A stretch of 64,000 nucleotides of DNA from Pseudomonas saponiphila (GTDB lineage: Bacteria > Pseudomonadota > Gammaproteobacteria > Pseudomonadales > Pseudomonadaceae): assembly GCF_900105185.1 (NCBI RefSeq), contig NZ_FNTJ01000001.1, positions 2,376,501 through 2,440,500 on the forward strand, written 5' to 3'. Position numbers and translations under genes: made by a program. Each line of letters starts with the position of its first letter. Position 1 is the stretch's first letter. This document shows positions 1 to 64,000 of this stretch, piece by piece. The notes beneath the pieces were generated by a model that was not told the DNA's origin, made no database searches, and worked only from the letters and a program-made list of their open reading frames with translations.

Positions 1-624
1 CCTGCACCAGGGGTAGTGCAGCAGATTCACCAGGGTAATGCAGCAGGTTCACCCCCTAGTGAATCTCCTGCACCAGAGGGTAGTGCAGGAGCTGCACCCA
101 GAACCAGTCACTCTTCTGAACCAGTCAATGAACCGGTCACTGAACCAATTGCGCCCCAGGCTGCCGCCAAGGCCGCGATGGGGCAGGTCGTTCCATTCGC
201 TACCCAGCAGCCGCGCTGTGAAATCCCGGCCGATATGCCGGGCCCCAAGGACCAGTCCTGCAAGACCTTCAAGGCCTGGGCCAACTATGCCATGGCCTAC
301 CGCAAACGCCACGGTGCATGGCCAGTGTGGAACGCCAAGGTCGCCGGGCAGCTGGGCCAGGTCATCGACCGCCTTGGCATTGACGTCGCACACCACGTCG
401 CCGCGTATTTCCTGACCATCAACGACGCCAGGGTTGTTTCGAACATGCACAGCATCGGTGACCTGTTGGCTAAGGCCGAGGCGTACCACACCCAATGGGC
501 CACCAATCGTCAGATGAACGGGACCACGGCTCGGCAGATCGAGCAGACCCAAACCAACTTCAGCGCCGCCGAGCAGGCCCTCGAAGCGCTTCGAGCCAGG
601 AGAGCCGCAACTCATGCTGAATGA
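1..624 (+). CDS. Phage replication protein, C-terminal part (cut by window edge)
   Basis: The frame is open from base 1, so only the last 207 residues are visible and the true start lies outside the window. The visible part begins with a Pro/Ser/Glu-rich linker (residues about 1-60) encoded by short DNA repeats. A compact helical domain follows (residues about 75-165, rich in Trp, Tyr and His). Its place, directly before a replication-module gene, DUF1367 and NinG, matches the O-like replication initiator of Pseudomonas lambdoid phages; the N-terminal DNA-binding half would be upstream. The repeats inside the gene recall lambda, whose origin lies within O. Function rests on position and repeats, not on a visible catalytic motif. 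Confidence 0.6.
   Translation, partial: PAPGVVQQIHQGNAAGSPPSESPAPEGSAGAAPRTSHSSEPVNEPVTEPIAPQAAAKAAMGQVVPFATQQPRCEIPADMPGPKDQSCKTFKAWANYAMAYRKRHGAWPVWNAKVAGQLGQVIDRLGIDVAHHVAAYFLTINDARVVSNMHSIGDLLAKAEAYHTQWATNRQMNGTTARQIEQTQTNFSAAEQALEALRARRAATHAE
3..91. repeat. Iteron-like repeats inside the replication gene
   Basis: Three imperfect copies of a roughly 21-base unit start near 3, 26 and 69 (core CACCAGGGGTAGTGCAG and variants). The first and third are themselves dyads, with CTGCAC arms facing GTGCAG. A second repeat family follows at 117-150 with three TGAACC units, two of them in phase as 12-mers. In-frame repeats inside a replication-initiator gene are how lambda-type origins are built, so this may be part of the phage origin. 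Simple protein-level repetition of a linker is the alternative. Confidence 0.4.
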
Positions 625-1399
625 CGCACAGCAAGACCAATTGCTCTTGTCCCTGTTTGCCACTGCCGAGGTTATGGGGCAGCAGCTCACCCAGGCTGCA
701 GCACTGTTGATGGTCGAGGACCTGCGCGAATACACCGAGCCTGTGCTTACCGCGGCGCTTCGCAGCTGCCGTATCGAAGGTGGCCGACTCACGGTTGCAA
801 CGATCCTGAAGCATGCCCAGTCGGCAGATGGGCGCCCGGGAAAGGATGAGGCCTGGTCAATCGCCCTTACCGCTGCCGATGAGATCGAGACTGTGGTGAT
901 TACTTCGGAGATTCAACAGGCCATGACCGCCGCAACGCCCATCCTCAGGTTGGGCGACAAGGTGGGGGCTCGCATGGCCTTCATTGACGCATACGCGCGC
1001 CTGGTGAAGACCGCCCGAGCTGAAGCGGCCCCTGTGTCCTGGTCCGTGTCACTGGGTTTCGATCCAGGTCGCCGGGTTCTCGCTATCGAGTCTGCGGTCC
1101 GGATGCAGTTGATTACTCAGCAGGCCGGCACCCAGTACTTGGCCGACTTGCGCATCGCGCCGATCACCTCTGACGGCCAGGCCATAGCCGGTCTGCTCAC
1201 TGGTTCCCCAGTTGAAGCATCACCCAGCCTGCGCAAGAAGATCGCCGAGGTTCGCGAGATTGTCGACGCGGCCAAGGCTCGGAATGAGCGCCTGCGCCTC
1301 AAGAAGGCCCAGGCGGCGCGAGTCGACATTTATCTGCGCAAGCGCAAGGCTCGAAAGGCCATCGCTGCCGCTCAATGCAAGGAGGCCAACCATGGCTGA
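614..1399 (+). CDS. Replication-module protein, possible helicase-loader type
   Basis: A 261-aa soluble protein overlapping the preceding replication gene by 11 bases. The first 75 residues are helical and end in a short Gly-Arg-Pro-Gly-x-Asp-Glu-Ala-Trp motif (residues about 72-81), as in loader or inhibitor proteins that bind replicative helicases. The C-terminal 60 residues are Lys/Arg-rich and may bind nucleic acid. No Walker motif is visible, so it is not a DnaC-type ATPase. Its position matches gene P of lambda. I do not recognise the family with confidence; the loader role is inference from position. Confidence 0.55.
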   Translation: MLNDAQQDQLLLSLFATAEVMGQQLTQAAALLMVEDLREYTEPVLTAALRSCRIEGGRLTVATILKHAQSADGRPGKDEAWSIALTAADEIETVVITSEIQQAMTAATPILRLGDKVGARMAFIDAYARLVKTARAEAAPVSWSVSLGFDPGRRVLAIESAVRMQLITQQAGTQYLADLRIAPITSDGQAIAGLLTGSPVEASPSLRKKIAEVREIVDAAKARNERLRLKKAQAARVDIYLRKRKARKAIAAAQCKEANHG

Positions 1400-1979
1400 A
1401 CTCGCCCTTATTCGCACCGCCCAGGGCCTGGTACCGGCCACAGAGGCAGACCGTGAAACCATTCAGTGCTGGAAGGCTGGCCAGGTCATTCACGGCAAGT
1501 TCACCAAGATGAGGAACGCTCGATTCCACGGCAAGTTCTTCGCCATGCTGGATCTGGCCTGGGAATACTGGGAGCCGGTTGGCGGCCTGATCCCGCGCCA
1601 GGAGATGCGCGGCATCCGCGGCCTGGCCAAGTTCTTCGAAGCGCAAAACGGCAGGCCAGGACAGCTATCGAATGCGGTGGATGCCTACATCGCCGGGCTT
1701 GAGCAGGCCCGCGCCGAACGCTTCCCCTCAGTCGACAAATCCCGCGAAGCCTTTCGTGAGTGGGTGACCATCGAGGCCGGCCACTTCCACCTGGTGCGTA
1801 CCCCCGACGGCGTCCGTAAAGAGGCCAGGTCCATCAGTTGGGCGAACATGGACGATACCCAGTTCGAGCCCCTGTACCGCGACGTCTTCAACGCCTGTTG
1901 GCGCCTGGTGTTGTCCGCGCACTTTGATACCGAGGGCGCCGCCCTGGCAGCAGCTGATCAGATTGGGAGCTTTGCATGA
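1392..1979 (+). CDS. DUF1367 family phage protein
   Basis: A 195-aa protein starting at ATG 1392, with AAGGAGG about 6 bases upstream and an 8-base overlap with the previous gene. The N-terminus (MAELALIRTAQGLVPATEAD), the HGKFTKMRNARFHGKFFAML stretch and the later Trp-rich and Asp-rich segments are the pattern of DUF1367, found just before ninG in many lambdoid phages. The function is unknown; proximity to NinG suggests recombination or early DNA metabolism. A longer upstream extension of the frame has no ribosome site and is not used. Confidence 0.75.
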   Translation: MAELALIRTAQGLVPATEADRETIQCWKAGQVIHGKFTKMRNARFHGKFFAMLDLAWEYWEPVGGLIPRQEMRGIRGLAKFFEAQNGRPGQLSNAVDAYIAGLEQARAERFPSVDKSREAFREWVTIEAGHFHLVRTPDGVRKEARSISWANMDDTQFEPLYRDVFNACWRLVLSAHFDTEGAALAAADQIGSFA

Positions 1980-2587
1980 AGCGCACCCCACTGCAGCGCA
2001 AAACCCCACTCACGTCCGTAGGCAAGCGTCGCAAGCGCTGTCCATCTTGCCGGGCGATGTTCACGCCTGCGCGCGCCTTCCAGGCTGTATGTGGGGAGAT
2101 CGAGTGCGCCATCGCTCATGGCCAGTCGGAGAGGGGGCGGGCAAGCGCCCGGAAAGCCCTGGCTGATGTTGAGCGCCGGGAGGTCAAAGTCCGCAAGGAG
2201 GAGCTGAAGAGTAGGGCGGACCACCTCCGGGAAGCCCAGGCCGTGTTCAACGAATGGGTACGCCTGCGCGACGCCGATCTGCCTTGTGTCAGCTGCGGGC
2301 GGCACCACGACGGCCAATACCACGCTGGCCACTATCGCACCGTAGGTGCGAACCCAGAAATTCGCTTCGAGCCTTTGAACGTCTGGAAGCAGTGCGCCCC
2401 GTGCAACACGCACCTGTCCGGCAACTTGGTGAACTACCGGCTTTCGCTCCTGCTGCGAATCGGCGCCGAGAAGTTGGCCTGGCTGGAGGGGCCACATCCA
2501 GTACGCAAGTACACCATCGAAGAGGTCAAGGCCATCAAGGCCGACTACCGCGAAAAAATCAAAGAACTGAAGAGGGCTGCAGCATGA
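1976..2587 (+). CDS. ninG: NinG/Rap recombination protein
   Basis: A 203-aa protein whose start overlaps the DUF1367 stop by 4 bases (ATGA). Residues 1-20 are basic. Residues about 22-41 hold a Cys-x2-Cys pair and further Cys, then a long charged helix. Residues about 98-145 hold Cys-x2-Cys, several His and a second Cys-x2-Cys, which is the zinc or HNH-like core of the NinG family. Lambda Rap (NinG) is a structure-specific endonuclease that stimulates RecBCD-dependent phage recombination. Length and motif order match the family, so this is a secure call. Confidence 0.85.
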   Translation: MKRTPLQRKTPLTSVGKRRKRCPSCRAMFTPARAFQAVCGEIECAIAHGQSERGRASARKALADVERREVKVRKEELKSRADHLREAQAVFNEWVRLRDADLPCVSCGRHHDGQYHAGHYRTVGANPEIRFEPLNVWKQCAPCNTHLSGNLVNYRLSLLLRIGAEKLAWLEGPHPVRKYTIEEVKAIKADYREKIKELKRAAA

Positions 2588-3279
2588 TCTACCCAGGCGT
2601 TCTAAGCGCAGTTGTTTCGGCCCTCGCCGCCGAAGCTATCGACAACACCAGCAAGCAGGCATGGCAGAAACTGTACAACTCGGCCGATGAGGAGGAGGGC
2701 GGTGATCTGGCCACCCTGGTTCGCTCCCGCGGAGCAGAAACCATCGACCGTACCCAGGTGGATTGCTGGGTATCGGCCAGACTGCACCATGGACTAGAGC
2801 CTAAATACTGGAATGCGCTTATGGCCAAGTACAGCACCCACAAGGGGCGGAAGGTGCAAGCCATCTCGGCATTGCAGGCTCTGATCAGCACCCCGGCACC
2901 GAAGCTATTCCTGTTCAAGGCGACCACCGCCTGGGCCATTCCCCAGCTCAAGGGGGCGCGGCAGAAGGTGGCGACGTCCGTGTCGGTCGAGATCCCGCTT
3001 GATGCACCGGCGTGGCGCCGGGAGTCGATGGTGAAGGCGGCAGTGGCGGCCGGCCGGGCCAAGGCGAAGAAGGACGAAAGCCGATCCGCCGACATGATCG
3101 TGTTGAAAGACAGCTTCTACGACATGAACACCTGGGACAACGACGGCACGCCTGAGCGAACCAGGAGAGAGTGGAGGCAGAAGATCTTCGCGGCACTCGA
3201 TGCTTTGATTGATGAATCACTGGTCGAGGCCGGTCACATTATTCGGGATGAAGGGCTTCTTTTGAGTGATGCCGCATAA
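2584..3279 (+). CDS. Probable late-gene antiterminator (Q-position protein)
   Basis: A 231-aa soluble protein, start coupled to the ninG stop by ATGA. The middle (residues about 50-130) has the Trp-, Tyr- and Lys-rich pattern seen in Q-like proteins; the C-terminus has Asp/Asn-rich and basic helices. It lacks the zinc-finger Cys pairs of lambda Q. The main support is architecture. It is the last gene before a TTGACA promoter, a short leader and an intrinsic terminator, after which the holin and structural genes begin, which is how Q, pR' and tR' are arranged in lambda. The sequence family is uncertain. Confidence 0.5.
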   Translation: MIYPGVLSAVVSALAAEAIDNTSKQAWQKLYNSADEEEGGDLATLVRSRGAETIDRTQVDCWVSARLHHGLEPKYWNALMAKYSTHKGRKVQAISALQALISTPAPKLFLFKATTAWAIPQLKGARQKVATSVSVEIPLDAPAWRRESMVKAAVAAGRAKAKKDESRSADMIVLKDSFYDMNTWDNDGTPERTRREWRQKIFAALDALIDESLVEAGHIIRDEGLLLSDAA

Positions 3280-3294
3280 AGACGAAATAGCGTG

Positions 3295-3323
3295 TTGACA
3301 TCAATCCGCCGTTCCGCCATCAT
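3295..3323 (+). promoter_or_regulatory. Candidate late promoter (pR'-like)
   Basis: A perfect -35 hexamer TTGACA (3295-3300) is followed 17 bases later by CATCAT (3318-3323), a weak -10. A better-looking TATACA at 3326 is too far away. It sits just after the Q-position gene and about 50 bases before an intrinsic terminator, the expected place for a Q-dependent late promoter. A weak -10 would fit a pausing, antiterminator-controlled promoter. Confidence 0.45.
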
Positions 3324-3370
3324 TTTATACATCCTGTCATTCCTGCGCGTATCGAGGAGTGACAAGCAAA

Positions 3371-3397
3371 ACCCGGCCAACGTGTCGGGTTTTTTTA
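3371..3397 (+). terminator. Intrinsic terminator (tR'-like)
   Basis: The arms ACCCGGC and GTCGGGT close a short loop and are followed by a run of seven T, then ATGCCTG. It would stop transcripts from the candidate late promoter after a short leader. It shares the T-run plus TGCCTG tail seen at other junctions in this prophage. Confidence 0.65.
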
Positions 3398-3409
3398 TGC
3401 CTGAAATTC

Positions 3410-3475
3410 GCCGCCATAGCTTCAGCGGTAGAGCAGCCGCCATGTAAGCGGATGAGCTAAGTCGGTAGTGGCGCC
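3410..3475 (+). pseudogene. Degenerate tRNA-like sequence, Thr(UGU)-type, T-arm lost
   Basis: The 5' half reads as a tRNA: acceptor GCCGCCA, a D-arm beginning TAGC and containing GGTAGAGC, and an anticodon arm CCGC-CATGTAA-GCGG with anticodon TGT. A 3' acceptor TGGCGCC pairs 6 of 7 positions with the 5' acceptor. Between them only a remnant (GTCGGTAGT) stands where a variable loop plus full T-arm should be, and there is no CCA. Total length is 66, about 10 short. I read it as a phage tRNA that lost part of its T-arm. Confidence 0.4.
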
Positions 3476-3560
3476 TAGCGTAGGGTAGTGGCTTTTTGCT
3501 GGCAGGGCTTTGGGCTCTTGGATATGATCCGGCAAAGGGTCAATCACAAGGAGCTTCGAA

Positions 3561-4064
3561 GTGGCTGATGAGTCGAAACATGTCGCAAAATTCAGGGCCA
3601 ACCATCTTCAGAGCGGTGAGCAAATTGTCGCCTGGGGTGAAGGCTACATCGGCGAAATGATGGGCAAAGGGAAGGATGCTCAACACAACGGTGTATTGAT
3701 CATCACTGGTTCCAGGGCGGCTTTTTACCGGAAGGGGCTCTTTGGCGAGGTCATCGAGACTATGCCTCTGAAGGGCATCACCTCCATCGAGCGGAAGTCT
3801 TTCATGGGACACCGTTCGCTCCGCCTGCATACGTCGCATGACGCGCTTGAGTTCAAGACCTTTAAGAAGGAAAAGGAACAGGCGTTATTTGACGCAATTG
3901 AAGAGGGCCGCCACGCAGGCGCTCAGCCGGCGGCTCCAGCAGCGCCCCCGGCAGGCGGTGACGCCATGGCAGCGCTAACTAAGCTGGGTGAGCTCAAGGC
4001 TGCCGGCGTGCTGACCGAGGAAGAATTCAGCGCCAAGAAAGCGGAACTGTTGGCTCGACTCTAA
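3561..4064 (+). CDS. PH-domain and SHOCT-domain protein (phage accessory gene)
   Basis: A 167-aa protein with a GTG start at 3561 and AAGGAG 7 bases upstream. Residues about 15-110 form a bacterial pleckstrin-homology fold (alternating beta strands, GVLIITGSRAAFYRKG and similar). An Ala/Pro linker follows at about 113-130. Residues about 135-167 form a SHOCT motif (LTKLGELKAAGVLTEEEFSA), a short C-terminal helix-turn-helix often found on oligomeric or membrane-linked proteins. No membrane segment is seen. It lies between the late terminator and the holin, a common place for morons. The role is unknown. Confidence 0.75.
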   Translation: MADESKHVAKFRANHLQSGEQIVAWGEGYIGEMMGKGKDAQHNGVLIITGSRAAFYRKGLFGEVIETMPLKGITSIERKSFMGHRSLRLHTSHDALEFKTFKKEKEQALFDAIEEGRHAGAQPAAPAAPPAGGDAMAALTKLGELKAAGVLTEEEFSAKKAELLARL

Positions 4065-4090
4065 AACAGCGGCCATTTGTACCCAATAGA

Positions 4091-4115
4091 GCCTCGGCAT
4101 TTGCCGGGGCTTTTT
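4091..4115 (+). terminator. Intrinsic terminator after the PH/SHOCT gene
   Basis: GCCTCGGC and GCCGGGGC form an 8-bp stem (one G-T pair) with a 4-base loop, followed by five T. It separates the PH/SHOCT gene from the holin and would be read through by antiterminated late transcription. Confidence 0.6.
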
Positions 4116-4123
4116 CATTTTCG

Positions 4124-4140
4124 CTCCCCGAAAGGGAGGA
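4124..4140 (+). promoter_or_regulatory. Hairpin covering the holin Shine-Dalgarno
   Basis: CTCCC, loop CGAAA, then GGGAG makes a 5-bp stem whose 3' arm is the holin ribosome site (GGGAGGA at 4134-4140, 8 bases before ATG 4148). When folded it would hide the site. In lambda a comparable structure helps set the ratio of holin to antiholin; that parallel is inference. Confidence 0.45.
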
Positions 4141-4147
4141 ATCGAGT

Positions 4148-4471
4148 ATGTCCAACATGCCAGAAAAGAACCCTGACCTGTGGGCGGCAGCACTGGCATG
4201 GTTTGCTGTGCATCAGCCACAGATCTATGCAGGTGGCACGGCTGCCATTGTTGCCGTTTTCCGCGTGATCTATGGCGGTGGCAGTGGTCGCAAGATGGTG
4301 CTCGAAGCCGTCATCTGCGGCCTGATTGGCTCTAGCCTTATCCCGCTGCTTGAATACTTCACGCTCCCGGCCAACCTGGCCACCTTCGCTGGCTGCATGG
4401 TCGGCTTTGTAGGGGTGGAGAAACTGCGGGACTACTCCGATCGCTTCATGAGCCGCAAGGCCGAGGGCTGA
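4148..4471 (+). CDS. Lambda-family holin with possible dual start
   Basis: A 107-aa protein with three hydrophobic segments (about 27-42, 54-72, 78-93) and a basic C-terminus, as in lambda S. The N-terminus is M-S-N-M-P-E-K-N, close to lambda S, where M-K-M-P-E-K gives antiholin from Met1 and holin from Met3. Here Met1 (4148) and Met4 (4157) could serve the same way, though the Lys that defines the lambda antiholin is absent. Holins form inner-membrane holes that time lysis. The lysozyme and spanin genes are 30 kb away at the other end of the late region, so the lysis cassette is split. Confidence 0.8.
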   Translation: MSNMPEKNPDLWAAALAWFAVHQPQIYAGGTAAIVAVFRVIYGGGSGRKMVLEAVICGLIGSSLIPLLEYFTLPANLATFAGCMVGFVGVEKLRDYSDRFMSRKAEG

Positions 4472-4528
4472 TCCGCGCCACGTTTTCGAATGCGCCAAAT
4501 CGTGGCGCGCAACTATGAGGAGTCACCT

Positions 4529-4759
4529 GTGGACCACCAGCACAAGAAGATCACCGGCTACCGTGATCTGAGCCAGTCCGAAATCGACGGCATGAACTCG
4601 ATTAAGGCCCTGGAGGCGGATGCCGGCAAGCTGTTCAAGTGGATTGGCCAAATCGAGGGTGTCGACCCGCGGCTGCTAGCCCTGGCCAAGACCTACTTGC
4701 AGCAGGGTTTCATGTGGTTCGTGCGCTCGATCGCCAAACCCGCTGATCCTTTCAGCTGA
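4529..4759 (+). CDS. acb2: Acb2/Tad1-hairpin family protein, probable anti-CBASS cyclic-nucleotide sponge
   Basis: A 76-aa protein. I take GTG 4529 as start because GAGGAG lies 6 bases upstream; an in-frame ATG at 4490 would add 13 residues and has no such site. The N-terminal HQHKKITGYRDLSQSEID block and the C-terminal helix ending in QQGFMWFVRSIAKP follow the pattern I recall for the Acb2 family (phage PaMx33 Acb2, T4 Vs.4). Those proteins form hexamers that bind CBASS cyclic di- and trinucleotides and so block abortive infection. The two-helix hairpin fits. It is co-transcribed with the holin and overlaps the next gene. No alignment was run. Confidence 0.75.
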   Translation: MDHQHKKITGYRDLSQSEIDGMNSIKALEADAGKLFKWIGQIEGVDPRLLALAKTYLQQGFMWFVRSIAKPADPFS

Positions 4760-4947
4760 TGGGTAATGTCACGCGACTTCATCACGCGCTGCCGCTGAGC
4801 CAGGACATCAATAAAGCCCTGACCGAGCTGGATAGCGCGATCGCTAAGGCTATCGAGGATGCCAAGTCTGCCGGCCTGCCACAGGGCCTGGTCGTAGCAT
4901 TGCTTCATGGCCAGGCACACTCGCAAGCCGTGATCATGGTGAACTAA
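4759..4947 (+). CDS. Small conserved phage protein coupled to the Acb2-like gene
   Basis: A 62-aa protein whose ATG shares its first base with the stop of the Acb2-like gene (TGATG), so translation is probably coupled. It has one amphipathic Asp/Glu/Lys helix (residues about 15-38) and a C-terminal GLVVALLHGQAHSQAVIMV segment with two His. There is no signal peptide or known motif. Coupling to a probable anti-defence gene makes an accessory counter-defence or regulatory role possible, but that is only context. Confidence 0.6.
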   Translation: MGNVTRLHHALPLSQDINKALTELDSAIAKAIEDAKSAGLPQGLVVALLHGQAHSQAVIMVN

Positions 4948-5152
4948 TAGTTGTTGCTTTTTTCCAAAAACTGCTTTGCGAATGTTTAGTTGCGGCGTGC
5001 TGATGAGGTAGCATTGCACGACCAGAAAGCATAGGAGTGGACGAACCTGGCAGAACGCAGCCTGCACGACGGCACCTGTAACAACGATCACTGGGAATAA
5101 CGGCCCCGTGATTTTCACGCAGACCAATGTCAGTACATGCAAAAACCAGGTC

Positions 5153-5169
5153 GGGAGTTCAATTCTCCC
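5153..5169 (+). other. Isolated tRNA T-arm-like hairpin in a gene-poor stretch (4948-5218)
   Basis: GGGAG, loop TTCAATT, CTCCC is a perfect 5-bp stem with 7-base loop and fits the T-arm consensus GTTCRANYC. It is preceded by AGGTC like a variable loop, but I find no matching anticodon arm, D-arm or CCA end. Elsewhere in 4948-5218 I see only a short ATCAC/GTGAT dyad (about 5080-5110) and no convincing gene. Confidence 0.35.
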
Positions 5170-5218
5170 TAGCGAAAACAAAAAAACATCACCTACTAAG
5201 AGCTCTCGGAGCACAAAG

Positions 5219-5338
5219 ATGAAAAAACGAAACCGCAGCTTCAAATCGTTCCTTCGAAATGCTGCTGTGGGCGTCGTGATGTCGGGTTCGCTGCTGGGTG
5301 TAGACGGTGCACACTCCGTCCAGCCCTATGCTTTTTGA
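5219..5338 (+). CDS. Possible small secreted or membrane peptide
   Basis: A 39-aa frame starting with Met-Lys-Lys-Arg-Asn-Arg, then a moderately hydrophobic stretch (residues about 12-28) ending near Val-Asp-Gly-Ala-His-Ser, which resembles a signal peptide. GGAG lies about 9 bases upstream. The frame also extends upstream to 5108 without a better site. There is no recognisable family, and small open frames occur by chance, so this is tentative. Confidence 0.25.
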   Translation: MKKRNRSFKSFLRNAAVGVVMSGSLLGVDGAHSVQPYAF

Positions 5339-5392
5339 TTTGATTTCAATTCTTGGCTGCATCCACGCATAGCCATATCTTGAGTTCACCGG

Positions 5393-6031
5393 GTGGGGGA
5401 GATGACCATTAATAGGCCATATCCACCAATCGCGATAACTGAGCTTTCTGAATTATCCGGCTTCGGCATCCGCCTGACTCCAGCCCCCGAAGTATGGGAT
5501 TGGCTGAACTCCGAGATCCTGTCTGACACCGGTAGCATCCACAACGAAGACCATGCCCACTTACTGGATGCAGACATCCGGGTCATGTGGGCATCGTCGA
5601 GCTTCGAGAAGCAAGGCCGCACAGTCCTGGGCCAGGCCGAGCAGGTAGCGTTCCGCGCCGGAGGTTGGCAGAAAGCTCGGATGGAGCAACAGATGCGTGA
5701 ATGGTTCGGTGATGTGCCGGCCTTCATCATCACCCTGGCTGCTGACTACAGTGCTCAGTGCTCCGACGCTGAATTCTGTGCACTGATCGAGCATGAGCTG
5801 TACCACATCGCCCAGGCGACCGATAAGTACGGCCAGCCAGCCTTCACCCAAGAAGGCGCGCCCAAGCTGAAGCTGCGTGGCCATGACGTCGAAGAGTTTG
5901 TCGGTGTGGTCCGCCGCTACGGTGCGAGTCGAGAAGTGCAGGCGCTGGTAGACGCTGCAAACAATCCTGCTGAGGTGGGGAAATTGAACATATCGAGGGC
6001 CTGCGGAACCTGTCTGCTCAAGTCGGCCTGA
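5393..6031 (+). CDS. Putative phage metallopeptidase (HELYH)
   Basis: A 212-aa protein with the zinc-peptidase motif His-Glu-Leu-Tyr-His at residues 134-138 and a further conserved His/Asp segment about 30 residues later (RGHDVEEFV). This matches the putative phage metallopeptidase family that often sits just before terminase in Pseudomonas and enterobacterial phages. It could process head proteins or act on host proteins; no substrate is known. The start is uncertain: GTG 5393 or ATG 5402, with a GGGGGAG run lying immediately before the ATG. Length is usual for the family. Confidence 0.75.
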   Translation: MGEMTINRPYPPIAITELSELSGFGIRLTPAPEVWDWLNSEILSDTGSIHNEDHAHLLDADIRVMWASSSFEKQGRTVLGQAEQVAFRAGGWQKARMEQQMREWFGDVPAFIITLAADYSAQCSDAEFCALIEHELYHIAQATDKYGQPAFTQEGAPKLKLRGHDVEEFVGVVRRYGASREVQALVDAANNPAEVGKLNISRACGTCLLKSA

Positions 6032-6061
6032 TTTTGGACAGGTTTGGACGGATGAACGCCT

Positions 6062-6523
6062 ATGGCAGCCCTATCAAGTGAGGTGAAGGTCTTCGTAATT
6101 CAGGCCTTGGCCTGCTTCGATACGCCTTCCCAGGTGGTCGAGTCGGTCCAAAAGGAATTCGGCCTGTCTATCACCCGCCAGCAGATTGAATCGCATGACC
6201 CAACGAAGGTGTCCGGGAAAGGGCTCGCGGTTAAGTGGAAGCAGCTGTTCGAGGAGACCCGCAAGCGCTTCCGAGAGGACACTGCTGATATCCCAATCGC
6301 CAACCGCGCGTTTCGCCTCCGCGGCCTGGCCAGGATGGCCGAGAAGGCCGAGAGCATGCGTAACCTCGCCCTGACTGCCCAGCTTTACGAGCAGGCCGCC
6401 AAGGAGTGCGGGGATATGTACGTCAATCGTACCCGCAAGGAAGAGCCAGACGATGAGCCGCTGATCCCCACCCGCATTCAGGTCGACGTGGTGGATGCGA
6501 GGAAGCCGAATGCCGAGCCTTAA
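6062..6523 (+). CDS. Terminase small subunit (DUF2280)
   Basis: A 153-aa helical protein. The N-terminal 50 residues (VIQALACFDTPSQVVESVQK, then a helix-turn-helix-like Ile-Thr-Arg-Gln-Gln-Ile) form the DUF2280 DNA-binding part; the rest is charged coiled helix with a flexible acidic tail. It ends 14 bases inside the start region of the large terminase. Small terminases recognise the packaging site on phage DNA and regulate the motor. The family and position agree. Confidence 0.85.
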   Translation: MAALSSEVKVFVIQALACFDTPSQVVESVQKEFGLSITRQQIESHDPTKVSGKGLAVKWKQLFEETRKRFREDTADIPIANRAFRLRGLARMAEKAESMRNLALTAQLYEQAAKECGDMYVNRTRKEEPDDEPLIPTRIQVDVVDARKPNAEP

Positions 6524-7811
6524 CATTCCTCAGGCTCAGTTCCTCACGCTGCCCCACAAGTTCCGCGCCTTCGTTGCCGGCTTTGGCTCGGGGAAGACCT
6601 GGGTAGGCTGCTCGGCGCTGAGCAAGCACTTCATGGAGTGGCCCGGCGTCAACGCTGGCTACTTCGCGCCAACCTATCCGCAGATCCGGGACATCTTCTA
6701 TCCGACCATGGATGAGGTGGCCTACGACTGGGGGCTGAAGACCAAGATCAACCAGGCGAACCATGAGGTTCACATCTATAGCGGCCGGCAATGCCGCGGC
6801 ACTGTGATCTGCCGGTCGATGGAGAAGCCGCAGACCATTGTCGGCTTCAAGATCGGCCACGCCTTGGTGGATGAACTGGACGTGCTGACGTCGATCAAGG
6901 CTCAGCAGGCCTGGCGCAAGATCATTGCCCGGATGCGCTACAACCTGACGGGCCTGAAGAACGGGGTAGATGTCACCACGACGCCTGAGGGCTTCAAGTT
7001 CGTCTTCCAGCAGTTCGTGAAGCAGCTGCGCGACAAGCCGGCGCTCAAGGAGATGTATGGCCTGGTCCAGGCCAGCACCTTCGACAACGAGCTGAACCTG
7101 CCCGACGACTACATCCCATCGCTGATGGAGTCGTACCCTGAGCAGCTGATCAGGGCCTATCTGAACGGCCAGTTCGTCAACTTGACCTCGGGCTCGATCT
7201 ACCACGCCTACGACCGCAAGTTGAACCAGTGCTTCGACACGGTCCAGGCTGGCGAGCCGCTGTTTATCGGTATGGACTTCAACGTCGGCAAGATGGCCGC
7301 GATCACCCACGTCAAACGCGACCAGGGGCTGCCCAGGGCGGTCGATGAGCTGATCGACGGTTACGACACGCCGGACATGATCCGCCGCATCAAGGAGCGC
7401 TACTGGCAGCACGACGGTAACGACTTCAAGAAAACGTGCGAGATCAGGATCTACCCGGACGCCTCGGGCGACTCGCGCAAATCGGTCAACGCCAGCATGA
7501 CGGACATTGCCATGCTCAAGCAGGCCGGCTTCTCGGTCATCGCTCCAGCGGCCAACCCGCCGGTAAAGGACCGGATCAACGCCATGAACGCCATGTTCTG
7601 CAATGCCCAGGGCGAACGGCGTTACCTGGTGAACCCCTTTACCTGTCCGACCTACGCCGACGGCCTGGAACAACAGGTATGGGCATCCAATGGTGAACCT
7701 GACAAGTCACAAGGAAACGACCACGCCAACGACGGCGGCGGTTACTTCATTCACCGCGAGTACCCGATCATCAAACCGGTCACTGCAATTAAAATGGGAT
7801 ACGCCCGATGA
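6510..7811 (+). CDS. Terminase large subunit
   Basis: A 433-aa packaging motor. I choose ATG 6510 because GAGGAAG lies 6 bases upstream; a Met 15 bases earlier lacks a site. Walker A is GFGSGKT (residues 24-30), the Walker B acid pair is in HALVDELDVL (Asp121-Glu122), and a Thr-Thr-Thr-Pro-Glu-Gly coupling motif follows. The C-terminal RNaseH-like nuclease shows GMDFNVG, DASGD and NDHANDGG acids. It cuts concatemeric DNA and pumps it into the prohead at the portal, whose gene overlaps the stop by 4 bases. Confidence 0.92.
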   Translation: MPSLNIPQAQFLTLPHKFRAFVAGFGSGKTWVGCSALSKHFMEWPGVNAGYFAPTYPQIRDIFYPTMDEVAYDWGLKTKINQANHEVHIYSGRQCRGTVICRSMEKPQTIVGFKIGHALVDELDVLTSIKAQQAWRKIIARMRYNLTGLKNGVDVTTTPEGFKFVFQQFVKQLRDKPALKEMYGLVQASTFDNELNLPDDYIPSLMESYPEQLIRAYLNGQFVNLTSGSIYHAYDRKLNQCFDTVQAGEPLFIGMDFNVGKMAAITHVKRDQGLPRAVDELIDGYDTPDMIRRIKERYWQHDGNDFKKTCEIRIYPDASGDSRKSVNASMTDIAMLKQAGFSVIAPAANPPVKDRINAMNAMFCNAQGERRYLVNPFTCPTYADGLEQQVWASNGEPDKSQGNDHANDGGGYFIHREYPIIKPVTAIKMGYAR

Positions 7812-9226
7812 GCAACGACGTCTCCTTCAAACGGGCGGACTACATCGAGGCCCTGGGCCGATGGGCAACAGTGCGCGATGTGTGTGCCGGCCAGCATCGG
7901 GTTGTCGACCGGCTGCCGTACATCAACGCGCATGACAAGTCGCCGGAGAACCAAGACCGGAACCGGGCCTACCGCGAGCGAGCAGTGTTCAAAAACGCCA
8001 CCGGGCACACCCGAAACGGGTTGCTGGGCCTGGCGTTCCACAAAGACCCGACACTGGCGGTGTCGAAGAAGCTGGAGTACCTGCAGGACAACGCCAATGG
8101 CTCCGGCGTGAGCATCTACCAGCACTCCCAGGGCACGCTTGAGAAGGTGCTGGAGGCGGGTCGGCATGGCCTCTATGTCGACTATCACCAGGACGACGGC
8201 ATCGGTGGCCACTCGGTGATCCTGTCCTACTGCGCTGAAGACATCATCAACTGGCGTACCGGGATGGTGAATGGTCACAGCGTGTTGACCCTGGTGGTGC
8301 TGCGAGAAGCGCCGGAGGAGGAAGACGGCTTCGGCTTCAAGGTGATTGAGCAGTATCGAGAGCTGGCATTGGAGCCCGATGGCTTCGTCTGTCGGGTCTG
8401 GCGGCGATCTGGACCGAAAGGCGGCGGCCCGCTGGCGATCGTTGAGGAGTTCAGGCCTGAAGGTGGCACCGGGCGCCTCAAAGAGATCCCGTTCACCTTC
8501 GTCGGCGCCCAGAACAATGATCCGAGCATTGATGAATCGCCGCTCTACGACATCGCCATGATCAACCTGGGCCACTACCGGAACAGTGCCGACTATGAAG
8601 ACAGCGTCTTCTGGTGCGGCCAGGCTCAGCCGTGGATCTCCGGCTTGGATGAGCAGTGGCGCGACTGGATGGAGAAGAACGGCGTCTATGTGGGCTCCAG
8701 GGCGCCGATGATGCTGCCTGCTGGTGGTTCCTTCGGGTACGCACAGCCTCTACCCAACACTCTGGTCAAGGAGGCCATGGCCGACAAAAACCAGATGATG
8801 ATCGAGTTGGGTGCTCGCATGGTCGTGGCGTCTCTATCGTCCAAGACGGCAACCGAGGCCCGCGGCGATCAGTCTGCATCGACCTCTGTCCTTGCCGGGT
8901 GCGTGGCCAACGTCAGTGAGGCCTACACCAGGGCGCTCATGTGGTGCTGCGCGTACATGGGCATCACTGACAAGAAGGTCGCTTACCAGGTCAACCAAGA
9001 GTTCGTGGAACTGACAGCAGATCCGCAGATGATCACCGCGCTCGTTGGGCTCTGGCAGAACGGCGGGTTTGCGAAGGCTGACCTGCGAGCCTACTTGCGC
9101 AAGCTGGGGCTGATCGCTCCTGAGCGCACGGACCTGCAGATCGATGGCGAGCTGCAGGAGCAGGGCGACGGCCTGGGCCTGGACGACGAGGACGAACCCA
9201 ATGGCGGCAAACCAAGCAATCCTTGA
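7808..9226 (+). CDS. Portal protein (DUF4055 family)
   Basis: A 472-aa protein coupled to the terminase stop (ATGA). It has the DUF4055 pattern: an N-terminal helical wing with VDRLPYINAHDKSPENQDRN, a conserved FTFVGAQNNDPSIDESPLYD centre, and a long C-terminal helix with MADKNQMMIELGARM. Portals form the dodecameric ring through which DNA is packaged and ejected. The acidic C-terminus (ELQEQGDGLGLDDEDE) overlaps the next gene. Size and position fit well. Confidence 0.88.
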   Translation: MSNDVSFKRADYIEALGRWATVRDVCAGQHRVVDRLPYINAHDKSPENQDRNRAYRERAVFKNATGHTRNGLLGLAFHKDPTLAVSKKLEYLQDNANGSGVSIYQHSQGTLEKVLEAGRHGLYVDYHQDDGIGGHSVILSYCAEDIINWRTGMVNGHSVLTLVVLREAPEEEDGFGFKVIEQYRELALEPDGFVCRVWRRSGPKGGGPLAIVEEFRPEGGTGRLKEIPFTFVGAQNNDPSIDESPLYDIAMINLGHYRNSADYEDSVFWCGQAQPWISGLDEQWRDWMEKNGVYVGSRAPMMLPAGGSFGYAQPLPNTLVKEAMADKNQMMIELGARMVVASLSSKTATEARGDQSASTSVLAGCVANVSEAYTRALMWCCAYMGITDKKVAYQVNQEFVELTADPQMITALVGLWQNGGFAKADLRAYLRKLGLIAPERTDLQIDGELQEQGDGLGLDDEDEPNGGKPSNP

Positions 9227-10289
9227 CGCCACGATCCGGCACGCGGTCTTTCTCGAGAAGTTGAAGGCGGGGGAGGTAGGCAAGTTCGCTCCCTTCCTCA
9301 AGGAGATTGATCGCTCGATCCGGGATCAGCTCACCCGGTCGGACCTGACCGAGTACAACGTCAAGCGCCTGGAAACGCTGCTGAAGGAGGTCGATAGCCT
9401 GCTGCTGGGCATCTTCGACCGCTACAGCGCGCAACTGAACCTCGACCTGGTGGACATTGCCAACTATGAGGCGGAGTTCGAAGCCGCCAGCCTTGCCCGG
9501 TCCGCGCCGGTTGGCGTATCGCTGGATGTGGCGGCGCCCACTGTTGCCGCTGTTCGTACTGCGGTCCTGACAAAACCGCTCAGTGTGCGCGGCACCGGTG
9601 GCGGGAAGCTGCTGAAGGCCTTCATCAAGAGCTGGACCACTGCCGAGCGCGAGCGCGTCACAGGCACGATCCGGCAGGGCTTCTTCGAAGGGCAGACGAA
9701 CTTCCAGATCATCCGTAACATCCGCGGTACCAAGGCGGCCGGCTACAAGGACGGCATCCTGGCCACAACCAGCCGCAATGCCAGCACTGTCGTTCACACC
9801 GCGATTCAGCATGTGTCATCTCAGGCGCGCATGGAGGTGGCCAAGGCCAACACGGACATTGTGTCCGAGGTTGAGATGGTCGCCACGCTGGATAGCAAGA
9901 CCAGCCAGACCTGCCGATCGATGGACAAGCGGCGGTTTCCGGTTGACTCCGGTCCCAGGCCGCCGTTTCACCCGAACTGCCGGACGTCCTTCGTTCTCAT
10001 CACCAAACTGAGCGCGGTATTCGCCAAGGGTGCTACCCGGGCCTCTGTCGGTGATGACGGACCCAAGCAGGTCAGCGCAGGCTTGGACTACTACCAGTGG
10101 CTTCAGCAGCAGCCAGCGGCGTTTCAGGACGTGGCAATCGGGCCTGTCCGGGGCAAGTTGTTCCGGGAGGGCGGCTTGACTGTGGAGCGGTTCGCAGAGC
10201 TGCAGCTTGATCGCAACTTCGCGCCGCTGACCTTGGTGCAGATGAAGCAGTTGGAGCCGCTGGCGTTTGAGAGGTCAGGTATCACCTAA
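9201..10289 (+). CDS. Minor head protein (Mu F / SPP1 gp7 family)
   Basis: A 362-aa protein. ATG 9201 lies inside the end of the portal gene, with a weak GAGG site; an upstream in-frame start at 9144 would overlap more and looks spurious. The C-terminal half (residues about 180-275) has the signature SRNASTVVHTAIQHVSSQAR, then VATLDSKTSQTCRSMDKRRF and PFHPNCRTS, with the conserved Thr-Cys and His-Pro-Asn-Cys pair. These proteins sit inside the capsid near the portal and may be ejected with DNA. Its stop meets a convergent accessory gene. Confidence 0.88.
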   Translation: MAANQAILDATIRHAVFLEKLKAGEVGKFAPFLKEIDRSIRDQLTRSDLTEYNVKRLETLLKEVDSLLLGIFDRYSAQLNLDLVDIANYEAEFEAASLARSAPVGVSLDVAAPTVAAVRTAVLTKPLSVRGTGGGKLLKAFIKSWTTAERERVTGTIRQGFFEGQTNFQIIRNIRGTKAAGYKDGILATTSRNASTVVHTAIQHVSSQARMEVAKANTDIVSEVEMVATLDSKTSQTCRSMDKRRFPVDSGPRPPFHPNCRTSFVLITKLSAVFAKGATRASVGDDGPKQVSAGLDYYQWLQQQPAAFQDVAIGPVRGKLFREGGLTVERFAELQLDRNFAPLTLVQMKQLEPLAFERSGIT

Positions 10290-10804
10290 CCTCGTGAGCT
10301 ACACGCTGTGCGCTGCTTTTCAAAGGTATCCATTTCATCAAAGAAAAATTTAAAGAGGTCATAGTTGTCGCTTTTGAGCTCTTTCAATATGGCAGCTTTT
10401 TCTTCTTTAGATTTGGCGTTCATGCGCTGGCTGATGGAGTCTCCCGCCATTACTGCGGCCAATCCAAATCTGAGAGGCGCGTTTACGGAAAGCTCTTGAG
10501 CAGCGGCAATGGCCTTTGCGCCTGCGTTGTAGTAGTCATCGATATTGAAATTTGGATTCTCCGACGTCACAAGCCACTCGGCATTCAGCGCCAGAAACTT
10601 GCCGGTTTTTTCCCTAAGTTCATTCTCTTGTTGGTCAATCTTTCTGATGCAGCTTTCTGTGGTGGATAAGCGCAATGCTCGCTCTGAGGAATACCAAGTC
10701 AGAGCGGTGGCAAGAAGTGCCGCGAATGCAGCAATTCCGGCCGCAAATATCGCCTCGGGGACGCGACCTTTTTTTATTGGTGAGTGTGCGTGCTTTTCCG
10801 TCAT
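10286..10804 (-). CDS. Counter-oriented single-span membrane protein (moron)
   Basis: A 172-aa protein encoded against the late operon, overlapping the minor head stop by 4 bases. A basic N-terminus is followed by one membrane span (residues about 18-38, rich in Ala, Ile, Leu) and then a charged helical domain with several Lys-Glu-rich stretches and a Cys near each end. It looks like an inner-membrane anchor with a long soluble domain. Opposite orientation and lower GC suggest it is expressed in the lysogen. Superinfection exclusion or defence are possible roles, but no family is recognised. Confidence 0.65.
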   Translation of the reverse strand: MTEKHAHSPIKKGRVPEAIFAAGIAAFAALLATALTWYSSERALRLSTTESCIRKIDQQENELREKTGKFLALNAEWLVTSENPNFNIDDYYNAGAKAIAAAQELSVNAPLRFGLAAVMAGDSISQRMNAKSKEEKAAILKELKSDNYDLFKFFFDEMDTFEKQRTACSSRG

Positions 10805-10882
10805 ACGGATTCCTTGACTATGAACTGCTCATTTGATCGCAATGAGATCTAACTGATCTTAACGACCTCGACCTGAAAACCA

Positions 10883-10907
10883 ACCCGCTCCGGCGGGTTT
10901 TTTTATG
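10883..10907 (+). terminator. Terminator-linker before the scaffold gene
   Basis: ACCCGC, loop TCCG, GCGGGT and a run of T, then ATGCCTG. It lies between the counter-oriented accessory gene and the scaffold gene and belongs to the repeated linker family of this prophage. Confidence 0.65.
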
Positions 10908-10947
10908 CCTGCAAAGCGGGCAACACATACCCAAGGGGTGCATCAAC

Positions 10948-11676
10948 GTGGCAGAAGAAAACGAAATCGACCTGGAAAACCCGGCAGTCAAGGCCGCTAT
11001 CGCGACTGCTGTTGAGGCATCCGTTTCCGGGTTGAAAACCAAGAACTCCGAGCTGCTGGGCAAGCTGAAGGAAACCACCGGCAAGCTGACCCAGTTTGAA
11101 ACCCAGTTCGAAGGCATCGACATCGACGCCGTCAAAGGACTGCTGAGTCGGGCCGGCCAGGATGAGGAGACCAAGCTGCTGACTGAAGGCAAGGTGGACG
11201 AAGTCTTCAACCGTCGCACCGAGCGCCTGCGTGGCGACTACGACAAGCAACTGAAGACTGTCACCGCGCGTGCCGAGAAGGCCGAGGCCTTCGCTGCCAA
11301 ATTCCAGGGCAAGGTCCTGGGCGATTCGGTACGCGGCGCAGCGCTGAAGGCCGGCGCTCTCCCTGAAGCAACCGACGACATCATCCTGCGCGCCAAAGGC
11401 GTGTTCACCCTGAACGAGGAGGGCGAAGCTGTTGCTGTTGATGAATCTGGCGAGGTCATCCTCGGCAAGGACGGCAAGACCCCTCTGACACCACTCGAAT
11501 GGGCGGAGTCTCTGCGCGAAAGCGCACCTCACCTGTGGCCAAGGGCTTCAGGTACACAAGCCCCGGGCGGGGGTAGCGGCCAGGCTGCATTCAAGCGCTC
11601 CGAAATGACCGCCGAGCAGAAGCGCGACTACCAGCGCAAGCACGGCCAAACCGCATACCTCGCATTGCCCAAGTAA
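10948..11676 (+). CDS. Capsid scaffolding protein
   Basis: A 242-aa protein with a GTG start at 10948 and AAGGGG 9 bases upstream. Residues about 15-130 are a long charged coiled coil; the C-terminal 40 residues are Gly/Lys/Arg-rich (AAFKRSEMTAEQKRDYQRKH), typical of scaffolds that bind the inner face of the coat. It directly precedes the major capsid gene. Scaffolds direct prohead assembly and leave before packaging. No protease motif is visible. Confidence 0.82.
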   Translation: MAEENEIDLENPAVKAAIATAVEASVSGLKTKNSELLGKLKETTGKLTQFETQFEGIDIDAVKGLLSRAGQDEETKLLTEGKVDEVFNRRTERLRGDYDKQLKTVTARAEKAEAFAAKFQGKVLGDSVRGAALKAGALPEATDDIILRAKGVFTLNEEGEAVAVDESGEVILGKDGKTPLTPLEWAESLRESAPHLWPRASGTQAPGGGSGQAAFKRSEMTAEQKRDYQRKHGQTAYLALPK

Positions 11677-11688
11677 GGGGATACACCC

Positions 11689-12639
11689 ATGCCAACCACT
11701 GTTAACAGCGACCTGATCATCTACAACGATGAGGCGCAGACCGCATACCTGGAGCGTGTCCAGGACAATCTGGACGTGTTCAACGCATCCTCCAATGGTG
11801 CGATCGTCCTCGACAACGAGCTGATCGAAGGTGACTTCCGCAAGCGCGCCTTCTACAAGATCGGCGGCTCGCTGGAACACCGCGACGTGAACTCCACCGG
11901 CAAGGTGACCGCCAAGAAGATCGGCGCCGGCGAAGCTGTGGGCGTTAAGGCGCCATGGAAGTACGGCCCGTACCAGACCACCGAAGAGGCGTTCAAGCGT
12001 CGCGGCCGTCCGGTGGATGAGTTCTCTCAGATCATCGGCGCCGACGTGGCTGACGCGACTCTGGAAGGTTTCATCCAGTACGCCACTGCTGCCCTGCGGG
12101 CGTCGATTGGCTCCAACGCCGGGATGGTGGTCACTGCCAACATCGAAACCGACGGCAAAAAGACCCTGACGCGCGGCATGCGCAAGTTCGGTGACAAGTT
12201 CGGCCGAATTGCTCTGTGGGTCATGCACTCCAGCGCCTACTTCGACATCGTCGACGAGGCCATCACCAACAAGATCTACGAAGAAGCCGGCGTCGTGATC
12301 TACGGCGGCCTGCCGGGCACCCTCGGCAAGCCGGTACTGGTAACCGACACCGCGCCTGCGGACGTGATCTTCGGTCTGCTGCCGAATGCTGTGGTCATCA
12401 CCGAATCCCAGGCCCCGGGCTTCCGCTCGTATCCAGTGAACGATGAAGAAAACCTGGGCATCGGCTACCGCGCCGAAGGCACCGTGAACATCGATGTTCT
12501 GGGCTACAGCTGGAAAGAGTCTGCTGGTGGTGCCAACCCAACCCTGGCCGCCGTAGGCTCGGCAGCCAACTGGGTCAAGCACGCTGACAGCAACAAGGTC
12601 ACCGCCGGCGTAATGATTACGCTGACCACTAAGCCCTGA
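11689..12639 (+). CDS. Major capsid protein
   Basis: A 316-aa protein right after the scaffold gene, with GGGG about 8 bases before ATG. The layout matches HK97-fold coats of this phage type: an N-arm, an E-loop region (residues about 60-110, FKRRGRPVDEFSQIIGADVA), a central domain with WVMHSSAYFDIVDEA, and a C-terminal GGLPGTLGKPVLVTD segment. It forms the icosahedral shell. There is no sign of a cleaved N-terminal delta domain, in line with a separate scaffold. Confidence 0.9.
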   Translation: MPTTVNSDLIIYNDEAQTAYLERVQDNLDVFNASSNGAIVLDNELIEGDFRKRAFYKIGGSLEHRDVNSTGKVTAKKIGAGEAVGVKAPWKYGPYQTTEEAFKRRGRPVDEFSQIIGADVADATLEGFIQYATAALRASIGSNAGMVVTANIETDGKKTLTRGMRKFGDKFGRIALWVMHSSAYFDIVDEAITNKIYEEAGVVIYGGLPGTLGKPVLVTDTAPADVIFGLLPNAVVITESQAPGFRSYPVNDEENLGIGYRAEGTVNIDVLGYSWKESAGGANPTLAAVGSAANWVKHADSNKVTAGVMITLTTKP

Positions 12640-12684
12640 TAGCCACCCTGGAAGCGGTCAGCGATGGCCGCTACGGAGATTTCC

Positions 12685-13275
12685 ATGGAACTGATTTACA
12701 CGAACCAGCTTGAAGGCTTCGACCCGGACAAGCGCTACCGGACTGCAAGTCTGTTTCGCGGTATCGAGCGCGATGCGACGGCAGTGGTGGTCGTCGGCGA
12801 CTATCCGGACATTATCGCTGCCTATGAGGCTGCCGGTGTTGATGTGTCGGTTGTCGAGGCCTCGGCCGTACCTGTCCCAAGCGCCAAGGCACCTGCATCT
12901 GGTGAGCTGGCAGACGAAGTTGCAAAGCTGCGAGCTGAAAATGGCGCGGTCATTCTCCTGCTTGATGGTCTGGATGCTGGCGAAATCCAGCAACCCAGGT
13001 CTGGCGAGCTGGCGACCCGCCTGTTTGAATCGCTGGGCATCATCCATGCCTCAGTCGGTGAGCTGACAACTGAGCGTGACGGCCTGCTACTGACTGTCGA
13101 TGCGCTGCGCGGTGAGCTCGAGACTTTGAAGAAAGCGGCCCCTGCGGCGCCGCATGACGAGGCTGGCGAAATCGCGGCTCTGAAGGCCAAGCTCGACGCT
13201 GCAGGTGTGCAGTACCGGGCCAACGCCTCCAAAGAATCGCTTGAAAAGCTCGTTGCCGAGCTGCCCAAGGCCTGA
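12685..13275 (+). CDS. Head-associated protein with C-terminal HeH/LEM-like domain
   Basis: A 196-aa protein. ATG 12685 has GGAG 6 bases upstream; ATG 12664 does not. Residues about 1-55 form a small alpha/beta domain, 60-150 are low-complexity and coiled coil, and 160-190 (AALKAKLDAAGVQYRANAS) match the helix-extended-loop-helix motif common in phage head-fibre or head-completion proteins. It follows the major capsid gene, where decoration or neck proteins usually lie. Exact role unknown. Confidence 0.6.
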   Translation: MELIYTNQLEGFDPDKRYRTASLFRGIERDATAVVVVGDYPDIIAAYEAAGVDVSVVEASAVPVPSAKAPASGELADEVAKLRAENGAVILLLDGLDAGEIQQPRSGELATRLFESLGIIHASVGELTTERDGLLLTVDALRGELETLKKAAPAAPHDEAGEIAALKAKLDAAGVQYRANASKESLEKLVAELPKA

Positions 13276-13334
13276 TACTGCTGGCTGCCGGTGATCCGGC
13301 GGCCAATCCTCCACCCATTCCAGCGAGTTGACGT

Positions 13335-13838
13335 ATGACACTCATCATCGAGGACGGCACCGGGAAGCCTGACGCCGAAAGCTACGCATCCGCCGAGGAT
13401 CTGGCCATGTACGCCGTGAAATTCGGCGTCACCATCCCTGTGGAAGTGCCTGCACAAGAAGCGCTTCTTCGCCGGGCCGCCTTGGCAATGGATGGCATGA
13501 CCTGGAAGGGGCGCAGGACCAGCAGCGAGCAGGCTCTGGCTTGGCCGCGCCGGGAAGTGCTGCTGGATCAGGAGATCAAGCCCAACAACTACCTGCCGGC
13601 TCGGATCCAGTACGGCCAGATGGCTCTGGCTGCCGAGATCCATCAGGACGATGTTGACCCGATCGAGAAGCGCAAAGGCGCGGTAACCCTGGAGCGTGTC
13701 GAAGGGGCGGTAACCCGCGAGTACGCCACCATCCCGAACACCAGCGGCCGTCTGTTGCCAGCGGCGCCGGACCGGCCGAGCGCCACGCAGTTTGCGGACT
13801 ATCTCCAGAAGCGCGGGCTGTTTGCAGTGCGCGCATAG
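13335..13838 (+). CDS. Head-tail connector (DnaT-like ssDNA-binding domain family)
   Basis: A 167-aa protein whose N-terminus (LIIEDGTGKPDAESYASAED), WKGRRTSSEQALAWPRREV block and YATIPNTSGRLLP stretch follow the phage family that databases name DnaT-like. In head-tail order it occupies the adaptor position (HK97 gp6-like). I favour a connector role from synteny; DNA binding is not shown by the sequence. Confidence 0.7.
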   Translation: MTLIIEDGTGKPDAESYASAEDLAMYAVKFGVTIPVEVPAQEALLRRAALAMDGMTWKGRRTSSEQALAWPRREVLLDQEIKPNNYLPARIQYGQMALAAEIHQDDVDPIEKRKGAVTLERVEGAVTREYATIPNTSGRLLPAAPDRPSATQFADYLQKRGLFAVRA

Positions 13839-13854
13839 TTGAAACGGAGCCACC

Positions 13855-14223
13855 ATGGCCTTCTACGACGAAATGACTGTGATGGCTCTGGAGATGATCA
13901 CAGAGTTCGGCCAGCCTGTAACCATCCGCAACATCAAGCCCGGCGAGTACGACCCTGAGACAGGATCAGCCGGTCCTGACACCATCATCGAGCAGACGGC
14001 CCAGGGCATCCTGCTCGACTTCACAGGCCTGGAGTTCCAGAACAACAGCCTCATCAAGCAGGGCGACAAGAAACTCAAGGTCGCCGCTCAGGGGCTGGAG
14101 TGGGCGCCTGATCTGCTGAACAAGGTGATCATTCAGGGCCGCACTTGGTCCATCGTTCCGCCGCTGAAAGAGATCAACCCCGCCGGTACGCCGATTCTGT
14201 ACGAGCTGCAGGTGCGGTCATGA
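13855..14223 (+). CDS. Head-tail joining protein (stopper-type)
   Basis: A 122-aa mainly beta protein with GGAG 8 bases upstream. It has repeated beta strands and a conserved VIIQGRTWSIVPPLKEINPA near the C-terminus, a pattern shared by small head-closure proteins of siphoviruses. It sits between the adaptor and the gp10-like gene, whose start overlaps its stop by 4 bases. The family name is not recognised with certainty. Confidence 0.65.
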   Translation: MAFYDEMTVMALEMITEFGQPVTIRNIKPGEYDPETGSAGPDTIIEQTAQGILLDFTGLEFQNNSLIKQGDKKLKVAAQGLEWAPDLLNKVIIQGRTWSIVPPLKEINPAGTPILYELQVRS

Positions 14224-14873
14224 ACCGCTACGCCGGCAGGAACGGCAGCTTCGCCGAGAACATCCGCCAGTTCGCTGAGCAGGCCCAGGCCGGCATTGAC
14301 GCCACCTTTCGCGAGATCGTGATCGAGATCGGCAGCAGCGTGATTCGCATGTCTCCGGTGGGCAATCCGGATATCTGGGCGGCCAACGTGGCGCACCGTG
14401 CGGCCAACACGCGGGCGGCTGATGACTACGATTTCAAAGTCTCGGTGCGCAACACGCTGATCAACCTGGACGAAAGCAACTTCACCAAGGCCGGCAAGCT
14501 GCGCCGCGGCGTGAAGTACGCCAAGCCCCTGACCAAGACCGAGCGCGACCAAAACTTCAACGTGAACGGCCTGGTCGCCGGGAAGGACTATGTCGGCGGT
14601 CGCTTCCGGGGGAACTGGCAGTTCTCAATCGATACACCCGCCGACGGCACGCTGGATCAGGTCGACCCTTCTGGCGGCGTGACTCTGGCCAAGCTGCGGC
14701 TGCAGGTCGGGCAGCTGACAGCAGGCCAGACAGCCTACATCGTGAACAACCTGCCTTATGCGGTGCCGCTCGAGTACGGGCACTCCAAGCAGGCCCCCGG
14801 CGGCATGGTCCGGATCACGCTGGCCAGGTTCCAGCAGATCGTCGACGAAGCCATCAGGAACAACCAGGTATGA
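14220..14873 (+). CDS. HK97 gp10-like neck/tail-completion protein
   Basis: A 217-aa protein starting at ATG 14220, coupled to the previous stop. It has long N-terminal helices, a central YVGGRFRGNWQFSID segment, and C-terminal YIVNNLPYAVPLEYGHSKQA followed by GMVRITLARF; that C-terminal Tyr-Gly-His pattern is the hallmark of the gp10 family. The protein joins tails to filled heads. It overlaps the tail terminator gene by 4 bases. Confidence 0.82.
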   Translation: MNRYAGRNGSFAENIRQFAEQAQAGIDATFREIVIEIGSSVIRMSPVGNPDIWAANVAHRAANTRAADDYDFKVSVRNTLINLDESNFTKAGKLRRGVKYAKPLTKTERDQNFNVNGLVAGKDYVGGRFRGNWQFSIDTPADGTLDQVDPSGGVTLAKLRLQVGQLTAGQTAYIVNNLPYAVPLEYGHSKQAPGGMVRITLARFQQIVDEAIRNNQV

Positions 14874-15286
14874 GCCACAACCTCATTGCGTCCATATTCG
14901 AAGCTCGGGTGATCGCCTGGGCGAAAGCCAGGACAACTCCACTGAAAGTGGTTGTCGAGAACGAGGCCTACACGCCAAAGGACGGAGAAACCTACCTCCG
15001 GGTCTACACGCTGCCGGCAGACACTGCGAGCAACACCCTGGGCGGCGATCACCGGCTGTACACCGGCGTCTTCCAGGCCAGCGTGGTAACGCCATCGGGC
15101 AAGCGCCGCGGTCCGGCCGTAGGCCTGGCTGATGAGATCAGCGCGCTGTTTCCGCTGTATGAACGGAACGAGAAGGCCGGTTTGACGGTGATCACCATGA
15201 CGCCACCAGACCAGGGCCCAGGCATTCAGGGTGACACTACCTACACCGTGTCCGTGTCCTTCCAGTACCGCGCCGATACCAACTGA
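14870..15286 (+). CDS. Tail terminator (DUF4128 family)
   Basis: A 138-aa alpha/beta protein. The YLRVYTLPADTASNTLGG segment and the C-terminal TTYTVSVSFQYRADTN strand pair are typical of DUF4128, the lambda gpU-like terminators that cap the tail tube and fix its length together with the tape measure. Position and size fit. Confidence 0.82.
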   Translation: MSHNLIASIFEARVIAWAKARTTPLKVVVENEAYTPKDGETYLRVYTLPADTASNTLGGDHRLYTGVFQASVVTPSGKRRGPAVGLADEISALFPLYERNEKAGLTVITMTPPDQGPGIQGDTTYTVSVSFQYRADTN

Positions 15287-15310
15287 TTCCGCCCATCGGG
15301 CAACCCCACA

Positions 15311-15331
15311 GACCCGCCATTGAGCGGGTTT
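15311..15331 (+). terminator. Weak terminator-like hairpin before the tail tube gene
   Basis: ACCCGC and GCGGGT close a short loop; the T-run is broken (TTTCGTTATTT). It occupies the same place as the other linker hairpins but lacks the TGCCTG box. Confidence 0.4.
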
Positions 15332-15358
15332 CGTTATTTCTGAAGAGAGGAAACACCC

Positions 15359-16012
15359 ATGGGCTACAAGATTCCGAACGGCGGCACCTTCCAGCATGCC
15401 GCGACTTACGCAACCGCTCTGTCCTTCACTGCAATTTCCAACGCCTCCGAGGCTGTCGCCACCGTTGTGGGCGCCGACCTGGACGCCGGCGACATCGTGC
15501 TGCTGACCTCCGGCTGGAGCAAGCTGGACAACAAGGTGGCGCGGATTAAAGCCGCGACTGCCACGGCGATCACACTTGAAGGGATCGATACCACCGATAC
15601 GCAGCTGTTCCCGGCGGGTAACGGTGCAGGCACCATGAAGAAGATCCTCACCTGGGTACTGATTCCGCAGGTCACCGACCTGGCTTTTTCCGGCGGCGAG
15701 CAGAACTACCTCGATGTCACCTTCCTGGAAGACGACCAGGGCAAGCAGATCCCTACCGACAAGTCCGCAGCCAGCATGGTGCTGACCATCGCAGATGATC
15801 CGGCCCAACCCTTCAACGCGGTGCTGATGTCGGCTGATGCGGGCAAGAAGGTGCAGGCTGCACGGCTCAATCTCCCGGGCAATGACACGCTGCTGTACGG
15901 GGCCTACACCTCGTTCTCCAAGCAGCCGGCAGTATCGCGCAACAACCTGCTGACTCGGACGGTCAACCTGGCGTTGCAGTCCGAGCCAACCCGCTATCTG
16001 ACCTCGGTGTAA
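15359..16012 (+). CDS. Major tail tube protein
   Basis: A 217-aa beta-rich protein with GAGAGGAAA just upstream. Residues about 100-215 show the tail-tube core (YLDVTFLEDDQGKQIPTDKS and a strand-rich end); the N-terminal 95 residues form an extra beta domain. It polymerises into the tube around the tape measure. Position between tail terminator and frameshift chaperones is classic. Confidence 0.85.
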   Translation: MGYKIPNGGTFQHAATYATALSFTAISNASEAVATVVGADLDAGDIVLLTSGWSKLDNKVARIKAATATAITLEGIDTTDTQLFPAGNGAGTMKKILTWVLIPQVTDLAFSGGEQNYLDVTFLEDDQGKQIPTDKSAASMVLTIADDPAQPFNAVLMSADAGKKVQAARLNLPGNDTLLYGAYTSFSKQPAVSRNNLLTRTVNLALQSEPTRYLTSV

Positions 16013-16015
16013 TCC

Positions 16016-16396
16016 ATGGCCAAGTTCTCGCTGATCCAGAATCCAACCTTCAAGGCCGACGTGCTGATCCCGCAGCTGGGCGGCGAGCCGGTGAAGGTGG
16101 GGTTTGAGTTCAAGTACCTGGACCGGACCGGCCTGGCCGAGCTCTACGCTGAGTGGGGCGAGCGCCACAAGGCCCTGGGGTTGAAGGCTGACGAGATGGA
16201 CCTGAAAGCCTTCACTGCAGCCCAAATCGACCTGCAGGTGGATCAGGTGAAGGCTGTGGTGGCCGGCTGGGACTTCGAAGAAGAGTTCAACGACCGGAAC
16301 ATCCGCATTCTGGTCACCTCGATTGTCTCGATACCCAGCGCGGTATTGGCCGCATATTCCGAGGCGTTCAACCAGGCCCGCCTGGGAAACTCCTAA
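16016..16396 (+). CDS. Tail assembly chaperone, short form (gpG-like)
   Basis: A 126-aa protein starting 3 bases after the tube stop. It is alpha/beta with an acidic second half and ends Gln-Ala-Arg-Leu-Gly-Asn-Ser. It is the normal product of the chaperone gene and probably coats the tape measure during assembly. Five codons before... the stop region holds a -1 slippery heptamer that yields a longer form, as in lambda G and GT. Confidence 0.82.
   Translation: MAKFSLIQNPTFKADVLIPQLGGEPVKVGFEFKYLDRTGLAELYAEWGERHKALGLKADEMDLKAFTAAQIDLQVDQVKAVVAGWDFEEEFNDRNIRILVTSIVSIPSAVLAAYSEAFNQARLGNS
16384..16390 (+). promoter_or_regulatory. -1 ribosomal slippery site GGGAAAC
   Basis: The heptamer lies in the required phase of the upstream frame (G GGA AAC), two codons before the TAA at 16394. 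A -1 shift continues in an open frame from 16390 to the stop at 16710. Lambda uses GGGAAAG at the same place. Confidence 0.85.
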
Positions 16397-16710
16397 GCGC
16401 CGCGCGGGCCCTCTATCAGCAAGAGCCTTTGGCCGAGGAACTGAAGGTCTTTGGCTTTCGGGTGGGCGACCTCACGGGCGATTGCGAGGTATGGCCGGAC
16501 AACTGGCCGGCCTTCACCGTCTTCGAGGCAATGGGCACCCAGTGGCGGGTCGGCGCGTGCGGCGCTACTGGCCTGGACTACGGCGTCCTGCCGAGCGTCA
16601 TTCGAATGTGTGGCGTGCCGGCAAGCTCCAGGCAAAGCATTTTCAGTGACATCCGGCAGATGGAGGCTGAGGTCCTGGCCGTAATGGCTGAACAGAGAGA
16701 CAACAAATGA
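16390..16710 (+). CDS. Tail assembly chaperone, frameshift extension (gpT-like, DUF1799)
   Basis: Read by -1 frameshift from the short chaperone: 125 upstream residues plus 106 more give a 231-aa fusion. The extension has the DUF1799 pattern (EVWPDNWPAFTVFEAMGTQW then GLDYGVLPSVIRMCGV). The only internal start, TTG 16429, has no good ribosome site, which supports frameshift expression. The fusion form recruits tail tube subunits to the tape measure in lambda. It overlaps the tape measure start by 4 bases. Confidence 0.85.
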   Translation, partial: LLSAARALYQQEPLAEELKVFGFRVGDLTGDCEVWPDNWPAFTVFEAMGTQWRVGACGATGLDYGVLPSVIRMCGVPASSRQSIFSDIRQMEAEVLAVMAEQRDNK

Positions 16711-19700
16711 GCACTACCTTCGCTTCGCTTGGCATTGCGGTTGAGTCGTCTCAGGCGGTCAAGGCTGCCGATGACCTGGATAAACTGGTCGACGCTGCCG
16801 AAGGGGCAGAGAAGGCCGTCGATGACCTTGGCAAGGCTGGGGAGGGCCTGGCCAACACCGGCAAGAAAATCAGCCAAGCTGAGGCGGAGGCCGCCCAGGG
16901 CATCGATAAAGCTACCAGTGCGAAGGAACGTCAGGTCGAGGCCAGCCGCAAGGCCGGAACAAGCGCCGCAAGCGAAATCGCCATCATCAGCCAGCTCGAC
17001 AGGGCGATGACCGGCAATATCGACAGCATGGAGAAGCTGGTCCAGGCGGAGGGATTGCTTGAGCGAGCCCGCAAGGGTGGCCTGGTCACCATTGAGCAGC
17101 AGGAGGCCTACCAGGAGCGTCTCGGCAAATCCTTCGACAAGATCGAGAAGGCCGAAGCCAAGGAGATGGCGCAGAAGCAGCGCCTGATCGACGCCGAGAA
17201 CCGGCAGATTGAGGCACTGAAGCGCACGGTCAACAGCATCGATCCCCTGAATGTGAAGCTGGCCAAGCTGGAGTCGCAGGAAAAGGCCGCCCATGAGGCT
17301 TTCCGCCTTGGCGCAATCAACGCGGAACGCTACGGCGAGGCCTTGGCCAAGGTCGGCAAGGATCGGGCCGGTATCACCGCGACAGAGGGCGCATTCGACA
17401 AGCTGAAGCTCGGCACCCGCCAGGCTCAAGAAAACGTCATGCAGCTGACCAACGCCCTGCAATCTGGAGATTGGGGGAGTGGTGCGCGGGCTATTGCACA
17501 GCTTGGCGCTGGGGCCGGGGCCTCTGCGAAGAGTCTTGCGGCCGCCCTGATACCCGCGGGGCTGCTGGCGGGCGTCATCGGTGGTCTCGGGTATGCCTAC
17601 TTCGACGCCATGAAGCAGGCGCGGGAGTTCAACAGCGCCATCAATGGTGGCTCAAACGATGCGGGGCAAAGTGTCGCCAGTCTCAAGTCCATGAGTGATT
17701 CGGCGGGTACGCTGACCGGCAACCTGGCCGGTGCGCGCGAGGCTGTAATCGCTCTGGCATCAGGAGCGGCCACCAGTGGTGTCCAGATGCAGAACCTGGC
17801 CGAGGCCGCAGCGGCCATTGGTGAGGTCACTGGGAAGGGGGCGGGTGATATTGCGAAGTCGCTGGCCAATGCCGGCAACACCGCAACGGAAGCGGCCTCG
17901 AAGATCAGCGATCAATATGGGCTGCTGACCTACGAGCAGTACCAGGTCATCAAGGCCATCGATGAGCAGGGTGACCACCAGCGCGCGCTGGATACACTCA
18001 GTGAAAACCTGAATCAGTCTGCGCAGGAGCGGCTAAAAAACTACCGCGACTCGCTGTCGGACATCGAGCGCGATTGGGATCGGGTGAAGGTCGCCATCAA
18101 GGGTGCTTACGCTGAGATTCGGTCTGAGATCTTCCCGGACCTAGCCAAGCAAATCGAGATCACCCAGCGGGTGCTGGATACCCGTAAAGGTGGTGGTGTC
18201 GCTGGTGCTGTTTCGAATGGTCTCAGCTCGCTCAACTCCTTCCTTGGGCTGGCTGACGGGGAGAACGACGACTCCACGCCTGCGCTGGAAGCAAGGCTCG
18301 CAGCGCTGAAGGCACGGCAGGCAGCCAGCCAGAGTAATGCGGTAGCAACTGGCGAGGAAACGCGGGCGAACAAGGAGCTCATTGCGGTCCAGAAGGATCT
18401 GGACAAGCAAATGGACAACCTGAACCCGCTCGCAAAGCGTCAGGAGGCCTACAAAAAGCTCAACGACCAGTTCACCACGCTCTATCAGAACGCGGAAAAA
18501 ACTGGCCAGAAGTCGGCTCTGCTGGATGGCGTTCAGTTTGACGGGAAGAAATTTTCCGGCGGCGCCTATGACCAGTTGCGCAAGGCAATCGACGAGCAGA
18601 AAAAGGACCCAAAATCTGCCGCCAGCGCGGTAGACCTGACGGCCTTCAACAACTCGAAAAACAACCTTTCCGGCATCCTGTCCGAGTACAAAAACGCCCA
18701 GAAGGAACTGGACGCGGCGCAGAAGGCGGGGCTTGTGTCCCAGGCCGACTACCTGCTCAAACGCCAGGCCATGATTGGCAATGAGCGGGACGAGGTAACG
18801 GCTGCCTATCAGGCGGAAATTGCGGCGCTCGAAGCAGCGAAGGGCAAGGCCAGTACCTCCGCTGCCCAGCGCATTCAGCTGGACCAGAAGATCGCCGATG
18901 CCCGAGCCGCCATGGTCAAGGCTCAGCGGGACGCTGACACTGAGCTGAGCGTACTGGCCAAGAACGAAGAGGGCCGGCTGAAGAAGCAGGAACTGGCGGT
19001 CAAGACCTACACCAGCGCCCTGCAGCAGCAAGTCGATACGCTGCGCGAGCAGGGTATGCGTTCTGCCGCTGGCCTTGGCCAGGGTGATCGCCAGCGCGAC
19101 CTGACCAACCAGCAGAACGCGATCGACGACCGCATCAACCAGCAGAAGCTGGACCTGGCCAACCAGTACGGCGATGGCTCCCGGGGCATGAGCCTCGATG
19201 AGTACACGCAGAAGCTGCAGGCGCTGGAAGCCACTCAGCAGAAGCTGCACGACACCGTGGTCAGCAACTACGACGACATGACGGCAGCCCAGGGCGACTG
19301 GAGGAATGGAGCATCCTCGGCCTGGCAGAACTACCTGGAGTCGGCGCGGGATGTTGCTGGCCAGACCAAGAGCCTGTTCACCAACGCCTTCGGCTCAATG
19401 GAGGACGCAATCGTCCAGTTTGCGATGACGGGGAAGCTCTCGTTCGCTGACTTCGCGAAGTCGGTGCTCGCTGATATGGCGCGGATCGCCGTTCGCCAGG
19501 CCAGCTCCTCGGCGCTCAGTTCGTTGTTCGGTATGGCCGCTTCTGCTGCGGGCTCGTATTTCGGCGGAGGGACCGCCTCGGCCGGTTCAACGCAGGCCGG
19601 GTATACCGGGGTGGACTTCTCCAGCTATCAGGCCAATGGCGGAGGCTGGGATGGCGGCGTTCAGTTCTTCAAGGATGGCGGCGCCTTCACGAACAGCATC

Positions 19701-20030
19701 GTAAGCAAGCCGACTGCTTTCGGTATGGCAGGCGGCAAGACCGGAGTCGTTGGTGAGGCCGGGCCCGAGGCGATTGTTCCGCTGGCCAGGACGTCAGGCG
19801 GCCAGCTGGGTATTCGAGCGTTGGGCGGTGCTTCAAGCTCGAGCAATAACCAGGTGGTGATTCAGCAGACCTTCAACGTCCCTGAAGGGAGTGGCGGGGC
19901 CAGCGAGGCTGATGGCCAGGTCCTAGCGCAGGCCTATGCCAAGTCCGCCAAGCAGGGCGCCCAGGAGCAGATCGCGAAGGACCTTCGACCAGGAGGTCAG
20001 ATCTACATGGCCATTAGGGGACGTGGTTAA
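16707..20030 (+). CDS. Tail tape measure protein
   Basis: A 1107-aa protein. Residues about 1-270 and 400-850 are long charged coiled coil. A Gly/Ala-rich hydrophobic region lies at about 255-300 (SAKSLAAALIPAGLLAGVIG). Residues about 875-960 carry the lambda gpH C-terminal signature (DAIVQFAMTGKLSFADFAKS). The tail end is Gly/Ser-rich with GEAGPEAIVPLAR, as in many tape measures. It sets tail length and helps DNA entry. At roughly 1.5 angstrom per residue a tail near 160 nm is expected; that is an estimate from the family. Confidence 0.92.
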   Translation: MSTTFASLGIAVESSQAVKAADDLDKLVDAAEGAEKAVDDLGKAGEGLANTGKKISQAEAEAAQGIDKATSAKERQVEASRKAGTSAASEIAIISQLDRAMTGNIDSMEKLVQAEGLLERARKGGLVTIEQQEAYQERLGKSFDKIEKAEAKEMAQKQRLIDAENRQIEALKRTVNSIDPLNVKLAKLESQEKAAHEAFRLGAINAERYGEALAKVGKDRAGITATEGAFDKLKLGTRQAQENVMQLTNALQSGDWGSGARAIAQLGAGAGASAKSLAAALIPAGLLAGVIGGLGYAYFDAMKQAREFNSAINGGSNDAGQSVASLKSMSDSAGTLTGNLAGAREAVIALASGAATSGVQMQNLAEAAAAIGEVTGKGAGDIAKSLANAGNTATEAASKISDQYGLLTYEQYQVIKAIDEQGDHQRALDTLSENLNQSAQERLKNYRDSLSDIERDWDRVKVAIKGAYAEIRSEIFPDLAKQIEITQRVLDTRKGGGVAGAVSNGLSSLNSFLGLADGENDDSTPALEARLAALKARQAASQSNAVATGEETRANKELIAVQKDLDKQMDNLNPLAKRQEAYKKLNDQFTTLYQNAEKTGQKSALLDGVQFDGKKFSGGAYDQLRKAIDEQKKDPKSAASAVDLTAFNNSKNNLSGILSEYKNAQKELDAAQKAGLVSQADYLLKRQAMIGNERDEVTAAYQAEIAALEAAKGKASTSAAQRIQLDQKIADARAAMVKAQRDADTELSVLAKNEEGRLKKQELAVKTYTSALQQQVDTLREQGMRSAAGLGQGDRQRDLTNQQNAIDDRINQQKLDLANQYGDGSRGMSLDEYTQKLQALEATQQKLHDTVVSNYDDMTAAQGDWRNGASSAWQNYLESARDVAGQTKSLFTNAFGSMEDAIVQFAMTGKLSFADFAKSVLADMARIAVRQASSSALSSLFGMAASAAGSYFGGGTASAGSTQAGYTGVDFSSYQANGGGWDGGVQFFKDGGAFTNSIVSKPTAFGMAGGKTGVVGEAGPEAIVPLARTSGGQLGIRALGGASSSSNNQVVIQQTFNVPEGSGGASEADGQVLAQAYAKSAKQGAQEQIAKDLRPGGQIYMAIRGRG

Positions 20031-20039
20031 TTGGTGTTG

Positions 20040-20060
20040 CCCGCTCCGGCGGGCTTTTTT
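20040..20060 (+). terminator. Terminator-linker before gene M
   Basis: CCCGC, loop TCCG, GCGGG with six T, then ATGCCTGGAG leading into the next ribosome site. A member of the repeated linker family. Confidence 0.7.
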
Positions 20061-20075
20061 ATGCCTGGAGAAAAT

Positions 20076-20414
20076 ATGGCAACTGAAACCTTCACTTGGA
20101 AGCCGAATAACGATCCGGCGGCGACCATTGCGTTTCGAACCAAGTCGGCCAAGTTCGGCGACGGTTACGAGCAGCGGGCCCAGGACGGAATCAACAACCG
20201 CTCGCAGTCCTGGCCCCTGACATTCACGGGCCAGAAGGCGCGCATCAAGGAGATCATGGCGTTTCTCGACCGGCATGCCGGCGCAACGCCGTTTTTCTGG
20301 GCTGACCCACTGGGCGATCAAATGCTCTACCGATGCTCCGAGTATCAGCCCAAGGCTATGGGGGGCGATGCCTACACCCTGACCGCAACTTTCGAACAGG
20401 CATTCCACCCATGA
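20076..20414 (+). CDS. Minor tail protein M-like
   Basis: A 112-aa protein starting at ATG 20076, with TGGAGAAAA just upstream. It has the short beta pattern FRTKSAKFGDGYEQRAQDG and TPFFWADPLGD of the lambda gpM family, which caps the distal tape measure. It follows the tape measure gene as in lambda. Its stop overlaps the fibre gene by ATGA; in lambda the next gene would be L, so fibre genes have been inserted here. Confidence 0.85.
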   Translation: MATETFTWKPNNDPAATIAFRTKSAKFGDGYEQRAQDGINNRSQSWPLTFTGQKARIKEIMAFLDRHAGATPFFWADPLGDQMLYRCSEYQPKAMGGDAYTLTATFEQAFHP

Positions 20415-21556
20415 GCATTGTTCCAATTGACGTTGGCCAAGAGCCAAACGACGAAACAGGCGACCCGTTGCGCGATGGCGGGATAAAGATCAATGCCAAC
20501 TTCGCGGAGCTCGATAACCGAACTGCGGCAGCGCAAGCGAAGGCTGAGCAAGGTGTTGCTGACGCAGCGGCAGCACGGACAAAGGCTGATCAGGGTATAG
20601 CGGATGCTGCGGTGGCTAAGGCCAAAGCGGATGCAGCAGTGCCCGCGGTGGCACTTGGCACCTCCGTTGCTCAGTTGGTCAATGGAGTGGTGCCGGCTTC
20701 ACAGCTGCCGAGTTTCGTCGATGATGTGTTGGAGTTTCCAGCGCGGGCCGATTTCCCGGCAATTGGCGAAACAGGAAAGATCTACATCGCAATCAACGAC
20801 GGCGACAGCCCTACAAATCCGACGCGTCAGTACCGCTGGAGCGGCGCGGCGTATGTGCTGATTCCGTCCTCGCCTGGCTCTACGGACCAGGTCCCGGAAG
20901 GGGCGACAAACCAGTACTTCAGTGCGGCCAGGGTTCGATCAACGACTCTTGCAGGCCTGGGAGCGCTTGTGAATGCGGCTATCGTGGCTGGCGACACGGT
21001 CTTGCAGGCCTTGGCAAAGTTGCAGGGACAGCTGAACGCAAAGCTGGGCAGGAGCGAAGTTGCGACGGACTCTGACAAGCTTGGCGGGCAGCCGGCGGCG
21101 TTTTACACCGCTCCATTCGTCGGGGCTACTGCATCTACTGCCGGGATTAAAGGGCTAGTTCCTGCGCCGGCAGCGGGTGACCAACTCAAGTTTCTTGGCG
21201 CGGATGGGCTGTACCGGATTCCTGATGGCCCGGCTGAAGTAGTTACGAATGCCAACGGAACCGCCGTAAAGTTTCCAGACGGAACCATGATTTGCTACGC
21301 CCAAGGGGGCGCGGAGAAAACGACAAGCAACCCTAATGGGTCTATCTGGGCCGGGAACGACGACACCTTCACATACCCCGTCCCCTTCAAGACTTTGGCG
21401 GGTGTGATTCCGACCGTGGCGTACTCTTTGAATGCTTATGTTTGGTGCTGCGTGGGCGCCGGGCAGGATCTTGTTAAGTGCACGATTAACGGCTTCAGCG
21501 GCGGCTCAAACGGTAAGTACGTCATACGGTATATGGCTATCGGAAGGTGGAAATAA
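20411..21556 (+). CDS. Tail fibre-like protein
   Basis: A 381-aa protein starting at ATG 20411, coupled to the M stop. Residues about 1-40 form an attachment domain (DPLRDGGIKINANFAELDNR). An Ala-rich coiled coil lies at about 38-75, then a repetitive beta-rich shaft. The C-terminal 100 residues are Gly/Asn/Thr-rich with the FPDGTMICYAQ motif that is common at fibre tips. It probably binds the host surface. Its place between M and L rather than after J is unusual. Confidence 0.75.
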   Translation: MSIVPIDVGQEPNDETGDPLRDGGIKINANFAELDNRTAAAQAKAEQGVADAAAARTKADQGIADAAVAKAKADAAVPAVALGTSVAQLVNGVVPASQLPSFVDDVLEFPARADFPAIGETGKIYIAINDGDSPTNPTRQYRWSGAAYVLIPSSPGSTDQVPEGATNQYFSAARVRSTTLAGLGALVNAAIVAGDTVLQALAKLQGQLNAKLGRSEVATDSDKLGGQPAAFYTAPFVGATASTAGIKGLVPAPAAGDQLKFLGADGLYRIPDGPAEVVTNANGTAVKFPDGTMICYAQGGAEKTTSNPNGSIWAGNDDTFTYPVPFKTLAGVIPTVAYSLNAYVWCCVGAGQDLVKCTINGFSGGSNGKYVIRYMAIGRWK

Positions 21557-21557
21557 C

Positions 21558-21944
21558 ATGGTGACGATCATATTTTCACCGGTGTACGCGCCGCACTGGC
21601 AGCCCCTTGAGTCGGTAACCGTCAAAGGACACAAGCTGATTATCAACGGTGAACAGTTCGACTTTTCTCCGCTCCTGCCCGGCTACGAACTTTCGCTTGA
21701 GGCCATCGGATCACCCCTGTTCGCCGACAAAGCCGTGATGTCCGTCGACGGGATCCTTACAGTCACTTTGCTCATGCCCTACGACGAAGCCACGGCTACC
21801 GATGCCATTCGCTTTCCTGAGCCTGTGATGGTGACCACCGATGGCCCCGTGGACATTCCCACCGATCACCCTGCACAACCTCCAGAGATCCCAACCATCG
21901 AGGGCGACCATGGACTTCTCGAAGAGCAAGAAAACTTTCACTGA
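21558..21944 (+). CDS. Fibre-associated protein
   Basis: A 128-aa protein, ATG 21558, two bases after the fibre stop. The sequence is beta-rich with PHWQPLESVTVKGHKLIING and an acidic, Pro-rich C-terminus. It resembles small proteins encoded with phage fibres that take part in folding or attachment. No catalytic motif. It overlaps the following short gene by 35 bases in another frame. Confidence 0.6.
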   Translation: MVTIIFSPVYAPHWQPLESVTVKGHKLIINGEQFDFSPLLPGYELSLEAIGSPLFADKAVMSVDGILTVTLLMPYDEATATDAIRFPEPVMVTTDGPVDIPTDHPAQPPEIPTIEGDHGLLEEQENFH

Positions 21945-22080
21945 GCATGACCAAAAGGTGCAAGAGGCGAGGGAGTACCTGCAGCAAACCGACTGGCTTG
22001 TTGTGCGCAAGCTGGAAACCGGGAAGGACGTTCCCACGGATATCGCCGAGAAGCGTGCCGAGGCGCGCAGCCTGATCTAA
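21910..22080 (+). CDS. Short fibre-module protein (possible assembly chaperone)
   Basis: A 56-aa charged helical protein starting at ATG 21910 inside the previous gene. The pattern, a charged start followed by EAREYLQQTDWLVVRKLETG, is the same as the C-terminal part of tail fibre assembly proteins (the aspartate/tryptophan turn before a Lys-Pro-type ending). It ends before a terminator-linker and closes the inserted fibre block. Confidence 0.6.
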   Translation: MDFSKSKKTFTEHDQKVQEAREYLQQTDWLVVRKLETGKDVPTDIAEKRAEARSLI

Positions 22081-22100
22081 ATCTGCAACACCCAGCCACG

Positions 22101-22125
22101 CCCGCCATTGAGCGGGATTTTTTTT
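22101..22125 (+). terminator. Terminator-linker before gene L
   Basis: CCCGC and GCGGG close a short loop and are followed by a T-run, then TTGCCTGAGGAAA, the ribosome site of gene L. A member of the linker family. Confidence 0.65.
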
Positions 22126-22140
22126 GCCTGAGGAAACACG

Positions 22141-22824
22141 ATGCCGATTACGGCCGATATCCAGACCCTAGAGCCTGGCGCGTGGGTGGAGCTTTTCGAG
22201 CTCGACGCTACCGCGCTGGGCGCCGAGCTGTACCGCTTTCACGGCTACCCGCAGCAGTCGTCGATCTACTGGCAGGGCGAGGAGTATTCGCCTTGGCCGA
22301 TCAAGGCCGAGGGCTTCGAAATGACCGGGCAGGGCGCCCAGCCGATGCCGACCCTGTCTGTCGGCAACGTCGGTGGGTTCATCACGGCTCTGGTGCTGTA
22401 CTTCGAGGATCTTGTCGGGGCCAAGCTGATCCGACATCGAACCCTGGGCAAGTACCTGGACGGCCAGCCAGAAGCCGACCCAGACGAAGAGCTGCCGCCG
22501 GACATCTGGTACGTCGAGCGCAAGGCCGCCGAGAACAACGAAACGGTGCAGTTCGAGCTAGCATCAGCCCTGGACTTTGCCGGTGTACAGCTGCCGCGCC
22601 GGCAGATCGTGGCCAACGTCTGCTGGTGGCTCAGTTGCGGCGGTTACCGCGGGCCCTACTGCGGCTACAACGGTGGGCCTGTAGCGGATGAGAACGACAT
22701 CATCGTCACGGACGCCTCCAAGGACAAATGCGGCGGGCGCCTGAGTAGCTGCAAGCTGCGCTTCGGCGCGAACAACCCTCTGCCTTATGGCTCATTCCCG
22801 GCCGCCGGCCTGCTTCGGAGCTGA
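22141..22824 (+). CDS. L: Minor tail protein L-like
   Basis: A 227-aa protein with the gpL layout: a beta N-terminal domain (residues about 1-150) and a C-terminal Cys-rich domain with NVCWWLSCGGYRGPYCGYNG and DKCGGRLSSC. Lambda gpL binds an iron-sulfur cluster through C-terminal cysteines, and the equivalent set is present here. It belongs to the tail tip. The next gene, K, starts two bases after its stop. Confidence 0.85.
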   Translation: MPITADIQTLEPGAWVELFELDATALGAELYRFHGYPQQSSIYWQGEEYSPWPIKAEGFEMTGQGAQPMPTLSVGNVGGFITALVLYFEDLVGAKLIRHRTLGKYLDGQPEADPDEELPPDIWYVERKAAENNETVQFELASALDFAGVQLPRRQIVANVCWWLSCGGYRGPYCGYNGGPVADENDIIVTDASKDKCGGRLSSCKLRFGANNPLPYGSFPAAGLLRS

Positions 22825-22826
22825 TC

Positions 22827-23597
22827 ATGAACAAGTCCACCCGCGCCGCCATCGAGCGGCATGCGCTGGCCGAGTACCCGCGTGAGTGCTGCGGCCTGGT
22901 GATTCGTGAGGGGCGAAAGGAGGTCTATCTGCCTTGCCGCAACACGGCCTCGACGCCCAGCGAGCATTTCCGCCTGGCGCCCGAGGACTTCGCCGCCGCC
23001 GAGGACCGCGGCCAGGTACTAGCGGTCGTGCACAGCCACCCAGACCACCCAGCAGCACCCAGCGAGGCTGATCGCGTCTCCTGCGAGGCCTCCGGACTTC
23101 CCTGGCACATCCTTGAGGTCCGCAAGGGCGATGATGAGCAGGTGCGTGCAGGTGAGCTTGTGAGCTTCGCGCCTGAGGGCTACCAGGCCCCGCTGATCGG
23201 CCGCAAGTTCGCCCACGGCGTGCACGACTGCTTGAGCATCATCCTCGACTTCTACTGCCGCGAAATGGGCATCGACCTGGGCCGGTACGAGCGGGAGGAC
23301 GGGTGGTGGGAGAAGGGCGGGAACCTATACCTGGAGAACCTGCCGGCCGCCGGCTTCGCGCAAGTCAGCGCGCCGCAGCATGGTGACATTGTGCTGATGC
23401 AGATCCGCTCGAAGGTGCCGAATCATGCCGGGGTCTATCTGGCTGATGGCGTGCTGAAGACCGAGCCTCAGCACTTCCCAGCGCCCGGATCGATACTGCA
23501 TCACCTGTACGGCCGAGACAGCAAGCGCGACCCCTACGGCGGCTACTGGCGAGAAGTGACCGTCAGCTACTGGCGACACCGGGGCGCAAGGCCCTGA
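22827..23597 (+). CDS. K: Tail tip protein K-like (JAMM peptidase plus NlpC/P60)
   Basis: A 256-aa protein with two hydrolase domains. Residues about 1-105 are a JAB/MPN domain with His69-x-His71, Ser79 and Asp82, the full JAMM zinc motif. Residues about 120-250 are an NlpC/P60 domain with Cys135 (HDCLS) and His200 (PNHAGVY). Lambda gpK has the same fusion and is needed for infection, probably cutting peptidoglycan as the tail penetrates. In lambda gene I follows directly; here 3.1 kb of regulatory and lipoprotein genes intervene. Confidence 0.88.
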   Translation: MNKSTRAAIERHALAEYPRECCGLVIREGRKEVYLPCRNTASTPSEHFRLAPEDFAAAEDRGQVLAVVHSHPDHPAAPSEADRVSCEASGLPWHILEVRKGDDEQVRAGELVSFAPEGYQAPLIGRKFAHGVHDCLSIILDFYCREMGIDLGRYEREDGWWEKGGNLYLENLPAAGFAQVSAPQHGDIVLMQIRSKVPNHAGVYLADGVLKTEPQHFPAPGSILHHLYGRDSKRDPYGGYWREVTVSYWRHRGARP

Positions 23598-23689
23598 TCA
23601 AAATGCTATCGTCTGCCGATCTCACTAGGAGCGGTAACTATGCGCGTTACTGGGGGCGTACAGACAGGAAGAGGATGGTCGTAAAAGAC

Positions 23690-24151
23690 CTATTTTTTTT
23701 TCTTTTTTGGGAGGGCTTCTTCGTTGAGAAAGTGCAGAGCTTTTTTTATGTACTCATCAATTTGTGGCTCATCCCCCCTCATGCTCGCCGATAGCGCATC
23801 AATACTCACCATCATCGCAGCATTCAGCGAAATGCCCAGCTTTTCAGAAACCATTTCTATTGTTTCAAAAAGCTTTTGCGGCATGTTTGTCGGGTGAAGA
23901 GTGCCTTCCTCATTAAAGATGACCGACACTGAAGCTGGTTCATCCTCAGCATTTTGGAGTTCGCTCACGTCAACGCTTAGCGCATTGGCTAATTTTATTA
24001 GCGCATTCATACGCGGCTTCGACAGGCCTGTCTCATATCGGCCGATCTGAGGAACGCTTATACCAGCCGCCTTGGCTAGGTCTTTTTGGGTCATGTCAGC
24101 TTTGGCGCGGAGGCGTGCCAGCTTTGACGGGAATCCCTCTGGATGCTTCAT
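23690..24151 (-). CDS. XRE-family repressor, divergent from the arc/antirepressor genes
   Basis: A 153-aa protein. I take ATG 24151 (GGAG 6 bases upstream); an extension to 24208 lacks a site. Residues about 9-62 form a HTH (MTQKDLAKAAGISVPQIGRY). The C-terminal half has an Ile/Met/Ala-rich helical part (residues about 105-130) like small dimerising domains and ends in five Lys encoded by a long A-tract. Its promoter region is shared with arc and full of 10-base repeats. It probably silences the antirepressor genes in the lysogen, the job Mnt does in P22. Confidence 0.8.
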   Translation of the reverse strand: MKHPEGFPSKLARLRAKADMTQKDLAKAAGISVPQIGRYETGLSKPRMNALIKLANALSVDVSELQNAEDEPASVSVIFNEEGTLHPTNMPQKLFETIEMVSEKLGISLNAAMMVSIDALSASMRGDEPQIDEYIKKALHFLNEEALPKKKKK

Positions 24152-24192
24152 GATCACTCCACAGTTTCGTATGGAATGCATGATGTCGGCGA

Positions 24193-24222
24193 AATATATT
24201 TCCCGCAAGAAAATGATGGCAA
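24193..24222 (-). promoter_or_regulatory. Candidate promoter for the XRE repressor
   Basis: On the minus strand TTGCCA (24222-24217) and TATATT (24198-24193) are spaced by 18 bases. Two of the 10-base repeats overlap its -35, so the repressor may control itself. Confidence 0.5.
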
Positions 24223-24272
24223 ATGATGTTGACTTGACGTCCTAAGTGATGCCTAATGATGTCAAGTGATGT
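24211..24272. repeat. Five 10-bp phased repeats, likely operator cluster
   Basis: Copies of (A/T)A(A/G)TGATGN start at 24211, 24221, 24244, 24254 and 24264; the spacing inside each group is exactly 10 bases, one helical turn. A degenerate unit lies at 24231. The rightward TTGACT/TTGACG (24229-24239) lies between the groups. They probably bind the XRE repressor, Arc, or both. Confidence 0.6.
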
Positions 24273-24285
24273 GTAAGGAGGTGTC

Positions 24286-24456
24286 ATGAAAGGTGCAAGC
24301 AAATCCAGGTATCCCCTCAATCTGCATTCCGAAGTAAAGGATCAAGCTGAGAGCGAAGCAAAGAAGAACCGTCGGAGCTTAAATGCCGAACTTGGCTTGC
24401 TTATAGAGGAGGGGTTGAGGTGGCGGGAACATCAGAGCAAGCAGGCAAGCGCCTGA
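24286..24456 (+). CDS. Arc-family ribbon-helix-helix repressor
   Basis: A 56-aa protein, with TAAGGAGG 6 bases before ATG. It opens M-K-G-A-S-K, very like P22 Arc (M-K-G-M-S-K), followed by a beta strand (YPLNLHS) and two helices with EAKKNRRSLNAELGLLIEEG. Arc dimers bind DNA by a paired beta strand. In P22 Arc shuts down the antirepressor promoter. It is divergent to the XRE gene and overlaps the alternative start of the next gene. Confidence 0.8.
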   Translation: MKGASKSRYPLNLHSEVKDQAESEAKKNRRSLNAELGLLIEEGLRWREHQSKQASA

Positions 24457-24530
24457 AACGAAGAAGCCCCGACGAGGTGAGAGTCGCCAGGGCTTCGGGA
24501 AACGAGATCAACTTCGGAGAAGAAATCGTC

Positions 24531-25454
24531 ATGGGCGATAATAGCACAGCAGTACCCAATGTCATCCCGTTCAATTTCGGCAAGCAGCAAGTGCGCACGC
24601 TGTTGATTGATGATCAGCCATGGTTTGTGGCCAACGATGTTTCCGCTGCCCTTCAGTACAGCGAAGCGTCGGCGATGACTCGCCATCTGGACGATGACGA
24701 AAAGGGTCTGTCGATTGTGCAGACCCTTGGCGGTGACCAAGAAATGCTGGTCATCAATGAGTCTGGCCTTTACTCGGCAATCCTGCGCAGCCGTAAGGTC
24801 GAAGCCAAGCGTTTCAAGAAATGGGTGACCGCCGAGGTCCTTCCCGCGATCCGCAAGCATGGCCGCTATGAAGACCAAGGCAAGATGCAGCCCATGGTGG
24901 ATGAGTTGCTTGGGCCGCAAGGTGCCCGAAAGCTCGGGAACATCATGCGCTGTCGAGTTGCCAAGCTTGATGCCGAGCATCAGCGCAGTGCTACAGCCAA
25001 ACTGGCGTCGGCCCTGCATGCACGTTTCGATGTTCCTCGCATGGAGTTGATCCCGGGCGATCAGTTGGATGCGGCTTGTAACTTCGTCGCCGCTTACGCA
25101 ATTGAGGGGGAGTATCTGGGCAAGGAAGAGCTCAAGGCTGAGCAACCGTTGAACATCCACTTCCCAGTTGAGGCTCTCGCTCAACGCAGGCCTGAAATGG
25201 TTAAGCCGCGCGGCGATGGTCATGCGTGGCTCGATGTGTCTCTTAACGATTTGCGCGACTTTCACGAGGGCAGCACTCCTTGCGAGGCCATTCTCATTGA
25301 GCTGCGCAGGGCGGGCTATGAGGTTGAGGGTGCTTGGTGGGAGCTCCGTACTTATCGCAACAAGATGCGGGAGATTGCTAGCTTTGCCCATGGCCTCACC
25401 TGTGTGATTGATGAGCCTCACCGATACGCGATCAAGATGGGAGCTGTAGCATGA
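24531..25454 (+). CDS. BRO-N domain antirepressor
   Basis: A 307-aa protein from ATG 24531. An alternative GTG 24420, with GAGGAGGGG just upstream and overlapping arc, would add 37 residues. Residues about 15-110 are a BRO N-terminal domain (TLLIDDQPWFVANDVSAALQ, LINESGLYSAILRSR-like core, then FKKWVTAEVLPAIRKHG), a DNA- or protein-binding module of phage antirepressors. The C-terminal part is helical and unfamiliar. It probably disables the prophage repressor during induction. It overlaps the next gene by 4 bases. Confidence 0.8.
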   Translation: MGDNSTAVPNVIPFNFGKQQVRTLLIDDQPWFVANDVSAALQYSEASAMTRHLDDDEKGLSIVQTLGGDQEMLVINESGLYSAILRSRKVEAKRFKKWVTAEVLPAIRKHGRYEDQGKMQPMVDELLGPQGARKLGNIMRCRVAKLDAEHQRSATAKLASALHARFDVPRMELIPGDQLDAACNFVAAYAIEGEYLGKEELKAEQPLNIHFPVEALAQRRPEMVKPRGDGHAWLDVSLNDLRDFHEGSTPCEAILIELRRAGYEVEGAWWELRTYRNKMREIASFAHGLTCVIDEPHRYAIKMGAVA

Positions 25455-26179
25455 GCGCGCTGATGACTGTTCCGTTTCATGGCGTGAACCTGATGCTCGT
25501 CGATTTGGATGGCCAGCCATTTGTGCCAATGCGCCCGGTTGTGGAGGGTATTGGCCTTGATTGGGGCGGGCAGCACAAGAAGTTGACCGCCAATCCTGGG
25601 CGCTGGGGTGTCTCCGTTACGGAGATCCCTTCGGCTGGCGGTTGTCAGGATGCGGTATGTCTTCCTTTAAGGAAATTGGCCGGCTGGCTATCCACTGTGC
25701 AGGTGGCCCGGGTAAAGAATCCCCAGGTCAAGAGCAAGATCATCGAGTATCAAAATGAGTGCGACGACGCTCTCTGGCAGTACTGGAACGACGGGCATGC
25801 CGTAAATCCTCGAGCGCAGCTACCAGCAGCCAACGACTCTGCTGTTGAATTCGCCAAGCTTGCGCTGGAACACCTGCCGAACCTGGGCGATGCCAGCAAG
25901 CAGGCTTTGCTCAGCCATATCTCGGAGCTGGCCTATGGTCAGCGCTTGATACCCTTGCCAAAAGTAGAGGAAAACTTGCTCCTGGCTGGACAGGTGGGTG
26001 AGCTGTTCGGCGTGACTGGCAACCGCATCGGCAAACTTGCGAATCAGCACGGCATGAAGATCGAGCAGTACGGTGAATATCGGCTCGATAAGTCACGGTA
26101 CAGCAGCAAGCAAGTCGAGACATTCCACTACAACCAGGCTGCCGTAGAGCGCTTCCGAGAGATCCTGCAGGGCGTCTGA
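25451..26179 (+). CDS. P22 Ant-type antirepressor
   Basis: A 242-aa protein, start coupled to the BRO gene stop. Residues about 1-115 follow the P22 antirepressor N-terminal domain (VPFHGVNLMLVDLDGQPFVP, then PMRPVVEGIGLDWGGQHKKL and a LPLRKLAGWLSTV core). The C-terminal half has a helix-turn-helix-like part (LFGVTGNRIGKLANQHG) resembling phage antirepressor C-terminal DNA-binding domains. P22 Ant binds and inactivates the c2-type repressor. The order repressor, Arc, antirepressor repeats the P22 immI design. Confidence 0.82.
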   Translation: MSALMTVPFHGVNLMLVDLDGQPFVPMRPVVEGIGLDWGGQHKKLTANPGRWGVSVTEIPSAGGCQDAVCLPLRKLAGWLSTVQVARVKNPQVKSKIIEYQNECDDALWQYWNDGHAVNPRAQLPAANDSAVEFAKLALEHLPNLGDASKQALLSHISELAYGQRLIPLPKVEENLLLAGQVGELFGVTGNRIGKLANQHGMKIEQYGEYRLDKSRYSSKQVETFHYNQAAVERFREILQGV

Positions 26180-26197
26180 TCCGCCCAGCTTCACTAA

Positions 26198-26217
26198 CCC
26201 CGCCTATGCGGGGTTTT
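26198..26217 (+). terminator. Intrinsic terminator after the antirepressor genes
   Basis: CCCCGC, loop CTAT, GCGGGG followed by four T. It closes the immI-like unit before the lipoprotein gene. Confidence 0.7.
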
Positions 26218-26271
26218 GGTGCTTGTGATTTGCAATGGTAGATTGCCCTCAAACCATATAGAGGGACCGAC

Positions 26272-26691
26272 ATGCGAATTCTGGTAGGGGGCGTGGCTTT
26301 GGTGATGCTGGCGGGGTGCTCCTCGAATGCCATTACTGTTCAGCAAGCCAAGCAAGTGCCGAAGGATCAGGTGTATGCGTTTCAAGCCCGACCTGCCGGT
26401 GCTTACGGAGCAATAACTGTTCTTCGAGATGGCGGCATAAACGCATCAGCTTGTGATTTCGTTATCTATGTCGATGGGAAAAAAGCCGCGAAACTTGGGT
26501 CCAGCCAGAAGGTCACCTTCTACGTTAAACCGGGCTCTTTGAATCTCGGTGTAGGTCTGGCTGGAACGGGGCTTTGCATGGGGCAGGCGATTAGAACCAT
26601 GGCGGCTGAAGCTGTGGCTGATCGAGAAAAAATATTCCGTGTAAGTTCAGATTTGGCAGGCATGTATATAGGGCCATACGTTGAGTACTAA
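26272..26691 (+). CDS. Small phage-borne lipoprotein
   Basis: A 139-aa protein with a short signal and lipobox Leu-Ala-Gly-Cys (Cys16) followed by Ser-Ser-Asn, with no Asp at +2, so outer-membrane sorting is expected. The mature part is a small beta-rich domain with two further Cys (about 62 and 103). It has its own terminator on each side, so it is a self-contained unit like other morons. Phage lipoproteins often block their own receptor (superinfection exclusion); that role is only a guess here. Confidence 0.7.
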   Translation: MRILVGGVALVMLAGCSSNAITVQQAKQVPKDQVYAFQARPAGAYGAITVLRDGGINASACDFVIYVDGKKAAKLGSSQKVTFYVKPGSLNLGVGLAGTGLCMGQAIRTMAAEAVADREKIFRVSSDLAGMYIGPYVEY

Positions 26692-26705
26692 CTAAATTTC
26701 TAATG

Positions 26706-26728
26706 AGCCGCCCTCGGGCGGCTTTTTG
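26706..26728 (+). terminator. Terminator-linker before gene I
   Basis: GCCGCC, loop CTC, GGGCGGC followed by TTTTTGTT, then GCCTGGAGGAAAT. A member of the linker family. Confidence 0.65.
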
Positions 26729-26743
26729 TTGCCTGGAGGAAAT

Positions 26744-27325
26744 ATGTCTGCTGAAAAGATGCAAACCGTATTGCTATCTGGATCCTTGGCTCGAAAGTTT
26801 GGGAGACGCCACCGTATGGTCACTGGCGCAGGTTTCAATGATATTCGTGGTTATTTCAAACAGTTCCCTGGTTTCGAGCAGCACATGCTGGAAAGTGCCA
26901 GCAAAGGATTGCGCTTCGCGATCTTCAACGACAAGCAGAACCTTTCCGAAGATGATCTCGGAAAGCCAACGGGGCGAGGAGTGATTCGGATCGTCCCAGT
27001 AATTGCAGGTTCGAAGCGTGCCGGGCTATTGCAGACCATCGTTGGAGCTGTACTGATCATCGCTTCTTTTTTTGTCGCACCTGGCGCTCAAGCAGCATTT
27101 CTCGGCGCGGGTGTAGGCATGACCGCCGGCGGCGTGATCCAGATGCTCAGCCCGCAAGCCAAGGGCTTGGGCACCCAGGACAGCCCCAACAACCGACCCA
27201 GCTACAGCTTCAACGGTGCCGTGAACACCAGCGTCCAGGGCAACCCTGTCCCGTTGCTCTATGGCCGGATGATCGTCGGCAGCGCGGTGATCAGCGCCGG
27301 GATCTACTCCGAAGACCAGATGTAA
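26744..27325 (+). CDS. I: Tail assembly protein I-like
   Basis: A 193-aa protein from ATG 26744, GGAGGAAAT just upstream. Residues about 1-85 form a small beta-grasp-like domain (VLLSGSLARKFGRRHR, FNDIRGYFKQFPGFEQHM). A hydrophobic Gly/Ala-rich stretch lies at about 92-130. The C-terminus carries SYSFNGAVNTSVQGNPVPLLYGR, the hallmark of gpI. It acts in tail tip assembly together with J, whose gene follows. Confidence 0.85.
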   Translation: MSAEKMQTVLLSGSLARKFGRRHRMVTGAGFNDIRGYFKQFPGFEQHMLESASKGLRFAIFNDKQNLSEDDLGKPTGRGVIRIVPVIAGSKRAGLLQTIVGAVLIIASFFVAPGAQAAFLGAGVGMTAGGVIQMLSPQAKGLGTQDSPNNRPSYSFNGAVNTSVQGNPVPLLYGRMIVGSAVISAGIYSEDQM

Positions 27326-27342
27326 AGCGAACACGCCACCAG

Positions 27343-27367
27343 GCCCGCCAAGTGCGGGTATTTTTTT
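27343..27367 (+). terminator. Terminator-linker before gene J
   Basis: CCCGC and GCGGG close a 5-base loop and are followed by a T-run, TTGCCTGAAGGAAAG and the J start. A member of the linker family. Confidence 0.65.
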
Positions 27368-27382
27368 GCCTGAAGGAAAGCC

Positions 27383-28465
27383 ATGAACAACCAGATCATC
27401 ACCGGCGCCAAGGGCGGCGAGTCGAAGCCGCGGCCGTCTGTTGAGGCCCCGGATAGCCTGCAGAGCACGGCCTATGCACGTATCCTCGATCTTGTCAGCG
27501 AGGGCGAGATCCAGGGCTTGGTCGCGGGTGAGCGCTCGGTCTATCTCGATGAAACCCCGCTGGCCAATGCCGACGGCACCCGGAACTTCAGCGGCGTCAC
27601 GATGGACGCACGCACCGGTAGCCAGGATCAGTTGCACATCCCGGGCTTTCCCGCAGTGGAGAGCGAGATCGCTGTGGGCGTTGAGCTGAAGTATGGTCAG
27701 CCCTGGGTTCGCGCTGTGCAGAACCTGCAGCTGTCGGCCGTGCGCGTGCGCCTTTCAACGCCACGCCTGGCCCAGACCAATACCAGCAACGGCGACACCA
27801 ACGGATACACCGTGCAGTACAAGATTGAGGTATCCACCGACGGTGGGCCCTATGTGCAAGTGCTTGTCGGTGCCTTCAGCGGCAAGACCTCGACCAAGTA
27901 CGAGCGCTCGCACCGTGTCGACTTGCCGCCGGCGAGCAGCAACTGGCAGATCCGTGTCACCCGACTGACTCCGAACAGCACCAGCGGCGCGATCGCGGAC
28001 AAGACGAACATCGACGCCATCACCGAGGTGATTGACGCAAAGCTGCGCTATCCGGGCTCGGCGGTGGTCGGCCTGCAATTCGATGCCTCGCAGTTCCAGG
28101 CGATCCCGACCCGTTCCTTTGACCTGCGCGGCCGTATCATTCGCGTGCCGAGCAATTACGATCCGGAAAGCCGGCAGTACGCCGGCGTCTGGGATGGCTC
28201 GTTCAAGACGGCCTGGACCGACAACCCGGCCTGGATCTTCTACGACCTGCTGCTGCACTTCCGCTATGGCCTGGGCCACCTGCTGAATGAGGGCCAGGTG
28301 GACCGGTGGGAGCTGTACCGCATCGGCCAGTATTGCGATCAGTTGGTGCCGGACGGGAAGGGCGGCCAAGAACCGCGGTTCACCTGCAACCTGTTCTTGC
28401 AGACCAGGTCGAACGCGCTGGACGTGCTGCAGGATCTGGCCACCACGTTCCGCGGCATGTCCTAC
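27383..28465 (+). pseudogene. J: Tail tip host-specificity gene J, 5' part (cut by IS21 element)
   Basis: The first 361 codons of J, starting 5 bases after GAAGGAAAG. The N-terminus has the J pattern (SLQSTAYARILDLVSEGEIQ, later DLRGRIIRVPSNYDPESRQY). It is intact up to the target duplication TCCTAC at 28460-28465; beyond that the frame runs into the IS and stops at 28504, adding 13 foreign codons. Joining to 31113 restores one open frame of 1030 residues, close to lambda J (1132). J forms the central fibre that binds the host receptor, so this insertion should abolish infectivity. Confidence 0.9.
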
Positions 28466-28622
28466 TGCGGATTTCGGAGCACCGTGACCGGCCGTTTCGG
28501 TTGATCGTGACCGGTCATTTCGCTAACGCGTGACCGCTCATTTCGGTAGCAACGTGACCGATTTTCCGCCTGTTCCGAAACAGGTGGTCACGGCTTACCG
28601 AAATCGCCGGTCACGACTTAGC
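28466..28622. repeat. IS21 left-end multiple repeats
   Basis: Four direct units of about 24 bases (TTTCGG or TTTCGC followed by CGTGACCG) start near 28472, 28493, 28518 and 28542. Two further units in the opposite orientation (GGTCACG then CGAAA) lie at about 28586-28622. The right end has two units (31060-31106). Repeated inner sites are transposase binding sites in IS21; the inverted inner pair is unusual. Confidence 0.75.
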
Positions 28623-28690
28623 GAAAGCCTTCCCCTTCGTTGCGCATGACCTGATGCGCCGCCATCCTCGACCGATTTCGGGAGAGGAAG

Positions 28691-30376
28691 ATGGCGGCGC
28701 CGCGAGTAGCCATGCGAAACATCAAAGAATGTCTGCGCCTCAAGTTTGAGGCCGGCTTGTCCCACGAGAAGATTGCCCGTGCCTTGCAGCTGTCCAAGGG
28801 CGTGGTTAGCAAGTACATCGCGGCGGCGCGGGTGGCCGGGCTGGACTGGCCGGCGCTGGTGGCCATGGACGAGGCCGCGCTGGCGGCCGCCTTGTTTGCA
28901 CCGACGTCGACGAACAAGCCGCGCGGTGAGCGAGTGCTGCCCGATGTGCTGAGCATCCACCGCGAGTTGCGACGCAAGGGCGTGACCTTGCAGCTGCTGT
29001 GGGAGGAATATCTCGCCGCGCATGCGGGCCAGCCGACCTACCGCTACACCCAGTTCGTCGAGCACTACCGGCGCTACGCCCAGACGCTCAAACGTTCGAT
29101 GCGTCAGCTGCACCGTGCGGGCGAGAAGCTATTCATCGACTATGCCGGGCCGACGCTGCCGGTGGTCGACCCGGCCACCGGCGAAGTGCGCCGGGCGCAC
29201 ATCTTCGTCGCCGCCCTGGGCGCCTCGAATTACACCTATGCCTGCGCGACGCCAGGCGAAACCCAGGTGGACTGGCTGACCTCGCTGGGCCAGGCTCTGA
29301 CCTACTTTGGCGGCGTGCCGGAAATGGTTGTGCCGGACAATCCGCGCGCCCTGGTCGCCCAGCCGGATCGCTACGAGCCGGGCCTGAACCGGGCCACGCT
29401 GGAGTGCGCGCGTCATTACCAGACGGTGATCCTGCCGGCACGGCCACGCAAGCCTCAGGACAAGGCCAAGGCCGAGGTGGCGGTGCAGGTGGTCGAGCGC
29501 TGGATCATGGCGCGGCTGCGCCATCGGCAGTTCTTCAGCCTGCATGCGCTTAACCAGGCCATCGCCGAGCTGCTGGAGGATCTGAATCGGCGCCCGTTCA
29601 AGCGGCTCGATGGCTGCCGGCGCGACTGGTTCGAGCGCCTGGATCGCCCGGCCTTGCGAGCGCTGCCGGTGCATCCCTACGAGGTCGCCACCTTCAAGCG
29701 CTGCAAGGTCAGCATCGACTACCACATCGAGGTCAATGGCAGCTTCTACAGCGTGCCCTCCGCCCTGGCCCGGCAGAACGTGGACGTGCGACTGACGGCA
29801 CACACCCTGGAAGTGCTGCATGGCAACCGGCGGGTGGCCAGCCACCTGCTGCTGGGGCGACGCGGCGCTTACAGTACCCAGCGCGAGCACATGCCCGCGG
29901 CGCACCAGGCGCATCGCGAATGGACGCCACAACGCCTGCTCGACTGGGGCGCGCGGATCGGCCCCTACACGCGCCAACTGATCGATCACCAACTGACCCA
30001 CAAGCCGCACCCGGAGATGGGCTACCGCGCCTGCCTCGGCCTGCTCTCGCTGGCCCGGCGCTATGGCAATGCACGCCTGGAAGCCGCTGCCGAACGTGCC
30101 GTACACCTGCGCGCCTTCACCGGGCGCAGCGTGCGCAACCTGCTCCAGCAAGGCCTGGATCAACAGCCGCTGCCCCAGCGTGCCGCCGAAACGACCTTAC
30201 CCGGCGACCACGAGAACGTCCGTGGCGCCGACTACTACCAACCCCCGCAACAGGAGCTGTTCGATGATGCCGCAACACACCCTGAATCAACTGCACCAGC
30301 TACGCCTGGACGGCATGGCCCGCGCCCTGGAAGAGCAATGGACGCTGCCGGCCAGCCACAGCCTGAGCTTCGATGA
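28691..30376 (+). CDS. istA: IS21 transposase IstA
   Basis: A 561-aa transposase. Residues about 8-50 form a HTH ([20 protein letters not shown]). The DDE core shows Asp in LFIDYAG (about 149), Asp in [10 protein letters not shown] (about 216) and Glu in [10 protein letters not shown] (about 258). The C-terminal part after residue 500 is Pro/Gln-rich and unstructured. It acts with IstB to cut and join transposon ends. A second in-frame ATG 7 codons downstream (28712) is an equally good start. It overlaps istB by 113 bases. Confidence 0.92.
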
Positions 30377-31013
30377 ACGCCTCGGCCTACTGCTCGACCG
30401 CGAACTGGCCTGGCGTGACAACCAGCGCCTGGTACGGCTGCGCAAGAAGGCCAAGCTCAAGTACGCCAACGCCTGCCTGGAAGATCTCGACCGCCGCACC
30501 GGACGCGCCCTGGACGAGCGTCTGATCGCCACCCTGGCCAGTGGCGACTGGATCCGCCAGCAGCACAACCTGCTGCTGACCGGCCCGACCGGTGCCGGCA
30601 AAACCTGGCTGGCCTGCGCCCTGGGCAACCAGGCCTGCCGCCAGGGCTATAGCACCCTGTACCTGCGCACCCCGCGCCTGCTGGAACAACTGCGCATCGC
30701 TCATGGCGACGGCAGCTTCGGCCGTACCCTGCAACAGCTGGCAAAGGTCGACGTCCTGGTGCTGGACGACTGGGCGCTAGCCCCGCTGGAGGAAGGAGCC
30801 CGGCATGACCTGCTGGAGGTGATCGACGACCGCGCTGGCAGCCGCTCCACCATCCTGACGAGCCAACTGCCCATCGAGCACTGGCACGGCTGGATCAACG
30901 ACCCGACCCTGGCCGATGCCATCCTCGACCGCCTGGTGCACAACGCCTACCGACTGACGATGAAAGGCGAGTCGCTGCGCCGAAAAAAAGCCGAGGAACA
31001 AGCCGCATCGTGA
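30264..31013 (+). CDS. istB: IS21 helper ATPase IstB
   Basis: A 249-aa AAA+ protein of the DnaA/DnaC type. ATG 30264 has CAGGAG 7 bases upstream; a longer frame reaching 30063 is only overlap with istA. Walker A is GPTGAGKT (residues about 107-114), Walker B is VLVLDDWAL (about 163-171), and a sensor STILTSQLP segment lies at about 192-200. IstB assembles on target DNA and stimulates IstA. The element is intact and could still be active. Confidence 0.92.
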
Positions 31014-31112
31014 CCGATGCGATTACAATCCAGAACCCGCGCAACCGGGGTGGAAGCACCGGTCACGTATTAGCGAAACGCTCGGTCACGTTCACCGAAA
31101 TCCGCATCCTAC

Positions 31113-33122
31113 TGGGCCGCCGGGTCGGTCATGGCTATTGCCGACATACCCGAGGACCCGGTTTACACCTACTCGAACGCCAATGTGATCGACGGGAAAT
31201 TCGGTTACTTCGGCTCAGCGAAAAAGACCCGCTACACCGTGGCCCTGGTGAGCTGGAACGATCCGGCCGACTTCTACCGACAGAAAGTCGAGTACGTCGA
31301 CGACCAGGCCGGGATCACCCGCTACGGGATCCAGCAGACCGAGATCACCGCCACTGGCTGTACTTCCCAGGCCCAGGCCCAGCGCATCGGCAAGTGGGCA
31401 CTGCTCACCAACCGCCTGGAAACCGAAAGCGTGGGGTTCTCTGTGGGCCTGGATGGCACCCTGGCGCGCCCCGGGCAGATCATCCGCATTGCGGACAACG
31501 ATCGGGCAGGGCGGCGCATTGGCGGGCGCCTGCGCTCGTCCACACTCGATACCCTGGTACTGGATGCCGACGTGAAGGCATACCCCGGCGACACCATCAC
31601 CGTGATCATGCCCACGGGCACTGCAGTCTCCCGGCAGATCAAGTCTGTGGGCTATCCACTGACCTGGGGCAACAAGGGGATCAAGTGGTCGAGTGGCCGC
31701 GTAACGATGGATACCACCGGGTTTCCTGCTGAAGTCCAGCAGGTGGTACTGGCGCAGAAGCTGGATGAACTGCCGCCCCAGCATTCGATGTGGGCGATTG
31801 ACTCGACAACCCTGGCCACGCAGCTGTTTCGCGTGATGTCGGTTGCTGAGGACTTTTCCGACTCCGAGATCAAGTTCACGATCAGCGCGGTACGCCACAA
31901 CGCGAGCAAGTACGGCGCAATCGACAACGGCACGCGCATCGAGCGGCCACCGGTGACCGTGATCCCGCCGAGCGTCCAGCGGCCGCCAGCGAACGTGACG
32001 CTGAGCAATGACCACTTCGTTGACCAGGGTAGTGCGGTCAGCGTCATGACGATTGAGTGGGAGAAGCCAGAAGCGGCGATCGCCTACGAGGTCTACTGGC
32101 GCAAGAACGACGGCGACTGGATCTTTGCGGGCCGCACGGGCACCACGTCCATTGATGTGAGCGGGATCTACGCGGGCCGGTATGTGGCCAAGGTTCGAGC
32201 CATCAACTCGCTGGATATCGGCTCGGTGTTCGCGACCTCGGTCGAGACCGTGCTGAACGGCAAGACCACGCCGCCGCCCGTGCCGTCGTCCTTCACCGCA
32301 GAGTCGATCGTGTTCGGCATCAAGTTGGCCTGGGGCATTCCGGCCGGAGTTACCACCGCGGACCTACAGCGGACCGAGATCTGGTACAGCCAGACCAACC
32401 AGGTAGCGACGGCAACCAAGTTCGGGGACTACGCCTATCCGCAGACCGACCTGACGATCATGGGTCTGGCCGCCGGTGTGCGGTTCTTCTTCTGGGCCCG
32501 GCTAGTGGATCGCATCGGCAACGTGGGGGCGTTCTACGGGCCGGTGATGGGTCAATCTTCCGCTGACGCCGGTGTGATCCTTGAGTACCTGAACGACCAG
32601 ATCACAGAGACGCAGTTGAGTCAGCACCTGCTGGAAAAGATCGACTCTGGCGGTGGCGCACAGGTCGAGGTCGAGGCTCTGAAAAGCGAGCTCGCGGCCA
32701 TGTACTCGATCAAGACCCAGCTCACAGTCGACAACAAGCCATACCTGGCCGGTATAGGGATAGGGGTCGAAAACGACAAGGGGATCATCACCAGTCAAGT
32801 GCTGATCGCCGCGAGTCGATTCGCAATCGTCGACCCGAACGCAGCGCAGATTTATTACCCGTTTGTTGTTCAAAACAACGCCGCCTATATCGACACTGCA
32901 TTCATCAAAAACGGCTCAATCGACATGCTCAAGATCGGTAGCAACTTGCAGTCGAACAACTACGTTCCCGACGTTTCTGGCTGGGCATTCCGACCCGACG
33001 GAACGTTCCAGATGATGGGCAATACCCCTGGAGGCGCGAGACTCATGATCAACAACAAAGGGCTGTATGTATTCCATCCGAACGGCGTTAAAGCCATCGA
33101 CTTGAGTGTGGACGCGACATGA
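31113..33122 (+). pseudogene. J: Tail tip host-specificity gene J, 3' part
   Basis: The rest of J continues in frame at 31113 (Trp-Ala-Ala-Gly-Ser-Val-Met) for 669 codons. It contains the conserved JTFRGM/YW join, ADIPEDPVYTYSNANVID, fibronectin-like repeats (about codons 280-450), a LLEKIDSGGGAQ coiled stretch and the C-terminal GSIDMLKIGSNLQSNNYVP motif typical of phage tip proteins. Without the first 361 codons it has no start or ribosome site. A later ATG at 31131 could be used at low level at most. Precise loss of the IS plus one TCCTAC would repair it. Confidence 0.88.
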
Positions 33123-33409
33123 CCGTCGGACTGATAACACGTGATGCAAACGGCAACATCACAGCAAACATGACAACGAAACTGAGTCAGGCCGAAGGAT
33201 CAGTTATCACGAACAGGCAGAACGGTTCGATAGGGATCTCGCTTCCGGCTGGGCGTGAGTATTTCTATGTCATATCTCCGCTGGAGGACTCGCAAAGGAC
33301 AGCAGGCAAGAAACCTGGCGTCACCATCACGCAAAACAGGTTGGAGTGGGCTTATGCGATCCCGTCCGGCTTCGTAATGAATTGTGAAATTTTCTATGGG
33401 TACTACTGA
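33119..33409 (+). CDS. Small tail-tip or fibre-accessory protein
   Basis: A 96-aa protein, start coupled to the J stop (ATGA). It begins with TVGLITRDANGNITANMTT, a beta pattern also seen at the start of the next gene (TALIARDESGNVLYDTSKS), so the pair share an N-terminal module and may have arisen by duplication. The rest is beta-rich. It may decorate or cap the J fibre. No known family. Confidence 0.6.
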   Translation: MTVGLITRDANGNITANMTTKLSQAEGSVITNRQNGSIGISLPAGREYFYVISPLEDSQRTAGKKPGVTITQNRLEWAYAIPSGFVMNCEIFYGYY

Positions 33410-34260
33410 TGAAGACCGCACTCATAGCTCGCGACGAGAGCGGCAATGTTCTCTATGACACCTCGAAGTCCATATACGGCCTGATTAAGAGCGGTACTGT
33501 TACATATCATGGGAGATGGATGCGCTTGTACCCTTCTGGAGGGGTGTACCCGAGCTACCAGGATGATATCTACAAGTTTGAAGTAGAAGGTGGCATAAGC
33601 CCTATTGTGTTTGTGTATGGAGACTGTGGTAAACCGTATCAATCCAAGGAAGGCACAAAGCATGTGTTCTATTTTGCTGGGCCATTACTAGGAGAGCTTA
33701 AGGTTTACTGTTTTGACATTATGAGGCCGATATTCTCTGGTCCTGCACTTAAGACAAGGGCCGAAAATGGAAAATTCACATTTAACAGCCTCCAGTGGCC
33801 GCTAAACGTGGCCGGTACATCAATACCTCCTCCCGTTGAATGGGTTGGAGGGGCTAGCGGAGATAGTATTCGCCCATTCGCCGGAGGTCGCGGATACATA
33901 CTTCAGTACCCAACTATGGGCTCGGGCAGGGCTGGCTCAATGTACTTTAGGGTCAAGATAAATCTTGAACCGACTAAGAAGTATGCAGCACACATACCTT
34001 GGAACCGTGGCGTTGAGTGGGTATACCCATTCGAAACCGGTGGCGGGCACGTAGGCCAATTCAGGGGTAGTGGTGAGGAAGGGTGCTCAGGAACGGACGG
34101 TGGAGTACACCACCTAATATGGACTGCTCCTGAGACGACGTTCGGCAGTGTTCACACAACGACGCCTGTACGATTCTTCAATATGGCGGGGGACAGGTTG
34201 CCGAGATGCCCATACATAGACATTGCTGAGTACCCGTACCCGTTCAATCCACAGCTGTAA
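33409..34260 (+). CDS. Putative receptor-binding or fibre protein downstream of J
   Basis: A 283-aa protein whose ATG shares a base with the previous stop. After an N-terminal module like that of its neighbour it has a large Gly/Tyr/Trp-rich beta domain (for example AGGRGYILQYPTMGSGRAG). No enzyme motif. GC content falls noticeably compared with J, as is usual for exchangeable host-range genes. A role in adsorption is likely but unproven. Confidence 0.6.
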   Translation: MKTALIARDESGNVLYDTSKSIYGLIKSGTVTYHGRWMRLYPSGGVYPSYQDDIYKFEVEGGISPIVFVYGDCGKPYQSKEGTKHVFYFAGPLLGELKVYCFDIMRPIFSGPALKTRAENGKFTFNSLQWPLNVAGTSIPPPVEWVGGASGDSIRPFAGGRGYILQYPTMGSGRAGSMYFRVKINLEPTKKYAAHIPWNRGVEWVYPFETGGGHVGQFRGSGEEGCSGTDGGVHHLIWTAPETTFGSVHTTTPVRFFNMAGDRLPRCPYIDIAEYPYPFNPQL

Positions 34261-34277
34261 CTACACCGTTCAGATAT

Positions 34278-34299
34278 GCCCGCCCCGAGCGGGTTTTTT
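34278..34299 (+). terminator. Terminator-linker before the lysozyme gene
   Basis: GCCCGC, loop CCCGA, GCGGG with six T, then ATTGCCTGGAGAAAAG. The clearest match to the other linkers. Confidence 0.7.
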
Positions 34300-34317
34300 A
34301 TTGCCTGGAGAAAAGTA

Positions 34318-34749
34318 ATGCGTACATCACAACGCGGCTTGAACTTGATCAAGTCGTTCGAAGGCCTGCGCCTGCAAGCCTACCAAGACAGCGTTGGCGT
34401 CTGGACCATCGGCTATGGAACCACCCGCGGCGTGAAGACCGGCATGTCGATCAGCAAGGAGCAAGCCGAACGCATGTTGCTGAATGATGTGCAGCGCTTC
34501 GAGCCTGAGGTGCAGCGCATGATCACCGCGCCACTGAATCAAAATCAGTGGGACGCCCTGATGAGCTTCACCTACAACCTGGGCGCTGGGAATCTGGAGT
34601 CGTCGACTCTGCGGCGCCTGCTCAATGTCGGCGATTATTCCGGTGCCGCTGAGCAGTTCCTGCGCTGGAACAAGGCCGGCGGCAAGGTGCTTTCCGGCCT
34701 GACGCGCCGCCGGGAGGCTGAGCGAGCGCTGTTCCTGGAGGCGGTATGA
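34318..34749 (+). CDS. Endolysin, GH24 lysozyme
   Basis: A 143-aa lysozyme from ATG 34318. The T4-type catalytic triad is present with the same spacing: Glu15 (SFEG), Asp24 (YQDSVG) and Thr30 (WTIGYG). No signal peptide or N-terminal anchor is seen, so it relies on the holin for release to the periplasm, where it cuts peptidoglycan. Length is typical. Rz begins inside its stop codon. Confidence 0.93.
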   Translation: MRTSQRGLNLIKSFEGLRLQAYQDSVGVWTIGYGTTRGVKTGMSISKEQAERMLLNDVQRFEPEVQRMITAPLNQNQWDALMSFTYNLGAGNLESSTLRRLLNVGDYSGAAEQFLRWNKAGGKVLSGLTRRREAERALFLEAV

Positions 34750-35268
34750 GTGCCTGGGTGCTGCGCGCCGGCGCCCTGCTATTGGTTCTCGCCACCTACT
34801 GGGGGGGTCTATCAGCACGGGCTATCCGTAAAGGATGGTGAGTGGCAAGCGCGCTGGGCAGTTCGTGATGCTGGCGACAAACAAGCCTGGGCCCTGGCCG
34901 AGCAAGCCGAGCGCGACAAAGAGCAGGCCAGGCAGAGCTCAATTAACAAGGCGGTGCAAGATGGGCAACGAAAAATCGATCAAGCAGCAGCTGATGCTGT
35001 TACCGCTCGCGCTGCTGCTGGGAGCCTGCAGCGGACAGTCGACGACCTCGCCGGCCGTCTCGCAGCCCAAGGCCGCGGTAATTCCTGCACTGCCGCCGCA
35101 AGCGCGGCAGCAACCCGCACAGCCCTGGTGCTTGCCGACGTGTTCAAGCGCGCTGACCAGCGAGCGGGAGACCTGGCGGCAGATGCTGATCAAAGCCGGA
35201 GCAGGGGAGTGACGTGCGAGCAGGCCTATGACGGTATCGCCAAGGGCTCGATCAATTCCGCCCCGTGA
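34746..35268 (+). pseudogene. Rz-like inner-membrane spanin (DUF2514), frameshifted in a G7 run
   Basis: ATG 34746 overlaps the lysozyme stop and starts a signal-anchor (MSAWVLRAGALLLVLATYW). At 34801-34807 lies a run of seven G. In this frame the reading ends at 34840, after 31 codons. With one G fewer it would continue into the open frame to 35268, giving about 170 aa with a long coiled coil (DAGDKQAWALAEQAERDKEQ) and a Cys near the end, the usual DUF2514 layout. So it is either a one-base insertion mutation, slippage-regulated, or a sequencing error. Confidence 0.8.
34961..35212 (+). CDS. Rz1-like outer-membrane spanin lipoprotein, nested in Rz
   Basis: An 83-aa protein in the +1 frame inside Rz. 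It starts M-G-N-E-K-S-I-K-Q-Q, then a hydrophobic signal and lipobox Leu-Leu-Gly-Ala-Cys at about residue 20, followed by a Pro/Gln-rich mature part, as in Rz1. A nested outer-membrane lipoprotein is the standard spanin arrangement. It is intact though its Rz partner is frameshifted. The ribosome site is weak (GGCGGTG). Confidence 0.75.
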   Translation: MGNEKSIKQQLMLLPLALLLGACSGQSTTSPAVSQPKAAVIPALPPQARQQPAQPWCLPTCSSALTSERETWRQMLIKAGAGE

Positions 35269-35909
35269 TTCCTGATGTTGCCGACGGCGGGATTCACTTT
35301 GAACCACTCGAAAGCCTCGGCTGGCTCGCCCTGGAGCAATGCCATCTGTTCGGCGCGCTCTTTCGGCGTGGCCGGGTCGAGCCATTCCCGGGCCAGGTCC
35401 GGGGCCAGGACCACTGGCCGGCGGTCGTGAATATCGACCATGCCGCCTTCGCTGTCTGCTGTAATGATCACAAAGCCTTCGTGCTCGCTTCGATCTTGGC
35501 CAGGCAATTGTCCGATTGAGGCGCAGAGGATGGGGGAACCGTCCCGGTGCCGGATCAGGTAGGGCTGCTTCTTCGGGCCGCCTTCGTCCACCCACTCGAA
35601 CCAATTGTCGATTGGGCATATGGCCCTGTGTGGCCATATCTGCCGGAAGAATGGCCCATGGGCGACCTTCTCTACGCGGGCATTGATTGGGGCAGCGCGG
35701 TCAGTGGCCCAGTGCGGCCGCCACCCCCAGCGCACGGCGTCGGCGTGTAGTTTGTCTTCGGCGATGTGGAAGAGGGCGAGTTGCATCGTCGGCGCTGCGT
35801 TGTATCGCCCCAGGGGCTGATCACCGACGTTATTAATCAGGGCCCCGGGCATGCTCAGGGCTGCGACGAAGTCGTGGATGCCGCGGTATTGTGAGAGTCG
35901 TCCGCACAT
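35226..35909 (-). CDS. SRAP protein (HMCES/YedK), abasic-site DNA crosslinking
   Basis: A 227-aa protein with the full SRAP set: Cys2 directly after the start Met (which is removed), Asn77 (PINAR), Glu105 (WFEW) and His161 (DIHDR). These proteins covalently bind abasic sites in single-stranded DNA and protect them. It lies 26 bases after a small coiled-coil gene with a perfect LexA box and overlaps the Rz end on the opposite strand by 43 bases. SRAP genes in phages probably help replication under DNA damage. Confidence 0.92.
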   Translation of the reverse strand: MCGRLSQYRGIHDFVAALSMPGALINNVGDQPLGRYNAAPTMQLALFHIAEDKLHADAVRWGWRPHWATDRAAPINARVEKVAHGPFFRQIWPHRAICPIDNWFEWVDEGGPKKQPYLIRHRDGSPILCASIGQLPGQDRSEHEGFVIITADSEGGMVDIHDRRPVVLAPDLAREWLDPATPKERAEQMALLQGEPAEAFEWFKVNPAVGNIRNHGAELIEPLAIPS

Positions 35910-35935
35910 AGAGGCCTCCGGCTTAATACTTGAGG

Positions 35936-36307
35936 TTAGCTCTCACTCCGGCTTAGGTGATTTTTCTCGGCGAACTCCTTTTCATCTCTCTCAAGTTTTT
36001 CACGTAGCAAATGGTTCCGTTGAGCCTCAATCATTCGAAGGCTGTAGATGGTGCTGTTCAGGTCGCGAGCTTCAATTTCCAAACGCGCCAGCCTTTCTTC
36101 GGCAGCTGTTAAAAGCCTCGCTTGGCTGTCTCTTTCTTTGAGGGCCTGATCATGCATTTCTACGAGCTTGAAGACGTTGTGTCGACTCTCGCGCAGTTGG
36201 CGGGTCAGCTCAGCGATCTCATTCTCCAGTAGAAGGATGTGCTGCCTGCAAGTTTCAAGGGGCGTGGGAATGCCCAGCCAATCGGCTGTGTCGTCTTCGG
36301 TGTGCAC
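35936..36307 (-). CDS. Coiled-coil protein, first gene of the SOS-boxed operon
   Basis: A 123-aa protein. I choose GTG 36307 because GAGG lies 7 bases upstream; an ATG at 36340 would fall inside the LexA box. After a short N-terminal segment (ADWLGIPTPLE) nearly the whole sequence (residues about 25-115) is a heptad-like coiled coil rich in Glu, Arg and Leu. No family is recognised. Its promoter carries CTGTATGTGCATACAG, so it is probably damage-induced along with the SRAP gene. Confidence 0.65.
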   Translation of the reverse strand: MHTEDDTADWLGIPTPLETCRQHILLLENEIAELTRQLRESRHNVFKLVEMHDQALKERDSQARLLTAAEERLARLEIEARDLNSTIYSLRMIEAQRNHLLREKLERDEKEFAEKNHLSRSES

Positions 36308-36328
36308 GGTACTACCTCGAATCCAATG

Positions 36329-36344
36329 CTGTATGTGCATACAG
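36329..36344 (-). promoter_or_regulatory. LexA (SOS) box
   Basis: CTGTATGTGCATACAG is a perfect 16-base palindrome with CTG and CAG ends, matching the Pseudomonas LexA consensus. It lies 22 bases upstream of the GTG of the coiled-coil gene. Confidence 0.85.
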
Positions 36345-36433
36345 TAATTCAGGTTCTAGGAGATCGCGATTTGAGCCGACGAAATGTGTCTGATGGGGAT
36401 GGTTTACGGTCGGCAGGACGCCGAAGAGAGGAA

Positions 36434-36467
36434 AGTTTTGTAACGGTTACTAAATAGTTTTGTAACG
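36434..36467. repeat. Two AGTTTTGTAACG direct repeats near the prophage end
   Basis: Identical 12-mers start at 36434 and 36456, 22 bases apart, with a GTAACGGTTAC palindrome at the first. They sit between phage genes and the tRNA and could be integrase arm sites, or simple local repeats. Confidence 0.35.
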
Positions 36468-36504
36468 ATGCTCAGGAAGCGCTTCCGGGAAAATACCCCA
36501 GACA

Positions 36505-36530
36505 CAAAAAAGCCCTGAAAAATCAGGGCT
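36505..36530 (-). terminator. Intrinsic terminator after tRNA-Ser
   Basis: On the minus strand AGCCCTGA, loop TTTT, TCAGGGCT followed by six T. It directly follows the tRNA. Confidence 0.8.
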
Positions 36531-36544
36531 TTCTCGTTGAGATT

Positions 36545-36632
36545 TGGCGGAGGCGTAGAGATTCGAACTCTAGGACCTGTTACAGTCGGCGGTTTTCAAG
36601 ACCGCTGCCTTAAACCACTCGGCCACACCTCC
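36545..36632 (-). tRNA. tRNA-Ser (UGA), probable prophage attachment region
   Basis: Read on the minus strand the gene starts GGAGGTGTGG at 36632 and ends CCGCCA at 36545. It has a 7-bp acceptor, a D-arm with GGCCGAGTGG, an anticodon arm GCGGT-CTTGAAA-ACCGC (anticodon TGA), a long variable arm typical of Ser tRNAs, and a GTTCGAATC T-loop. The CCA is encoded. Phage genes lie on its 3' side, as when a phage integrates into a tRNA 3' end; the matching attL is outside the window. Confidence 0.92.
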
Positions 36633-36755
36633 AGATCGCATTGCGGGCGCCATAATACCCGAATGAAACACACTGTCAAACTCTCTGCGTCGCGAGTTAC
36701 AGAGCCTCTGTTATTATCCTTGCCACTAAATGTTTCCCCCAACAGGAGTGTCGCC

Positions 36756-37427
36756 ATGCGCGAACAGGATTACGCAGTTAACAACGGCGTGCAGGCCGAG
36801 CAGCTAGAGGTTAGCCGCGTCCTGCGCAACACTTACGGCCTGCTGGCCCTGACTCTCGCGTTCAGCGGTGTCATGGCTTATGTGGCGCAGCAGATGCGGG
36901 TCGGCTACCCGAACATCTTCGTGGTGCTGATCGGTTTCTACGGTCTGTTCTTCCTCACCAACAAACTCCGTGACTCGGCCTGGGGCCTGGTGTCGGCTTT
37001 CGCCCTGACCGGTTTCATGGGCTTCTTGCTCGGCCCGATCCTCAACCGTTACCTGGGCATGCAGGGCGGCGCTGAAGTGGTCAGCTCGGCCTTCGCCATG
37101 ACCGCCCTGGTGTTTGGCGGTCTGTCGGCCTATGTGCTGATCACCCGCAAGGACATGAGCTTCCTCGGTGGTTTCATCACCGCCGGTTTCTTCGTCCTGA
37201 TGGGCGCCGTGCTGGCCAGCCTGTTCTTCCAGATCAGTGGCCTGCAGTTGGCGATCAGCGCCGGTTTCGTGCTGTTCTCCTCGGTGTGCATCCTGTTCCA
37301 GACCAGCGCCATCATCCATGGCGGCGAACGCAACTACATCATGGCCACCATCAGCCTGTATGTATCGATCTACAACCTGTTCGTCAGCCTGCTGCAGCTG
37401 TTCGGCATCATGGGTCGCGACGACTGA
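36756..37427 (+). CDS. Bax inhibitor-1/YccA family membrane protein
   Basis: A 223-aa protein from ATG 36756 (CAGGAG 8 bases upstream) with seven membrane spans after a soluble N-terminus of about 25 residues. The family Asp residues near the end (ISLYVSIYNLFVSLLQLFGIMGRDD) are present. E. coli YccA of this family modulates FtsH; the role in Pseudomonas is unclear. It is a housekeeping gene flanking the prophage and is convergent with the secretion operon. Confidence 0.88.
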   Translation: MREQDYAVNNGVQAEQLEVSRVLRNTYGLLALTLAFSGVMAYVAQQMRVGYPNIFVVLIGFYGLFFLTNKLRDSAWGLVSAFALTGFMGFLLGPILNRYLGMQGGAEVVSSAFAMTALVFGGLSAYVLITRKDMSFLGGFITAGFFVLMGAVLASLFFQISGLQLAISAGFVLFSSVCILFQTSAIIHGGERNYIMATISLYVSIYNLFVSLLQLFGIMGRDD

Positions 37428-37447
37428 TCCCGGTTGTTGAACCCATG

Positions 37448-37473
37448 AAAAAGCCCGCTTCGGCGGGCTTTTT
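37448..37473. terminator. Bidirectional terminator between yccA-like gene and gspM
   Basis: AAAAAGCCCGC, loop TTCG, GCGGGCTTTTT is symmetric, with T-runs in both directions, and separates two convergent genes. Confidence 0.85.
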
Positions 37474-37502
37474 GTTGTCCGGGTTTCCGGCGTGACAGGG
37501 GT

Positions 37503-38003
37503 TCAAGGGCTGTGCAGCTGCAAGCGTGCGCTGGCCATGGCGTCCTTGTTGACCTCGATGGAGAACGACAGGACCGAGACGTGCTGCTGTTCCAACTGGT
37601 CGATCCAGGTGATCAGGCCGTTGAGAGGCCCCTCCAGACTGAGGTTGACCCGTCCTTCATCCTCCTGATCCATGCGTTCCAGGTTGAGTCCGGCCTGGCT
37701 GCTGGAGCGTGCCAGCAGGCCGGGCAGGGCATCGCCGGAAATGACCGGGCCTGGGAGGGAAGAGGTGCTGGCGGGCAGCTGTTGCAGATCGTGAAGCAAT
37801 TGCGTTTCCTCGGTATAGCGGCGCTCGGCCTGGGCCAGAGCCTGTTGTTGCGGTTGCCAGAGCAGGTAGAGGCTGGTCAGGCCAGCGAACACGGTCAGGG
37901 CCTGTAGCGCCCGTTGTTCGCGTTTTGCCAAGCGCTGCCAGCGGTGCCGGAGTGGGTTCGTCAGGGCGTTTCGGGCCGGGATCGAGGCGATGGGAAGCTT
38001 CAT
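37503..38003 (-). CDS. gspM: Type II secretion protein GspM
   Basis: A 166-aa protein with a short cytoplasmic N-terminus, one membrane span (residues about 34-52, LQALTVFAGLTSLYLLW), a coiled coil, and a C-terminal ferredoxin-like domain (LEGPLNGLITWIDQLEQ). This is the GspM layout: a platform protein that pairs with GspL. It is last in a continuous minus-strand operon. Family length fits. Confidence 0.88.
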   Translation of the reverse strand: MKLPIASIPARNALTNPLRHRWQRLAKREQRALQALTVFAGLTSLYLLWQPQQQALAQAERRYTEETQLLHDLQQLPASTSSLPGPVISGDALPGLLARSSSQAGLNLERMDQEDEGRVNLSLEGPLNGLITWIDQLEQQHVSVLSFSIEVNKDAMASARLQLHSP

Positions 38004-38006
38004 CGC

Positions 38007-39149
38007 TTACTCCTTGATTTGAAAACGCGTGGAGACGCCTTGCGCGTCACGCACGGATGAGTCGGTGCTGACGTTCAGGCACTGGTTGATCAGGCCCTCA
38101 CGCAGCAGTTGCAGATCGGCAAAGGCCGGGGCGCTGACTTGCAGGCTCCAGCCTTCCTCGGCCTGGTAATCCAGGCGCTGGATCTGTGACAGGGCGCCGC
38201 CGCTGGCGGCCCATTGCTCCGCCAGTTGCGACAGGCGCAGGGCCACGCCTGGGGCTTCCTGCACCTGCTGACGTTGCTTGAGTCGCACCTGATGCGCCAG
38301 GTCGGCGCTGGCCGGTTCATCGCCGAAGCGTTCTTGCCAGAGACTCTGGCTGGCCGCGTGCAGCTGGTCGCTGCGCTGCTCCAGGTACAGCCGGTGTCCG
38401 ACGTTCTGCAGCAGTTGCGCGCCGCCGGCGATCGCCAGCACCAGCAGCGCCAGGCGCCAGGGCGTCGCTTTGCGGGTGCGGCGCTGGAATTGCCCCTGGC
38501 ACAGGTCGATCGCCTGCAAGCTGCCCTGGCTGAGCACTTGCCAGGGCTGCTCTTCGGCTTGCCAGTGCTCCGGCTCCAGGCCGTCGATGCCCGGGGGCTC
38601 GGCGCCCTGCCACAGCAGCCCATCCGGCAACAGCCGGCCCAGTTCGCCGAGCTCCTGCGGGTTGAGAGTCAGGCGTAGCGCGGCGCCGCCGCCCAGCAGC
38701 CAGCGGCCGTCCCAGGCCAGGGCGCGTGGCCGGTCCTGGGGCAGGCAGTCGGCGTCGATGTGCATGCGCGATGGTTGCAGTCCGTGCTCGGCCAGACGCT
38801 TGAGGCAACGCTGCAGGCGCTCGCGGTGGATGACCAGCACTGCGCAGTGACGTCGCTCGCGCAAGGGGCCATGGGCCAGGTGCAGCTCTTCGACATCGTC
38901 GATCAGTTGTTCTTCCAGGGCACTGTGCAGGGCCTGGCGCAACCAGCGACCGCTGCGGGCCGGGACGCTGACCTGATGAAAGCTGGCCATTTCCATCGGC
39001 AGCAGCAGGGCGAAGGCATGCCCGCGCAAGTGTTCGGCGGCCTGCTCCAGATCGCCTTCCAGAGGGGCGCTGTCGACAGACCACCAGTGGCAATGCCAGG
39101 GGCGGTCGCCCGGGGTATGGGGTGAAAGGTAAAGCCAATGGCTCATCAC
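38007..39149 (-). CDS. gspL: Type II secretion protein GspL
   Basis: A 380-aa protein: a cytoplasmic actin-like domain (residues about 1-235), one membrane span (about 250-270, LALLVLAIAGGAQLLQNV) and a periplasmic part with the C-terminal ferredoxin-like domain. GspL ties the ATPase GspE to the inner-membrane platform. Its stop is 3 bases before gspM. Sequence conservation is low, as usual for GspL, but order and topology are right. Confidence 0.88.
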   Translation of the reverse strand: MMSHWLYLSPHTPGDRPWHCHWWSVDSAPLEGDLEQAAEHLRGHAFALLLPMEMASFHQVSVPARSGRWLRQALHSALEEQLIDDVEELHLAHGPLRERRHCAVLVIHRERLQRCLKRLAEHGLQPSRMHIDADCLPQDRPRALAWDGRWLLGGGAALRLTLNPQELGELGRLLPDGLLWQGAEPPGIDGLEPEHWQAEEQPWQVLSQGSLQAIDLCQGQFQRRTRKATPWRLALLVLAIAGGAQLLQNVGHRLYLEQRSDQLHAASQSLWQERFGDEPASADLAHQVRLKQRQQVQEAPGVALRLSQLAEQWAASGGALSQIQRLDYQAEEGWSLQVSAPAFADLQLLREGLINQCLNVSTDSSVRDAQGVSTRFQIKE

Positions 39150-39152
39150 GGG

Positions 39153-40040
39153 TTACTCGGTAAGCGAAGGGGCGTTGAGCGGCGCGGGTAGCAAGGTGCG
39201 CTGTTGCACGCGGACCTGGTCGGCACTCATGACCCGCAGGTCGCTGACCAAGCGCAGGCGTCGGCCATGCAGCTCAACATCGATGGTGGCGCGGAACTGG
39301 CGGCTGTTGACGCTCAGCCCGCGTGCGGTGATGTCCCGGCCCTGAAGCATGGGATTGGCGAGAAACGCAGCGACCGTCGGGTAGCCCTTGGCCGGGCGGG
39401 TCTGAGCCAGGGTCCGGGCGGTCGGCAGATCGATGCCTTCGATGCTGGCCAGCACCAGGGCGTCGGCGGTGTTGAGGTTGATGTATCCCGGCTCGTAGGC
39501 CGCCACCAGCGGCGCCAGGCGTTGCAGGGTGTCGGGGCCCACCTCTGGCAGTGGCCGCAGTTCACTGATGTCGCTCAGGGGCAAAGGGCGGCCCAGGCGG
39601 TCCCGGGGGCGCAGCAGCGCCGCCGGGTCGTGGGGCTTGATCTCGGCCAGGGCCAGCAGGCGCTGGTAGCGGGCGCGAGGAATCACATCATCCTGCACCA
39701 GCGTGCTGTTGAGGTTGAGCCGGGCGCCCAGATCGCTGATGTGAATCCTGAGCCTGCCGCCTTCGATCGGGAACGCCGGAGCCGGCCGGGCCCAGTGCTG
39801 GCCCAGATGGGTCACCAGCAGGCCGCCTTCGCTGCGGGCATCCTCCCGCAATTGGCTGCGGGCCCAGCTCTCGCCGCTCAGGGCCAGTTGCCAGAGCTGC
39901 TGGTGCTGCACCAGGTGGCTGCTGCTGGCCAGGCTGAGCCGCTGGCGGGCAAGCATGTTGCTCACCACCAGGGTCACCAGGGCGGTGATCAGCAATACGC
40001 TGAGCAGGGCGACGCCGCGCTGGGCGCGAGGCTTATTCAC
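39153..40040 (-). CDS. gspK: Type II secretion minor pseudopilin GspK
   Basis: A 295-aa protein starting with a basic leader and prepilin cleavage site Arg-Gly-Val-Ala-Leu-Leu (QRGVALLSVLLITALVTLVV). It is longer than the other pseudopilins, with a large helical insert, typical of GspK. It caps the pseudopilus tip with GspI and GspJ. The start overlaps the gspJ end by 8 bases. As in many GspK, the residue five after the cleavage site is not the usual Glu. Confidence 0.9.
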   Translation of the reverse strand: MNKPRAQRGVALLSVLLITALVTLVVSNMLARQRLSLASSSHLVQHQQLWQLALSGESWARSQLREDARSEGGLLVTHLGQHWARPAPAFPIEGGRLRIHISDLGARLNLNSTLVQDDVIPRARYQRLLALAEIKPHDPAALLRPRDRLGRPLPLSDISELRPLPEVGPDTLQRLAPLVAAYEPGYINLNTADALVLASIEGIDLPTARTLAQTRPAKGYPTVAAFLANPMLQGRDITARGLSVNSRQFRATIDVELHGRRLRLVSDLRVMSADQVRVQQRTLLPAPLNAPSLTE

Positions 40041-40632
40041 CGGGTGCGTCCTCGTCCGCTTCGGCGCCGCCCGGCAACAGGATGACCCGACGGATATTCG
40101 GGAAGCCCGGTGCGCTGAGCTTGATGTCCACGGCGGCCGGCAGACTCAGGGCTTCGCCGCTGATGGGCCAGCTGTCGTGGGGCTGGCCCGCAGCGTCGAT
40201 GAAGCGCAGGTGGATCAGCTCGACCTCACTGAGCAAGGATTGCGCCTGGCTCAGGCTGCCTTGTTCCAGGCCCTGGCTTTCGCGCAGCCACTGGCCGTCG
40301 CCGAAGCGGTGGCTGACCTGCACCAGCTCGCTGCGCGGATAGTCCAGGGGGTTGCGCCAGCCGCCGCGCAGCAGGCGCAGCCCCTGGGGCTGGCTGATCA
40401 GCGCCTGGCTATGGCTATGGTCGTCCTTGAGGGCGTGGCGCTGCACCTGCACCAGGTCCCGCTCCAGCAGACTCAGGGCCCGTTGCAGGTGGCGCAATTG
40501 CAGCTCCTGGGTCTGGATGCGCTGGTCGCTGCGCATCACCCGGTCCAGCAACTGATAGGTCGCCAGCCCCAGGAGGCTGAAGATGGCGATCGCTACCACC
40601 ACCTCCAGCAAGGTGAAGCCGCGCTGGTTCAT
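40033..40632 (-). CDS. gspJ: Type II secretion minor pseudopilin GspJ
   Basis: A 199-aa protein from ATG 40632. The type III signal is N-Q-R-G-F-T-L-L-E-V-V. The remaining beta-rich globular domain and a C-terminal Glu-rich tail are typical. It overlaps gspI by 4 bases. A longer upstream frame is only out-of-frame reading of gspI. Confidence 0.9.
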   Translation of the reverse strand: MNQRGFTLLEVVVAIAIFSLLGLATYQLLDRVMRSDQRIQTQELQLRHLQRALSLLERDLVQVQRHALKDDHSHSQALISQPQGLRLLRGGWRNPLDYPRSELVQVSHRFGDGQWLRESQGLEQGSLSQAQSLLSEVELIHLRFIDAAGQPHDSWPISGEALSLPAAVDIKLSAPGFPNIRRVILLPGGAEADEDAPGE

Positions 40633-41015
40633 GGGTTGGCCTCGATGTAACCCAGCAACTGCGCGCGGCTGTATTGCCGGGCCCGTTGCGGGTCCTGCTC
40701 GGCCGAAACCCGCAGGTTGACCTTGAGCAGCCGCGAGTCCGGCGCCGCTTCGATCTCGCTGAACAGCCACCAACTGCGCCCGCCAAACTCGACCTGGCGT
40801 TGCTGGCGGCCAACGCTGGGCGGCTGCATGCCGCTGCGCAGTTCATTCAGGTAGTTGTCGGCAATCCAGGTGGCCTGGGTGCGTTCGGCCAGGTTGCCGC
40901 TGTTGATCGCCACATGCTGGATCGCACTGAACAGCGCAATCGACACCGTGGCGAAAATCGCCAGCGCCACCATGACTTCCAGCAGGGTGAAGCCCCGTTC
41001 AGTTCGCGGTTTCAA
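40629..41015 (-). CDS. gspI: Type II secretion minor pseudopilin GspI (TTG start)
   Basis: A 128-aa protein. No ATG or GTG lies near the prepilin signal (T-E-R-G-F-T-L-L-E-V-M), but TTG 41015 has AGGAG 8 bases upstream and gives a normal leader (MKPRTERG), so I use it. It overlaps the gspH end by 17 bases. GspI starts pseudopilus assembly with J and K. Confidence 0.88.
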   Translation of the reverse strand: MKPRTERGFTLLEVMVALAIFATVSIALFSAIQHVAINSGNLAERTQATWIADNYLNELRSGMQPPSVGRQQRQVEFGGRSWWLFSEIEAAPDSRLLKVNLRVSAEQDPQRARQYSRAQLLGYIEANP

Positions 41016-41496
41016 GTCGGGGCTCCTGTAGGCCGTCGCTGGACAGGACCAGCAGCGGGGTGTTGCGGTGCTCGATCCACAGGCTGAAGGCGCTGGTTTC
41101 GTCACTGGACAACACCAGCAGTTGGGGCATGGCGCTACGGCTGCCGGCCTGGCCAAGGCTCGGGCCGGCTTCGGCCACTTCGAGGCGCAGGCGCAGGTTG
41201 GCGGGCAGGGTCTGGCTGCGCCAGTCACGGTCGGCCAGCCATTGCCCCTGTTCATCCAGGCGCAGCACGGAGTAGGCGTCGGGTTCGATGCGCAGGCCGT
41301 AGTCGCTGTTGCTCAACACTGCCTGCTGGCGCAGCAGTTGCAGCAGCGCCAGCAGGCGATCGCCTTCACGACGCGCCTGCCGGCTGGCGGAGTCGGGGTT
41401 GATCAGGCCGATCATGCCCGCGGACAGGGCGATGATCAGCACCACCACCAGCACTTCGATCAGGGTGAAGCCCTTGTTGTGGGAGCGTTGCACCAC
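40999..41496 (-). CDS. gspH: Type II secretion minor pseudopilin GspH
   Basis: A 165-aa protein with the signal H-N-K-G-F-T-L-I-E-V and hydrophobic helix to about residue 30, then a beta-rich globular domain. The stop of gspG is one base before its start codon on the minus strand. Minor pseudopilin that links tip to GspG shaft. Confidence 0.9.
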   Translation of the reverse strand: MVQRSHNKGFTLIEVLVVVLIIALSAGMIGLINPDSASRQARREGDRLLALLQLLRQQAVLSNSDYGLRIEPDAYSVLRLDEQGQWLADRDWRSQTLPANLRLRLEVAEAGPSLGQAGSRSAMPQLLVLSSDETSAFSLWIEHRNTPLLVLSSDGLQEPRLETAN

Positions 41497-41931
41497 TCAG
41501 CGGTCCCAGTTGCCGATCTCGGCGTTCAGGCCGTCGCCGCCGAGCTTGCCGTCGGCGCCGAAGGAGAACAGGTCATAACCGCTGCCGCGGGTGCCCGGCA
41601 GGCGGTACTGATAGGCGTTGCCCCAGGGATCGATGGGCAGGCGCTTGAGGTAACCGTCGGGGTTCCAGTTGCGCGCCGGCGGGTTGCCGCTGGGCTTGCT
41701 GACCAGGGCTTCGAGCCCTTGCTGGCTGCTGGGGTACTGGTGGTTGTCGAGCTTGTAGATGTCCAGGGCCATGGCGATGGCCTTGATGTCGCTCTGGGCG
41801 GCGGCGGCCTTGGCCTGATCGGGGCGGCTCATGATCTGCGGCACCACCAGGGCCGCGAGGACCCCGAGAATGACCACCACCACCATGATTTCAATCAGGG
41901 TAAAACCGCGTTGCTTGTTCTGAGTCTGCAC
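41497..41931 (-). CDS. gspG: Type II secretion major pseudopilin GspG
   Basis: A 144-aa protein with signal Q-R-G-F-T-L-I-E-I-M and the well-conserved GspG body: IKAIAMALDIYKLDNHQYPS, QGLEALVSKPSGNPPARNW, DPWGNAYQYRLPG and a C-terminal calcium-site region (SFGADGKLGGDGLNAEIGNW). It is the main subunit of the piston-like pseudopilus. Confidence 0.95.
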   Translation of the reverse strand: MQTQNKQRGFTLIEIMVVVVILGVLAALVVPQIMSRPDQAKAAAAQSDIKAIAMALDIYKLDNHQYPSSQQGLEALVSKPSGNPPARNWNPDGYLKRLPIDPWGNAYQYRLPGTRGSGYDLFSFGADGKLGGDGLNAEIGNWDR

Positions 41932-41947
41932 GTAGGGGGTTCCGGAT

Positions 41948-43165
41948 TCAGGTAATCAGTTGGTTCAGGCTGAGGATCGGCATCAGGATCGCCAGCACGA
42001 TGATCAGCACCGAGGCCCCCATGAACACCAGCATGGCCGGCTCGAACAGGCCCACCAGCAGGGCGATGCGGTTGGCCAGTTGTTCTTCCTGCTGCTTGGC
42101 GGCGCGTTCGAGCATGCTGTCCAGCTCGCCGGAGCGCTCACCGCTGGCGATCATGTAGAGCATCATCGGCGGGAAGCTGCCGTTGAGTTCCAGGGCCCGG
42201 GTCAGGCTGATACCTTCGCGTACCCCCCGGACGATGTCTTTCAGACCGGTACGAATTTTCTGGTTGGCCACCACCTCGCTGGCGATGCCCAGGGCGTCCA
42301 GCAGCGGCACGCCACTGCGCCCGAGAATCGCCAGGGTGCTGACGAAACGCGTGCAGTTGCTGGCCCGGATCAGCCTTCCCAGCAGCGGCAATTGCAGCAC
42401 CAGGGCGTGCCAGCGCTCGCGGGTGGCCGGGTTGCGGACGGCGGCGCGGGCGGCCAGCACCAGGGCCGCCAGCAACAGCAGCAGAAGCAGGCCGAAGTCT
42501 TGCAGGAAGGCGCTGCTGGCGATCAGGCCCCGGGTCAGCAGCGGCAGTTCCTGACCGCTATCGATGAACACCTTGACCACATCGGGCACCACGAAGCCCA
42601 GCAGGAAGCCGACGATGCTCACCGCCGCCAGCATCAGGATGCTCGGATAGAGCATGGCCAGCTGGATCTGCTGGCGGGCCGCCTGCTGGGCTTCGGTGTA
42701 GTCGGCCAGGTTCAGCAGCACCTGGCCCAGGTGCCCGGAGCGCTCGCCGGCGGCTACCGTGGCCCGGTACAGATCGGGGAAGGCCCGAGGGTAGGCCGCC
42801 AGCGCCACGGCCAGGCTGTAGCCTTCCAGTACCTTGGAGCGGATGGCCAGCAGCATGCTCTTGATTCGCTGCTTCTCGCACTGCGCGGCCACCGCCGCCA
42901 GCACTTCCTCCAGGGGCAGCGAGGCCTGGACCAGGGTCGACAACTGACGGGTGAGCAAGGCCAGTTCGGCGCTGCTCAAGCCGCCGCCGGACACCTGCAG
43001 CAAGCCTTTGCCACGCACGCGCTTGTTCTGCGCGGTGCTGACCTTGAGGACCACCAGCTGGCGCTCGCGCAACAGTTGCCGGGCATGGCGCGGGCTGTCG
43101 GCTTCCACCACGCCGGTGGATTTTTTTCCGGCGGCGCACATGGCCAGGTATTCGTAAGCGGCCAT
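41948..43165 (-). CDS. gspF: Type II secretion platform protein GspF
   Basis: A 405-aa inner-membrane protein with two homologous cytoplasmic helical domains (about 70-165 and 270-370) and three membrane spans (about 170-190, 220-245, 375-400). The N-terminal ATGKKSTGVVEADSPR-type motif and LLDALGIASEVVANQ segment are typical. It anchors GspE. Start lies 2 bases after the gspE stop. Confidence 0.93.
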   Translation of the reverse strand: MAAYEYLAMCAAGKKSTGVVEADSPRHARQLLRERQLVVLKVSTAQNKRVRGKGLLQVSGGGLSSAELALLTRQLSTLVQASLPLEEVLAAVAAQCEKQRIKSMLLAIRSKVLEGYSLAVALAAYPRAFPDLYRATVAAGERSGHLGQVLLNLADYTEAQQAARQQIQLAMLYPSILMLAAVSIVGFLLGFVVPDVVKVFIDSGQELPLLTRGLIASSAFLQDFGLLLLLLLAALVLAARAAVRNPATRERWHALVLQLPLLGRLIRASNCTRFVSTLAILGRSGVPLLDALGIASEVVANQKIRTGLKDIVRGVREGISLTRALELNGSFPPMMLYMIASGERSGELDSMLERAAKQQEEQLANRIALLVGLFEPAMLVFMGASVLIIVLAILMPILSLNQLIT

Positions 43166-43167
43166 GA

Positions 43168-44661
43168 TCAGTCCCTCTGGGTCACGCGCAGCAGTTCTTC
43201 CAGGCTGGTCTGCCCCAGCAGCACCATGGCCTGGCCGTCGTCGAACAGGCTGGCGCTGTGCTTGCGCGCATGCTCCAGCAGTTGATGCTCGCCGGCGCCG
43301 GTGTGGATCAGCTGACGCAAGGTGTCGTCGAACAGCACCAGTTCATAGATGCCACGGCGCCCGCGATACCCCGTGTGCTGGCAGGCGCTGCAGCCTTTGG
43401 GCCGGTACAGCTGCGGCGCGGTATCGGCGCTCAGGCCCAGGCGTTCGCAGGCGGCGTTATCGGCGCTGTGGGGCTCCTTGCACTCCGGGCACAGCAGGCG
43501 CACCAGGCGCTGGGACAACACCCCCAGCAGCGAGGTGCAGAGCAGGAAGGGCTCGATGCCCATGTCCACCAGCCGGGTCACCGCGCCGATGGCGCTGTTG
43601 GTGTGCAGGGTCGAGAGCACCAGGTGTCCGGTGAGGGACGCCTGCACGGCAATTTCCGCGGTTTCGCGGTCGCGGATCTCGCCCACCATCACCACGTCCG
43701 GGTCCTGACGGAGGATGGCCCGCAAGCCCCGGGCGAAGGTCATGTCGACCTTGGCGTTGACCTGGGTCTGGCCGATCCCGGTCAGGTGGTACTCCACCGG
43801 GTCCTCGATGGTCAGGATGTTGCGTTCCAGGCTGTTGAGGCTGGCCAGCCCGGCATACAGCGTGGTGGTCTTGCCGGAGCCGGTGGGGCCGGTGACCAGG
43901 AGAATGCCGTGGGGTTTGTGCAGGGCGATCTCCAGGCGCTGGCGCACCGTCTCGTTCATCCCCAAGTGGCTCAGGTTGAGGCGCCCGGCCTGCTTGTCCA
44001 GGAGGCGCATCACCACTCGCTCGCCGTGGCTGGAGGGCAGGGTCGAAACCCGTACATCCACCTCGTGACCGGCGATGCGCAAGGCGATCCGGCCGTCCTG
44101 GGGAATGCGCTTTTCGGCGATGTCCAGCTTGGCCATGACCTTGATCCGCGACACCAGCAAGGTTGCCAGTTCCCTCCGTGGACGCAGCACTTCACGCAGC
44201 AGGCCGTCGACCCGCAGGCGCACCGACAGGTGTTCCTCGAAGGCTTCCAGGTGCACGTCGGAGGCCTTGCTCTTGACCGCCTCGCTGAGGATCGCGTTGA
44301 TCAGGCGGATGATCGGCGCGTCATCTTCCTGTTCCAGCAGGTCGGTGGTCCTGGGCAGTTGCTCGGCCAGGCTGTTGAGGTCGAACTCTTCGTCGAACTG
44401 CTCGCCCAGGCCGTCGGCCACCTGCTTGGCGCCGTTCTGCCCATCGCGGTAGTGGGCGGCCAGGCGCTGGGCGAAGGCCTCGTCGTCCAGCACCTCGCTG
44501 CGCAGCAACGAGCCGTTGAAACGGCGCACTTCGGCCACCACCGACAATGGCGTACTGGCGCGGCAATACAGCACCGCGCCACCTTCCTGAGGGTCCAGCA
44601 CCACGCCGTGGCGGCGCGCGTAGGCAAAGGCCAGACGCGCGTCTTCGGGGCTGGCGATCAT
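43168..44661 (-). CDS. gspE: Type II secretion ATPase GspE
   Basis: A 497-aa ATPase. N1E domain at about 60-150; core from about 170. Walker A is [14 protein letters not shown] (about residues 259-272), the Asp box and Walker B follow ([19 protein letters not shown]), with His boxes. A Cys4 zinc finger (LCPECKEPH and [10 protein letters not shown]) lies at about 390-440. It powers pseudopilus assembly at the inner membrane. Overlaps gspD by 4 bases. Confidence 0.95.
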
Positions 44662-46577
44662 GGCTGGCGCTGGGCGCCCGGGGCGCGCATGTCGATCAGG
44701 CCCGCATCGCCCTGGCGGTTGGCGTCGAACAGGCGGTTGGCGTCGGCAGGCAACTGGCCGCCGGTCTTGCCGTCCGGGGCGCGCAGCGAGCGCATGTTGT
44801 TGTACTTGTGCTGGCTCATCTGCTCGGTGCTGGCGGCGTTGCGCAACAGGGTCGGACGCAGGAACACCATCAGATTGGTCTTCTCGTTGACTTCCTTGCT
44901 GCTGCTGAACAGGCGGCCGACCCAGGGAATGTCCCCCAGTAGCGGCACCTTGCTGACCTGGACCTTGACGTTGTCCTTGATCAGCCCGCCGAGGACGATG
45001 ATCTGCCCGTCGTTGGCCAGGATGGTGCTCTTGACCGAGCGCTTGTTGGTGATCACGTCGCTGGTGTTGATGCCCGGCGGCGCAGCGGCCAGCTCGGAGC
45101 TTTCCTGCTCGACATTCAGGCGTAGGAAGTTGCCCTCATTGATATGCGGGGTGACCTTGAGGGTGATCCCCACATCCTTGCGCTCCACCGTGGTGAAGGG
45201 GTTGCTGGCACCGGCGGTGTCGGTGGTGTAGGAACCGGTCTGGAACGGCACGTTCTGGCCGACGAGGATTTCCGCCGCTTCGTTGTCCAGGGTCAGCAGG
45301 CTCGGGGTGGACAGCAGGTTGTTGTTGGAGTCGCTGGACAGCGCGGTGATCAGCGCGCCGAAGTTGCTGCCGCCGATGCCGATGATCGCGCCATCGGGCA
45401 GGTTCGGGCGCTTGTCGTCCTGCAGGTTGTTGAGCAGGGTGCCAATGGACAGGCCGGCGCTGTTGAAATTGCTGGCGGCGGACAGCTTGCCGCGGTTGCC
45501 GGCCCATTGCACGCCGAGGGCCTGGTTGATGTCGCCGCTGACCTCGACGATCGCCGCTTCCACCAGCACCTGGGCCCGGGGTCGGTCCAGCTCGTTGATG
45601 ATGCTTTCGAAGGTTGCCAGCTGGGCTGGCGAGGCCATCAGTACCAGGGCGTTCTGGCTGGTGTCGGCGCTGACCAGCACCGGGCTGTCCGGTTTCTGGC
45701 TGTCGCCGCCACGGTTGCCGGATTCCATGCGCTTGCCAATGCCGCTGAGCAGTTCTTCGAGCTTCTTCGCATCGCTGTGGTTGAGCCGGCGCACCCGCGC
45801 GGTGTCGCCGACATTGGTCGGCACATCCAGGCTCTGCGCCAGACGCTGCATCTGCTGGCGAACCGGCGCCGGGCCGACCAGGATCAGGCGATTGCTGCGC
45901 GAGTCGCCAATGGCCTTGGCGCTGGTCATCGCGCTGTTGCTGTCGGCCAGGCTGTCGGTCAGGGTCTTGGCCACCTCGGTGGCCCAGGCGTGCTTGAGTT
46001 GCACGATGCTGAACTGCCGGCCACCGGCGTTATCCAGCTCGTTGATCACCAGGCGTACCCGCTCGACGTTGTTGGCGCTGTCGGAAATCACCAGGGCATT
46101 GGAGGTGGTGGAGGGCGCCATGTAGGCGTCCGCAGCTACCAGCGGGCGCACCGCGCTGGCCACCTCGCTGGCGTTGGCATTGTTCAGTTCGATGACCTGG
46201 GTCACGAACTCTTCGCTGGCACCGCTGGGCTCGGCGTGGGCCTTGGTCTTGGCTTCGGCCACCGGCAGGATCAGCACCCGGTCGCCCTGGTCCATGGCGA
46301 CAAAGCCCTGGCTGCGCAGGGCGGTGAGAAACAGCGAATAGATGCCCTGCTGATCCATGGCGGTGCTGGATTGCACCGTGACCTTGCCGTTCAGGCGAGG
46401 GTCTAGAATCATCGTCTTGCCGGTGATCTGGCCCACTTCGTTGACCAGGTCGCGCAGCTCGGCGTCCTTCATGTTCAGGGTCCACTGCTGGGCGGCGGTG
46501 GCTTTTTCCGTGGCATGCACGGGATTGATCAGGGTGCCCAGGGTCAGCAGGGACCCGGCGATAAAGGCTCGATTCAT
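44658..46577 (-). CDS. gspD: Type II secretion secretin GspD
   Basis: A 639-aa protein with a signal peptide (about 1-22), N0 domain (about 30-110), N1-N3 domains and secretin beta-barrel core (about 360-600, [25 protein letters not shown] and [14 protein letters not shown]). A short C-terminal tail (about 600-639) could be an S-type domain, but no pilotin gene is seen nearby. It forms the outer-membrane channel. Confidence 0.95.
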
Positions 46578-47122
46578 GATGCTCCAGGGGATTGCAGAGA
46601 CGGTTGCAGCAGGCTCCCGCTGCCTGGCTGCGGATGGGGTTGGGCTGTGGCGGCATCCTCTGCCTGCGGGGTCAGCAACGGCGTTTCGTGCAGCGGCAGA
46701 CTCAGGACCAGCTCTTCGCCGAAGCGTTGCACCCGCACTTGGTCGGTGCCGATCTGGCGCAGGCTGCCACCGCCCGGCAAGGGCTCGCCGATGCCATAGA
46801 AGCGGCGGCCTTCCGGGGATTCGATCAGGGCCCGGGACAGCTCCGGTTGGGCTGCTACCAGGCTGGCCAGCAGGGCCAGGGGCACCCGGGGCTGATCGCT
46901 GTTGGGTTCTTGCAGCTGGACGCCGAACAGCCGGGCGATGGCTTGCGGGTCGGGCTGGGCGCGGGCCTGTGGCTCCACGGCGGAGGGCGCCTGGTGAGTG
47001 GCCGCGTTCAGGCCTTGCCGCAACTGCCAGCTGTCATGGGCCAGCCAGGCCAGCCAGGCACTCAGAAACAACAAGGCGCCGGCCATGAGGCCAGCGCGAA
47101 GCGAGGGGCGAAGGGCGCTCAC
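46574..47122 (-). CDS. gspC: Type II secretion protein GspC-like
   Basis: A 182-aa protein with an N-terminal membrane anchor (residues about 11-28), a Pro/Gln linker, and an HR-type beta domain (about 60-145, ARLFGVQLQEP and ESPEGRRFYGIGEPLPGG). It lacks a PDZ domain, so it is the short XcpP-like type. It links GspD to the inner-membrane platform and helps choose cargo. It overlaps both neighbours by 4 bases, including the upstream cytochrome gene. Confidence 0.82.
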   Translation of the reverse strand: MSALRPSLRAGLMAGALLFLSAWLAWLAHDSWQLRQGLNAATHQAPSAVEPQARAQPDPQAIARLFGVQLQEPNSDQPRVPLALLASLVAAQPELSRALIESPEGRRFYGIGEPLPGGGSLRQIGTDQVRVQRFGEELVLSLPLHETPLLTPQAEDAATAQPHPQPGSGSLLQPSLQSPGAS

Positions 47123-47625
47123 AAGGACATGCGCCTTAGCAGGTTTTCACCTCGCCAGTGGTGCAGCACCACGGCCGCCATGTGTCCGGCGACCAACAGG
47201 GCCAGGGCGATGCAGGCATAGCGGTGAATGCTGTTGAAAAAGCCGGTGAGCACTGGCTCATGCAATGGCTGGCTGATCTGCAGCAGGCCGAACAGGTCGA
47301 TCGGGCGCTCCATCATCAGCACGCCGGTCACCAGCACGACCCCGGTCACGACGTAGAGCGCCAGGTGCCCGGCCTTGGCCAGCAGGTCTGCCAGGGGCTG
47401 GCGCGATGCGGGGCGCTGATGGTTCAGGGCGCAGACAATGCGCAGTACGAACAGCGGAATCAGGATGAAGGTCAACGACACATTGATGAAGCCGATGCCC
47501 TCGGCGATACCGGCTGGCAGGTCGAACAGGGCGTTGCCGAAACCGCTGAGCGTTGCCCAGAGAATGATCGCGGCGAAGGTCCAGTGCAGCAGCACATGGA
47601 TTCTTGAATAGGGGGTTGAGCTCAT
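47119..47625 (-). CDS. Cytochrome b561 family protein, first gene of the gsp operon
   Basis: A 168-aa inner-membrane protein with four spans. Candidate heme ligands are His residues in HVLLHWTF (about 10-15), AGHLALYVV (about 87) and two in HRYACIALALLVAGHM (about 134 and 147). This is the di-heme b561 pattern; such proteins pass electrons across the membrane from quinol. It overlaps gspC by ATGA and lies 66 bases after two lytic polysaccharide monooxygenase genes, which need a reductant. A role in feeding electrons to these enzymes or to periplasmic carriers is inference. Confidence 0.85.
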   Translation of the reverse strand: MSSTPYSRIHVLLHWTFAAIILWATLSGFGNALFDLPAGIAEGIGFINVSLTFILIPLFVLRIVCALNHQRPASRQPLADLLAKAGHLALYVVTGVVLVTGVLMMERPIDLFGLLQISQPLHEPVLTGFFNSIHRYACIALALLVAGHMAAVVLHHWRGENLLRRMSL

Positions 47626-47647
47626 GGGGGCTTTACCGCTAACAAGG

Positions 47648-47671
47648 AGCGTGGCGCCGTGGCGCCACGCT
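47648..47671 (-). terminator. Hairpin without T-run after the first GbpA-like gene (attenuator candidate)
   Basis: AGCGTGGCGCC and GGCGCCACGCT form an 11-bp stem with a 2-base loop on the minus strand. It has no U-tract, so it may be a weak terminator or mRNA stabiliser that allows read-through into the cytochrome and gsp genes. Confidence 0.5.
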
Positions 47672-47691
47672 CGGGTGGTTGACGCTATGAC

Positions 47692-49230
47692 TTACTTGAG
47701 GTTCCAGGCCGACTGCCAGGCGAAACCTACGCCCGGCTCGTAGGCGTTGGAGCCGTTGGTCCACTGGGTGCACCAGCCGGCGACGGCGCCAGGCTTGCAC
47801 TCATAGGTCTTGCCATCCTTGGGTTGCAGGACCACGGTGCCGGCCTTGTAGGATTTCAGGCCATTGGGGAACACGTAGTCGTACTTGCCGTTGCCGCCTT
47901 CGTTGCCACCTTCACCACCGCCGGCTTCGGCCTTGAGGGTGAAGCGGGCGGATTGCTGCAGCACTTCGCCCTTCTTCGAGGTGGCCACGACCACCAGGTC
48001 GTAGACCCCGGCGCTGACATTGTTCAGCGGCATGGAGAAGTGCGGGGTGTTGCCGGCCGGCGCCTGCTGGAAGGCTACGCTTTCGCCCTTGGCGTTTAGC
48101 ACGGTGGCTTTCACGGTGTATTCGCCGTTCTTGGCGATGGCGTTGAAGTGCAGCTCGGTCTTGCCGTCTTTCAGGGTGTATTCGGACTGCATGCCGGTGA
48201 TGGACAGCTCGCCCGGTTTGGCGGCCTGTTCCTTGGCGATCATCACGTTGACGATGTCGCTGCCTTTCTTGACCAGGATTTCGTTCCTGCCGAAGTTCGG
48301 CACCACTTCGTCCTTGTCGTTGAGCAGGCCCATCTGGTAGCCCTGCTTGGCGGCATTGACCTTCTTCGCCAGTTCGTGCGGCCAGACGTCGGCCTTGGCC
48401 AGTTCGGCGCTATCGATGTTCAGCACCACTTGCTTGGCGTTGATCTCGCCCTGTGCGTTGAAGACGCGAGTCTTGACCTTGTCGCCGATGCTCAGGGCTT
48501 CAGGTTGTACCGCGCCAACGGTGTCCCAGTTCGACGGGATGACCGCGCCATTGTCGATGTTCAGGTCGACCACGCTGTAGAAGGTGGCGTCGGTGTCGTT
48601 GACTTTCCAGGTGGCCAGCAGCACGTGGTAACCGGAGCGGTCAGACGGGATGTTCACGGTGTGATGGGTTTTGCCTTTGGCCGGGGCCGGGACGGTGCCG
48701 GACGGCCATGGCTGATCCAGCAGCGGGGTCATTTCGAACGAGTCGCGGGTCAGCGGCTGGTTCGGATTCCAGTCTTTTTTGGTGATGTAGAACTGCCAGT
48801 AGCGGGTGGCGTGACCGGCTTCGTAGTGCCAGGTGAAGTTCTGCGGGCCCGGCTTGATGGTGGTCTTGGCCCAGCGGGTAGCACTCTGCTCGTTGATCTG
48901 GGAGAAGCGCACCAGGCCGGCGGCGGCGATGGTGCCGTTGGCTGGGCCGCATACCTTGAAGTCGCCGGTGCAGGCCTGGGCGTTGCTTGGAAAGTGCTCG
49001 AGATCGTTACGGCCAGGCACGCCGATGTACTCGGTGCTTTGTGGCTCGTACATCACTGGACCGCAGTTGGCGTTCAGTCTGCCGCCATCGGCATGGCACA
49101 TGAAGGCGCGGGACTTGGGGCTTTCGATGTAGCCGTGGGCGGAGGCTTGCTGGGCGGCCAGTCCGGCGGCGGCCATGGCGATGACGATTGGCAGTTTGAG
49201 GAAGGAACGAGTCCGGTTGGAGTTGATCAT
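47692..49230 (-). CDS. gbpA: GbpA-like AA10 lytic polysaccharide monooxygenase (paralog 1)
   Basis: A 512-aa secreted protein from ATG 49230. The signal peptide is 31 residues, cleaved before His32 (ASA-HGYIE), which then forms half of the copper histidine brace; the other His is in EAGHATRYWQFY (about residue 150). Domains: AA10 (32-215), GbpA middle domains (about 220-420), a Gly/Asn linker and a C-terminal chitin-binding domain with Cys pair and Trp (about 450-512). GbpA proteins bind and oxidise chitin and are type II cargo. A longer frame upstream is spurious. Confidence 0.93.
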   Translation of the reverse strand: MINSNRTRSFLKLPIVIAMAAAGLAAQQASAHGYIESPKSRAFMCHADGGRLNANCGPVMYEPQSTEYIGVPGRNDLEHFPSNAQACTGDFKVCGPANGTIAAAGLVRFSQINEQSATRWAKTTIKPGPQNFTWHYEAGHATRYWQFYITKKDWNPNQPLTRDSFEMTPLLDQPWPSGTVPAPAKGKTHHTVNIPSDRSGYHVLLATWKVNDTDATFYSVVDLNIDNGAVIPSNWDTVGAVQPEALSIGDKVKTRVFNAQGEINAKQVVLNIDSAELAKADVWPHELAKKVNAAKQGYQMGLLNDKDEVVPNFGRNEILVKKGSDIVNVMIAKEQAAKPGELSITGMQSEYTLKDGKTELHFNAIAKNGEYTVKATVLNAKGESVAFQQAPAGNTPHFSMPLNNVSAGVYDLVVVATSKKGEVLQQSARFTLKAEAGGGEGGNEGGNGKYDYVFPNGLKSYKAGTVVLQPKDGKTYECKPGAVAGWCTQWTNGSNAYEPGVGFAWQSAWNLK

Positions 49231-49371
49231 TGTGTATGCCTTGAGCAATTGAAAAATGAGTGTTGCAGCGCTGCGAGGGGCCGGTGATGGGGCAGTGGGA
49301 CACCCTGGATGTCCGCTGCTCCGGCAGCCTTGCCAGCGAGCACAGGCTACGTGCTGCTCCCGGGTGTTCAC

Positions 49372-49390
49372 ATGGGACGAGTACGAGAGT
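49372..49390 (-). promoter_or_regulatory. Shared upstream motif of both gbpA genes (copy 1)
   Basis: Minus strand ACTCTCGTACTCGTCCCAT. It differs from copy 2 at two bases and lies 22 bases before a TA(G/A)CCT hexamer in both, while surrounding sequence differs. It is probably an activator site for a promoter with a weak -35. Confidence 0.6.
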
Positions 49391-49487
49391 CGCAAGGCTC
49401 TAGAACAAGCATTTGGTGGGTTCGACAACGGCTCGTGCGGCACTTCGGGTGAGTCTTTTGCGCCTTGTGCGGCGCGGCCTGGCCAGC

Positions 49488-49520
49488 AAAAAAAATGAGC
49501 GTGACGCTTGCGCGTCACGC
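49488..49520 (-). terminator. Intrinsic terminator after gbpA paralog 2
   Basis: GCGTGACGC, loop GCAA, GCGTCACGC followed by CTCATTTTTTTT on the minus strand. It is strong and separates the two oxidase genes, so each has its own promoter. Confidence 0.85.
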
Positions 49521-49548
49521 CCCAAGGAGCAACTGGGGAGTTGCTGGC

Positions 49549-51105
49549 TTACTTGAGGTTCCAGGCCATCTGCCAGTGAGAACCGGTGCCTGGCTCATAC
49601 TGGGTCGCGCCAGCCTTCCACTGCACGCAGTAGCCGCTGTACGGGAACGGCTTGCACTGGTAGGTCTTGCCGTTCTTGGGTTGCAGCACCAGGGTGCCGG
49701 CCTTGTAGGACTTCAGGCCCTCAGGGAACACGTGGTCGTACTTGGCTGGCGTCTCGGGGGTGGTGCCGCCCTCGTTGCCACCGCCGCCCGGGGTTTCCTC
49801 AACCTCTGGCTCGGCCTTGAGCTTGAAGCTGATGGTTTCTTGCAGCAGCTCGCCTTTCTTCGACTTGGCCACCACCACCAGATCGTACTGGCCTGCCGTC
49901 ACGCCTTTGAGCGCGAGGCTGAAGTGCGGCGCATTGTTGCCACTGTCGGCTTGCTGGTGAGCGACGGTTTCGCCCTTGGCATTGAGCACGCTGGCGGTGA
50001 TGGTGAAGTCGCCGTTGAGGGCGATGGCGTTGAAGTGCAGGTCGACCTTGCCGTCCTTCAGGCTGTACTCGGGCTGCATGCCGGAAACCTTGAGTTCAGC
50101 CGGCTTGGCGGCCTGTTCCTTGGCGATCAGCACGCTGTTGATGTCACTGTTCTGGTTGACAAAGATGCTGTTCTTGCCGAACTGCGGCACCACCTGGTCC
50201 TTGTCGTTGAGTTCACCGATCTGGTAGCCGAGCTTGGCCTGGTTGACCTTTTCCGCCAGCGCCTTGGGCCAGATGCTGTCCTTGGCCAGCTCCGCGCTGT
50301 CGATGTTCAGGGTGACCTGCTTGGCCGCGAGTTCGCCCTGGTCGTTGAACACCCGGGTCATGACCTTGTCGCCGATGCTCAGGGGCTCGGGCTGGACGGC
50401 ACCGATGTTCTTCCAGCTCGACGGTGCGACTTCGCTGTTCTCGATGTTCACATCCACCACCTGATAGAAGGTGTTGGTGTTGTCGCCCACCATCCAGGTG
50501 GCCAGGACGATGTGATAGCCGTTGCGGTCGGCCGGAATGTTGACCTTGTGGCTGGTGATGCCGCCGGTCTTGGTCGGCAGGGTGTTGTTCCAGTTGTCGG
50601 TCAGCAGCGGCGCCGCTTCGAACGAATCACGGGTCAGCGGCTGGTTGGGATTCCAGTCTTTCTTGGTGATGTAGAACTGCCAGTTGCGGGTGGCGTGCAC
50701 CGCGGTGTAGCGCCAGTCGAAGGTGTTCAGCCCGGGCTTGATATTGACCTTGGTCCAGCGGCTGGCGGTCTGCTCGTTGAGGTTGGCGAAGTGACGCAGG
50801 CCACCGGAGGCAATAGTGCCGTTGGCGGGGCCGCACTGGGTGAACGCGCCGTGGCAGGCCTGGGCCGTGCTGGGGAAGCCGTCGCGGCTGCCGTTGGCCA
50901 GGTATTCGACGCTCTGTGGCTCGTAGGCCACCGAACCGCAGTTGCTGTTCAGGTTGCCGCCTTTGGCGCTACACATGTACGAGCGGGACTTGGGGTTTTC
51001 GATATAGCCGTGCGCCGCCGCCTGTTGCGCGCTGAGCGCCGCCATGCCGATGGCCATCGCCAGCGGAAGTTTGAGGAATGAATGGAAGGTATGCCGCGTG
51101 ATCAT
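49549..51105 (-). CDS. gbpA: GbpA-like AA10 lytic polysaccharide monooxygenase (paralog 2)
   Basis: A 518-aa paralog of the next gene downstream with the same architecture: a 31-residue signal cut before His32 (AAA-HGYIE), second brace His in TAVHATRNWQFY, GbpA middle domains, a longer Glu/Pro/Gly linker (about 435-460) and a C-terminal chitin-binding domain. Divergence is spread over the whole length, so the duplication is not recent; the linker and AA10 surface differ most, which may mean different substrates. Probably secreted by the adjacent type II system. Confidence 0.93.
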   Translation of the reverse strand: MITRHTFHSFLKLPLAMAIGMAALSAQQAAAHGYIENPKSRSYMCSAKGGNLNSNCGSVAYEPQSVEYLANGSRDGFPSTAQACHGAFTQCGPANGTIASGGLRHFANLNEQTASRWTKVNIKPGLNTFDWRYTAVHATRNWQFYITKKDWNPNQPLTRDSFEAAPLLTDNWNNTLPTKTGGITSHKVNIPADRNGYHIVLATWMVGDNTNTFYQVVDVNIENSEVAPSSWKNIGAVQPEPLSIGDKVMTRVFNDQGELAAKQVTLNIDSAELAKDSIWPKALAEKVNQAKLGYQIGELNDKDQVVPQFGKNSIFVNQNSDINSVLIAKEQAAKPAELKVSGMQPEYSLKDGKVDLHFNAIALNGDFTITASVLNAKGETVAHQQADSGNNAPHFSLALKGVTAGQYDLVVVAKSKKGELLQETISFKLKAEPEVEETPGGGGNEGGTTPETPAKYDHVFPEGLKSYKAGTLVLQPKNGKTYQCKPFPYSGYCVQWKAGATQYEPGTGSHWQMAWNLK

Positions 51106-51215
51106 CGATTGTTCCCTGATTGGACGTTATTGGATTCAACAAGCAATCGAGAGCTGGCGTAGCGACTCACCGGGAGTCTGGCGCCATTGACTGTCAGTGC
51201 TCGAAAGCCGGCGCA

Positions 51216-51262
51216 AGGTTAGGCAGCAGGGGGCGGCGGTTGAATGAGACAAGTACGAGAGT
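51216..51262 (-). promoter_or_regulatory. Promoter region of gbpA paralog 2 with shared motif (copy 2)
   Basis: Minus strand ACTCTCGTACTTGTCTCAT (51262-51244), then 22 bases, then TAACCT (51221-51216). The motif lies 139 bases before the start codon (142 in paralog 1). Confidence 0.6.
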
Positions 51263-51304
51263 GGCGCCGGGGCCGGGGCGGGCAGCCCGTCACCGGCGTC
51301 CGCT

Positions 51305-54300
51305 TCAGGGCGGCGAACCCTGGGCCTGGGGTGTCTGGGGCTGGGGGCCGCTGTCGGCGTCGGATGCTTCGCGCAAGCTGGCCAGCTGCTGGCGGGCCTC
51401 GGCGTACACCTGTTCCATGGCATTGAGCAGTGCCTGCTGGCAACTGCGCACCGACGCTGGATGGCCGGGGTCGACCTTTCTCAGGGCCTCGCAGGTTCTG
51501 GTCATGTCCGGCGCGTTGATCAGGCAGGCCACGCCGCTCAGGCGATGGGTCAGGTCGTTGATCAGGTGCGGGGTATTGGCCAGGACGCAGGTGCGCAGTT
51601 CGGCGATTTCCTGCTGCAGGTTCTTGGTCAGTTCGTTGAGGATGCGCCGATGCAGGGTCGGACTGTTTTCTCCCAGGTCCTTGAGGTGGTCGATGTCGAA
51701 GGCGCGCACCCGCTCTTCGCCGGCCCCGGTGTGACTGCCCAGCACTTCCTGCAGGCGGGCCAGGGTCACCGGCTTGATCATCAGGTCGTTCATCCCGGCG
51801 TTGGAGCATTGGGTCGCTTCGTTGCTCAGGGCGCTGGCGGTGTAGCCGACGATCAGCCGCGGCTTGGCCCCGCTCTGTTGTTCGGCTTCACGCACCGCCC
51901 GGGCCAGGCTGTAGCCGTCCATGCCCGGCATGTTGCAGTCGCTGATCAACACGTCGTAGTGGCGGTGGCGCAGTAGCTGCAGGGCTTCTTCGCCACTGCT
52001 GACGTGTTCGGCAAAGTGGCCGATGCGCTCCAGCTGCAGGGTCAGTACCAGGCCGTTGGTGGAGACATCGTCCACCACCAGCACCCGCAAGGCTTTGCCG
52101 GTGATCGGTGGCACTTCCGGTGTTTGCGCCACTTCCACGTTGGTCGTCTGCCAGCTCACCGGCAGTTCGACGTGGATGCAGCAGCCTTGGCCGGGCTCGC
52201 TTTCCAGCCAGATGCGCCCGCCCATCAGTTGCACCAGCTGATGGCAGATGCTCAGGCCCAGGCCCGAGCCGCCGTACAGGTGGGCGGTGCGCGCGGTGGC
52301 CTGGCGATAGGGCTCGAAAATCCCCGCCTGGTTGGCCAGGGGAATGCCGATGCCGGTATCGCGCACGCTCAGGGTCAGCAGGCTGCTGTCGCCCTGCACA
52401 TGGGTTTCGCGCAGGGTGACCTGGATGTGGCCGCGGTCGGTGAACTTCAAGGCATTGCTCAAGAGGTTGTGCAGAATCTGCTGCAGGCGCAGCGAGTCGA
52501 CCCAGTACAGCCGGCTGGGGCTGGCCTGATAGTCGAAATTCAGCTGCAGGCGTTTCTCCCGGGCTTGTACGGCAAACAGTCCCAGGCCATTGGCGAGCAA
52601 GGGTTCCAGGGCGGTGGGATGGGGTGCCAGTTGCATCAGGCCACTCTCTATTTTGTCCAGGTCCAGGATGTTGCCGATCAGGTCGATCATCGAGGTCGCC
52701 GATTGCTGGGCCACCCGCAGGTTGTGCGAGGGTGTCTGGCTGGCGCTGGTTTCCAGCTCCAGCAGGCCCACCAGGGCGTTGAGCGGGGTGCGCAACTCAT
52801 GGCTCATGGAGGCGAGAAACTCGCTCTTGGCGGCGCTGGCCTTCTGCGCGATCTGCTTGGCCTCGCGCAACTTGAGTTCCAGGTTCTTGCGCTCGGAGAT
52901 GTCCAGCCAGCCCCCCAGCAACCCCTGCAGGACCCCGCGGGCGTTGTAGAACGGCACCAGCCACTGATAGAGGCAGTACTGCTGCTCCTTGATCCACAGG
53001 CTGGTGTCGAGAAAGCGTGGCCGGTGATTGGCCAGCAGCAGTTGATGTTCCTCTTGCAGCACTTCGGCGAAGTCTCGCGGCATGTTCGGCTGCTCGGTGG
53101 GCAGGCAGCCCTCGACCTGTTCCTGGGAGGTGGCGAAGAACTCCTCGTAGGCGCGGTTGCAGGTGCTCAGCCGGCCGTCCAGGTCGCAGACATACAGCGG
53201 CGTCGGCAGGCCATTGAGCAGGGAAAACTGGAAGGCCAGCTTGTCCTGCAGGCGGGTCTGCACGCAGATGGTTTCCCGCACCTGGATCTTCAGGCGCCAG
53301 TTCCAGATCAGCGACAGCACGAAGATGATCAGGATCACCACGCCCACATGCCAGGCCTGCTCGGCGACCCAGCTCCAGAGCGCGGCGCTGGACTGTTGTT
53401 CGGCGATCAGCTGGATGTCGCTTTGCGGGTTCCTGGCCATGGAATCGAGCAGCTTGTCGAGCACGCTCAGCAACTCCCTGGAACCTGGGGCCGCGGCAAA
53501 GCGGTGCGGCGTGGGCAGGGCGTCGAAGGCCAGACCGAACTGCAGCCCGGAGCCGGACAGCGCCTCGGTGCCCACCGGGGTGTCCAGGGTGGCATCGACC
53601 TGACGTTGCAGCACCAGGTTCAGGGCCTGGCGATGATCGTCGGTGAGCAGCAGATGGATGTCCGGGTAGCGCTGTTTCAGGTGTTCGAGCAACGGGTGGT
53701 TGCGCGGCAGCGCCAGTTGCCGCCCCAGCATGGCGTCCAGGGAACTGGGAGAGCTGTCGCCATGACGCACCACAAAGGCCCAGTTGCGGGTGCCGTAGCT
53801 CTGGCTCAGGCCGATGCCCCGGGCGTTGTCGGGCAGGCCCAGGTCGCGGGTGGTCAGGTCGGCGCTGCCGGCGGCCAGCTGTTCCAGGTCGCCGGCCCGG
53901 GAAAGACTGGGCTGAATGTTGAGTTGCAGGCGGAACGAGCTGGCCAGGGTGCGCAGGATATCGATGCTCAGTCCGGCCCATTGGCCCTCGGCATTGCGGT
54001 AGATGTAGGGCGGCGCTTCCTCGGCCAGCAGATTGATCTGCCGGTGTGCGGTGAGCCAGTTCAGCTCGCCGGGAGTCAGGGAAAAGGACTCGGTCGGGGC
54101 GAAGGGAAAGGGCTCCTGGCTCGACTGGTTCTGGATCCGCCGCTTGTGCTCCTCGGGAATGGCGTTGAGTACGTAGTCGATCAGTGCCCGCAGGGTGGCG
54201 TCCTCATGGCGCACGGCGAAGGCGAAGCCGGCGTCGGGCAGCTGTGGATAGAACTTGCTGTGCAGCCGCAGGTCCGGGCGGGCCTGCATGTAAAGGGTGG

Positions 54301-54949
54301 TGCGGAAGCGATCGCTGATAAAGGCGTCGGCCTGTTTGCCGGCCAGTTGCTCAAGGGCCAGGGCAGTGGTGTGCACGCCGCTGATGTCGGCCCGGGGATA
54401 GGTCTTGCGGACGGTCTCAAGGTCTAGGTAGTTGTCCAGCACCAGGACCCGCTTGCCTTCCAGGTCCGGTGGCAGGCTCTTGTCGTTGATGCGCCCGACG
54501 ATGATCGGCTGGTTGTTCAGGTACGGACGGCTGAGGGCCAGGCCGGGGTTCTGCGCTTCAAGCGCGGTGGCCCGGGGCAGCAGGTCGATTCGGTGTTCGA
54601 GCAGGGCCCGGATCGCGTCCTGGGGCGAGGCCAGCTCGACGTACTCGAAGCGCAGGCCCAACTGCTTGCCGATGAGCTTGAGGTACTCGTCGGAGATCAC
54701 CTTGAGCACCTGGTTGCCGGCACTTTCCAGGGGCCGCTCGGGAGGCACGATGGTCGCTACCCGCAGCACCTTGTGGGGCAGGGTGCTGCGCATGTCGAGC
54801 AGCCGGGCCAGCGACGGATTGCCCGGCTCCTGCGGCTCGGTGCAGTGGGCGGGCAGGCTGAAGAACAGGCTGACCAGGACCATGAAGCTGAACAGCAGGC
54901 AGACACGGATCAGCCTCCAGAACTGGGGGGGACGGGAAATCAGGGGCAT
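51305..54949 (-). CDS. BvgS/EvgS-like hybrid sensor kinase
   Basis: A 1214-aa protein. Signal or anchor at about 10-35; two periplasmic solute-binding-type sensor domains (about 60-285 and 300-520, with GLSIDILRTLASSFRLQ in the second); membrane span about 530-555; PAS domain (about 580-690); HisKA with KSEFLASMSHELRTPLNAL (about 715-780); HATPase with GGSGLGLSICHQL; receiver with DVLISDCNMPGMDG (about 960-1075); C-terminal Hpt with THRLSG (about 1150). This is the unorthodox four-step phosphorelay of BvgS. It lies next to a cognate-looking response regulator and upstream of the oxidase genes. Confidence 0.92.
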   Translation of the reverse strand: MPLISRPPQFWRLIRVCLLFSFMVLVSLFFSLPAHCTEPQEPGNPSLARLLDMRSTLPHKVLRVATIVPPERPLESAGNQVLKVISDEYLKLIGKQLGLRFEYVELASPQDAIRALLEHRIDLLPRATALEAQNPGLALSRPYLNNQPIIVGRINDKSLPPDLEGKRVLVLDNYLDLETVRKTYPRADISGVHTTALALEQLAGKQADAFISDRFRTTLYMQARPDLRLHSKFYPQLPDAGFAFAVRHEDATLRALIDYVLNAIPEEHKRRIQNQSSQEPFPFAPTESFSLTPGELNWLTAHRQINLLAEEAPPYIYRNAEGQWAGLSIDILRTLASSFRLQLNIQPSLSRAGDLEQLAAGSADLTTRDLGLPDNARGIGLSQSYGTRNWAFVVRHGDSSPSSLDAMLGRQLALPRNHPLLEHLKQRYPDIHLLLTDDHRQALNLVLQRQVDATLDTPVGTEALSGSGLQFGLAFDALPTPHRFAAAPGSRELLSVLDKLLDSMARNPQSDIQLIAEQQSSAALWSWVAEQAWHVGVVILIIFVLSLIWNWRLKIQVRETICVQTRLQDKLAFQFSLLNGLPTPLYVCDLDGRLSTCNRAYEEFFATSQEQVEGCLPTEQPNMPRDFAEVLQEEHQLLLANHRPRFLDTSLWIKEQQYCLYQWLVPFYNARGVLQGLLGGWLDISERKNLELKLREAKQIAQKASAAKSEFLASMSHELRTPLNALVGLLELETSASQTPSHNLRVAQQSATSMIDLIGNILDLDKIESGLMQLAPHPTALEPLLANGLGLFAVQAREKRLQLNFDYQASPSRLYWVDSLRLQQILHNLLSNALKFTDRGHIQVTLRETHVQGDSSLLTLSVRDTGIGIPLANQAGIFEPYRQATARTAHLYGGSGLGLSICHQLVQLMGGRIWLESEPGQGCCIHVELPVSWQTTNVEVAQTPEVPPITGKALRVLVVDDVSTNGLVLTLQLERIGHFAEHVSSGEEALQLLRHRHYDVLISDCNMPGMDGYSLARAVREAEQQSGAKPRLIVGYTASALSNEATQCSNAGMNDLMIKPVTLARLQEVLGSHTGAGEERVRAFDIDHLKDLGENSPTLHRRILNELTKNLQQEIAELRTCVLANTPHLINDLTHRLSGVACLINAPDMTRTCEALRKVDPGHPASVRSCQQALLNAMEQVYAEARQQLASLREASDADSGPQPQTPQAQGSPP

Positions 54950-54980
54950 AGGGGGGAAGCTCCGGAGTTTTGAGGACCGC

Positions 54981-55622
54981 TCAGCTCAGGCCGTGTTCCT
55001 GGATGTACAGGAACAGGCTGGCCGAGGTGTCCAGGCCAAGCTTGCGCATGGCGCTGCTCTTTTGCGTGCTGATCGTCTGTTTGCTGCGGCACAGGTGCTG
55101 GGCGATGGCGCCGATGCTCATGCCGGTGCCATACAGGCGCAGCACCTCGATCTCCCTGGCCGACAACTGTTCGGGCTGCAGCAGCGGCTTGCCATGCAGG
55201 GCGGTGCTGGTGTCCAGCAGATGCTGGATCGACGGCGACACGAAGGGCGCACGCGGGTTGGCGGCAATCGCCTTGGGCAGGTCGTTGAGCAAGCCACGCT
55301 TGCTCACCAGCCCCTGGATGCCGAGTTTGAGCAGGCTGCTGATCAGCGCCGGGTTGTCGAGCATGGTGATCACCACGATGGCCAACTCCGGGTAGCGTGA
55401 ACGCAGGCGTCTGATCAGACGAATCCCATCCACCTGATCGCCGCCGGGCATCATCAGGTCGGTCAGCAGCAGGTCGCAGGGTTGGCGCTGCAGGTTCTCC
55501 AACAGGGTTTCCACGCTGTGGGCCTGGGCAACGATCTCCAGTTCGGCGCGGTTTTCCAGCAGGGTATGTATCCCAATCAGGGTCAAGGGATGGTCATCGG
55601 CTATCTGCACGCGGATCGGCAT
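54981..55622 (-). CDS. BvgA/NarL-type response regulator
   Basis: A 213-aa protein from ATG 55622; the longer frame lacks a site. Receiver with acid pair Asp9-Asp10 and phospho-acceptor Asp55 (LLLTDLMMPGGD); LuxR-type HTH at about 145-205 (LSAREIEVLRLYGTGMSIGAIAQHL). It precedes the hybrid kinase by 31 bases and is probably its partner. BvgA/EvgA-type regulators activate distant operons. A palindrome upstream may be its own site. Confidence 0.92.
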   Translation of the reverse strand: MPIRVQIADDHPLTLIGIHTLLENRAELEIVAQAHSVETLLENLQRQPCDLLLTDLMMPGGDQVDGIRLIRRLRSRYPELAIVVITMLDNPALISSLLKLGIQGLVSKRGLLNDLPKAIAANPRAPFVSPSIQHLLDTSTALHGKPLLQPEQLSAREIEVLRLYGTGMSIGAIAQHLCRSKQTISTQKSSAMRKLGLDTSASLFLYIQEHGLS

Positions 55623-55767
55623 GGGTTCTTGTACTCGGCTTTTCGACAGGCATGAGCCCACGACAATGCGCAGCTTCCGCAAAGGAGCAGGCATTTTGCT
55701 AGTGGGGTCGTCAGAGGATTCGCAGGGTATCACTGAAATTGACGCCAAAAAGACGTCTGGGGGATTT

Positions 55768-55781
55768 TAAGAATCGTCTTA
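55768..55781. promoter_or_regulatory. Palindrome upstream of the response regulator, possible NarL/BvgA-type site
   Basis: TAAGA, 4 bases, TCTTA: a 5-bp dyad about 146 bases before the start codon. Two-arm sites with short spacers are typical for NarL-family regulators, so self-regulation is possible. Confidence 0.35.
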
Positions 55782-55903
55782 TGCCTAAGGGGAAACTTTC
55801 TGAAAAGAGGCCCGGAAGTCAGGTGTTTCTTTGTCAGAAACGCCTCTAGAACGGCCTTTTCATCCCACAGTTCCAGGCCTGTTCCAGGGGCATTTTCCAG
55901 GGT

Positions 55904-55924
55904 GAAAAAGCCCCTTTCACGGGG
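55904..55924 (-). terminator. Intrinsic terminator of the Lrp-type gene
   Basis: CCCC, loop GTGAAA, GGGG followed by CTTTTTC on the minus strand, directly after the stop. Confidence 0.7.
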
Positions 55925-56362
55925 TTAATTCATGGGCGGCAAACGCCGCTTGATCGGCGATTTCTTGATGATCGCGGTGTTGGTTTCGGCGTCATGGTTG
56001 AGGCGGTCGAGCAAGCGGTCCAGCTGTTCCATGGAGCGCACCTGCAAGCGAGCGATAAAGCAGTCGTCACCGGTGACCTTGTCGCATTCGGTGAACTCGG
56101 CAATCGCCAGGATCTGCCGCTCCACCTCCTGCAGGCGGCCCGGCAGCGGACGAATCCGGACAATCGCCTGCAATTGATAGCCCAGGGACTTGGGGTCGAT
56201 TTCCAGGGTATAGGCGGTGATCACGCCGCGTTCTTCGAGCTTTTTCAAGCGTTCGGCCACGCTGGGGGCGGACAGCCCGCTGATCTGCGCCAGGGCCTTG
56301 AGGGAGCGGCGGGAGTCCTGCATCAGGGCACTGATCAGGGCCTGGTCAATGGCGTCGAGCAT
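55925..56362 (-). CDS. Lrp/AsnC-family regulator
   Basis: A 145-aa protein from ATG 56362 (GAGG upstream). N-terminal HTH (LDAIDQALISALMQDSRRSL, then SGLSAPSVAERLKKLEERGV) and a C-terminal RAM-type sensor domain (VTGDDCFIARLQVRSMEQLD). It is divergent from a metabolite exporter, the usual arrangement for a local regulator that responds to the exported amino acid. The overlap of their promoters lies in the 129-base gap. Confidence 0.9.
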   Translation of the reverse strand: MLDAIDQALISALMQDSRRSLKALAQISGLSAPSVAERLKKLEERGVITAYTLEIDPKSLGYQLQAIVRIRPLPGRLQEVERQILAIAEFTECDKVTGDDCFIARLQVRSMEQLDRLLDRLNHDAETNTAIIKKSPIKRRLPPMN

Positions 56363-56491
56363 GGCAACCTCGTTAGGTGAATGGGCGTTTATGCCTTGAT
56401 AAAAAAGGCCTGAATGCATACTAGCCCAGGTTTTGAACTGGCGATGGCCGTGTGCCGCTGGGCATAATTTGGCCACTGTCAGAGGAGATTG

Positions 56492-57388
56492 ATGATGGAT
56501 GCACTGACCCGTCGCGGATCACTGGAAATGACCGCCGCGATGCTGATTTCCGGAACCATTGGCTGGTTCGTCCTGGTGTCCGGACAACCGGTGCTGGACG
56601 TGGTGTTCTGGCGTTGCCTGTTCGGTGCCGGTGCGTTGCTGCTGATTTGCGGCGCTTTCGGTTTTTTTCGAAGGAATATTCTGACTCGACGCAGCCTGTT
56701 TCTGGCGGTGCTCAGCGGCGTGGCGATTGTCGGCAACTGGGTGCTGCTGTTCGGCTCCTACTCCCGGGCTTCGATCGCCATCGGCACCGCGGTGTACAAC
56801 GTCCAGCCGTTCATTCTGGTGGCCCTGGGCGCGTTGTTTCTGGGAGAGAAGATCACCCCGCAGAAACTGGTCTGGCTGAGCCTGTCCTTTGCCGGGATGC
56901 TGGCCATCGTCAGCGCCCATGGCAGCGCGGGCGAAGCCGGCAGCGACTACCTGCTGGGCATCGCCCTGGCCCTGGGCGCGGCGTTGCTCTATGCCTTCGC
57001 CGCGCTGCTGATCAAGCGCCTGAGCGGTACGCCGCCACACCTGATCGCGCTGATCCAGGTCTGTACCGGAGTCTTGCTGCTGGCGCCTTGGGCCAACCTG
57101 GCCGAGCCACCCCAGCAGGCCACGGCCTGGGCCAGCCTGCTGACCCTGGGCATCGTGCATACCGGGGTGATGTATGTGCTGTTGTATGGGGCGATCCAGA
57201 AACTGCCGACCGCGTTGACCGGCGCCTTGTCCTTCATCTATCCGATCGCGGCGATCTTCGTCGACTGGCTGGCCTTCGGGCATCGCCTGGGGTTGTTGCA
57301 GTGGCTGGGCGTCGCCGCGATTCTGCTGGCCGCCGCCGGCATGCAGCAGGGCTGGACCCTCAAGCGCCGGCGCAGGGTTTTGCAATGA
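56492..57388 (+). CDS. EamA-family (DMT) transporter
   Basis: A 298-aa inner-membrane protein with ten spans in two EamA repeats (about 10-140 and 155-290). Starts at ATG 56492 or 56495, after GAGGAG. Typical motifs are ASIAIGTAVYNVQPFILVALG and a second LSFIYPIAAIFVDWLAFG. The family exports amino acids or related metabolites; the divergent Lrp-type gene supports that. Substrate unknown. Confidence 0.9.
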   Translation: MMDALTRRGSLEMTAAMLISGTIGWFVLVSGQPVLDVVFWRCLFGAGALLLICGAFGFFRRNILTRRSLFLAVLSGVAIVGNWVLLFGSYSRASIAIGTAVYNVQPFILVALGALFLGEKITPQKLVWLSLSFAGMLAIVSAHGSAGEAGSDYLLGIALALGAALLYAFAALLIKRLSGTPPHLIALIQVCTGVLLLAPWANLAEPPQQATAWASLLTLGIVHTGVMYVLLYGAIQKLPTALTGALSFIYPIAAIFVDWLAFGHRLGLLQWLGVAAILLAAAGMQQGWTLKRRRRVLQ

Positions 57389-57636
57389 GCAGCGGGGCGG
57401 CAGGGCGGGGGCCGGCAATGGCTTGCACGCCAGCTGGCCCGGGCGCCCGCGTCGCGTCTGTGCCGGTCGGCGCCTGAGCTTGACAGGCCGGGGCGCAGCG
57501 CTAGCTTTTATCCAGTGTCGGCACAGTTGCCACGCACTATCCCCCTGTGATCCAGGCCCCTGGCAGCCCGCCCGGGTACGCCTCGACCATCCGCAACCAC
57601 CGACTCGCGTCGTGCCGGGTCGGCCCTGGAGCGATC

Positions 57637-59910
57637 ATGAGCACTCGACGCAAGGTTCCCGGAATCCGCAACTACGATGGTCCCGCCGGTGGCTGGGGCG
57701 CGCTCAAGGCCACCGCCACGGCGGTGCGCGAACAGATGGATGCGCTCAAGGCGCCCCTGACCCTGATGCGCACCAACCAGCCTGATGGCTTTGACTGCCC
57801 GGGCTGCGCCTGGCCGGATAAGGAGCACAAGTCGACCTTCCAGTTCTGTGAAAACGGCGCCAAGGCGGTGACCTGGGAAGCCACCAACAAACGGGTGACC
57901 CCGGCCTTCTTCGCCGAGCATCCGCTGACCTCGCTGCTGCAGCGTTCCGACTATCAGCTCGAAGACCTGGGCCGCCTCACCGAGCCCCTGGTCTATGACC
58001 GCGCCAGCGATACCTTCAAGCCGGTGGCGTGGCAGGCGGCGTTCGACCGTATTGGCCAGATCCTGCGGGGCCTGCAGCCCGAGCAGGTGGAGTTCTACAC
58101 CTCCGGCCGCGCCTCCAACGAAGCGGCCTACCTGTACCAGCTGTTCGCTCGGGAATACGGCAGCAACAACTTCCCCGACTGCTCGAACATGTGCCACGAA
58201 CCCACCAGCGTCGGTTTGCCCCGCTCCATCGGCATCGGTAAGGGCACGGTGTCCCTGGAGGATTTCGACCTCTGCGAGCTGATCATCTCCATCGGCCACA
58301 ACCCGGGCACCAACCACCCGCGGATGATGGGCACCCTGCATGAAGCCTCGCGGCGCAAGGTGCCGATCATGGTCTTCAACCCGCTGCGCGAGCGCGCCCT
58401 GGAGCGCTTCGCCGACCCGCAGAACATGGTGGAGATGGCCACCTACGGCTCGACCCGCATCGCTTCGTCCTACTTCCAGGTCAAGGCCGGCGGCGATGCG
58501 GCGGCAATCAAGGGCATCATGAAGGCCCTGCTGGCCCTGGAGGACAGCCTCGGGCAAGTCCTCGACAAGGCGTTCATCGCCGAGCACACCCAGGGTTTCG
58601 AGGCCCTGGCGGCGGACCTGCACGCCACCGCCTGGGCGGACATCGAGCAGGCCAGCGGCCTGCACCAGGCGGACCTGGAAATGGTCGCCGCGGCCTACGC
58701 CAAGTCCAATGCCACCATCGTCACCTACGGCATGGGCATCACCCAGCACAACGAAGGCACGGCCAATGTGCGGCTGATCTGCGACCTGCTGATGCTGCGC
58801 GGCAACCTGGGCAAGCCGGGGGCCGGCATCTGTCCGTTGCGCGGCCACTCCAACGTGCAGGGCAACCGCACCGTGGGCATCACCGAGAAGCCGACGCAGG
58901 CCTTTCTCGACAAGCTCCAGCAGACCTTCGGCTTCACGCCGCCTTCGGCCCATGGCCACGATGCGGTGCAGGCCATGCAGGCGATGATCGACGGCAGGGC
59001 CAAGGCGCTGCTGTGCCTGGGGGGCAACTTCGCCGTGGCCCTGCCGGACCCGGGCCAGTGTTTCCCGGCCATGGCCAGGCTCGACCTGAGCGTGCACGTG
59101 GCCACCAAGCTCAACCGCAGCCATTTGCTGGTGGCCAGGGAGACCTTCATCCTGCCCTGCCTGGGCCGCACCGAGCTGGACCTGCAGGACGGCCTGCGCC
59201 AGGCCATCACCGTGGAGGACTCGATGTCCATGGTCCACGCCTCGGCGGGCAAGCTGACCCCGGCGTCGCCGTCGCTGCTCTCGGAACCGGCGATTGTCGC
59301 CGGCATGGCCAAGGCCACGCTGCCCGGCAGCCGCGTGCCCTGGCTGGAACTGGTGGCCGACTACGACAAGATCCGCGACCTGATCGAACAGACGGTGCCC
59401 GGCTTCGACGACTACAACGCCCGCATTCGCGTACCGGGCGGCTTCCGCATGCCCTTGGCGGCGGCCGAACGGCAGTGGCTGACACCCTCGGGCAAGGCCG
59501 AGTTCTTCGTCTTCCCCGGGCTGCACGAGGACAAGGAAGTGGACGGCGCCGATGTGCTGCGGCTGATCACCCTGCGCAGCCATGACCAGTACAACACCAC
59601 CATCTACGCTCTGGACGATCGCTATCGCGGGGTGTTCGGCCGTCGCGACGTGCTGTTTATCAGCCCCGGGGATCTGGCCGCCCGTGGCCTGGCCCACGGT
59701 GACCTGGTGGACATCGAGACGGTCATCGGCGGGCGTCGGCTGCGCTACGAAAACATCACCGCCATCGAGTACAAGATCGCCCCGGGCACCGTGGGCGCCT
59801 ATTACCCCGAGGCCAACCGCCTGGTGCCCCTGGACTACCTGGATGTGGACAGCGGCACGCCGTCCTACAAATCGGTGCCGGTGCGGGTGATGCGCTCGAC
59901 CCTAGCCTGA
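57637..59910 (+). CDS. FdhF/YdeP-family molybdopterin oxidoreductase
   Basis: A 757-aa protein from ATG 57637 (GGAG 7 bases upstream). Cys54-x2-Cys57 (CPGCAWPD) and Cys at SNMCHEPTS are in the family pattern, with molybdopterin-binding segments (ISIGHNPGTNHPRMMGTLHE, GNLGKPGAGICPLRGHSNVQG, and the C-terminal YYPEANRLVPLDYLD). No Tat signal, so cytoplasmic. The family includes E. coli YdeP (acid resistance) and others with unknown substrate. The end of a very similar gene lies at the right window edge. Confidence 0.88.
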   Translation: MSTRRKVPGIRNYDGPAGGWGALKATATAVREQMDALKAPLTLMRTNQPDGFDCPGCAWPDKEHKSTFQFCENGAKAVTWEATNKRVTPAFFAEHPLTSLLQRSDYQLEDLGRLTEPLVYDRASDTFKPVAWQAAFDRIGQILRGLQPEQVEFYTSGRASNEAAYLYQLFAREYGSNNFPDCSNMCHEPTSVGLPRSIGIGKGTVSLEDFDLCELIISIGHNPGTNHPRMMGTLHEASRRKVPIMVFNPLRERALERFADPQNMVEMATYGSTRIASSYFQVKAGGDAAAIKGIMKALLALEDSLGQVLDKAFIAEHTQGFEALAADLHATAWADIEQASGLHQADLEMVAAAYAKSNATIVTYGMGITQHNEGTANVRLICDLLMLRGNLGKPGAGICPLRGHSNVQGNRTVGITEKPTQAFLDKLQQTFGFTPPSAHGHDAVQAMQAMIDGRAKALLCLGGNFAVALPDPGQCFPAMARLDLSVHVATKLNRSHLLVARETFILPCLGRTELDLQDGLRQAITVEDSMSMVHASAGKLTPASPSLLSEPAIVAGMAKATLPGSRVPWLELVADYDKIRDLIEQTVPGFDDYNARIRVPGGFRMPLAAAERQWLTPSGKAEFFVFPGLHEDKEVDGADVLRLITLRSHDQYNTTIYALDDRYRGVFGRRDVLFISPGDLAARGLAHGDLVDIETVIGGRRLRYENITAIEYKIAPGTVGAYYPEANRLVPLDYLDVDSGTPSYKSVPVRVMRSTLA

Positions 59911-60111
59911 CCGGCTCCACGAGGGGCCGGGTGAGGGTGCGGGTGTGCGGTGGGAGGTCCTCAGGCACTGTCCTGCGGACCTTGGTGCCGCCTCGGCTGC
60001 GGTTCCAGGGGCGAGGAGGTGCTGCAGGCCAGATCATGGTTGCCGCGGGGGCGGCGCAATCTGCTATTTTCCTGTCGGTGATTTTTCCGACCGCAGCCCG
60101 TGGAACCCACA

Positions 60112-61086
60112 ATGACCCAGTCTTCCTCCCTGGCCGAGCGCAAGCCCGAGCCGCAAGCCATCTGCAATCCCATCACCCGCAGTGCAATTTTCATCGTCGC
60201 CACCCTGGCCCCCGGTGCCGCTGCCGCGCAAACCCTGCGTGACTGGTGCGCCGACGTCGCCGCGCTGACCCGTTCGGTGGGCAAGCGCGTGCCGGGGGGC
60301 AATCTGTCCTGTGTCTGCGGGTTTGGCTCCGAAGCCTGGGACCGGCTGTTCGGCGGTCCGCGGCCGGCGTCGCTGCACCCGTTCATGGAGGTGGGCGTGG
60401 AGGGGCGGCGCGCGCCGTCGACCCCCGGTGACCTGTTGCTGCACATCCGCGCCGAGCAGATGGACCTGTGCTTCGAGCTGGCCACGCAACTGCTCAAGCC
60501 CCTGGGGCAGGCGGTCACGGTGGTGGACGAAGTCCAGGGCTTTCGCTATTTCGACATGCGCAGCATGGTCGGCTTCGTCGACGGCACCGAGAACCCGGAA
60601 GGTCGTGAGGCGGTGGATTTCACCCTGATCGGCGACGAGGATCCGTCGTTCTGCAATGGCAGCTATGTGCTGGTGCAGAAGTACCTGCACAACATGACGG
60701 CCTGGAACCAACTGACGGTGGAAGCCCAGGAACGCATCATCGGCCGTACCAAGCTGTCGGATATCGAGCTCGATGAGTCGGTCAAGCCCAGTTGCTCCCA
60801 CAGCTCGCTGACCACCCTGGAAGAGAACGGCGAGGAGGTGAAGATCCTGCGCGACAACATGCCCTTTGGCCGTCCTGGGGCCGGCGAGTTCGGCACTTAC
60901 TTCATCGGCTACGCCCGTTCGCCACGCCCTGTGGAGCAGATGCTGGAAAACATGTTCGTCGGTCGCCCGGCGGGCAACTACGATCGCCTGCTGGACTTCA
61001 GCACGGCCGTCACCGGCGGGCTGTTCTTCGTGCCTTCCGCCGATCTGCTGGAACAGCTGGCCGAGCGCGCGCCGACCGGCCAATAA
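60112..61086 (+). CDS. DyP-type heme peroxidase (YfeX-like)
   Basis: A 324-aa protein; ATG 60112 preferred over GTG 60100, both with weak sites. GxxDG motif FVDGTEN (about 155) gives the distal Asp, followed later by the proximal His (SCSHSSL, about 223) and distal Arg (ILRDNMPFG, about 242). No signal or Tat motif, so cytoplasmic, as for YfeX. It uses H2O2 to oxidise porphyrins or dyes in the test tube. It lies alone before a strong terminator. Confidence 0.9.
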   Translation: MTQSSSLAERKPEPQAICNPITRSAIFIVATLAPGAAAAQTLRDWCADVAALTRSVGKRVPGGNLSCVCGFGSEAWDRLFGGPRPASLHPFMEVGVEGRRAPSTPGDLLLHIRAEQMDLCFELATQLLKPLGQAVTVVDEVQGFRYFDMRSMVGFVDGTENPEGREAVDFTLIGDEDPSFCNGSYVLVQKYLHNMTAWNQLTVEAQERIIGRTKLSDIELDESVKPSCSHSSLTTLEENGEEVKILRDNMPFGRPGAGEFGTYFIGYARSPRPVEQMLENMFVGRPAGNYDRLLDFSTAVTGGLFFVPSADLLEQLAERAPTGQ

Positions 61087-61090
61087 CCGC

Positions 61091-61123
61091 AAAACCCCGA
61101 CCCGCTGCTGCGGGTCGGGGTTT
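61091..61123. terminator. Bidirectional terminator after DyP gene and cio operon
   Basis: A 14-bp stem (AAACCCCGACCCGC with its complement) and a 4-base loop; A- and T-runs on both sides serve the two convergent genes. Confidence 0.85.
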
Positions 61124-61142
61124 CAGCGGTGAGCGCCCATCC

Positions 61143-61283
61143 TCAGTGGCTGTGCATGCCGGCAGCCTGCATCAGCAGGCGCAGCAGGCCGGCCACCAGC
61201 CCCAGGCCGAGGACGCTGGCCAGCCAGAGGCCGAGCATCCACAGCAGGCGCGAAAGGGTCTTTGCTCGATCAATGGTAGCCAT
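61143..61283 (-). CDS. DUF2474-type small subunit of the bd oxidase
   Basis: A 46-aa protein missed by simple length filters. It starts M-A-T-I-D-R-A-K, has one membrane span (about 14-38, Leu/Gly/Ala-rich) and ends His-Ser-His. It overlaps the cioB end by 14 bases. Small single-span partners of this family (CydX-like) stabilise cytochrome bd oxidases. The position is the standard one. Confidence 0.82.
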   Translation of the reverse strand: MATIDRAKTLSRLLWMLGLWLASVLGLGLVAGLLRLLMQAAGMHSH

Positions 61284-62286
61284 CGCCAATCCTCACTTTG
61301 CCGCGGAACACGTAGTAGCTCCAGCAGGTGTACATCAGGATGATCGGCAGGATGAACAGGGTGCCGATCAGGATGAACAGCTGGCTGGTCAGGGGCGATG
61401 CCGCGTCCCACAGGCTGATGGACGGCGGCACGATGTTCGGCCAGATGCTGAACGCCAGGCCGATGTAGCCGAGGAACACCAGCACCAGGGTGAACACGAA
61501 CGGCCAGTGGGAATGATGCTGGCGCAAGGTCCCCAGCAGCCCGCACAACGCCAGCAGGCCCAGCACCGCCAACGCGCCGAAGATCACCACATGGGCATGG
61601 CTGAACCAGCGGGTGGCGATGTCCGGGTGCAGCACTGGGGTCCAGACGCAGAGCACCGCCACCACCGCCATCAGCGCGAACGCCAGGGGCCGGGTGTAGT
61701 GGCGCATGCGCGCTTCGAGCATGCCCTCGGTCTTGACCAGCAGCCAGGTGCTGCCCAGCAGCGCGTAGGCCACGATCAGTCCCAGGCCGCAGAACAGCGG
61801 GAAGGGCGCCAGCCAGTCCAGGGCGCCGCCGGCGAACTGCCGGTTGAGCACCGGGATGCCGCTGATGTAGGTGCCGATGACAATGCCCTGGCACAGGGTC
61901 GCCAGCAGCGAGCCGCCGATAAACGCCCAGTCCCAGATAGGCCGCTGTTCGGGGCTGGCCTTGAAACGGAACTCGAAGGCCACGCCGCGGAAGATCAGCC
62001 CCGCGAGCATGAAGATCAGTGGCAGGTACAGGGCTTCGAGGATCACCGAGTAGGCCAGGGGGAAGGCCCCGTACAGCGCCGCGCCACCGAGAACCAGCCA
62101 GGTTTCGTTACCGTCCCAGACCGGGGCCACGGTGTTCATCATCACGTCCCGTTCCCGGGCATCGGGGATCAGCGGAAAGAGAATCCCCAGCCCCAGGTCG
62201 AAGCCGTCCATGATCACGTACATCATCACCCCGAAGGCAATGATCACGCCCCAGATCAACGACAGGTCTATGCCTTGAATCGTCAT
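61270..62286 (-). CDS. cioB: Cyanide-insensitive bd oxidase subunit II
   Basis: A 338-aa protein from ATG 62286 with nine spans. Family motifs are YVIMDGFDLGLGILFP near the start, VWDGNETWLVLGGAALYGAFP, and SPEQRPIWDWAF. It is the partner subunit of CioA. The gap to cioA is 16 bases. It helps hold the heme site and the small subunit. Confidence 0.93.
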   Translation of the reverse strand: MTIQGIDLSLIWGVIIAFGVMMYVIMDGFDLGLGILFPLIPDARERDVMMNTVAPVWDGNETWLVLGGAALYGAFPLAYSVILEALYLPLIFMLAGLIFRGVAFEFRFKASPEQRPIWDWAFIGGSLLATLCQGIVIGTYISGIPVLNRQFAGGALDWLAPFPLFCGLGLIVAYALLGSTWLLVKTEGMLEARMRHYTRPLAFALMAVVAVLCVWTPVLHPDIATRWFSHAHVVIFGALAVLGLLALCGLLGTLRQHHSHWPFVFTLVLVFLGYIGLAFSIWPNIVPPSISLWDAASPLTSQLFILIGTLFILPIILMYTCWSYYVFRGKVRIGDGYH

Positions 62287-62302
62287 GTCGATATCCCTTG
62301 TT

Positions 62303-63724
62303 TCAGTGGTGGTGGTCGCTGGACGCAAAGGTCTCGGCGATGGCGGACAGCGGACGGCGCGGGGTCGGCTCCTGGCTGGAAGGGCCGCTCGGCGGATGTT
62401 CGTGATGGGGCTGCGGGCCCTTGCGCACCAGCTTCATCATGTAGCCGATGCCCACCGCGAACACCGAGAAGTAGATCGCCACGAACAGCGCCAGGGAGAT
62501 GCTCAGTTGCGCCACGCTGTGGTTGGACGCGGCGTCGCTGGTGCGCAGCAGGCCGTACACCACCCAGGGCTGGCGCCCGACTTCGGTGGTGATCCAGCCC
62601 GCCAGCAGGGCGATCAGGCCGCTGGGGCCCATCCACAGCACCAGGCGCAGGAACAGGCGATTGCGGTACAGCGCGCCGTTGCGCCGCAGCAGCAGGCCCA
62701 GCAGGCCGGTGAGGATCATCAACATGCCCAGGCCGGCCATGATGCGGAAGCTGAAGAACACGATGGCCGAGTTGGGCCGGTCTGCCCTGGGGAAGCTCTT
62801 GAGCGCGGGGATCTGCTTGTCCAGGCTGTGGGTCAGGATCAGGCTGCCCAGGTAGGGCACTTCCACGGCGTAGTCGGTTTTCTCCGTGTCCATATTGGGA
62901 ATGCCGAACAGCACCAGGGGCGACGGCTCGTTGCCGTGGTTTTCCCAGTGGCCTTCGATGGCGGCGATCTTCGCCGGTTGATGTTCCAGGGTGTTGAGGC
63001 CATGGGCGTCACCGACTACCGCCTGGATCGGCGCCACGATCAGCGCCATCCACAGCGCCATCGACAGCATCTTGCGTACCGGCGGCGTGTGGTTGCCCCG
63101 CAGCAGGTGCCAGGCGGCGCTGGACCCGACGAAGAACGCCGTGGCGACAAAGGCGGCGATCGCCATGTGCATCAGGCGGAAGGGGAACGACGGGTTGAAC
63201 ACGATCGCCAGCCAGTCCATGGGCATGATTCGCCCGTCGACGATGGAAAAGCCCTGGGGCGTCTGCATCCAGCTGTTGGAAGCGAGGATCCAGAAGGTCG
63301 AGATCAGGGTGCCGATGGCCACCATCACCGTGGCGAAAAAATGCAGCCCGCGGCCGACCCGGTTCCAGCCGAACAGCATGACCCCGAGAAAGCCCGCCTC
63401 GAGGAAGAACGCGGTGAGCACCTCGTAGGTCAGCAAGGGCCCGGTGATGCTTCCGGCAAAGTCCGAGAAACGACTCCAGTTGGTGCCGAACTCATAGGCC
63501 ATGACCAGGCCGGAAACCACGCCCATGCCGAAGTTGACGGCGAAGATCTTCGACCAGAAGTGATACAGGTCCTTGTAGGTGTTGTTGTGGGTCTTGAGCC
63601 ACAGGCCTTCGAGCACCGCCAGGAAACTGGCCAGGCCGATGGTGATGGCGGGAAAGATGATGTGGAACGAAACCGTGAACGCAAACTGGATGCGTGCCAG
63701 GTCGAGCGCCTGTAGATGAAACAT
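62303..63724 (-). CDS. cioA: Cyanide-insensitive bd oxidase subunit I
   Basis: A 473-aa protein with nine spans. His19-type heme ligand near the N-terminus (FTVSFHIIFPAITIG), a second conserved His, Met and Glu set (GMGVVSGLVMAYEFGTNWS), and ITTEVGRQPWVVYGLLRTSD close to the end. The Q-loop between spans 6 and 7 is short, which is the hallmark of CIO-type rather than E. coli-type bd. It oxidises ubiquinol and reduces oxygen even with cyanide present, useful for a cyanogenic Pseudomonas. Confidence 0.93.
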   Translation of the reverse strand: MFHLQALDLARIQFAFTVSFHIIFPAITIGLASFLAVLEGLWLKTHNNTYKDLYHFWSKIFAVNFGMGVVSGLVMAYEFGTNWSRFSDFAGSITGPLLTYEVLTAFFLEAGFLGVMLFGWNRVGRGLHFFATVMVAIGTLISTFWILASNSWMQTPQGFSIVDGRIMPMDWLAIVFNPSFPFRLMHMAIAAFVATAFFVGSSAAWHLLRGNHTPPVRKMLSMALWMALIVAPIQAVVGDAHGLNTLEHQPAKIAAIEGHWENHGNEPSPLVLFGIPNMDTEKTDYAVEVPYLGSLILTHSLDKQIPALKSFPRADRPNSAIVFFSFRIMAGLGMLMILTGLLGLLLRRNGALYRNRLFLRLVLWMGPSGLIALLAGWITTEVGRQPWVVYGLLRTSDAASNHSVAQLSISLALFVAIYFSVFAVGIGYMMKLVRKGPQPHHEHPPSGPSSQEPTPRRPLSAIAETFASSDHHH

Positions 63725-63770
63725 GACGAAACCCTCGTGATGGCTGGTGGCCGTGCAGGTGCCGTGCGGC

Positions 63771-63794
63771 CGCCGCGAACCTGGGTTCGCGGCG
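63771..63794. other. Perfect hairpin upstream of cioA
   Basis: CGCCGCGAAC, loop CTGG, GTTCGCGGCG: a 10-bp stem with no T-run. It could end the upstream gene weakly or act in the cioA leader. Confidence 0.45.
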
Positions 63795-63851
63795 CACCGA
63801 AGGAGGCTGCGCGGGGCGGGCTGGAGCGGCGTCTTGGCCGCCCCGGCCGGA

Positions 63852-64000
63852 TCAAACGCCGACGGACTGGATCAGGTTGCTGGCCGCCGCCGGCTCCAGG
63901 CGGATGGCGATGAACTTGGACGTCGGCGTGTAGGTGCGGTCGCCATAGCTTTCCAGGGGCACCAGGGGGTTGGTCTCCGGGTAGTAGGCGGCAGACTGGC
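63852..64000 (-). CDS. FdhF/YdeP-like oxidoreductase, C-terminal end (cut by window edge)
   Basis: The last 48 codons of a minus-strand gene entering from the right. The readable part, AAYYPETNPLVPLESYGD then a short tail, matches the YYPEANRLVPLDYLD end of the oxidoreductase at 57637-59910. It lies upstream of cioA in the same direction, 128 bases away. The family call rests on this short segment. Confidence 0.65.
   Translation of the reverse strand, partial: QSAAYYPETNPLVPLESYGDRTYTPTSKFIAIRLEPAAASNLIQSVGV

Follow-up and report, generated by a model that had tools for sequence, protein, structure and literature searches.

The question raised by this locus is what a cytochrome b561 gene does between genes for GbpA-like LPMOs and those for a type II secretion system (T2SS). 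In the window, that is, the whole analysed stretch of 64,000 nucleotides of DNA from the soil bacterium Pseudomonas saponiphila, the minus strand carries between positions 37503 and 55622 a BvgA/BvgS-type regulator pair, followed by two GbpA-like LPMO genes, the b561 gene and gspC-M. Every one of these parts had been named by the sequence-only reading, and all were recovered on this strand with domain profiles, or, for gspL and gspM, by position and homology. At this locus the host genome is close to P. protegens FD6.

The first gene is ttsR-like and encodes a NarL/LuxR-type response regulator (54981..55622, minus strand; Response_reg 4.1e-21, GerE 6.2e-09), with a match at the equivalent place in the P. 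aeruginosa PA7 locus (L015). It has an ATG at 55622, and a TTG lies upstream at 55748. The ttsS-like gene that follows (51305..54949, minus strand) encodes a BvgS-type hybrid histidine kinase of 1214 aa, in which Pfam profiles detected two stretches of SBP_bac_3, PAS, HisKA, HATPase_c and Response_reg domains, while an Hpt domain scored below its cut-off (21.5 versus 24.6 bits). SBP_bac_3 domains are known to bind small ligands. Matches to ttsS above 500 bits were present in 8 of 9 Txc-type clusters, whereas the other 56 fetched clusters with a b561 had none; TtsSR is a companion of Txc-type clusters only.

Downstream of the kinase lie LPMO1 (49549..51105, minus strand; LPMO_10 8.5e-42) and LPMO2 (47692..49230, minus strand, with its ATG at 49230; LPMO_10 2.3e-40), two CbpE/GbpA-type AA10 proteins that share 65% identity and the domains LPMO_10, GbpA_2 and GbpA_D3. 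Residues 40-516 of the 518 of LPMO1 align to GlcNAc-binding protein A (8gul), its top match among solved structures, with an e-value of 5.3e-91, and a fourth, C-terminal chitin-binding domain is seen by this alignment only. LPMO1 starts with a signal peptide, whose end was placed by inspection, and His32 is the expected mature N-terminus. In both proteins H32 and H137, which we take from the LPMO family to be the copper-brace histidines, are conserved. The ligand binding typical of SBP_bac_3 domains raises the alternative that the kinase senses a non-chitin ligand through its two such domains and that the LPMOs are mainly adhesins, and a role in binding or colonisation has been ascribed to GbpA and ChiY (PMC3521999, available text). 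However, we consider this doubtful, given that both LPMOs keep H32 and H137 and that the P. aeruginosa LPMO CbpD is described as oxidising chitin (PMC7902821, available text).

The secretion genes, all on the minus strand, comprise gspC (46574..47122; Pfam T2SSC 1e-09), the secretin gene gspD (44658..46577; TIGR02517 3.5e-154), the ATPase gene gspE (43168..44661; TIGR02533 3.9e-208), gspF (41948..43165; TIGR02120 3.5e-145), the major pseudopilin gene gspG (41497..41931; TIGR01710 5e-57), gspH (40999..41496; TIGR01708 9.6e-26), gspI (40629..41018, start codon approximate; TIGR01707 2.2e-24), gspJ (40033..40632, start by inspection; TIGR01711 1.6e-36), gspK (39153..40040; NF037980 1.4e-62), gspL (38007..39149) and gspM (37503..38003). 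All products from GspD to GspK score above the NCBIfam cut-offs, and GspC passes T2SSC (38.8 versus 27 bits) but fails NCBIfam GspC_delta (30.2 versus 150). The locus thus encodes a secretin, an ATPase, an inner-membrane platform and five pseudopilins, with gspL and gspM assigned only by position and homology across related clusters. The linkage of sensor, LPMOs and T2SS proposed from the sequence is real; its description as a self-contained system is not supported, since no prepilin peptidase was noticed among the ORFs examined and an electron-carrying role for the b561 is speculative.

The b561 gene overlaps gspC by 4 bases, as gspC does gspD, so that here it is integrated into the gsp unit. 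Unlike b561, lpmo1 is followed by a terminator-like hairpin (49497..49522, minus strand; a stem of 11 bp and a tail with 8 T), a kind of site that shows no excess overall (10 found versus 8.8 expected from shuffles). A perfect GC-rich inverted repeat with 12-base arms, also present in the related locus L004, lies between lpmo2 and b561 (47647..47672, minus strand). The hairpin and the repeat argue against one simple transcript; a promoter scan found no promoter.

The gene content, with gspC-M, a GbpA-type LPMO and a BvgS/NarL-type two-component system on one strand, is that of the Txc T2SS/TtsS-TtsR/CbpE island RGP69 of PA7 (Cadoret et al. 2014, as reported by papers citing it), which has the same genes in the same order. 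The PA7 locus reads ttsR-ttsS-LPMO-b561-gspC-M, with b561 between LPMO and gsp as here; it differs in having one LPMO gene rather than two, in a different host genome, and its LPMO is 59% identical to LPMO1. The gspC open frame of the PA7 locus begins before that of its b561. Hence, the island is of the Txc/TtsSR/CbpE type already known from PA7, here with an additional LPMO, and the idea that it is a new combination had to be abandoned in view of the published accounts (PMC8623646, PMC12369383, PMC3521999, each in its available text). According to the accessible part of PMC12369383, txc corresponds to PSPA7_1407-1417, cbpE to 1419 and the two-component system to 1420-21; because the gene order of the PA7 locus fits these numbers, PSPA7_1418 would be its b561 gene, a locus tag for which our literature search found no paper. 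In PA7, txc and cbpE are reported to be activated by TtsSR, and Txc to be involved in CbpE secretion (PMC8623646, PMC12369383, available text). A further relative is the Yts1 T2SS-ChiY system of Yersinia and its relatives, with clusters in P. aeruginosa and P. putida, in which a cytochrome b/b561 gene is linked, as here, to the operon of a T2SS and the gene of a GbpA-like substrate; the regulator of that system is PclR instead of a BvgS-type kinase, and in Yersinia chiY lies downstream of the operon. The same 2012 review, in the text available, places b561 genes beside ChiY/GbpA-type genes and T2SSs in Pseudomonas (PMC3521999).

The b561 gene of the island (47119..47625, minus strand) encodes a protein of 168 aa (PF01292 3.3e-19), which we assign to an Asn48 subfamily. 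Its structural model (pLDDT 87.5) matches the E. coli superoxide oxidase CybB (5oc0; E 8e-06, TM 0.85) and predicts the same four-helix b561 fold. The CybB quinone-site residues are given as H87 and H158 (PMC11869295, available text), and the positions aligned with them are histidine in 17 of 17 T2SS-linked b561s (alignment A2). The heme ligands of CybB, assigned by alignment and topology, are H13, H45, H137 and H151; histidine occupies the positions aligned with H13, H137 and H151 in the island b561, but that of H45 is Asn48, and the set of four is incomplete. This asparagine was seen in 17/17 sequences of A2, 121/121 of a larger set and 70 of 71 T2SS-linked rows, the exception being an out-of-frame piece. 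Most subfamily members have Cys138 in addition to the CybB pattern. Further, the periplasmic cationic antenna of CybB is largely not kept, with four of its five positions (R30, R35, R38 and K134) not basic in an alignment read by hand. The island R107 adjoins the CybB R108 position and is not aligned to it.

In light of this kinship, the b561 could guard the cell against superoxide arising from LPMO or copper chemistry, as proposed for CybB. The common fold and quinone-site residues are consistent with such protection, as is the antioxidant system of Burkholderia that includes the b561 gene lcoA and a secreted-protein gene (PMC9113575, available text). There, as here, the b561 gene adjoins that of an exported protein; however, the partner in LcoA-BcnA is a lipocalin, and the available text mentions neither a T2SS nor an LPMO. 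The asparagine at the H45 ligand position, the non-basic antenna positions and a score far below the cut-off of the NCBIfam cytochrome b561 equivalog NF008566 (22.7 versus 170) argue against superoxide protection, which we regard as unlikely.

To trace the distribution of the gene, 398 Pseudomonas genomes were searched for a GbpA-type LPMO followed by a T2SS gspD. At least 97 clusters were listed, with the b561 located between LPMO and gspC in 66 (one split) and 3' of gspM in two (G171, intact; G358, broken), and with no b561 match in 29; the broken genes of G316 and G358 are counted as present. These counts may be low, as the best 9 candidates per genome were scored in the b561 search and the best 3 in the LPMO and GspD searches, and they apply to genomes with a listed gspD, which sets apart ten LPMO genomes (G037, G109, G120, G181, G229, G256, G302, G303, G307 and G318). 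Of the 29 b561-less clusters, 20 were fetched (L209 being short), G283, G331 and G394 were read over short stretches, G325 through its twin L004, and G268, G274, G275, G371 and G382 were judged by spacing alone. G394 has a weak b561 piece of 15 bits.

The recurrence of the LPMO-b561-gsp order in 66 of 97 listed clusters is far beyond chance, and it is found alike in Txc-type islands and at a gltBD site. Comparison of synteny across Pseudomonas, suggested earlier as a check on the whole island, divides it, confining the strong ttsS match to Txc-type clusters and finding the b561 absent or moved in 31 of the 97. The linkage had at first appeared near-invariant because the first loci were selected by b561; an obligatory place of b561 in the unit is contradicted by the 29 clusters that lack a match. 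Nor does b561 follow LPMO genes generally: among 43 loci it accompanied 18 of the 20 LPMOs that have gsp genes nearby and none of the 23 that do not, though 20 of these 23 are non-Pseudomonas and distance may hide b561 copies. On a quickly built GspD tree that has no bootstrap values and includes some long branches, 16 changes of b561 state were needed, at least 12 of them by well supported branches.

Conversely, 39 of 107 b561 contexts (one outside the subfamily) were without a gsp cluster. Solo members of the same subfamily occupy a gltBD...MFS-LysR site in 13 loci and lie near an amino-acid permease in 11, so that the association with LPMO and T2SS could be neutral. In a set of 369 class-level genomes reaching beyond Pseudomonas, this one included, 12 had a b561 match; of the 11 others the asparagine is present in G611 and G653 and not in nine. 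Neither of these two has an LPMO or gsp gene within the 1.5-kb flanks; G653 has an LPMO about 41 kb from its b561, and a genome search found none in G611. These observations bring up the possibility that the b561 is a passenger that takes no part in LPMO use or secretion, either as a long-standing neighbour or as the mark of a place at which incoming T2SS/LPMO genes tend to settle. The 2012 review asked in its available text whether the cytochrome is active in secretion or the mark of an insertion site, and this is one of its two options (PMC3521999). We hold it to be a real possibility, if not the probable one. It fits the solo copies, the many state changes, the copies on both sides of gsp in L101 and those only downstream of gspM; yet it sits poorly with the position between LPMO and gspC in two kinds of cluster and with the overlap with gspC. 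Furthermore, some solo copies seem to be remnants of a lost cluster and not vacant sites, as in L165, where an LPMO fragment lies upstream of a b561 close to the copy of an intact cluster. The many state changes, and the presence of b561 without a cluster at the same site, indicate a separable accessory rather than a core secretion part, as it looks from the pattern, and one that appears to have been lost many times in related bacteria.

The reading that we favour, and think likely, is a Txc-type island under TtsSR control whose two LPMOs are exported by a dedicated T2SS, with b561 as a redox accessory and not a part of the machine, as clusters without b561 often keep the LPMO and gsp genes. 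By analogy with PA7, the TtsS/TtsR phosphorelay would respond to its putative signal by switching on both GbpA/CbpE-type LPMOs, which may act on chitin, together with the Txc machine that would export them. The b561 would be an inner-membrane redox protein exchanging electrons with the quinone pool, and would most likely adjust the periplasmic surroundings of the LPMOs (redox state, oxygen radicals or metals) while they await or undergo export. A more specific proposal, which we judge unlikely, is that the Asn48 b561 is a quinol-fed device that reduces O2, superoxide or Cu(II) and supplies H2O2 or reduced copper to the LPMOs in the periplasm on their way into Txc. Its periplasmic heme would then have an open or otherwise altered site involving H134, in most members also C138, and perhaps M104. 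If true, a bacterial secreted LPMO would have an electron source of its own, one that can be dispensed with wherever other reductants are enough, and the many absences of b561 would be accounted for.

To our knowledge, it is unsettled by which route the secreted LPMOs of bacteria receive electrons or peroxide. Our literature search found no paper treating an LPMO together with a b561, its one hit being an unrelated paper on mites. Whether the cytochrome beside these T2SSs has a function was left undecided by the 2012 review (PMC3521999, available text). The presence/absence map offers close relatives with and without b561, both keeping the LPMOs and the secretion genes, such as this genome, which has it, and P. 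protegens FD6, which lacks it; their GspD proteins are 98% identical. Given that such relatives exist, the role of the b561 can be tested by natural comparison and a single deletion.

Reading of the open frames together with family profiles placed on the minus strand, between 37503 and 55622, a run of genes in the transcription order response regulator, hybrid kinase, LPMO1, LPMO2, b561 (a 168-residue cytochrome), gspC, D, E, F, G, H, I, J, K, L and M, with gspL and gspM being identified by position and cross-cluster homology. This confirmed that all the parts named in the sequence-only reading are present on a single strand. The Pfam domains of the kinase follow the order of BvgS, namely two SBP_bac_3 stretches, PAS, HisKA, HATPase_c, receiver and Hpt, the last scoring under the Pfam cut-off (21.5 versus 24.6 bits). 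The two GbpA/CbpE-type copper oxidases (LPMO1 and LPMO2; 65% identical) both contain LPMO_10, GbpA_2 and GbpA_D3, and both retain His137 as well as His32, which is expected to be the mature N-terminus. Residues 40–516 of LPMO1 (518 in all) align with GlcNAc-binding protein A, whose structure is solved (8gul). Elsewhere in the genome there is a third LPMO_10 gene, its open frame 216 aa long. In the neighboring region (31131–36632) are prophage-like ORFs, comprising tail-like and lysozyme-like proteins named by eye and an SRAP protein detected by Pfam; adjoining them is a tRNA-Ser(tga) on the minus strand (36545–36632), a possible attachment site.

The same gene order is found in P. aeruginosa PA7, where, in the passages of PMC12369383 consulted, the txc secretion genes are PSPA7_1407–1417, cbpE is 1419 and the two-component system is 1420–21, with 1418 unnamed; judged by the gene order, PSPA7_1418 would be the b561. 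A passage in PMC8623646 places txc and cbpE under positive regulation by TtsSR, and one in PMC3521999 reports that Yersinia, P. aeruginosa and P. putida carry a ChiY/GbpA-like gene linked to a Yts1-like T2SS and to a cytochrome b/b561 gene, a combination that the island shares. Given the PA7 order and these descriptions, the island is of an already known kind. Thus, the proposal of a linked sensor, oxidase, cytochrome and secretion system is partly supported as regards the system itself, but such a system is not new, having been in print since 2012–2014.

The genes are spaced by about 30 bases between ttsR and ttsS, 200 between ttsS and lpmo1, 320 between lpmo1 and lpmo2 and 66 between lpmo2 and b561, followed by 4-base overlaps at b561/gspC and gspC/gspD. 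Downstream of lpmo1 comes a hairpin whose tail contains 8 T, and the lpmo2-b561 gap holds an inverted repeat that is perfect over arms of 12 bases, suggesting that the LPMO genes may be expressed at a different level from the secretion machine; terminator-like sites are no commoner than in shuffled sequences (10 versus 8.8).

Among 43 loci drawn in by an LPMO search, gsp genes follow the LPMO in 20, all from Pseudomonas. Eighteen of these carry b561, all but P. protegens FD6 (L004) and L019, compared with none of the 23 LPMO loci without gsp. Sixteen of the 20 give a strong ttsS-like match, which in some is divided between reading frames. Among relatives with multi-contig genomes, L010, L011, L083 and L085 have a ttsS-like kinase match broken over at least two frames, which may reflect decay or sequencing error. 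Across a second sample of 398 genus genomes, own included, at least 100 have b561 matches, at least 197 GspD at 1e-90 and at least 107 a GbpA-type LPMO at 1e-45. In 66 of the 107 LPMO genomes listed (own included) b561 lies immediately 3' of the LPMO (57 with a listed gspD and 9 more observed to be gsp-linked), though in two pieces in G316; 29 have LPMO and gspD but no b561 match, two have b561 downstream of gspM (G171 and, in pieces, G358), and the remaining 10 were placed in no class. One locus (L101, G386:C6) has two b561 genes, before gspD and after gspM, and no gspC match. On three further stretches (G004:C15, G040:C17 and G282:C1) the arrangement is another one: an LPMO frame of 509–524 aa and a different gspE-type gene share a strand at a distance of about 3.5 kb, and the b561 search of the genus genomes gave no match there.

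Sequence was read for 65 clusters in which b561 separates LPMO from gsp; 9 are of Txc type and 56 of another type, with gltB or gltD upstream in 54 of the latter. An MFS gene is visible downstream in 4 of the 56, the other stretches ending short of it, and MFS and LysR genes follow gspM in most of 20 stretches from clusters without a b561 match. A ttsS match scoring over 500 bits is seen in 8 of the 9 Txc-type clusters, all but L093, and in no cluster of the other 56; therefore the sensor belongs to the Txc branch and not to the LPMO-b561-T2SS unit. Synteny thus splits the island, since the 56 other clusters do not share the sensor and b561 is unmatched or displaced in 31 of 97 LPMO-T2SS clusters.

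The best solved relative of the window b561 is the E. coli superoxide oxidase CybB (5oc0; fold search E 8e-06, TM 0.85, with a model of pLDDT 87.5 built from 61 sequences), and the window protein scores far below the NCBIfam cytochrome b561 equivalog cut-off (22.7 versus 170). In passages of PMC11869295, the entry point for superoxide is a cationic cluster on the periplasmic side, close to heme 2, and the quinone is reduced close to heme 1 with H87 and H158. Window H14, N48, H87, H134, H148 and H155 align with E. coli H13, H45, H87, H137, H151 and H158. Thus, the fold and the quinone-site histidine positions are shared, whereas N48 replaces H45 and the antenna positions R30, R35, R38 and K134 are non-basic, as read by hand from the alignment with 5oc0. 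By these residues the protein seems to have kept its quinone end and to differ at its periplasmic end, where the second heme might be lost, five-coordinate or bound by other ligands. H14, N48, H87, M104, R107, H134, C138, H148 and H155 are invariant in an alignment of 17 T2SS-linked proteins. In a wider set of 71 T2SS-linked rows, which includes pieces and one overlapping locus pair, N48 is present in 70 (the exception is an out-of-frame piece), H14 in 69 (one Tyr), C138 in 67 and R107 in 59. N48 is likewise found in 38 and C138 in 30 of 39 solo rows, and in 121 and 119 respectively of 121 database rows selected by similarity. The signature therefore marks the subfamily and not T2SS linkage; the three own-genome paralogues aligned, out of four (L077, L079 and L080, with L078 left out), have His at this position.

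Pieces of b561 persist in clusters without a b561 match in G169, G283, G331 and, weakly, G394. At the P. protegens FD6 locus (L004, G325; 6421–14111) four tandem GbpA-type LPMO genes are followed by a 23-codon ORF in the place of b561, resembling it at the start and end only, and then by gspC-gspK up to the locus end; G061 (L203) carries the same 23-codon ORF. With frames of at least 40 aa, the b561 profile found no match in 18 of the 20 b561-less stretches, G061 among them; of the other two, G169 gave a partial match and L209 is too short to reach the far end. On a quick GspD tree of 88 rows with some long branches (66 with b561 between, 21 without and 1 with it downstream), 16 changes of b561 state are required, and 12 or more if judged by well supported branches. 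We infer that b561 presence is ancestral, because it occupies the same position in both branches and has left pieces behind. Conversely, 39 of 107 b561 contexts are without a gsp cluster, some being close to contig ends. Thirteen of them are at the gltBD...MFS-LysR site, and the b561s there do not group as one clade but intermingle with copies from clusters; an LPMO fragment is retained at L165 and a gspG-like match at L183. A solo Asn48-type b561 (L091, L193 / G186:C24) has further response-regulator and kinase matches in its vicinity, with neither LPMO nor gsp nearby.

Given gsp clusters without b561 and b561s without gsp, either can outlive the other. This mutual separability argues against b561 being an essential machine part, and would be compatible with a facultative redox role. 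What is fresh is a count of how often this b561, a member of a distinct subfamily, is absent; it gives a sharper form to the question posed in a passage of PMC3521999, namely whether the cytochrome is an insertion-site marker or works in secretion.
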